Part shown: positions 1-20,568 of the stretch, one piece after another
Position numbering within the stretch: position 1 is the first letter of the stretch
How the letters are laid out: every line of letters begins with the position of its first letter
Origin: a virus
DNA: 20,568 bases
IMG/VR virus record: IMGVR_UViG_3300034101_005222
Span: 1 to 20,568 of that record
Strand: one strand, 5' to 3'
The notes under the pieces: model-generated
What the model was told of the DNA's origin: nothing
Database searches by the model: none
The model's input: only the letters and a program-made list of their open reading frames with translations
Translations under genes and position numbers: made by a program

Positions 1-192
1 GGTGCGCGCTGACCATGTTTGCACCGTGTCGCCATCGGCCCCGGAAATGTCATCGGCAACCAGCCAGATCGTGAGCCCGGAAACGTCGGCCGGGCTGAAT
101 GCCGCCGCGCTCGCCCCGTTCTGCGCAAAGAACAGCGGCGTCGGCGCGTAGCAGCGGAGCGCGAGCAGGAGGGAAAGGAGGAGCGTTTTCAT
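1..192 (-). CDS. Secreted fibre-like protein, 3' end cut by window edge
   Basis: Sixty-four codons are visible before the gene leaves the window. The start ATG (192-190) overlaps the TGA of the upstream lipoprotein frame as ATGA, the junction type used throughout this genome. Residues 1-23 look like a signal peptide: MKTLLL, a Leu-rich core, then a small-residue region ending FFAQ. After it comes an FSPADVSGLTIWLVADD stretch. Segments of this kind, followed by a DGD and a Trp, usually open LamG/concanavalin-like domains in phage fibre and bacterial surface proteins. That family link is from recall and covers only about 30 residues. The position after a tailspike and a papain-like gene suggests a receptor-binding or surface-modifying protein. 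The catalytic or binding region lies outside the window. Confidence 0.6.
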   Translation of the reverse strand, partial: MKTLLLSLLLALRCYAPTPLFFAQNGASAAAFSPADVSGLTIWLVADDISGADGDTVQTWSART

Positions 193-299
193 CGCATGGC
201 GGGTGGGTTATACGTGGGCGGTGTCTTACATCCGCACGCGAGTCCACACAGCAAAACCATCAGCAGGAGTGACCAAGCCCGTCTGGGGTTCAAACGCAT
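189..299 (-). CDS. Tiny lipoprotein overlapping the papain-like gene
   Basis: This 36-residue frame reads MRLNPRRAWSLLL, then a hydrophobic run, then a lipobox-like LACGC, then a short Pro-rich tail ending PPAMR. Basic residues, hydrophobic core and lipobox are the parts of a type II (lipoprotein) signal. The mature part would be only about 11-13 residues. Roughly two thirds of the gene lies out of frame inside the upstream Cys/His gene, as Rz1 lies inside Rz in many phages. Its TGA overlaps the ATG of the next gene as ATGA, which argues that the frame is translated. An earlier ATG at 311 would add four residues. An outer-membrane spanin subunit is one reading, but the mature peptide is very short and no inner-membrane partner is seen. 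Lysis-protein or immunity roles remain open. Confidence 0.45.
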   Translation of the reverse strand: MRLNPRRAWSLLLMVLLCGLACGCKTPPTYNPPAMR

Positions 300-624
300 A
301 GAGTATTTCATCGGAGCACAGGCAGAGGTTGAGAACATGCGCGGAGCGATCCTGCAAACAGGACGCTTCGCCGAAAGTGTGGCCGGCATCGCGCAAGCCA
401 GCCTTGACCAATGCAAGGTCCGCTTCGTGCGCGGCCCAGCGGGCATATTGCTCGCAGTCGAATGTTTCCGGGATAAACTCCAGTTTCTTGCCAGCGAGAT
501 AGCTCCCGAACTCAACAAGCCATTCCCGCGATGGCGCGACGTATGCCGAATCCATGAGCACGATGTCGCGCACGCCAATGGCGCGCAGCTTCGTATAGAT
601 CAGTTCGATGGAAACAGCTTTCAT
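226..624 (-). CDS. Papain-like Cys/His domain protein (agglutinin C-terminal-like)
   Basis: This protein has 132 residues and no signal peptide. Three spaced motifs stand out: FDCEQYA with Cys57, AHVLNL with His96, and AFEPQTG with Glu112 near the C terminus. A Cys in an F-D/E-C-D/E-x-F/Y-A context, then G/A-H-x-x-N, then F/E-PQTG, is the pattern I associate with the papain-like domain of MOA-type lectins (Agglutinin_C) and their phage relatives. This is recalled, not searched. The gene starts one base after the tailspike stop (TGA-G-ATG), so the two are probably translated together. It could be a lytic or peptide-cleaving enzyme, or a structural accessory with a non-catalytic fold. The lipoprotein frame overlaps its C-terminal third. 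Confidence 0.7.
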   Translation of the reverse strand: MKAVSIELIYTKLRAIGVRDIVLMDSAYVAPSREWLVEFGSYLAGKKLEFIPETFDCEQYARWAAHEADLALVKAGLRDAGHTFGEASCLQDRSAHVLNLCLCSDEILYAFEPQTGLVTPADGFAVWTRVRM

Positions 625-625
625 C

Positions 626-3600
626 TCAGTAAGGTCCCAGGTTGACCGACACGCGGTTAGTTCCACCGACCGACACGACGCTCCACGCGAGTTCCGCCCA
701 GCCGTTCGTGGCGCCGGTAATGGTGAGCGTGGTTGAGCCCGTTGCCGTCGCGGCGGAGCTGCCCGCGGCGCGGCCGGGTGAACTGACGAGCACGTTGACG
801 TTGGTGGTCGCTGGAATCAGATGCACCACGCCGCCGTCGTTGTCCGTCAATCCCGACCAGAGCAACTGGAAGTCGTTCGTGACCGTCAGCAGGCTGCGTT
901 GCATCGGCCCTTTGCCCGCGGTGATGGTCACGTTGGTAGTTGAGTAGGTGAGCGTCTCCGTGGCGGGCTGCGTGGCCAGCTTCACCCCGCTCACACTCAA
1001 CACGCCCGTCGAAGGCGACGACAGCGCGGCGCGGGTGCCGAACTCAATCTGGGCGGCGTCACCAATCGCAATGTCGCCGTCGCGCTGGATGGTGAATTTG
1101 GACGTGTGGGATTGAAGGGTTGACCCGGAACTCGTCGCGTCCGGCGTCTGGAATGTAATCGAACCTCCGCTGGTCGAGTTGCCCGTGCCGGCGCCGGGGC
1201 GGACGTAGAGTATCTTGCCCGCTTGGTCCGTTCCGCTGGCATTTTCGCCGACGATATAGGCATCCCGAGGAGTCGTGGTGGCGCTGCCGCCGAACGTGAG
1301 GCGGTTGAGCGTGGAACCGTCCGTATCGAATTGGGCGAAGGTCCGGTTTTGCGTCGTCTCGCGAAACGTCAGCGCCCGCGTTCCCACGCCGATGGAATTA
1401 GTCCCCACGCCGTCGCGCACCAGACGCAACATTCCCGTGCCGCTGGTGCCGCCGTTCACTGTGAGCGAAAGACCGTTTGCGGCCGTGCCCACGGTTGCGG
1501 AACCAGTCGCGGTCACCGTCGCGGCTGTCACGCTGTTGGTTGCCGTCAAGTCATCCAAAGTCACGTCAAACGAGCCGTTGTGACCGATGCCGAACGTCAC
1601 GCCGTCGGAGGAACCGTTGAGCAAGTTGGTGGCGCCTTGGGTGCTTGCCAGCGTGCCGACTGACCGGGTGCCGGTGCCGCCCGGCGCGAAGTAAAGCCCG
1701 CTAGTAAAGCGTTGCCCGCTGCCAAGTCCTAGGTCGGGAATGTCCAACACACCAATATTGAATCGCGTCGCGCTGGGATTGTTCACCCACATCGCCGTCG
1801 GGTTGGTCCACTTCGTCGGGCGGGCGAGTTGATACGGCGGAACGGATGGGCTGGCCTCGGCCGGGCTTCGCAACTTGGCGTTGTTGATGATGAAGCTGGT
1901 TTGAGCGCTGTTGCCATATTCTCCAAACACACCGAAATGCAACGCGCTGTCGGACAATAGGTCGTCGAACGTCAGCGTATTCGGCGAACCGAACCAAACG
2001 CCCGTGATGGGCAGGTCGATGACCGTGCGCCCGTTGAACTGGTCCGCGTTGGACGGGAACATGATGCCAAACGGCGTGTAGCGGGCGGCCACGTCCATGA
2101 TGTCGGTGCCAACCAGCAGCGAACCGATGTATTCCAGCGGCGCCCCGCTCGCCTGCGGATTGTATAAATCCTCGGTGTAGCTGCATTGCAGCGAAAGCCC
2201 GGAAATGTAGCTGTCGAAACCGTAGAACGGATTGGATTTTGCAATGTTGGCCAGCGCCATGCCCTGCGACGTGAGATTTTCAACGCGGGTGCAGTAAACG
2301 TTTCCAATGCTCACGCCGACGTGGAACCCGTAGAGGGTCATGTCGTAAATGCGGCAATGGTCGCCATCTACCTGAATGGCATTCCACCCCGCTTGCGTGG
2401 GGTCAATGAAATCGGTCGTGTAGGCATCGGTGCGCGGATTGTAGAGGTTGGCTGTCGGGCTTATGCTTACCTTCCAGCCGGCAGGAATCAGGCCGTTGGT
2501 CGCGGTGCAAAAATAGTCAAACGTCGATGAGAACGTAAGCACACCAGTTGTCTGATTGATGTCGGTGAAGACCATCGTTCCCGCGTTGACGCCCTCGGCG
2601 GTGTAAAGAAGTCCAACACCGTAATATGGAAGAATTGCCGGGTTTGCCGGGTCCGCCGGCAAGCCGTTGGTGGCGACGGTGATTGTGGACGAGCTTGACG
2701 CCGTAATCGTGTATTCGTTGCGGCGGTTATACCAACGCCGGCCAAGCATGCTGAACGTGTCTGTCTGAGCGCCGCGCAACAGCCGAACCATGTGATTGGT
2801 CGCGCCGATTTTGTGCCTCAAAACCGACGTGGCGTTGGTGTTAAACGGGCTCGGACCGCCCACACCGAAGCGGTTCAACTCCTTGATTCCATACATGCGG
2901 ATTCCGTCAAGTTCGTGGCCGCCGCTGGAAATCCACTCACCTTCGGGAATGAATACAGCCGAGCCGGTGGCGTTCGCATAATCCACCGCGGCCTCAATGG
3001 CGGCAGTCGAATCGTAAACCTCGTTGGTCTGGAAACCGTTGTTGCGGGCGCCAAACCAGCGAATGTCGATGGCGGGGCCTTCGAGCAGCCGCTTCCACAC
3101 GAAGGAGGCGCTGCCGGCCTGAAACACTGTGCCGCTGTTGGTCGCCTCAAACGGTGCGTAATAGAACGTCCCGCCACCGCCATCGCCCGGATCGTAATAA
3201 CCGCGGACCTCCACCGTCGAATTTGTCGTCACCAGTCCGGTGTTGAGCCCCATCATGGAAGCGATGTTCTTGGTGGTGTGCGCGTTGGGATACACGCTCA
3301 CCGTCTCACCGTTGCTGCCACGCAGTCCGAGGTTGAACAGCGTGTTGGCGGTCAGATCGTTGCTACCTGCGCCGCTGTAAATTGTGGTGCCACCGAGACT
3401 AATGTTCGTCAGCGACCCCGTGAGGTTCACGGCGGCGCCGTTGGTGGTGTTGAGCTTGTTGGCCGCGCTGTTGGTGGCGATGGCGTCAATGTTGTAGCCG
3501 TTCAACGTGGTGCCCGTGATGGCGCCGCCCACGTAGAGGTTGGTCAGCACGCGGAAGTTGTTCACCTGCTGCTGCGCGGCGGCGGCGAACCCAAACCAAA

Positions 3601-3640
3601 GCGCCAGGATAATGGCCCACAGTGTTCTCATAATGTTCAT
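626..3640 (-). CDS. Tailspike/tail fibre with pectate-lyase-like beta-helix and a signal peptide
   Basis: The protein has 1004 residues. The start at 3640 is fixed by an ATGA overlap with the upstream gene. Residues 1-23 form a strong apparent Sec signal (basic start, hydrophobic core, AAAAQ end), which is odd for a virion protein assembled in the cytoplasm. Residues 145-200 carry the tailspike entry pattern: VRGYYDPGDGGGGTFYY, then IDIRWFGARNNG. Then comes DSTAAIEAAVDYANATGSAV with FIPEGEW, typical of the first coils of a pectate-lyase-like right-handed beta-helix. The C-terminal half is Thr/Ser/Gly/Asn-rich, with fibre-type segments such as TLTVNGG-like repeats and GTRAALSSPSTGVLSV. It probably binds and may depolymerise host surface polysaccharide. 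Catalytic residues cannot be assigned from the sequence alone. Confidence 0.82.
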   Translation of the reverse strand: MNIMRTLWAIILALWFGFAAAAQQQVNNFRVLTNLYVGGAITGTTLNGYNIDAIATNSAANKLNTTNGAAVNLTGSLTNISLGGTTIYSGAGSNDLTANTLFNLGLRGSNGETVSVYPNAHTTKNIASMMGLNTGLVTTNSTVEVRGYYDPGDGGGGTFYYAPFEATNSGTVFQAGSASFVWKRLLEGPAIDIRWFGARNNGFQTNEVYDSTAAIEAAVDYANATGSAVFIPEGEWISSGGHELDGIRMYGIKELNRFGVGGPSPFNTNATSVLRHKIGATNHMVRLLRGAQTDTFSMLGRRWYNRRNEYTITASSSSTITVATNGLPADPANPAILPYYGVGLLYTAEGVNAGTMVFTDINQTTGVLTFSSTFDYFCTATNGLIPAGWKVSISPTANLYNPRTDAYTTDFIDPTQAGWNAIQVDGDHCRIYDMTLYGFHVGVSIGNVYCTRVENLTSQGMALANIAKSNPFYGFDSYISGLSLQCSYTEDLYNPQASGAPLEYIGSLLVGTDIMDVAARYTPFGIMFPSNADQFNGRTVIDLPITGVWFGSPNTLTFDDLLSDSALHFGVFGEYGNSAQTSFIINNAKLRSPAEASPSVPPYQLARPTKWTNPTAMWVNNPSATRFNIGVLDIPDLGLGSGQRFTSGLYFAPGGTGTRSVGTLASTQGATNLLNGSSDGVTFGIGHNGSFDVTLDDLTATNSVTAATVTATGSATVGTAANGLSLTVNGGTSGTGMLRLVRDGVGTNSIGVGTRALTFRETTQNRTFAQFDTDGSTLNRLTFGGSATTTPRDAYIVGENASGTDQAGKILYVRPGAGTGNSTSGGSITFQTPDATSSGSTLQSHTSKFTIQRDGDIAIGDAAQIEFGTRAALSSPSTGVLSVSGVKLATQPATETLTYSTTNVTITAGKGPMQRSLLTVTNDFQLLWSGLTDNDGGVVHLIPATTNVNVLVSSPGRAAGSSAATATGSTTLTITGATNGWAELAWSVVSVGGTNRVSVNLGPY

Positions 3641-4551
3641 CCGACCCACCCCGTGTTGCCGGTGCCGGTGGCCTTGACCCACGTTTGGGTGGCGGTGCTG
3701 GATACCTGCTGGATGTAGATGCTGCCGGGCACGGCGGTGACCACGCCCTCGGGCGAGCCGGTGCCGGTGTAGATCCGCGGGCCGTTGCTGGCGGTGCTGC
3801 TGCTGGCCGCCTCGTCGTCCACGGCGGTGTAGGTGGCCGTGTTGCTCCACGCCACGCCGTTGAACCGGTGGGGCCGCACCTGGAACTCGATCCACACGCT
3901 GGGCTGTTCGGTGTAAACCTGCACGCCCACCTCGCTCCGGCGCCATGGCACATGCGGCGCCCCGGCGAAGGCCCGGGGATTCTCGGCGAACACGCCCATC
4001 ACCCGGCCGATGCTGGTGAAGCCGGTCTGGATCGGCGACACGTAGGGATCGAACGCCGCGAGCACGCCCCAGTAACTGGTGCTGCTCGGCAGGTTGCCCG
4101 TGCTGGCCGTGTGGCATTGGTAGAACCGGCCGGTCTCCGGGTAGTAGGCGAGGTCGCCCGCCACGTAGGCCGTGGTGGCGCTGTAATCGGCGGCGGAATA
4201 GGCCCGGGCGCAGGCGGCCCAATAGGCGCTGTTCTCGGTCCACACCCCGCCGCTTTCGGTGGCCGGCTCGTTGCCGGTGGTCGCCCGCAGGGCCTGGTAG
4301 TAGGTCTGCGTGGGCGGGTAGAACACCTCGGCGCCCGCGGCGTAGGCGGTGCCGTCCACGTAATGGTCGCGGAACCAGCGTTCCTCGCACCGCTGGAAGC
4401 CGAGCGCACCCACGCGCCGGGCGATGTTGGCCAGGCCGCGGTTCACGCCGTCGCGGATCAGGGCAAACTCGCTGGCATCGAGGTTGTCGGGATCGAGTCC
4501 CAGCAGCCGGGCGATGCTGGCCTGAAGATCGGAGTAGGGGGCGGTCCTCAT
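3637..4551 (-). CDS. Head-tail adaptor-like protein with carbohydrate-binding-like modules
   Basis: The protein has 304 residues, with ATGA overlaps at both ends. The N-terminal 60 residues are helical (LGLDPDNLDASEFALIRDG, then RCEERWFRDHY), the style of phage connector or adaptor proteins. Two Tyr/Trp-rich modules follow at about 66-110 and 120-165. Each reads roughly Y-x-x-G-x-x-x-Y-x-x-x-x-x-Y-Q, then a Gly-Asn-x-Pro turn, then a Trp, as in chitin/cellulose-binding CBM5/12-type repeats. The C terminus has PGSIYIQQ and GTGNTGWVG, short motifs common at the ends of phage fibre modules. I infer a virion protein at the head-tail joint or tail, with surface sugar-binding decorations. The adaptor assignment rests on position and on recalled resemblance. 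Confidence 0.65.
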   Translation of the reverse strand: MRTAPYSDLQASIARLLGLDPDNLDASEFALIRDGVNRGLANIARRVGALGFQRCEERWFRDHYVDGTAYAAGAEVFYPPTQTYYQALRATTGNEPATESGGVWTENSAYWAACARAYSAADYSATTAYVAGDLAYYPETGRFYQCHTASTGNLPSSTSYWGVLAAFDPYVSPIQTGFTSIGRVMGVFAENPRAFAGAPHVPWRRSEVGVQVYTEQPSVWIEFQVRPHRFNGVAWSNTATYTAVDDEAASSSTASNGPRIYTGTGSPEGVVTAVPGSIYIQQVSSTATQTWVKATGTGNTGWVG

Positions 4552-4841
4552 CGCGTGAACACTTGGATGGGTTGGCCGTTGCCGTTCTCCCGGTGATAGT
4601 TGAGCGCCAGCAAGTTCAGCGCGGCATCAGCCACGCGGCGTTGCGGCAGCACCTGTTCGACCAGCGACCGGCCGAGGGCCTGCATGGCGTAGGCGACCGC
4701 TTCCTCCTCCAGGTAGGGCAGCCATTCCTCGGGCAGGGCGAGCCGATTCCACTTGGCCGGATGGGTGTCCGGCGATTGCGCGGCGGTCGTGTCGCTCACG
4801 CATTCCCAGAAGTCGCCGGCGTAGTAAGCCTGGGAGGGCAT
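4548..4841 (-). CDS. Small virion-associated protein with one CBM-like module
   Basis: This 97-residue protein opens with YYAGDFWECVSDTTAAQSP and a Trp at residue 31. That is one copy of the aromatic module seen twice in the next gene (Y-x-x-G-D-x-x-x-C, a Pro turn, W). The rest is a helical segment (EEWLPYLEEEAVAYAMQAL). The ATG lies seven bases after the preceding stop, and the TGA overlaps the next ATG. The context, between capsid genes and the tailspike, makes a structural or connector role likely. No named family is recognised. Confidence 0.62.
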   Translation of the reverse strand: MPSQAYYAGDFWECVSDTTAAQSPDTHPAKWNRLALPEEWLPYLEEEAVAYAMQALGRSLVEQVLPQRRVADAALNLLALNYHRENGNGQPIQVFTR

Positions 4842-4847
4842 GGCGGT

Positions 4848-5153
4848 TTAGCGAACCAAGGGCGTGGCGTGGATGTCGCTGCTGGTGGCGCCCTGCCGGA
4901 TGAACTTGGCGGCCTTGGCCACGGACAGCGGCACGATGGCGGACCAGCCGGCGGCAAGGTAATGCCCCTCGCTGGCGGTCGGCGTGCCCGCACCGTCGAA
5001 GACTGCCCGCACGGGTTGGGCCCCGTTGGTCAGCAACACGTGGGTGCAGGTAAAGTTGGCGGTCAGCGACACCGAACTGGTCGCGACGGCTAGGGCCTCG
5101 TCGGTCCCGGAAGGCCGCAGGTTGCTCAGGTCGAAATTGGGGGGCTGGTTCAT
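4848..5153 (-). CDS. Unknown small structural-region protein
   Basis: This 101-residue protein starts MNQPPNFDLSNLRPSGTDEA. It continues with an alternating hydrophobic/Thr/Ser pattern (SVSLTANFTCTHVLLTNGAQ, then GWSAIVPLSVAKAAKFI) that suggests beta strands. The start is fixed by an ATGA overlap with the upstream gene. No family is recognised. The position between the head genes and the adaptor suggests a small virion or assembly component, for example a head-closure or decoration protein, but nothing in the sequence proves it. Confidence 0.6.
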   Translation of the reverse strand: MNQPPNFDLSNLRPSGTDEALAVATSSVSLTANFTCTHVLLTNGAQPVRAVFDGAGTPTASEGHYLAAGWSAIVPLSVAKAAKFIRQGATSSDIHATPLVR

Positions 5154-5527
5154 GCGTAGGACTTGTGAAACCGTTTGGCGGCGCCATCGGTCACGGAACC
5201 GACGGCAAGGGTGAGTTTGGCCGGGCGTTGGTTCACCCGGGCGTATTCGCTTTCGGGCCGCTTGAGCAGCCACGGCTTGAACTCGGGATCGAGCGGGTTG
5301 GCGCGTTGCATGCCCACCTGTGCCCAGTAGTGGAACGGGTCCATGCGGTGGGTGATTTCGCCCAGGCCGGGCAAGGGGGTGCCGCCGTCGTGATTCATGC
5401 GGCCGATGGCCAGCATGCGCCGCTCGGCGTCGAGCGCCTGCGTCATTGCCTCGTCGGCCAGGAGTTCGTGCATCTCCTTCAGCTCCTCGGCGGACAGGTT
5501 CTCGGTCAGGGCTTCGAGCGCGGTCAT
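5150..5527 (-). CDS. Unknown protein of the head-tail block
   Basis: This 125-residue protein has an acidic helical N terminus (LTENLSAEELKEMHELLADE) and a more basic C-terminal half (PWLLKRPESEYARVNQRPAK). No Shine-Dalgarno is visible before the ATG at 5527. The upstream bases are the C-rich arm of an interspersed repeat. The stop overlaps the next gene as ATGA. No family is recognised. A minor virion or chaperone role is inferred from position only. Confidence 0.6.
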   Translation of the reverse strand: MTALEALTENLSAEELKEMHELLADEAMTQALDAERRMLAIGRMNHDGGTPLPGLGEITHRMDPFHYWAQVGMQRANPLDPEFKPWLLKRPESEYARVNQRPAKLTLAVGSVTDGAAKRFHKSYA

Positions 5528-5538
5528 GGGGCGGGGGT

Positions 5539-5650
5539 GAACAGCGAAGGCGCGAAGGCGCGAAGCAGGGAAGCGGACAGGTTCTTTCCTGCTTTCCAGC
5601 TTTCCAGATTGCTCCGTCGGCCCTTTGCGTCCTTCGCGGCTTCGCTGTTC
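5539..5650. repeat. Inverted repeat pair A with nested B arm
   Basis: Arms at 5539-5565 (gaacagcgaaggcgcgaagg start) and 5622-5650 are complementary over nearly their full length. A copy of repeat B lies at 5585-5610 between them. The block fills most of the gap between two structural genes. Transcribed, it could fold into a long hairpin. Confidence 0.85.
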
Positions 5651-5667
5651 ATTTCTGGTTTCAGTAA

Positions 5668-5693
5668 GGGGCGGCCGGCGAACCGGCCGCCCC
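5668..5693 (-). terminator. Perfect 11-bp UUCG-loop hairpin after the structural gene
   Basis: On the minus strand ggggcggccgg, then loop ttcg, then ccggccgcccc, 18 bases after the stop at 5711. Only CCTTACTG follows, so it is not a canonical intrinsic terminator, though a stable stem here may stop transcription or protect an mRNA end. Confidence 0.42.
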
Positions 5694-5710
5694 GTGAGAG
5701 TTGCGGCAAC

Positions 5711-6277
5711 TTACCGGTTGGCTTTCTCCAACTGGTCGAGGTTGGCGATGGCCACCAGGAACCAGACTTCGCCCGAGGTCAGCACGGACAGGTTGGCGCC
5801 GGTGGCGGTGAACACGGCTTCCAGATCCCACGCCACGTTATGGCAGACGGGCTGGAGCTTGAGCACGCTGTTCAGCTTGGTGCGCAGCGACGCAATCACG
5901 GTGGATTCCTCCGTTCCGTAGGTGCCGTCCACCGTGTCGGTGGCCACGTCGGTGATTTCCACCGGGGTGGCGTCAATTTCCGTGGCGGCGCCGCAGATGC
6001 TGGTGTCCGCCTGGAAGGCGTCATCGTCATCGGTGCCGCTGGACAGGTTGTAACCAACCTTGACCACCAGCTCGGTGATGGATGGGCCGTCGAAGTCGGC
6101 GAGCAGGATATGGCCGACATAACGGAACGCCGTGTTGGCCGGCAGCGCGGCGATCAGGTCGAAGGTTCCGGCCGTGGACGCCGTGGCGGTCAGGTCGGTG
6201 TAAGGCACCTTGATGACGTGCGTGGCATTCAGCGCCAGCCGGGCTTCAATGGTGCTCAGGGGTAGAATAGTGGGCAT
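5711..6277 (-). CDS. Putative capsid-associated structural protein
   Basis: The protein has 188 residues. It lies 36 bases after the major capsid gene, where decoration, cement or neck proteins usually sit. The sequence is beta-rich in appearance, with Thr/Asp/Val alternation, DDDDAF at about residue 84, and a C-terminal SGEVWFLVAIANL strand. The region before the start contains GAGG at a reasonable spacing (CCGAGGACAATCACATG), so the ATG at 6277 is well supported. The gene is followed by a perfect 11-bp hairpin and an interspersed-repeat block, which may mark the end of a transcript segment. No family name can be given with confidence. Confidence 0.62.
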   Translation of the reverse strand: MPTILPLSTIEARLALNATHVIKVPYTDLTATASTAGTFDLIAALPANTAFRYVGHILLADFDGPSITELVVKVGYNLSSGTDDDDAFQADTSICGAATEIDATPVEITDVATDTVDGTYGTEESTVIASLRTKLNSVLKLQPVCHNVAWDLEAVFTATGANLSVLTSGEVWFLVAIANLDQLEKANR

Positions 6278-6313
6278 GTGATTGTCCTCGGTTCAGGTTA
6301 GTGTTGCCGGTGA

Positions 6314-7351
6314 TTACGAGGTCGCCTTGATCGCGAAGTTCGCCTTCGGATGCAGGCAGCGCAGGCCCACCAGGTTCTTGAATTCGGCGCTCCAGCCGCT
6401 GCCGTCGTAGGCGAGTTCTCTCTCGCTCTCGATGTTGCCGTCGAGGGCTTCCCAGGTGCTCATCTTCAGGCCGTAGCAGAAGCGGCTCATCTTGGCCGCC
6501 GTGCCGCCCAGCGCCGTGTGGGCGAGGAACAGGCTCGGGACCAGCTCCAGCTTGCCCCAGTCACCCTGGAAGGTGTCGATGGTCTGCCACAGCACGCGGG
6601 CCGCGAGGTCCGCGTTGTAGCTGTTGGTGGTGCGGTAGGCGTTGGTGCCGCTGGCAAACCCGGTGAGCGTGCTGATCTGCTGCTTGAACAGCCGGCCGCA
6701 CAGGCCCATGTAGGATTCGCCCAGCTTCACGCCGCCCCGTTCCCACGTCGCGCCCATCGCCCCGTTCAGCGTGTCCGCCGTGGTGCTGGACGTGGCCGTG
6801 GTCAGGATCTGCGAGCTGTTGGGCAACAGGTCCGCGCCCACGGAGTAACCGCTGGTGGCGATGCTCGTGGCGAGCCAGCCGCCGACGCCGCGCAGCTTGT
6901 TGGGCAATACCGCGGTGCCCACCTGCACGTCCTGTTCGGACAGATAGAGGGCTTCAAGGCAGTAGTTGAGCTGGCGCAGCGCCTTCATGCGCGCATACGC
7001 CTTCTTGGACTTGATGCCGGCTTGGTTCTGGATCTCCGCCAGCGGGCTCACGCCCTTGACGGTCCGGTTGAACTGGAGCCGGCCGGCGACCACGGTGTAG
7101 TCGCTCTGCGCGTTCTCCGCGGTGCCGGCGGGGTCGCCGTCAATCGTGGCGAGGTCCTGCACGGGTTCCTCCAGGTCGAACGGCCATTCGTCCACGAGGG
7201 ACGAAGGCGTGCCGATCCCGGTCTTCTTCACGGTGCTGACGAACGGCGTTTCCTTGCCGTCGAGGATCAGCACCTTGTCGAGCAGCGCCCGGCGGTCGCC
7301 GGTCGTGCTGGTGGTATTTCCGCCAACTTGGGTGGCGAGTAGTTGTGGCAT
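6314..7351 (-). CDS. Major capsid protein, SU10/DUF5309-like
   Basis: The protein has 345 residues and would form the icosahedral shell. The N-terminal region shows the sequence logic of the SU10 major capsid family (DUF5309, HK97 fold as recalled). An LDKVLILDGKETPFVSTVKK stretch is followed by a DEW motif, then an EG/GD-A segment, a long beta/helix region with FNRTVKGVSP, and a helix AYARMKALRQLNYCLEALYL. Length, central position after a scaffold-like gene and the downstream small virion genes all agree. The region before the ATG (CCGAGACACATCACATG) has no good Shine-Dalgarno, although this is expected to be the most expressed gene. Family assignment is from recall; the capsid role is the firmer part. 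Confidence 0.78.
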   Translation of the reverse strand: MPQLLATQVGGNTTSTTGDRRALLDKVLILDGKETPFVSTVKKTGIGTPSSLVDEWPFDLEEPVQDLATIDGDPAGTAENAQSDYTVVAGRLQFNRTVKGVSPLAEIQNQAGIKSKKAYARMKALRQLNYCLEALYLSEQDVQVGTAVLPNKLRGVGGWLATSIATSGYSVGADLLPNSSQILTTATSSTTADTLNGAMGATWERGGVKLGESYMGLCGRLFKQQISTLTGFASGTNAYRTTNSYNADLAARVLWQTIDTFQGDWGKLELVPSLFLAHTALGGTAAKMSRFCYGLKMSTWEALDGNIESERELAYDGSGWSAEFKNLVGLRCLHPKANFAIKATS

Positions 7352-7377
7352 GTGATGTGTCTCGGTCGTGCGCCGGG

Positions 7378-8538
7378 CTAGTAGTCCAGCGCCGCAAGCA
7401 GGGCTTTCTCACTGGGCTCCTGCTCAAACTGCTTCAGGGCAATCGCCTGTCGGCTCGCCGGCTGGCCGGTCGTGCGCGGGGCCGCCTTGGGGGCGGTCGC
7501 GCCCGGCCTTACGGCGGCGGGCTTGGCGGATGCGGACGCGGCGGGCTTGCGGCTGAGTTCCAGCCGGTGATCGAGTTCGGCGAGCGCCACGGCCACCTTG
7601 AGGCCGAGCGGATGCCGCTTGATCTCGGGCGTGCCCATGTATTGCGCGAACCGGTTCCACCGGGGATCGAGCTTCCGGCGCAACTGGGCCACCGTGGCGG
7701 TGTCCTCGTCGGCCTCGGCCTCGCGGAGCTGGTTCAACACCTCGGCGCTCGTCTGCACCCACGGCGCGACGGTCTCCACCTGCTGCCGGGCTTCCGCCCG
7801 CGCCGTGGTCTCCATCTGCTGCCGCCGTTGGGCCGCGGCCTGTTCGGCCGCCGTCAGCGTCGCCTTCGCTTCCGCCAGCTTGTCGCGCTGGTCGTCGGCG
7901 TAGTCGTTGAGCCATTCCCGCAGGCTTTCCTCGTCGGTGCCCACCCGGGGATCCACCTTGCGGATCTGTTCCGCCACGGCGTCCGGGTTGGTCTTCAGCA
8001 GGGCCTTGAGGTCGCGGGCCGCCTTCAGTTCCGCGTCCGCCTTGCTGGCGCGTTCGCGGTGCGGTTTCAGCTCGGGGTCCTCTGGCGTCGCGGCGGGTTC
8101 GGCGTCTGGTCGCATGGCTTGCGCCTTGGCTTCCAGGGCCTCCAGTCGTTCCTCCAGCGCCTTGCGCTTCGCGATCTCCTTGGCCAGCCGCCGGTAAGGC
8201 ACCGTCTGCGGTGTCTCCTCGGCTTCGGGCTCCGCTTCCGTCTCCGCGTCTCCCGTCTCCGCGTCTCCCGCGTTGGCTTCCGGGTCCGTGTCCGTCCCTG
8301 AGTCAGTTTGAGCAGGCGCTTCGTGGGCTTCCGCCCCGCCTGCCTGATTTGAAAGATCGGTCGTGGTTTCCTCCGCGGCACTCACCGCGGCGGGGTCTTC
8401 GAACAGGCGGGCGATGTCCGCGATAAGGCTGGCCTCGACCTGCTGTTCGGATTGCTGGCTGGGCGCGAGTTGCGCTCCGGTCACCGGCGTTGACGCCTCG
8501 CGGGCGCCGGGGGCGGTGGCCCCATTCGGTTCAGTCAT
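7378..8538 (-). CDS. Scaffolding-like protein, Ala/Glu-rich coiled coil
   Basis: The protein has 386 residues. The N-terminal 110 are low-complexity and acidic. A central region of long helices follows (RRLAKEIAKRKALEERLEAL; then DQRDKLAEAKATLTAAEQAA), then a Pro/Ala linker, and a C-terminal helix ending EKALLAALDY. High helix content, acidic composition and a place just before the capsid gene are the usual marks of a phage scaffold. The start at 8538 is chosen over an upstream GTG at 8601, whose extra residues derive from a hairpin. Residues 91-100 are GDAETGDAET, encoded by a 15-bp direct repeat of a family also found at another gene's end. No protease domain is seen. Confidence 0.65.
   Translation of the reverse strand: MTEPNGATAPGAREASTPVTGAQLAPSQQSEQQVEASLIADIARLFEDPAAVSAAEETTTDLSNQAGGAEAHEAPAQTDSGTDTDPEANAGDAETGDAETEAEPEAEETPQTVPYRRLAKEIAKRKALEERLEALEAKAQAMRPDAEPAATPEDPELKPHRERASKADAELKAARDLKALLKTNPDAVAEQIRKVDPRVGTDEESLREWLNDYADDQRDKLAEAKATLTAAEQAAAQRRQQMETTARAEARQQVETVAPWVQTSAEVLNQLREAEADEDTATVAQLRRKLDPRWNRFAQYMGTPEIKRHPLGLKVAVALAELDHRLELSRKPAASASAKPAAVRPGATAPKAAPRTTGQPASRQAIALKQFEQEPSEKALLAALDY
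8240..8269. repeat. Direct 15-bp duplication in the scaffold-like gene
   Basis: gtctccgcgtctccc occurs twice in tandem, encoding GDAETGDAET in frame. The same string type is at 14834-14871. Confidence 0.8.
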
Positions 8539-8600
8539 TTTGTTGGCTGCGGCGACAGGACCGCAGAATTCAGGCGTGTCGCATCCCGGGGTTAATGACA

Positions 8601-8624
8601 CCCGCCGGTCACTCGACCGGCGGG
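8601..8624 (-). terminator. Perfect 10-bp hairpin before scaffold-like gene
   Basis: cccgccggtc, a four-base loop, then gaccggcggg. It lies in the 222-base gap between the 79-residue gene and the scaffold-like gene. No U-run follows on the minus strand, so it may be an attenuator or processing site rather than a simple terminator. Confidence 0.4.
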
Positions 8625-8726
8625 CGCCGGAATGAAGCGGGGCCGCCAGACCGCGCTTGAGCCGGTTTCACCCGGCCCACTGCGCATAAAGCACGGTCGG
8701 GCGCCGCGGCCAATGGGGTGCCGGTC

Positions 8727-8756
8727 TTCGCCACCCTTCGCCACCCTTCGCCACCC
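8727..8756. repeat. Three tandem 10-bp units
   Basis: ttcgccaccc three times, directly after the stop of the 79-residue gene. No function is evident. Confidence 0.9.
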
Positions 8757-8760
8757 GAAG

Positions 8761-9000
8761 TTACCGAGCCGGCGGGGTGGGCTCGCCTTGGAGCCGTTGC
8801 AGCTCCTCGCCCAAATCATCCAGCGCCGTGAACGCGCCGGACTCAAACTCGCGGTCGCCGCTCGGCAGCTTGCTCGGCGGCAGCTTGTGCCGCAGCAACG
8901 CCTCCGCCCGCCGCGCCCGGATCAGCATGAGCACCGCCGGCAACGTCTGGTCGCCCGGCGGCAGGGACCGCAGGACTTTCTGCGCCTGTTCCAGGGTCAT
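8761..9000 (-). CDS. Unknown 79-residue protein after the portal
   Basis: This small, Leu/Arg-rich, probably helical protein (EQAQKVLRSLPPGDQTLPAV; RARRAEALLRHKLPP) has an acidic C-terminal helix (ALDDLGEELQRLQGE). The start overlaps the portal stop as ATGA, so it is co-translated with the portal. It could be a head-assembly accessory. No family is recognised. Immediately after its stop lie three tandem 10-bp repeats. Confidence 0.62.
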   Translation of the reverse strand: MTLEQAQKVLRSLPPGDQTLPAVLMLIRARRAEALLRHKLPPSKLPSGDREFESGAFTALDDLGEELQRLQGEPTPPAR

Positions 9001-11189
9001 TGGCCGCCCTCCATCGGTTGCACGCCCAGCCGGCCGACCACCTTGTTCTGCTGCTGCACGGCGCTCTGCTGCCGGTTCTGCGCCCAGTTCTGCATGGCCA
9101 GGGCAAACCGGCCCTCGGGATTGCCCACGAGTTCCTTCTGGTAGAACGGATTCGCGCCGACGATCTGCTGGGCAAACCCAAGCTGCGCGGGCGCCGTCGG
9201 GTCGTTCTCGACGAGTCGCGGCGGATTGCCGAGGAACATGGCGGCGATGTCCGCGTTCACCTGTTCCTGCAACTTGGCGCTGGCGCTGGCGTCGCTCACC
9301 AGCAGCGATTGCGCCAGCAACGGGTCCACCGCCATCAGCTTCATCCGCACCAGTTGCGTCTTGTCGATGACGCCGGCGGCGTCCTCGGGCACCACGAACT
9401 GCGAGATGGCCTGGAGCTTCTTGATGCTGAATTCCATGTCCTGGTCGCGCACGTCGGTCTGAAGAATGATCCCCGTCTCGCCCGCGATGACCGCGCCCGC
9501 CAGCTCGGGCTTGGGTGTGCCGGTCACGCCTTCCCATTCGGTCGGCGTCGTGTATTGCTGCATGAGCGCCCACATCTGCTGGAACACCTCGTTCCACAGG
9601 CTCAGGAAGTTCGACACCATGCGCTGCTGTTTCATCTGCACCCGGGCCGGCGCCGCGGTGGGTGTCATGCGGCCGAACCGCTGGTCGGCGATCTCCAGCT
9701 CCAGCCGGATGATGCTTTCCGCCACGCCATCGTGGCCGGGCAATTCCATGAACCGCGGTTCCTCGCCCCGCAGTGTCGGGATGCGCGCCGCCGGGCCGAA
9801 CACATCCTGTTCGTCCATCATGCGCGACGGCACCAACCGCGGGGGCAGGGTGGTGAGCGAGGTCCGGTCAATGAGCGAATCCTGCTGCACCTTGATGCTG
9901 CGTTGCTGCGGGAACGCCCGTTCCGGCACGCCGCGGCTCGCGGTCAGGCTGCGGCACCACCATTCCGCCGCGCTGCTGGCAAAGGGCATCTTGCCATGCT
10001 TGAAGTCGCACAGGCCATGCCGGGCACACAGTTCCTTCTCGTTGTCCTCGGGGTCGTGCGTGAAGTGCGGCGAGAACACGGTCACGTAAACGCCCGGCAC
10101 CCCATACTCGTCGAGCCGGGTGGTGTAGGCGGTGATGACTTCGACCAGGTTCACGCCGTCTTCGGTGTCGGCCACGTAATCGGTCTCATGCACGCGGGCG
10201 CGGCCCTTGTCGGCCTCGTCGGTCCACGTCGAGTATTTGCCCCGGCTCGCCCACGCCTGTTCGATCCATTCGTGGTCCCAGCCGTCGGTGTATTCCTTGG
10301 CCCGCAGTTCGTCCTCGGCCAGCCGTTCGCGCACGAACACCTGGCCGGTGGACGTGTCGCCCTGCTCGTCGGGCACAAACACGTCGCGCCACGGTTGCAG
10401 CGCCCGGATCAGCGGTTGGTTCCGCATCAGCGCCGGCACGGCCAGCTCGATGGCTTCGCCGGCCCGCAGGGTTTTGACCAGCGCCTTGGCCTCGGTCATC
10501 GAAAGCTCGGGCATCCGTTCCAGTTCCATGCCGTCGAGTTCCGCGGCCACGCGCTGCGCATACACCTGCCGCAACAGTTCGGCCGACAGTTCGTCCTGCA
10601 TCGGGTCCGCCACCAGCACGGCCAAGTCGGGCGCGAGGCTTGCGGCGTCGTTGAAGCTGAGCTTCACCTTGCGTTTGCCCAGCCGGCGGTCCCAGCCGAC
10701 TTGCACCACCACCCAGCCGTAGGTGCGCTGGTATTGCGCGGCCAGCTCCACCTCGCGTTGCAGCGATTCGTTGAGCTTGGTCCGCACCATCCAGTAAATC
10801 ATGCGGCTCGCCACGGCGGCGGCGGCGGCGTCGCGCACCTGCGTGCCCTCGGCCTTCGTGAGCGAACGCCAGAAGGCGTTCACCAGGATGTCCACGTCGT
10901 CGGCGATGATGTCGTCGGCCAGCAACACGCGCTGGTCACTGGCGCCCTCCCACGGCATTGCCTTGAAGTCGCCCGCACTGTGCTTGCGACAGTCGCGGGA
11001 CTGGTTCTCCCACAGGGCGAACCGGATGCGTTCCGCGTCGTAAAGCCGGTTGAAGGCGCCGCCGCTGGGCGAGCACCGCTGGAAGGTCTGCGTGAGGTCC
11101 GCCAGCCGTGGCTGGTCGGGATCGAGCACCACGGAGGGTGACCCGTCATCGTGGTCGGTTGATGTCATGGCCTTGCGCTGCGCTGGCAT
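8997..11189 (-). CDS. Portal protein
   Basis: The protein has 730 residues, the size of large podovirus-type portals. The N terminus has a helical core (RIRFALWENQSRDC; PWEGASDQRVLLADDIIADD) that resembles other phage portals. The middle has PWRDVFVPDEQGD and ERLAEDELRAKEY. A later region (SSAAEWWCRSLTASRGVPER; DSLIDRTSLTTLPPRLVPSR) fits the wing and crown-side part of the family, and the C-terminal 80 residues are Gln/Asn-rich. The place between terminase and scaffold/capsid genes supports the call. It forms the ring through which DNA is packaged and ejected. An internal ATG at 11168 is an equally possible start, and neither has a good Shine-Dalgarno. No C-terminal lysozyme-like domain is visible. 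Confidence 0.78.
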   Translation of the reverse strand: MPAQRKAMTSTDHDDGSPSVVLDPDQPRLADLTQTFQRCSPSGGAFNRLYDAERIRFALWENQSRDCRKHSAGDFKAMPWEGASDQRVLLADDIIADDVDILVNAFWRSLTKAEGTQVRDAAAAAVASRMIYWMVRTKLNESLQREVELAAQYQRTYGWVVVQVGWDRRLGKRKVKLSFNDAASLAPDLAVLVADPMQDELSAELLRQVYAQRVAAELDGMELERMPELSMTEAKALVKTLRAGEAIELAVPALMRNQPLIRALQPWRDVFVPDEQGDTSTGQVFVRERLAEDELRAKEYTDGWDHEWIEQAWASRGKYSTWTDEADKGRARVHETDYVADTEDGVNLVEVITAYTTRLDEYGVPGVYVTVFSPHFTHDPEDNEKELCARHGLCDFKHGKMPFASSAAEWWCRSLTASRGVPERAFPQQRSIKVQQDSLIDRTSLTTLPPRLVPSRMMDEQDVFGPAARIPTLRGEEPRFMELPGHDGVAESIIRLELEIADQRFGRMTPTAAPARVQMKQQRMVSNFLSLWNEVFQQMWALMQQYTTPTEWEGVTGTPKPELAGAVIAGETGIILQTDVRDQDMEFSIKKLQAISQFVVPEDAAGVIDKTQLVRMKLMAVDPLLAQSLLVSDASASAKLQEQVNADIAAMFLGNPPRLVENDPTAPAQLGFAQQIVGANPFYQKELVGNPEGRFALAMQNWAQNRQQSAVQQQNKVVGRLGVQPMEGGQ

Positions 11190-11253
11190 CTGGCGGCCCC
11201 GACTCCGGCAAGGTCTGGCGGAAAGCTAAGGATTGATCGCCGAAAGGCAAGTT

Positions 11254-11331
11254 GAACAGCGAAGGCGCGAAGGCGCGAAGCGGGGAACGTCATGGCTTTG
11301 CCTTCCTTCGCGTCTTCGCGTCTTCGCTGTT
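11254..11331. repeat. Inverted repeat pair A between HTH gene and portal
   Basis: Arms 11254-11280 and 11306-11331 are inverted copies that differ at only two positions, both able to form G-U pairs in RNA. The pair could form a stem of about 25 base pairs in the 155-base gap before the portal gene. Confidence 0.88.
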
Positions 11332-11344
11332 AATCCCATGCCGG

Positions 11345-11551
11345 TCACTGCTGATACCCGCACAGTTCCCCCACATCCACCTTGCAATAGCGCACCCGTT
11401 TCCCGGTGCGCCCCACCTTCAGCGTCCGAAGCCGGCCCACGTCCACCAGCGCCCGGATGTCTGTTTTATACAGCCCCGTGAACCGGCACACCGTTTCCAA
11501 CGGCACCCACGCCGGCAACCCCATCCACGTCTTCCTGCTGATCTCGTCCAT
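11345..11551 (-). CDS. Small excisionase/MerR-type HTH protein
   Basis: The protein has 68 residues. Nearly its whole length is a winged helix-turn-helix of the excisionase/HTH_17 type: WVPLETVCRFTGLYKTDIR gives the recognition helices, followed by a basic wing (LKVGRTGKRVRY) and a short C-terminal helix (KVDVGELCGY). It lies between the adenine methyltransferase and the portal. This could be a transcription regulator of the late block or a DNA-recognition partner of packaging. Small terminase subunits are often HTH proteins near the large subunit, but this one is shorter than usual for that role. Confidence 0.68.
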   Translation of the reverse strand: MDEISRKTWMGLPAWVPLETVCRFTGLYKTDIRALVDVGRLRTLKVGRTGKRVRYCKVDVGELCGYQQ

Positions 11552-11583
11552 AGTGTCTTTGTGTTCTGCTCCTAGATGTTTGC

Positions 11584-12120
11584 TCACAAAACTACCAACC
11601 GCCCCGGAAGGCCGCTTGCCCGGATTGCCATTACATTCTCTGCCCCAAAAGCTATAAGGCAGCTTGGCGCCGGACTTGTGTTTCCGGGCTCGCCGGTGAC
11701 GTGGTAAAAGGTAAGCCGGCCTTTGAAGAAGAAGACTGCGGTGGCCGCCTGCCATACGTAATCGTGAAACATGCGGGTCTCTGTGCGAGCAAAGGTAAGT
11801 GCGATTGCGTTTCCGTGGTCGTGACACCGCGCCAACCATTTGCAGGTCTCGTCGCCATACGGCGGATTGCACCAAACCCGGCCCTCCCACGGCTTCAACA
11901 ACCCGTTGTCCTCGAAAGTGTAATGGCGGGCGGCCATTTCCCAGGGGCGAACCCGCGGTGCGCACGGGTCCAAATCAAATGATCCCAGCGCGCGGATTAT
12001 TCCTGGCGGAGTAAGCCATTCATCCTTGCCTCGCTCCACCCGCTCAAAGTGGCCAAAGCCACCAATCTCCGGTGCCGCGTCAATCTGGCCGTTCAAAAGA
12101 AACTGCTGCCCTGTGCTCAT
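11584..12120 (-). CDS. Phage DNA N6-adenine methyltransferase (Dam-like family)
   Basis: The protein has 178 residues, in the range of the phage Dam-type adenine methyltransferase family (PF05869 as recalled). Conserved blocks appear in order: DEWLTPPGIIRALGSFDLDP (residues 33-52), YTFEDNGLLKPWEGRVWC, the catalytic NPPY (85-88), HGNAIALTFARTET, and the final CLIAFG. It would methylate adenine in phage DNA, most likely to resist host restriction. The start is preceded by AGGAAG inside an interspersed repeat that runs from the terminase stop codon to this ATG, so the repeat appears to supply the ribosome-binding site. No cognate nuclease gene is in the window. Confidence 0.88.
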   Translation of the reverse strand: MSTGQQFLLNGQIDAAPEIGGFGHFERVERGKDEWLTPPGIIRALGSFDLDPCAPRVRPWEMAARHYTFEDNGLLKPWEGRVWCNPPYGDETCKWLARCHDHGNAIALTFARTETRMFHDYVWQAATAVFFFKGRLTFYHVTGEPGNTSPAPSCLIAFGAENVMAIRASGLPGRLVVL

Positions 12121-12150
12121 GTCTTCCTGCTTTCCTGCCTTTCAAATTCA
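12120..12150. repeat. Repeat B arm filling the terminase-methyltransferase gap
   Basis: From the terminase TGA (12150-12148) to the methyltransferase ATG (12120-12118), the minus strand reads TGAATTTGAAAGGCAGGAAA then GCAGGAAGACATG. This is a B copy that holds both the stop and the ribosome-binding site. Confidence 0.82.
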
Positions 12151-14049
12151 ATAAGCGTAACCCGCCTTCGCCCGGAACATCCCCGGCGTGACATGCACCA
12201 GCTCGTCGTCCTGCGCCACGTAACGCACGAGGTCCGCCGGGTCCTTGCACGCGCCGTCCTCGCCGCCGCGCCCGGTGAAATTCTCGAACATCCACATCAC
12301 CTGCTGCGCCGCGTCGCTCACGCAGAGCCTCGGTTCATTCACCACCGCGCACAGCGGCTGCTGCTCGTCGAAACTCAGCAGGTCATGCACGGCCGTCACG
12401 CCGTTGTCATCGCCCCGGCCCGTGTAGGCGGGAATCAGGTCCACGCCCTCATGCACCTGGCCGCGCTCCTCCTGCTTCGCCGCGAACAGCTCGATCAGGT
12501 TCGTGCCGCCCTTCTCGGCCGCCTGCGGATTCATCGCCGCCCGCGGGTCAATCTTCCGCAGTTGGATCGGATACCGCACCACCACCCCCCGCTTCCGCAC
12601 CTCCGCAACTTCCTCCCGTCCCCACTTCATTCTGCCTTCTTCCTTCTTCATTCCGCCTTTGGCCATGGCCTCGTCCAACAACCGCCTCGCCATCGGGTCC
12701 TGCGCCTTCCATTCCCCGTCCGCGCCCAGCTCCAACGGAATCGTCTCCAGCTCCTTCAGCAGCCGTTTGTAGCGGGTCACGCCATAGCCCAGGTTCATCT
12801 GCGCCGGGCCCGCGTCGCCATCCCAGCCGTGCCGGGAATCCTGCGTCACCTTGCGTTCCGTCGGCACCGCCCACTCGCCGTAGGTCTGGCAGTCGGGCCA
12901 ATCCTTCCAGATGAACAGCCGGCGCGGATTGCCCGGCGCCACGCGCACGTAGAGCAGGAACCAGTTGCGCGCCCCGGCCGGGTCGATGAACAGGTAGTTC
13001 GTCCCCTCCGCCGGCAGCTCGCGCTCGCGCACGACATGCACGTTGCGGTTGAACGTCGGGAACTGGAGCCCCATCACGTCCTTGGTGAACCCGTAGAAGA
13101 TTCGCAGCACGTAATCCCGCGGCTTGCCCTCAACCGCCCGCGCCACCTGCTGCCCGTAGGTCTCGCCGCCGCTGCCGAACACCGTCATGTCCGAGTGGAA
13201 GTAAACCACCCGCGTGCGCTGGATGGCCCCGGCCTGCACCAGCGGCACGCGCCCCGGCCGGCACCCTTCGACCAGCACTTGGTTCTGCGGCAGGATCTTC
13301 GCCACCTTCGTCCGCAGAATCTTGCCCGTGCCCACCGCCTCCTTGATCGCCGGCGTGATGCCGTTGATCGGCGTGAAGCTCCACACGCCGTAGCCGGGCC
13401 GATACTCACCGCGCCGCCGCAGCATGGTCAGCCACGGGATCGGCGCGTTCTCGTCGAGCCACCACGCCACGCCGTAACCCTCGCGGGCGCCGAACTCGAA
13501 CCCCTCGAACTCCGCCGGGTCGCCGCGATACGTGGCGAACAGCAGCTTCACCCCGCTCGGCAGCACCAGGATGCGGTCGGCGAACCCGTTCTTCGGATCG
13601 TAACCGATGCTGAACACGCGCCGCGGATCGCGCCGGCCGTTCAACGCCTTCAGGTCCGGCGGCAGGAAACGCCACACCAGTTGCTGCGCCGTCTCGATGC
13701 TGCTCCGCTCCGTCTCCGACCCCACGAGGAACCGGGCATCGCTGCCCGCGTCCTGCGACAGCATTTCCAGCACCAGATGATAGGCGCAGTAGAACGACTT
13801 GCCCGACCGATTGCCCCCGAGCAACACCAGCAACTTGGGCCGATACCGCCGCACCACGCGCCGCGTGAGCTTCCACGACTTCATGGGCGGCAGGAACTGG
13901 AGCGGGTCCCGTTCCGCGTCCGCAATCGCCTGCCGGCGCCGGCTCAGGAAATCGCCCAGCCCCCGCTCCCCGTGATTCCGCAAGATCGCCCGCGCCTGCC
14001 GCTCCGTCGGCAACGCAAACAGCGGATGTTGTGGCTCCTGCTCAAACAT
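12148..14049 (-). CDS. terL: Terminase large subunit (packaging ATPase-nuclease)
   Basis: The protein has 633 residues. The ATPase half has Walker A GGNRSGKS at 78-85 and a Walker B-like region AWWLDEN at 195-201. The nuclease half begins with NYLFIDPAGARN (catalytic-type Asp356) and later has IDPRAA at 500-505, followed by the conserved GVDLIPAY, GVTAVHDLL and KDPADLVRYV elements of terminase nucleases. It cuts concatemeric DNA and pumps it through the portal. Residues about 465-481 (GGMKKEEGRMKWGREEV) look unlike the rest and match a GA-rich repeat-type insertion in frame. ATG 14049 (MFEQEP) is preferred over an upstream TTG at 14085, whose extra codons come from a repeat arm. Confidence 0.9.
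   Translation of the reverse strand: MFEQEPQHPLFALPTERQARAILRNHGERGLGDFLSRRRQAIADAERDPLQFLPPMKSWKLTRRVVRRYRPKLLVLLGGNRSGKSFYCAYHLVLEMLSQDAGSDARFLVGSETERSSIETAQQLVWRFLPPDLKALNGRRDPRRVFSIGYDPKNGFADRILVLPSGVKLLFATYRGDPAEFEGFEFGAREGYGVAWWLDENAPIPWLTMLRRRGEYRPGYGVWSFTPINGITPAIKEAVGTGKILRTKVAKILPQNQVLVEGCRPGRVPLVQAGAIQRTRVVYFHSDMTVFGSGGETYGQQVARAVEGKPRDYVLRIFYGFTKDVMGLQFPTFNRNVHVVRERELPAEGTNYLFIDPAGARNWFLLYVRVAPGNPRRLFIWKDWPDCQTYGEWAVPTERKVTQDSRHGWDGDAGPAQMNLGYGVTRYKRLLKELETIPLELGADGEWKAQDPMARRLLDEAMAKGGMKKEEGRMKWGREEVAEVRKRGVVVRYPIQLRKIDPRAAMNPQAAEKGGTNLIELFAAKQEERGQVHEGVDLIPAYTGRGDDNGVTAVHDLLSFDEQQPLCAVVNEPRLCVSDAAQQVMWMFENFTGRGGEDGACKDPADLVRYVAQDDELVHVTPGMFRAKAGYAY
12624..12660. repeat. GA-rich in-frame insertion in the terminase gene
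   Basis: Minus strand AAAGGCGGAATGAAGAAGGA then AGAAGGCAGAATGAAG, with an internal near-repeat of GGCRGAATGAAG. It encodes KGGMKKEEGRMK between conserved terminase blocks and resembles the other GA-rich junction repeats. Confidence 0.65.
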
Positions 14050-14068
14050 GGTCAGGCAAATCGGGATG

Positions 14069-14095
14069 GAACAGCGGAGGCGCAAAGGCGCGAAG
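14069..14095. repeat. Repeat A arm, left side of small-gene cassette
   Basis: This degenerate copy of the A arm (gaacagcggaggcgcaaagg) sits between the terminase start and the end of the gene at 14104. It is inverted relative to the copy at 14784-14810, so the two arms bracket three small genes. Its extension (gcgggaacgtca) is shared with the 11254 copy. Confidence 0.75.
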
Positions 14096-14103
14096 CGGGA
14101 ACG

Positions 14104-14355
14104 TCACAGCTTGGCATGGTCCCATTCTTCAATCGCAACCACGTCTTCGGTGAATACGGATTCACGAAGGCGGAAGGCAATTTCATCCCCCGCCTCCACC
14201 AGCCGGCGGATGCGCTTGTTGGCCGCGGCCAGATCGATTTCGAGTTGATCGGCGTGGTCCAGTGCCAGCTTCAATCCGTCTCCCGGATTCATGAAGTCTC
14301 CAATAGCGATGGTTTGACGGATTCCATTCGTCCTCGGTGTTGGTGTGTCGCTCAT
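14104..14355 (-). CDS. Small MSDTP protein with duplicated coil segment
   Basis: This 83-residue protein starts MSDTPTPRT. A central coiled-coil helix (LEIDLAAANKRIRRLVEAGD) is nearly identical, at DNA level, to a segment of the gene at 14573-14812 (62 of 63 bases). It shares its MSDTP start with the gene immediately upstream (16 identical bases through the ATG). SDTPRT starts followed by Asp/Ala/Arg/Leu coils occur in many phage hypothetical proteins (recalled). The function is unknown. The start overlaps the previous stop as ATGA. The stop codon falls just inside the extension of a repeat arm. Confidence 0.62.
   Translation of the reverse strand: MSDTPTPRTNGIRQTIAIGDFMNPGDGLKLALDHADQLEIDLAAANKRIRRLVEAGDEIAFRLRESVFTEDVVAIEEWDHAKL
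14184..14246. repeat. 63-bp direct repeat, copy 1
   Basis: It is 62 of 63 bases identical to 14647-14709 and encodes the LEIDLAAANKRIRRL coil in two small genes. Confidence 0.92.
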
Positions 14356-14576
14356 TTCAACCTCCGTTCCGCGTCTTCGATCATCGCAACCAACTGTTTC
14401 GCGTTATCAAATGCCCAACGCTCGGTTTTGATCGTGAAGTATTTTCCAGCGCCTCCGTCGTGAGATTCGATTTCGATGTATTGGCCAATCGTGCTGTCGT
14501 CGCAGCAGTCGTTTTCCTGCCCATAGGTCAGTTGCCCGGCTTCCATGACCGGCTCTTTTTTTGGTGTGTCGCTCAT
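14352..14576 (-). CDS. Small unknown MSDTP protein
   Basis: This 74-residue protein begins MSDTPKKEPVMEAGQL. It contains ENDCCDDST and a beta-like GQYIEIESHDGG then GKYFTIKTERWAF pattern, ending with a helix (KQLVAMIEDAERRL). It overlaps both neighbours as ATGA. The helical tail resembles a short coil but is not a copy of its neighbours' duplicated segment. A moron-type accessory role is inferred; no family is recognised. Confidence 0.6.
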   Translation of the reverse strand: MSDTPKKEPVMEAGQLTYGQENDCCDDSTIGQYIEIESHDGGAGKYFTIKTERWAFDNAKQLVAMIEDAERRLK

Positions 14577-14812
14577 GCTTTTGCCTCCTTGGCTTTGGTC
14601 CATTGGTGAGTTTGTAACGTCGGGTGGTGAAATTGCTGGAATAACGCATCCCCCGCCTCCTCCAGCCGGCGGATGCGCTTGTTGGCCGCGGCCAGATCGA
14701 TTTCGAGTTTGCAGTGGGAGCAAAGCAGGCTGGGCGACTCAACGCGCCGCACGGAACAACCATTGCACCAATACACCCATTCACTTCGCGTCTTAACGTC
14801 TTCGCTGTTCAT
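14573..14812 (-). CDS. Small zinc-ribbon plus coil protein beginning in an interspersed repeat
   Basis: The protein has 79 residues. The first nine codons (MNSEDVKTR) are a copy of the GA-rich repeat arm present elsewhere only in gaps. Two Cys pairs follow (CNGC at 16-19 and CSHC at 31-34), a likely zinc-ribbon knuckle. Then comes the coil LEIDLAAANKRIRRLEEAGD, shared with the gene at 14104-14355. The start overlaps the upstream stop as ATGA. The layout suggests a mosaic built from a repeat-derived start, a zinc ribbon and a duplicated coil. The function is unknown; nucleic-acid or protein binding is plausible. Confidence 0.62.
   Translation of the reverse strand: MNSEDVKTRSEWVYWCNGCSVRRVESPSLLCSHCKLEIDLAAANKRIRRLEEAGDALFQQFHHPTLQTHQWTKAKEAKA
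14647..14709. repeat. 63-bp direct repeat, copy 2
   Basis: Partner of 14184-14246; one base differs (ccacc against cctcc). Confidence 0.92.
14784..14810. repeat. Repeat A arm, encodes a gene start
   Basis: This inverse A arm (plus strand cttcgcgtcttaacgtcttc) supplies the first codons MNSEDVKTR of the zinc-ribbon gene and its ATG. Confidence 0.8.
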
Positions 14813-15201
14813 TTGGTTTTCCTTTGCTTTGCCGTCTCCGCGTCTCCGCGTCTTCCCCTCTCCGCGTCTCCGACCACCCGTTCCCATTCCCTTAGCCAAT
14901 GCAGGCACGCCGAGGGGTTGGCGATCTGCCGTTGCCAGCAGACCAGATCCAGCATGGCCTCGCGTTCCAGTTCCGCCGACGGCCCGGCCGACCACGCCGC
15001 GTGATACTGCGTGGTGCGATCCGCGACCCACCGCTCAATCGTGGCGTCGGTCTGGCGCCACACCCAATTGGCCACCAGCGCGGCGTCGCCGTTGCGCCAC
15101 GGGGCGGGTCCGTTCCGCGCCGGCCACGCCGCCGTCGCCTCCGCCGTGGGCACCGTCCCCCACCGCTGCTTGGGCACCTCCGTCTCAGGGTTCACACTCA
15201 T
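14809..15201 (-). CDS. Unknown Trp-rich protein with repeat-derived C terminus
   Basis: The protein has 130 residues and many Trp (EATAAWPARNGPAPWRNGDA; ANWVWRQTDATIERWVADRT). The start at 15201 is chosen because it overlaps the preceding stop as ATGA. An in-frame ATG at 15207 lies in the repeat arm just before. Residues 111-124 (GDAERGRRGDAETA) come from the same repeat family as the in-frame duplication inside the scaffold-like gene. It may be an accessory gene carried between the replication and packaging blocks. No family is recognised. Confidence 0.6.
   Translation of the reverse strand: MSVNPETEVPKQRWGTVPTAEATAAWPARNGPAPWRNGDAALVANWVWRQTDATIERWVADRTTQYHAAWSAGPSAELEREAMLDLVCWQRQIANPSACLHWLREWERVVGDAERGRRGDAETAKQRKTK
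14834..14871. repeat. GTCTCCGC-type repeat at the end of the Trp-rich gene
   Basis: gtctccgcgtctccgcgtct, then ctctccgcgtctccg, encodes GDAERGRRGDAET. It is related to the duplication in the scaffold-like gene. Confidence 0.75.
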
Positions 15202-15470
15202 GGGCATTTGAATCTGGAAGGCAGGAAATCAGGAAGCGGCTCCACCAAGACCACCCGCAGCTTGAGCGGGCGCAAGTCCGGGCGTTCAAACCGTTGTTGC
15301 GCCTTCGTGTTGTAAAACGCCCACCGGACCGAAGGGGGATGCGGCAGGTCTAGGCTCCTGTATGCCTCGATGCGGCCTGGGTCAAAATCAGCCCAGATGA
15401 ATTTAGGTGGTTTCACGTCTTCGTTTCCCCTGTTTGCTTCTGTTCCTGCCTTCCTGTTTTCCAGATTCAT
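15198..15470 (-). CDS. Small unknown gene bounded at both ends by inverted repeats
   Basis: This 90-residue protein starts MNLENRKAGTEANRGNED and ends FLPSRFKCP. Both ends are encoded by arms of the same repeat in opposite orientation. The unique core, about residues 20-80 (PPKFIWADFDPGRIEAYRSL; then RPDLRPLKLRVVLVEPLP), has no family I recognise. The start is supported by GGAGG eight bases before the ATG, itself in a neighbouring repeat. The whole unit reads as a cassette between the helicase and the next gene. A later internal start would remove the repeat N terminus, but no better ATG is seen. Confidence 0.6.
   Translation of the reverse strand: MNLENRKAGTEANRGNEDVKPPKFIWADFDPGRIEAYRSLDLPHPPSVRWAFYNTKAQQRFERPDLRPLKLRVVLVEPLPDFLPSRFKCP
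15205..15236. repeat. Repeat B arm, C-terminal end of cassette gene
   Basis: Plus strand catttgaatctggaaggcag followed by gaaatcaggaag. It encodes FLPSRFKC on the minus strand and abuts the next start codon. It is the inverted partner of the arm at 15441-15475. Confidence 0.85.
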
Positions 15471-15475
15471 CTTCG
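15441..15475. repeat. Repeat B arm, N-terminal end of cassette gene
   Basis: Its minus-strand reading begins ACGAAGATGAATCTGGAAAA. A nearly identical block lies at 18238-18270, including the bases before the ATG. It encodes MNLENRKAG. Confidence 0.88.
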
Positions 15476-15498
15476 TTCCCTCCGTTCCCTTCTGTTCC
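15471..15498. repeat. GGAACGRAG-type repeat before the cassette gene
   Basis: The minus-strand string of GGAAC(A/G)-type units gives the GGAGG ribosome-binding site of the cassette gene. A related degenerate copy lies just inside the gene at 15416-15446 (residues TEANRGNED). Confidence 0.6.
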
Positions 15499-15499
15499 G

Positions 15500-17038
15500 T
15501 CACTGCGGCAACTCCTGCGGGGTCTCGTCGTTGTCCACGTGCGCGTCGATGAACCGCATCCACGGTTTCACGAACACCAGCTCGCACGGCCCGGTCGGGC
15601 CATTGCGCTGCTTCACGATGAACAAATCCCGCCGCTGGCAATGCTTCTCCAGATCGTCCCGCAGCTCGGCCGGCAGCGATGCCACCGCCCGGCTCTGCAT
15701 CCACGCGAGCTTGCGCTCGGCGATGGCCCGCTTTACGTCGTCGTCGCTGGCGATGTCCCGCTTCGCCCGCGTGAGGTCCACCTTCTTGAGGAACGCCACC
15801 ACGTCGGCGTCGGCCGTGGGTTTCGCGCTGTCCTTCAGGTCGCTCAACTGCGGCTCGCGCTCGCGCTCGGCGCGCTCCGCGTTGAAGTTCTCCTGCGCCA
15901 GCACGATGAAGGGCACGTTCAGCTCCTTCTTCAGCTTCATCAGGCCGTCGCTCACGTCGCTGATCCGCATGTTGAGGTCGCGATAGTTCACGCCACTGCG
16001 CCCGCCCATGAGTTGCAGGTAGTCGATCACGAACAACTTCACGCCGTGCTCGCGCACCATGCGCCGCGCCCGGATGGACAGCTCGTCGATGTTCAGGCCG
16101 CTGCTGTCGTCCACGTGCAGCGGAATCCGCTTCATGGCGTTGCACGCCTTGGTGAGCAGCGCCGCGTCCGTCTCCCGCAGGAACCCGTTGCGATACGACT
16201 GGAAGTTCACGCCTGCCCGCTGGAACACCAACCGGCTGGCCAGTTGCAGCCGGTTCATTTCCAGCGAGAACATGCCCACGGGCGCCCCTTCCACCGACGC
16301 CACGTGGTCGGCGATCTGCAAGGCCAGCGCCGTCTTCCCGCCGCCGGGCCCGGCCGCGATGATGATGTATTCCGCCGGCTTGAGGCCGCACAGGATGTTG
16401 TCGAGGAAGTTCAGCCCCGTGCCGAAACCCTTCATCTGCTTGCGCCCCTGGCGGAACGATTCCAGCTCGGCGATGACGCTGCGAAACTCCTCGTGCACCG
16501 GCTTGGCCGCCGCCTTGGCATCCTGCACCGCGAGGTCCATGGCCGCGGCGCTGAAGCGGTTGGCCAGCTCCATGGCGTTGGTGCAACTGTGAACCTGCTG
16601 GATCATCGCCACACACTCGCGCTCCATCCGCCGCAGCAACCACTTGTCCGCCACGATGTCGGTGTATTGCCCGACGTTCACGGCGCTCGGCACCGCGTCG
16701 CACAGCGCCGACAACGCGGCGAGCCCGCCCACTTCGTCGAGCTTGCCCGTGTCGCGGAGCCGCTGCTGCACCGTCATCAGGTCAATCGCCTTGCCCTCGT
16801 CGCTCAGCGCCACCAGCGCAAACCACAGCTCGCGATGCCGCAGGTCGTAGAACGCCAGGCCATCCAGCCCCAGCTTCTCGATCACCACCGGGAGCGCGTC
16901 CTGCGGCGCCAGCAGGCAACACCCCAGCACGCCCGCCTCCGCGTCCGGCGAATTCGGCGGCAGACGGTCGCCCGCGGCCGGGGTCGCGCCGCGCCGCGCC
17001 GGGGCAGGGGCTTCATAGGCTGTGTCAAAGTCACTCAT
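15500..17038 (-). CDS. dnaB: Replicative DNA helicase, DnaB family
   Basis: The protein has 512 residues. The DnaB N-terminal domain is recognisable (NSPDAEAGVLGCCLLAPQ; HRELWFALVALSDEGKAIDL). The RecA-like core has Walker A AGPGGGKTA (229-237), FSLEMNRLQLASRL, Walker B-type LFVIDYLQLMGG (335-346), and QLSDLKDS leading into ADADVVAFL. The arginine-finger segment KQRNGPTG is at 476-483. Between ADADVVAFL and this finger lie about 58 residues (including RAKRDIASDDDVKRAIAERK), longer than the usual spacing as I recall the family. It unwinds the phage fork, probably loaded with help from the wHTH initiator upstream. The start overlaps the methyltransferase stop as ATGA. Confidence 0.9.
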   Translation of the reverse strand: MSDFDTAYEAPAPARRGATPAAGDRLPPNSPDAEAGVLGCCLLAPQDALPVVIEKLGLDGLAFYDLRHRELWFALVALSDEGKAIDLMTVQQRLRDTGKLDEVGGLAALSALCDAVPSAVNVGQYTDIVADKWLLRRMERECVAMIQQVHSCTNAMELANRFSAAAMDLAVQDAKAAAKPVHEEFRSVIAELESFRQGRKQMKGFGTGLNFLDNILCGLKPAEYIIIAAGPGGGKTALALQIADHVASVEGAPVGMFSLEMNRLQLASRLVFQRAGVNFQSYRNGFLRETDAALLTKACNAMKRIPLHVDDSSGLNIDELSIRARRMVREHGVKLFVIDYLQLMGGRSGVNYRDLNMRISDVSDGLMKLKKELNVPFIVLAQENFNAERAEREREPQLSDLKDSAKPTADADVVAFLKKVDLTRAKRDIASDDDVKRAIAERKLAWMQSRAVASLPAELRDDLEKHCQRRDLFIVKQRNGPTGPCELVFVKPWMRFIDAHVDNDETPQELPQ

Positions 17039-17904
17039 GCGAAATACCTCATCAATTCCCGGCCCACCCATTCAGCCACCGGAACGGAAACACCGTTGCC
17101 AATCTGCCGGTAGGCATCGCGTTCTGTGCCCGCAAAGGTAAAAGTGTCGGGCACTCCCTGAAGCCGGGCATACTCGCGGACCGTGTAGGGCCGCGCCCCA
17201 CCGGGATAACGGGCATCGGCCACCATCCTTGTGCTCACATCCTTGGCGTAGTGAGCGACACAGGTCGGAGCCAGCTCGTCGCGGGCCGGGTCGGAGATAA
17301 TCGGCCGGTCGCGATAACCACCCCGCAGCCGTTTCGCCACGTAGTCGGGCAGGTCAGTAACAGGCCGGTCCTCGATGATCTCGGCCAGGGTGACGCGCCG
17401 CTTGGCCTCGGGCAGTCGCCACGCAAAGTTCCGCCGGCTGCCCAAGATGATAAGCCGATCCCGCCGCTGGGGCAGCCACGTGCAGCTTTTGACCGGGCAG
17501 AAGACGTTCACAAAGTAATCGGGCAGGGCGGTCATTGCCTCCATCACCACCGGGAATTTTCGCATGCCCGGCACGTTCTCAACCACGTATGCCTCGGGTC
17601 GGCGAAGGGCCAGATGCCGGAAGAAGTGCAGGAACAGCTCATCGCCCGTGCGCGTGCCATGGATGTCGGCGATGGGGCTGTATTTCGTGCAGGGGTAGGT
17701 GGCCACCAACACATCGGCTGGCCGCTCGTCCGCGGCCAGCTTCGCGGCCATGTCCGTCTGCCGAACGTCGTGTGTGAAATTGCGGCGCAACGTCTGGCAG
17801 CAGGTCTCGTTCAGCTCGAACGATTGCTGGACCTCAAGCCCGGCACGGTGCAGGCCCAAGTCCATCAGACCAGCGCCCGAGAAATAGCTGTTTACGCGAA
17901 TCAT
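17035..17904 (-). CDS. DNA cytosine-5 methyltransferase
   Basis: The protein has 289 residues, a compact C5-methyltransferase. The conserved motifs follow the family order: SYFSGAGLMDLGL (motif I, SAM binding), ATYPCTKYS with catalytic Cys72 (motif IV), YVVENVPGM (motif VI), LPQRRDRLIILGSR (motif VIII), then RPYTVREYARLQGVPD and RQIGNGVSVPVAEWVGREL (motifs IX-X). It would modify phage DNA, most likely against host restriction. The start overlaps the previous stop as ATGA, and AGGAA in the preceding repeat arm could serve as the ribosome-binding site. No nuclease partner is adjacent, so this is a solitary methyltransferase. Confidence 0.9.
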   Translation of the reverse strand: MIRVNSYFSGAGLMDLGLHRAGLEVQQSFELNETCCQTLRRNFTHDVRQTDMAAKLAADERPADVLVATYPCTKYSPIADIHGTRTGDELFLHFFRHLALRRPEAYVVENVPGMRKFPVVMEAMTALPDYFVNVFCPVKSCTWLPQRRDRLIILGSRRNFAWRLPEAKRRVTLAEIIEDRPVTDLPDYVAKRLRGGYRDRPIISDPARDELAPTCVAHYAKDVSTRMVADARYPGGARPYTVREYARLQGVPDTFTFAGTERDAYRQIGNGVSVPVAEWVGRELMRYFA

Positions 17905-18152
17905 GTTCCTGCTTTCCTGCCTTCCAAATTCTCCGCCGGCTCCGCGCTCGGCTCCGGAGGCACGCGGGACATCCACGCGCCGCGGGCGGGGCGCCCCAGC
18001 CGGAACAGCCGCTCGCGGCCCCGGGGCGAGATCAGCCGCAGTTGCCCGCCCGCATTGCGCCACCGCCACCGCCGCGCCTCCGGCTGCTCGGGATCGGTCC
18101 GCACCGTGACCACCCCAAAACTCACCCGATGCCATGTCGGTCCCGTGTTCAT
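17901..18152 (-). CDS. Unknown 83-residue basic protein with repeat-encoded tail
   Basis: The protein is Arg/Trp-rich: MNTGPTWHRVSFGVVTVRTD, then ARRWRWRNAGGQLRLISPRG, then LFRLGRPARGAWMSRVPPEP. Its last nine residues (NLEGRKAGT) are the translation of an interspersed repeat, whose same bases supply the next gene's ribosome-binding region. The stop overlaps the methyltransferase start as ATGA. Strands with conserved-looking Trp and Arg suggest a small nucleic-acid-linked domain, but no family is recognised. Confidence 0.58.
   Translation of the reverse strand: MNTGPTWHRVSFGVVTVRTDPEQPEARRWRWRNAGGQLRLISPRGRERLFRLGRPARGAWMSRVPPEPSAEPAENLEGRKAGT
17905..17931. repeat. Repeat B arm before cytosine methyltransferase
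   Basis: Minus-strand GAATTTGGAAGGCAGGAAAG then CAGGAAC leads directly into ATG. It encodes the tail NLEGRKAGT of the upstream gene and offers AGGAA as a ribosome-binding site. Confidence 0.82.
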
Positions 18153-18155
18153 GGG

Positions 18156-18266
18156 TCATTTGAATCTGGAAGGCAGGAAAGCAGGAAAGGAATGACCAAT
18201 GAGCAATGACCAATGGCCCAACACCTTCCCGCTTCCGCTTCCTGCCTTCCTGTTTTCCAGATTCAT
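18156..18266 (-). CDS. Possible 36-residue ORF made almost wholly of repeats
   Basis: The frame runs from MNLENRKAG to FLPSRFK and is composed of one repeat arm, a short linker (SGSGKV), a CAATG-type repeat segment (LGHWSLLIGH) and the inverse arm. It opens and closes like the cassette gene at 15198-15470 but has no unique core. It may be an empty cassette or chance translation. A G-rich stretch (GGAGGGGGGC) lies upstream. It is listed because it has the same start and end layout as the real gene; expression is unproven. Confidence 0.2.
   Translation of the reverse strand: MNLENRKAGSGSGKVLGHWSLLIGHSFPAFLPSRFK
18157..18190. repeat. Repeat B arm before the gene at 17901-18152
   Basis: Plus strand catttgaatctggaaggcag followed by gaaagcaggaaagg. 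It is the inverted partner of 18238-18270 and lies five bases before the start codon of the downstream gene. Confidence 0.85.
18191..18216. repeat. CAATG-type repeat
   Basis: The string aatgaccaatgagcaatgac followed by caatgg repeats a 7-base-spaced CAATGA/CAATG motif between the two B arms. It forms the core of the otherwise empty cassette. Confidence 0.65.
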
Positions 18267-18270
18267 CTTC
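18238..18270. repeat. Repeat B arm after the initiator gene
   Basis: It has the same core as 15441-15475. Just after the initiator stop it supplies the ATG of the 36-residue repeat ORF. Confidence 0.85.
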
Positions 18271-18275
18271 GTGCC

Positions 18276-19190
18276 CTACTTGCCCCCCTCCAGCGCCTCC
18301 AGCTCGCGCCAACGGGCGTCGAGCTTGGCCTGCTGCGCCTTGCGGAAGTCGTCGTGGGGAAGCTGGTCGAGGTCGGCCTGCATCGTCTCCAGCTCGTCCC
18401 GGGTGGCGATGGCGCGCACGCTGGCGCTCACCGTCTTGGCCGGCGTTTTTTCGGCGCCGTTTTTCGCCATCGCCTTGGTGAACTCGGCCCGGCGCAACGG
18501 ATTCAGCCAGTCGCTCAGCAGGGCGCGGCGCCAGTTTCGGGGCCAGCCGATGGCCCGGCCGTCGTAGTCGGCGATCCGGGTGGCCGCGAAGTCGGCGGGA
18601 ATCGGCCCTAGGCCGACCGTGGCGCAGTAGGCCAGGACTTCCTCGCGGCTGGGCAGCTCGGGGCCTTGTTCCCCGGCCCCCTTGGGGGGTAGGGGGGATT
18701 TCTCCAACTCCCCCTCTTGTCCTATGTAATTCCTCCTACTCCTACTCTGTGCCAAGTCAGTTGCCAATCCAGCCGCCAAGTCAGGTGCCGTTTCAGCTAC
18801 CAATTCAGTTGCCAAGTCACCTGCCAAGTCAGCCTCGGAATGGGGTGGGTTGTAGGTGTCATAATTCACGAACCGGATCACCGTGCCGTTAGCGTTGCTG
18901 GCGGTCTTGACGACGCCGTGCTGGGCCAGTTCGCGCAGGTAGCCGCTCACCTTCACGTCGGACCATTGCCAGCGTCGGGCAAGGCTCTGGATGCTGTAAG
19001 CCACGCAACCGCGGGCCACGTCGACGCGGGTGCCGCCCCGGGCGGGCGCGGTGGTGTCCTCGGTATTGGCGAGCAACAGGAGGTCCACCAGCGCGGCCTG
19101 CCGGCAGAACTTCTCGGTGAACCACAGGTCGTGCCCGGCGAGGGCGCGCACGAGGTTTACGGAGCCGGAAAGCTTTTGCTGGGAGATCAT
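18276..19190 (-). CDS. Winged-helix replication initiator/loader-like protein
   Basis: The protein has 304 residues. A winged-helix region at about 60-113 (GCVAYSIQSLARRWQWSDVK, then VSGYLRELAQHG, then TVIRFVNYDTY) has the form common in phage replisome organiser and lambda O-type proteins. Residues 121-148 are seven tetrapeptides of the DLAx type, encoded by 12-bp tandem repeats. A low-complexity linker (SPLPPKGAGEQG) follows. After it comes a region with GWPRNWRRALLSDWLNPLRR, a signature of phage replication proteins as I recall it. It probably recognises the origin and loads the DnaB helicase encoded downstream. The start is an ATGA overlap with the upstream gene. Confidence 0.72.
   Translation of the reverse strand: MISQQKLSGSVNLVRALAGHDLWFTEKFCRQAALVDLLLLANTEDTTAPARGGTRVDVARGCVAYSIQSLARRWQWSDVKVSGYLRELAQHGVVKTASNANGTVIRFVNYDTYNPPHSEADLAGDLATELVAETAPDLAAGLATDLAQSRSRRNYIGQEGELEKSPLPPKGAGEQGPELPSREEVLAYCATVGLGPIPADFAATRIADYDGRAIGWPRNWRRALLSDWLNPLRRAEFTKAMAKNGAEKTPAKTVSASVRAIATRDELETMQADLDQLPHDDFRKAQQAKLDARWRELEALEGGK
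18677..18714. repeat. G/C-run palindromic insert in the initiator gene
   Basis: cccccttggggggtaggggg followed by gatttctccaactccccc contains opposing G and C runs and encodes the low-complexity linker LEKSPLPPKGAGE. It looks like another in-frame repeat insertion. Confidence 0.5.
18748..18831. repeat. Seven 12-bp tandem repeats, candidate origin iterons
   Basis: Seven consecutive 12-base units, consensus (plus strand) gttgccaagtca with variation mainly in the first three positions, lie inside the initiator gene and encode the DLAx tetrapeptide run. Flanks at 18721-18747 and 18851-18877 are AT-richer than the rest. Lambda-type phages hold initiator-binding iterons inside the O gene, so a role in origin recognition is plausible, but the repeats could exist for the protein alone. 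Confidence 0.6.
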
Positions 19191-19684
19191 GCCTTGGCCT
19201 TGTGGTGTTCGTTCAGCAGCCGATGCACGGTGTCGGTGTGGACCTTCAGCCGGCGGCCGATTTCGTTCAGGCCATAGCCTTGCCCGCGCAGCGCGGCGGC
19301 CTGGGCGGCGAGGGCGCGGCGTTTTTCCTGCCGTTCGCTCCGGGGCGCCTCGGGCGTCTTGAGCACCTTCTGGCACTTCGACTTCGACAGCCCGACGGCC
19401 AGCGCGATCTGGCGTTGCGACAGGCCCTTGCCGTGCAGCCGCCAAATCTCGCGCCGCAGGGCCACGGTGACCTTCCAGGGCTTGCGCTGGGGCCGGCACA
19501 CCGCCGCCCGCAGCGACGCCGGCACGGCCCCGGGAGCGGCCTCCACGGGCGCCGGGCACCGCAGCGCCGCCGTCAGCTTGAAGACGGCCGACAAGCCGCC
19601 CAGTTCCTCGATGACGCTCGGCGTTGCCGGCGGAACGGTCGAGCGCCGCCGCAGCATGCGGGTGTGATTGCCTTGTTTTGCCAT
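19187..19684 (-). CDS. Protein with two helix-turn-helix segments
   Basis: The protein has 165 residues. HTH one lies at about 76-108 (LRREIWRLHGKGLSQRQIAL, then GLSKSKCQKVL). HTH two lies at about 125-157 (LRGQGYGLNEIGRRLKVHTD, then TVHRLLNEH). Both are of the Hin/resolvase-type recognition form. The N-terminal 60 residues are Pro/Ala-rich. It is likely a DNA-binding regulator, or a packaging/replication site recogniser; no catalytic domain is seen. ATG 19684 is used here. A GTG at 19780, overlapping the previous stop as GTGA, would add 32 residues whose DNA contains a GGGACC/GGTCCC inverted pair, so the extension looks like a repeat rather than protein. Confidence 0.68.
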   Translation of the reverse strand: MAKQGNHTRMLRRRSTVPPATPSVIEELGGLSAVFKLTAALRCPAPVEAAPGAVPASLRAAVCRPQRKPWKVTVALRREIWRLHGKGLSQRQIALAVGLSKSKCQKVLKTPEAPRSERQEKRRALAAQAAALRGQGYGLNEIGRRLKVHTDTVHRLLNEHHKAKA

Positions 19685-19776
19685 GTCAGATTTCAGTTTG
19701 CCGCCGGGACCAAACCACCTGCGGTCTGGTATCCACTCCTGAGCCGGGTTAAAGCCGGTCCCAGCGGCGAAAGTCG

Positions 19777-20328
19777 TCACCAGCGGCCCGGCCAGCGCGG
19801 AAACCGCGCCCCCACGCCGGGGTTTTCCGGGTTGCCCTCAAAATCGTAGTAGTCGGTGTGCCCAAACCGCAGCCGGGCCAGCACCCGCATGCCCGCGGCG
19901 AACAGCGTGTTGCGCCCCTTGCCCACCTGCACCCGCAACGCGGTCGCCGGGGTCGCCGGTTCGCCGGGTTTTTTGCACAGGATCAACGCCGTGTTCGGGT
20001 AACCCGTCGTGCGCCACACTTCCAAAGCCTCCACGGCGCTTGCTGGCGCCTCGCTGGGCGCGTTTTCCGCCGTCGGGGGTATCAGGACAGCCGGCGCGGG
20101 GTTTTCCGCGGTGGCGGCCTGCCCGGCGACTTTTTCGAGCAGCGCCGAAATGCCGCTTTCGGCCCACATCACCCGGCCATTCGGCCCCAGCACCCACCAC
20201 GCGCCGGGCGCACCGCGGTTTTCGCGGAGGGTGCGGCGATTGATGCCCGTGCGTTCTAGGACTTCGCGCTCCGGCACCGTGAAATTGGTTGGCCCATTTG
20301 GCATAAAAGTATCCCGATCAGTTTCCAT
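19777..20328 (-). CDS. Excisionase-type HTH protein with C-terminal YDFEG/RW domain
   Basis: The protein has 183 residues. The N-terminal domain (NFTVPEREVLERTGINRRTL, then GAPGAWWVLGPNGRVMWAES) looks like a winged HTH DNA reader. An Ala/Pro linker follows. The C-terminal half (EVWRTTGYPNTALILCKKPG; then RVQVGKGRNTLFAAGMRV; then YDFEG; ending FPRWPGRW) resembles a short domain I recall from phage proteins of unknown function with a YDFEG...RxxGRW end. The start ATG 20328 overlaps the preceding stop by 11 bases; an ATG at 20304 is possible. It may be a regulator or a replication accessory. Confidence 0.62.
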   Translation of the reverse strand: METDRDTFMPNGPTNFTVPEREVLERTGINRRTLRENRGAPGAWWVLGPNGRVMWAESGISALLEKVAGQAATAENPAPAVLIPPTAENAPSEAPASAVEALEVWRTTGYPNTALILCKKPGEPATPATALRVQVGKGRNTLFAAGMRVLARLRFGHTDYYDFEGNPENPGVGARFPRWPGRW

Positions 20329-20568
20329 CGTTCGTCCCAGCACCCGCGCCCGAACGCGACCCCCCCCCCGGGGTGTCCGCTCCCGCTCCCGCCGCGCTCA
20401 CCGCGCCGCCCGATCCGCCGTCGCCACCCACCTGGCCGACCTCGATCACCGCTCCCGTCGTATCGTCCGACGTATCAGCACCGCGCAAACCGTTGGAAAT
20501 CAACGCCTGCCCACCTGATTCAACATCAGCCGAGAGGTTGCGGAGCTGCTCTGCATACTGCCGGGCCA
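20318..20568 (-). CDS. C-terminal part of a protein cut by the window edge
   Basis: The frame is open from the window edge to a TGA at 20320-20318, giving 82 visible residues. It starts ARQYAEQLRNLSADVESGGQ, then has ALISNGLRGADTSD, and ends in a Gly/Ala-rich low-complexity tail (GGDGGSGGAVSAAGAGAD). A run of ten C on the plus strand (G in the coding strand) at 20360-20369 lies in this tail. The product is unknown; the early position in the transcript suggests a regulator or recombination protein. The next gene's ATG overlaps the stop in another frame. Confidence 0.55.
   Translation of the reverse strand, partial: ARQYAEQLRNLSADVESGGQALISNGLRGADTSDDTTGAVIEVGQVGGDGGSGGAVSAAGAGADTPGGGSRSGAGAGTNDGN

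Follow-up and report, generated by a model that had tools for sequence, protein, structure and literature searches.

Short repeats shared with Verrucomicrobiota at boundaries of variable gene content in a group of phages: candidate joints for cassette exchange

Results

Repeat families in the window

The viral DNA analysed here, a stretch of 20,568 nucleotides hereafter called the window, holds a terminase gene, two DNA methyltransferase genes, a possible cassette ORF and short repeats of several families (Table 1), of which B (GAATCTGGAAGGCAGGAAAGCAGGAA) has seven copies and A (AACAGCGAAGGCGCGAAGGCGCGAAG) six. Both families are confirmed to lie where an earlier note on this DNA had placed them, and shuffling of the window yields none: the 22-nt core of B is found seven times at up to 3 mismatches, compared with 0 times in each of 100 dinucleotide shuffles, and A, the copies of which have 0–6 mismatches, is found four times at up to 3 mismatches and 0 times in 100 shuffles. 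The two repeats are about 26 nt long, purine-rich and built of about three 8-bp units each (internal period 8 bp). A TGA at the very start is their sole stop, all frames being open otherwise; many copies begin with (A)TGAA, and B contains AGGA. The longest self-complementary word in one arm is 4 nt for A and shorter than 4 nt for B. As read off the consensus, the REP tags GTAG and CGTC do not stand at the ends of A or B; GACG (CGTC on the other strand) occurs inside some A copies.

Three smaller families are present with one (C), three (D, one of them overlapping an A copy) and two (E) window copies, and the reversed pattern gave 0 matches for each; all three also occur in other phage contigs, with 0, 0 and 1 matches of the reversed-pattern control, respectively. 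A further candidate, family F, is unsupported, its one window copy being equalled by one reversed-pattern match, and was left out of the statistics because that control gave 12 matches over 29 contigs. The multi-contig family count excludes locus L073, which overlaps other loci of its contig, and retains L074, a distant relative with none of the repeat families. At the gathering score, Rfam gave no match in the window or in L016, L019, L027 and L031, of which L016 and L027 carry a 134-nt cassette described below.

Table 1. Repeat copies and cassette genes in the window
Feature	Position	Strand	Remark
B copy 1	5586–5611	-	3 mismatches; within inverted A pair, intergenic 5528–5710
B copy 2	12124–12149	-	Between terminase stop and Dam-type methyltransferase start
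B copy 3	15210–15235	+	Right arm (gene sense) of variable cassette locus 15210–15468
B copy 4	15443–15468	-	Left arm of variable cassette locus 15210–15468
B copy 5	17906–17931	-	Constant edge of hypervariable DNA-modification locus
B copy 6	18162–18187	+	Right arm of short B>C<B unit
B copy 7	18239–18264	-	Left arm of short B>C<B unit
A copy 1	5540–5565	+	
A copy 2	5624–5649	-	6 mismatches; inverted partner of A copy 1
A copy 3	11255–11280	+	Hairpin arm, partner A copy 4
A copy 4	11306–11331	-	Hairpin arm, partner A copy 3
A copy 5	14070–14095	+	Upstream of terminase gene, reversed
A copy 6	14784–14809	-	Breakpoint in relatives
Repeat C (AATGACCAATGAGCAATGACCAA)	18191–18213	+	In loop of B pair (copies 6, 7)
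Repeat D (CGGAGACG)	14835–14872	-	Two overlapping copies, period 8
Repeat E	15471–15498	-	Period 9; adjoins B copy 4
Dam-type adenine methyltransferase (PF05869), cassette gene	11584–12120	-	At B copy 2; missing in some relatives
Possible cassette ORF between B arms	15198–15471	-	Three other contents in relatives
C5 cytosine methyltransferase (PF00145), cassette gene	17035–17904	-	Docked at B copy 5

Occurrence in bacterial genomes

The earlier note took similar strings to be common between genes of Verrucomicrobiota and related bacteria, and A and B do occur by the dozen in some verrucomicrobial genomes. B is present in 14 of 78 genomes around G003, with up to 89 copies (19–46 per genome in a separate count), and A likewise occurs in bacterial genomes, the reversed-pattern control being 0 for both repeats; not every B-bearing genome has A, which at up to 3 mismatches is absent from the B-bearing G001. 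Among 102 bacterial copies in three genomes with a coding share of 0.82–0.89, 14 lie inside called genes, and the preference for gene ends is not tight (20 copies).

The phage terminase is shared with none of eight repeat-bearing genomes; within the order of G003, 293 genomes yielded six with a match, the best of them at 43% identity, and one of six short loci taken from terminase-matching genomes holds one A-like copy. Judged by terminase sharing, no host of the phage is proven. Among GenBank phages, one record was matched at the protein level, at 28% identity. The phage contigs G079 and G080 both contain an integrase-family gene (PHROG 1), which makes it likely that they meet host and prophage DNA; the Pfam integrase model stayed below its cut-off in 11 of 11 phage records, with 3 weak matches, and a RecT-type annealing protein was found in 0 of 11 phage records, which may be fragments. 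Y1_Tnp is present in 21 of 21 genomes, with 1–5 matches in ten B-rich ones and 1–26 in eleven without B, subtypes taken together.

Homology breaks and cassette exchange

It is the boundaries of variable gene content that the repeats mark most clearly. In two phage contigs (G079, bases 1–40,000, and the whole of G080), a break of homology to relatives is found at 17 of 20 junctions with a repeat, compared with 13 of 68 without (odds ratio 15.8, matched for gap length). At five loci of our own choice, the break is seen at 25 of 27 repeat junctions and at 9 of 42 others. Across 45 viral loci, which are related and not independent, the homologous blocks have 548 distinct edges, of which 197 fall no more than 12 nt from a copy of A, B or C, as against 20.5 expected if uniform. 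Since related loci are redundant in this edge count, in the chosen-locus count and in the count of repeat pairs given below, the argument rests on the non-redundant sets (78 B and 40 A copies) and on the two contigs; most loci were selected for holding an A or B copy.

The 36 distinct A/B edges drawn from the same parts of G079 and G080 show how closely the blocks follow the repeats, with the caveat that family similarity carries an alignment through the repeat even if exchange occurred beside it: (i) at 22 edges both genomes have the repeat and no more than 15 nt separate the end of the block from the far end of the repeat, a distance that is at most 1 nt at 13 of the 36, and (ii) at 13 others, which count against joints, the repeat lies outside the shared block. 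The last group includes 12 edges with no recognised copy in the other genome, which gain or loss of the repeat itself explains.

Between constant flanks the content varies, with four contents known for locus 15210–15468 of the window and five for locus 17039–17905; DNA methyltransferases and QueC are among the cassette contents. The QueC cassette is found at one B site in L067; L016, L036 and L043 carry it, 88% identical, at another locus, with a B arm on either side. At 80% or more over 100 nt, L026 has nothing in common with L016, L027, L029, L038 and L043 except a 134-nt loop and its B arms. Counting against joints, several cassettes have a repeat at a single edge, the other edge being a plain gene boundary (11550–11560, 17010–17044), and 3 of 8 variable window regions (969–3405, 14227–14330, 18468–19187) have no repeat at either edge.

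These observations have to be weighed against the view that the repeats are neutral or selfish bacterial intergenic elements which survive in phages solely at gene junctions, chiefly in accessory regions that are exchanged otherwise, and which give no help to exchange. Such passive survival is consistent with the dozens of bacterial copies that lack a tight gene-end preference, with the patchy distribution among related genomes, with the 12 edges that look like repeat gain or loss, and with the finding that the arms of one pair are not clearly more similar to each other than to non-partner arms, so that there is no sign of hairpin selection. The excess of breaks persists, however, among junctions of similar gap length, and the blocks that stop no more than 1 nt from a repeat's far end likewise speak for a part of the repeats in the exchange; we regard passive survival as unlikely, albeit by no means negligible.

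Position relative to genes

In related phages, a called gene end adjoins 53 of the 78 non-redundant B copies, compared with 11% at random and 25% in random gaps; their placement with respect to gene ends is therefore not random. A same-strand stop is involved in 26 cases, an opposite start and an opposite stop in 13 each, and a same-strand start follows 14 copies (3.4% at random). The junction details given for B in the earlier note, at 12120, 15201, 17905 and 18152, are right: copy 2 extends from the terminase stop TGA up to 3 nt before the methyltransferase ATG, and is retained in relatives without the methyltransferase, where it stands directly before the start of the next gene; copy 5 encodes the tail of an 83-aa ORF, the stop of which overlaps the next ATG (ATGA); and, of the reversed copies, copy 3 precedes the start codon at 15207 by 2 nt and copy 6 that at 18152 by 9 nt. 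Copy 4 contains the ATG and N-terminus MNLENRKAG of the possible cassette ORF, and A copy 6 those of a small ORF (MNSEDVKTRSE). B copy 1 is the exception, with 58 and 99 nt to the nearest called gene ends.

It had been proposed on this basis that the repeat is a portable coupling module, forming stop, ribosome-binding site and start between co-translated genes. By sequence this holds at copies 2 and 5, and both the placement of copy 2 in relatives without the methyltransferase and the excess of same-strand starts are in line with it. As the main role of the repeats, however, we reject a ribosome-binding module, given the counts and the absence of a clear Shine-Dalgarno signal: a stop before and a start after on the same strand are found at 7 of the 78 B copies and at none of the 40 A copies, the reverse orientation is about equally common, and a script that recovered the signal in E. 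coli K-12 revealed, for the starts called in these phages and in four bacterial genomes, no clear Shine-Dalgarno enrichment over random sequence. The anti-Shine-Dalgarno sequence CCTCC is kept in the 16S rRNA of one of the bacterial genomes, and AGGAA could therefore still work in single cases. Coupling as the general explanation appears quite improbable to us, and the earlier interpretation, that of host-shared coupling modules at gene junctions, is partly supported.

Hairpin arms

In four bacterial genomes, 80 of 146 B copies stand in convergent pairs and 66 are unpaired; among close pairs, 36 of 42 in phages (related loci included) and 40 of 43 in bacteria are convergent. Nested A-B arms yield predicted folds down to -100 kcal/mol. 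Arms of this kind might end transcription or stabilise RNA at the junctions of operons, and at least 5 T do occur within 20 nt after 2 of 35 bacterial hairpins. The other 33 lack such a run, however, and 34 of the 35 have no matching A-run on the other side; phage loops range from 22 nt to more than 1 kb and some hold genes, unpaired copies are common, and no clear covariation of the arms is evident in any of three genomes, with permutation p values of 0.11 (8 pairs), 0.12 (10 pairs) and 0.77 (16 pairs). A terminator or stabiliser role is, in our judgement, very improbable.

RYYYAAC is a core site of integron attC. Although the cassettes comprise one to three genes, often methyltransferases, as in phage attC clusters (PMC9892861), a site-specific cassette system based on attC or transposon ends deserves practically no credence and was rejected, since RYYYAAC together with GTTRRRY, an attC core site according to the same source, is found near the ends of none of 11 B><B units in phages and none of 34 in bacteria (bacterial loops up to 130 nt), the loops of these units are unrelated by eye, and Y1 transposase counts do not appear to track B.

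Discussion

Based on this evidence we lean towards the view that dispersed bacterial repeats serve as recombination joints in the exchange of phage cassettes, or are at any rate retained as such. A and B would then be families dispersed in some verrucomicrobial genomes and common to a group of phages, with about half of the examined B copies forming convergent arms of possible hairpins; in phages, the repeats at gene ends would bound exchangeable cassettes and would provide short shared homology for recombination between phages, with prophages or with a host, such that a gene with a repeat end could dock beside conserved phage genes. A joint inside the repeat may often leave a usable start, stop or coding sequence, because the frames are free of stops after the initial TGA, many copies begin with (A)TGAA and B offers AGGA; translation coupling would be an occasional by-product of such joints. 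The repeats themselves, their presence in bacterial genomes, their placement and the coincidence of homology breaks with them are observed, whereas recombination inside the repeats, its partner and the enzyme behind it are inferred. It is furthermore quite possible, though we would not presume it, that a bacterial lineage and its temperate phages share a set of standard repeat ends, and that cassettes with B or A arms constitute a common pool, dockable wherever a B site is present in unrelated phage backbones and perhaps also in the host, through which DNA-modification genes may pass quickly between phages.

The formation of phage mosaics at gene boundaries is debated, with illegitimate recombination on the one side and short shared or diverged homology on the other (PMC2327257). 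The candidate joints described here can be seen in the sequence, recur, are found in bacteria too and go with the swapping of DNA-modification genes, so that the question becomes testable at named bases; the repeats may, in addition, help to link uncultured phages to their hosts. Among the matches listed, the open-licence literature on Verrucomicrobia repeats, phage boundaries and cassettes holds no earlier description of A and B, and the strings of A, B and D gave no match in open-licence literature.

Comparison with known systems

The PeSLs of T4-type phages (the work of Arbiol, 2010) are reportedly mobile regulatory cassettes, that is, small intergenic elements that mediate gene shuffling, and are said to carry an early promoter and a stem-loop. 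A and B resemble them as small intergenic elements tied to gene shuffling, and are in addition bacterial repeats. The boundary sequences of lambdoid phages are, reportedly, phage sequences, whereas in the present case a single family of dispersed bacterial repeats is found at many unrelated junctions and gives rise to inverted arms. The lambdoid sequences are, like A and B, short, conserved and located at the flanks of exchanged modules, which is attributed to homologous recombination (PMC2327257); as would be expected of phage boundary sequences, homology switches at the repeats described here.

The earlier note knew of no named phage system of this kind. The cluster K mycobacteriophages, however, have one in a similar position: their SAS and ESAS are many short repeats per genome at gene junctions, as are A and B, the SAS holding a Shine-Dalgarno core and the ESAS being inverted 17-bp repeats with a spacer (PMC3203893). 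SAS typically have one orientation, lie 3–7 bp before starts and have no consensus copy in the host M. smegmatis, whereas A and B, which by the B counts are not confined to a single orientation just upstream of starts, occur in both orientations, adjoin stops more often than starts and are found by the dozen in some bacterial genomes.

Among bacterial elements, REP, REPIN and BIME sequences are, like A and B, short extragenic repeats, often in opposite orientations, and B shares with them its extragenic location and its many copies per bacterial genome; GTAG-type REPs occur in a verrucomicrobium, O. terrae (PMC3733652). REPs usually exceed 100 copies per genome (PMC2817692), compared with at most 89 for B, and A and B differ from them further in that the arm has no inner palindrome longer than 4 nt, as a REP would, but an 8-bp internal period, and in that their abundance does not appear to go with the number of Y1 transposases. 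Phage integrons with attC sites likewise exchange small cassettes with methyltransferases (PMC9892861), in their case with attC core sites, which were not found at the B><B units. Boundary repeats in phages are known already, and we read the A/B repeats, shared with bacteria, as a variation on these.

Results

Homologous blocks shared by the phages tend to end at repeats, with 197 of 548 block edges located near a repeat against 20.5 expected. In five loci chosen as representatives, homology breaks at 25 of the 27 gene junctions with a repeat vs. 9 of the 42 without one, and the redundant count over all loci gives 113 of 132 vs. 63 of 266. For the phage contigs G079 (bases 1–40,000 of 43,857 counted) and G080 (counted whole), the corresponding values are 17 of 20 and 13 of 68, which yields a Mantel-Haenszel odds ratio of 15.8 over three gap-length classes. 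At the 36 distinct edges located at A or B in these two contigs, the shared block includes the repeat in 23 cases, in 22 of which the other genome has a recognised copy, and excludes it in 13, in 12 of which the other genome has no recognised copy.

Comparison of the window with its near relatives (mostly 90–100% identical to it in aligned stretches) revealed eight differing regions, five of which have a repeat at one or both edges (Table). The C5 methyltransferases of L049 and L066 at the hypervariable locus exhibit 48% identity, that of the window is far from both, and the L066 gene is accompanied by two small ORFs. The PHROG 15826 protein next to QueC is perhaps, as we guess, a DNA 7-deazaguanine transferase. 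The QueC cassette, 88% identical, also occurs in another backbone (L016, L036, L043), where it is enclosed by B arms and immediately precedes the terminase; L027 and L030 have other contents between the same flanks. Likewise, a 134-nt loop together with its B arms is common to L026 and five loci with unmatched flanks; on visual inspection, L026 has flanks similar to those of L031, where the loop comprises 23 nt. A search of Rfam with the 134-nt stretch of L016 and L027, two of the six loci, returned no match.

Features of the window, of related phage loci and of bacterial loci
Location	Feature	Content or occurrence
Window 969-3405	Large gene upstream of tail-end genes	Gene body substituted in relatives; edges without repeat
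Window 12124	Dam-type methyltransferase gene at B copy	Gene missing from L046, L049, L066, L069; B kept there, directly preceding the next gene
Window 14184-14246, 14647-14709	63-nt duplication (98%) in small genes	
Window 14325-14675	Stretch with 99% identity in L016, L017, L036, L043	Rest of these loci unmatched to window
Window 15210-15468	Region between B arms	Four alternative contents
Window 17035-17904; L049, L065, L066, L067	Hypervariable DNA-modification locus following constant B copy at 17906	Five alternative contents: three C5 methyltransferase genes; small ORF between A arms; QueC + PHROG 15826 protein
Window 18162-18264	B pair	Wholly missing from two relatives, L066 and L067
Window 18750-18847	Imperfect repeats, 12-nt period	Within DnaD-like loader gene
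L157 1386-1411; L155 18603-18628	B copies	Adjoin one integrase-family gene's end and another's start
L016 600-900, L026 300-580, L027 10060-10350, L029, L038, L043	134-nt B-flanked stretch	No long ORF
L088 1440-1625 (G002)	Nested hairpin A> B> loop <B <A	
L079 9938-10118 (G003)	Nested hairpin A> B> loop <B <A	

The seven B and six A copies that the earlier note had placed in the window were all recovered, and dinucleotide shuffles gave none. Quasi-tandem periods are 8 for A, B and D, 7 for C and F, and 9 for E. Reversed patterns matched 0 times (B) and 3 times (A) in 29 phage contigs (414 kb) obtained via A or B patterns or via terminase and helicase similarity. When the 144 B copies of 46 phage loci are reduced to 78 non-redundant ones, 53 adjoin a gene end (random placement 11%, in gaps 25%), as do 25 of 40 A copies (10% and 28%), where ends were called with a purpose-written program that recovered 36 of 47 annotated starts in E. 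coli, a benchmark other than these phages, and that misses small cassette ORFs. The ends adjoining B are same-strand stops (26), same-strand starts (14), opposite starts (13) and opposite stops (13).

The proposal that a repeat forms stop, ribosome-binding site and start between genes was not supported as the main function of the repeats: a same-strand stop before and start after the repeat occur in just 7 of 78 B and 0 of 40 A copies, and the repeat's own TGA serves as stop in 9 B copies. Shine-Dalgarno-like tetramers occur upstream of 21 of 140 repeat-free phage starts in ten loci (15%; random 12%), of 8 of the 26 phage starts that have a repeat in that position, and of 7–12% of the starts in the bacterial genomes G001, G002, G003 and G024 (random 10–13%). 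The same test in E. coli detects them at 34 of 47 annotated and 30 of 47 called starts (random 6%), and the upstream G peak, clear in E. coli, is missing in the phages and the four bacterial genomes. CCTCC is kept at the 16S rRNA end in G024. Since called starts lack clear Shine-Dalgarno enrichment, AGGAA within B is weak evidence for a ribosome-binding site here.

The window takes in the whole of a virus record of the class linear, and such records are often a fragment; G079 includes a near-identical copy of it. All its called genes lie on the minus strand, and they include a major head protein, terminase, DnaB-like helicase, DNA methyltransferases and a DnaD-like loader. Integrase-family genes are present in G079, outside the window (PHROG 1, E 8e-16), and in G080; among 11 phage records, the Pfam Phage_integrase model gave three weak matches and none that attained its cut-off.

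The pattern TYTGGAAGGCAGGAAAGCAGGAA was found in contigs of three MAGs, each titled Verrucomicrobia, which contain 46, 28 and 19 B copies (22-nt core, at most three mismatches; reversed control 0). B is present in 14 of the 78 genomes around G003, which is one of these MAGs, in a set that includes all three (ten with 12–89 copies, four with 1–5), and is lacking in 64; A is present in 9 of 13 genomes tried. Most bacterial B copies are intergenic, with 14 of 102 falling within genes in three genomes, and they show no tight tie to gene ends (20 of 102; 3/26, 13/33 and 4/43). Among close pairs (at most 300 nt apart; four genomes), 40 of 43 are convergent, and convergent close pairs take in 80 of 146 bacterial B copies, that is, about half. 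Many loops measure 12–30 nt, with the exception of G001 (at least 75 nt), and the nested A-B hairpins, with A arms enclosing B arms (G002 contig 134, G003 contig 110), have a predicted fold energy near −100 kcal/mol. The loops appear unrelated, and similarity between partner arms does not clearly exceed that between non-partners. By eye, left arms of the G024 pairs (L126–L145) tend to AAAACAGGAAAG and right arms to AAAGCAGGAAAA, a fixed difference, as if the ends were distinct. The G001 stretches L106–L125 contain additional quasi-tandem words that recur in that genome (AGTCCAAAGTCCAA, AGATGGGAGATGGG, GTTGAAGGGTTGAA). No agent that copies the repeats was found, and Y1 transposase counts do not track them.

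Discussion

The simplest account of the data is that the repeats serve as recombination joints for cassette exchange, and for this simplicity we regard it, with some reserve, as the probable one. Coupling of translation would then be a minor consequence. It is conceivable, if rather unlikely, that the repeats are instead a passive marker of exchangeable places.

As recombination joints, A and B would belong beside phage boundary sequences, beside the start-associated sequences (SAS) of cluster K mycobacteriophages and, as we presume, also beside the mobile regulatory cassettes (PeSLs) of T4-type phages. What sets them apart from these is that they occur as dispersed repeats in bacterial genomes.
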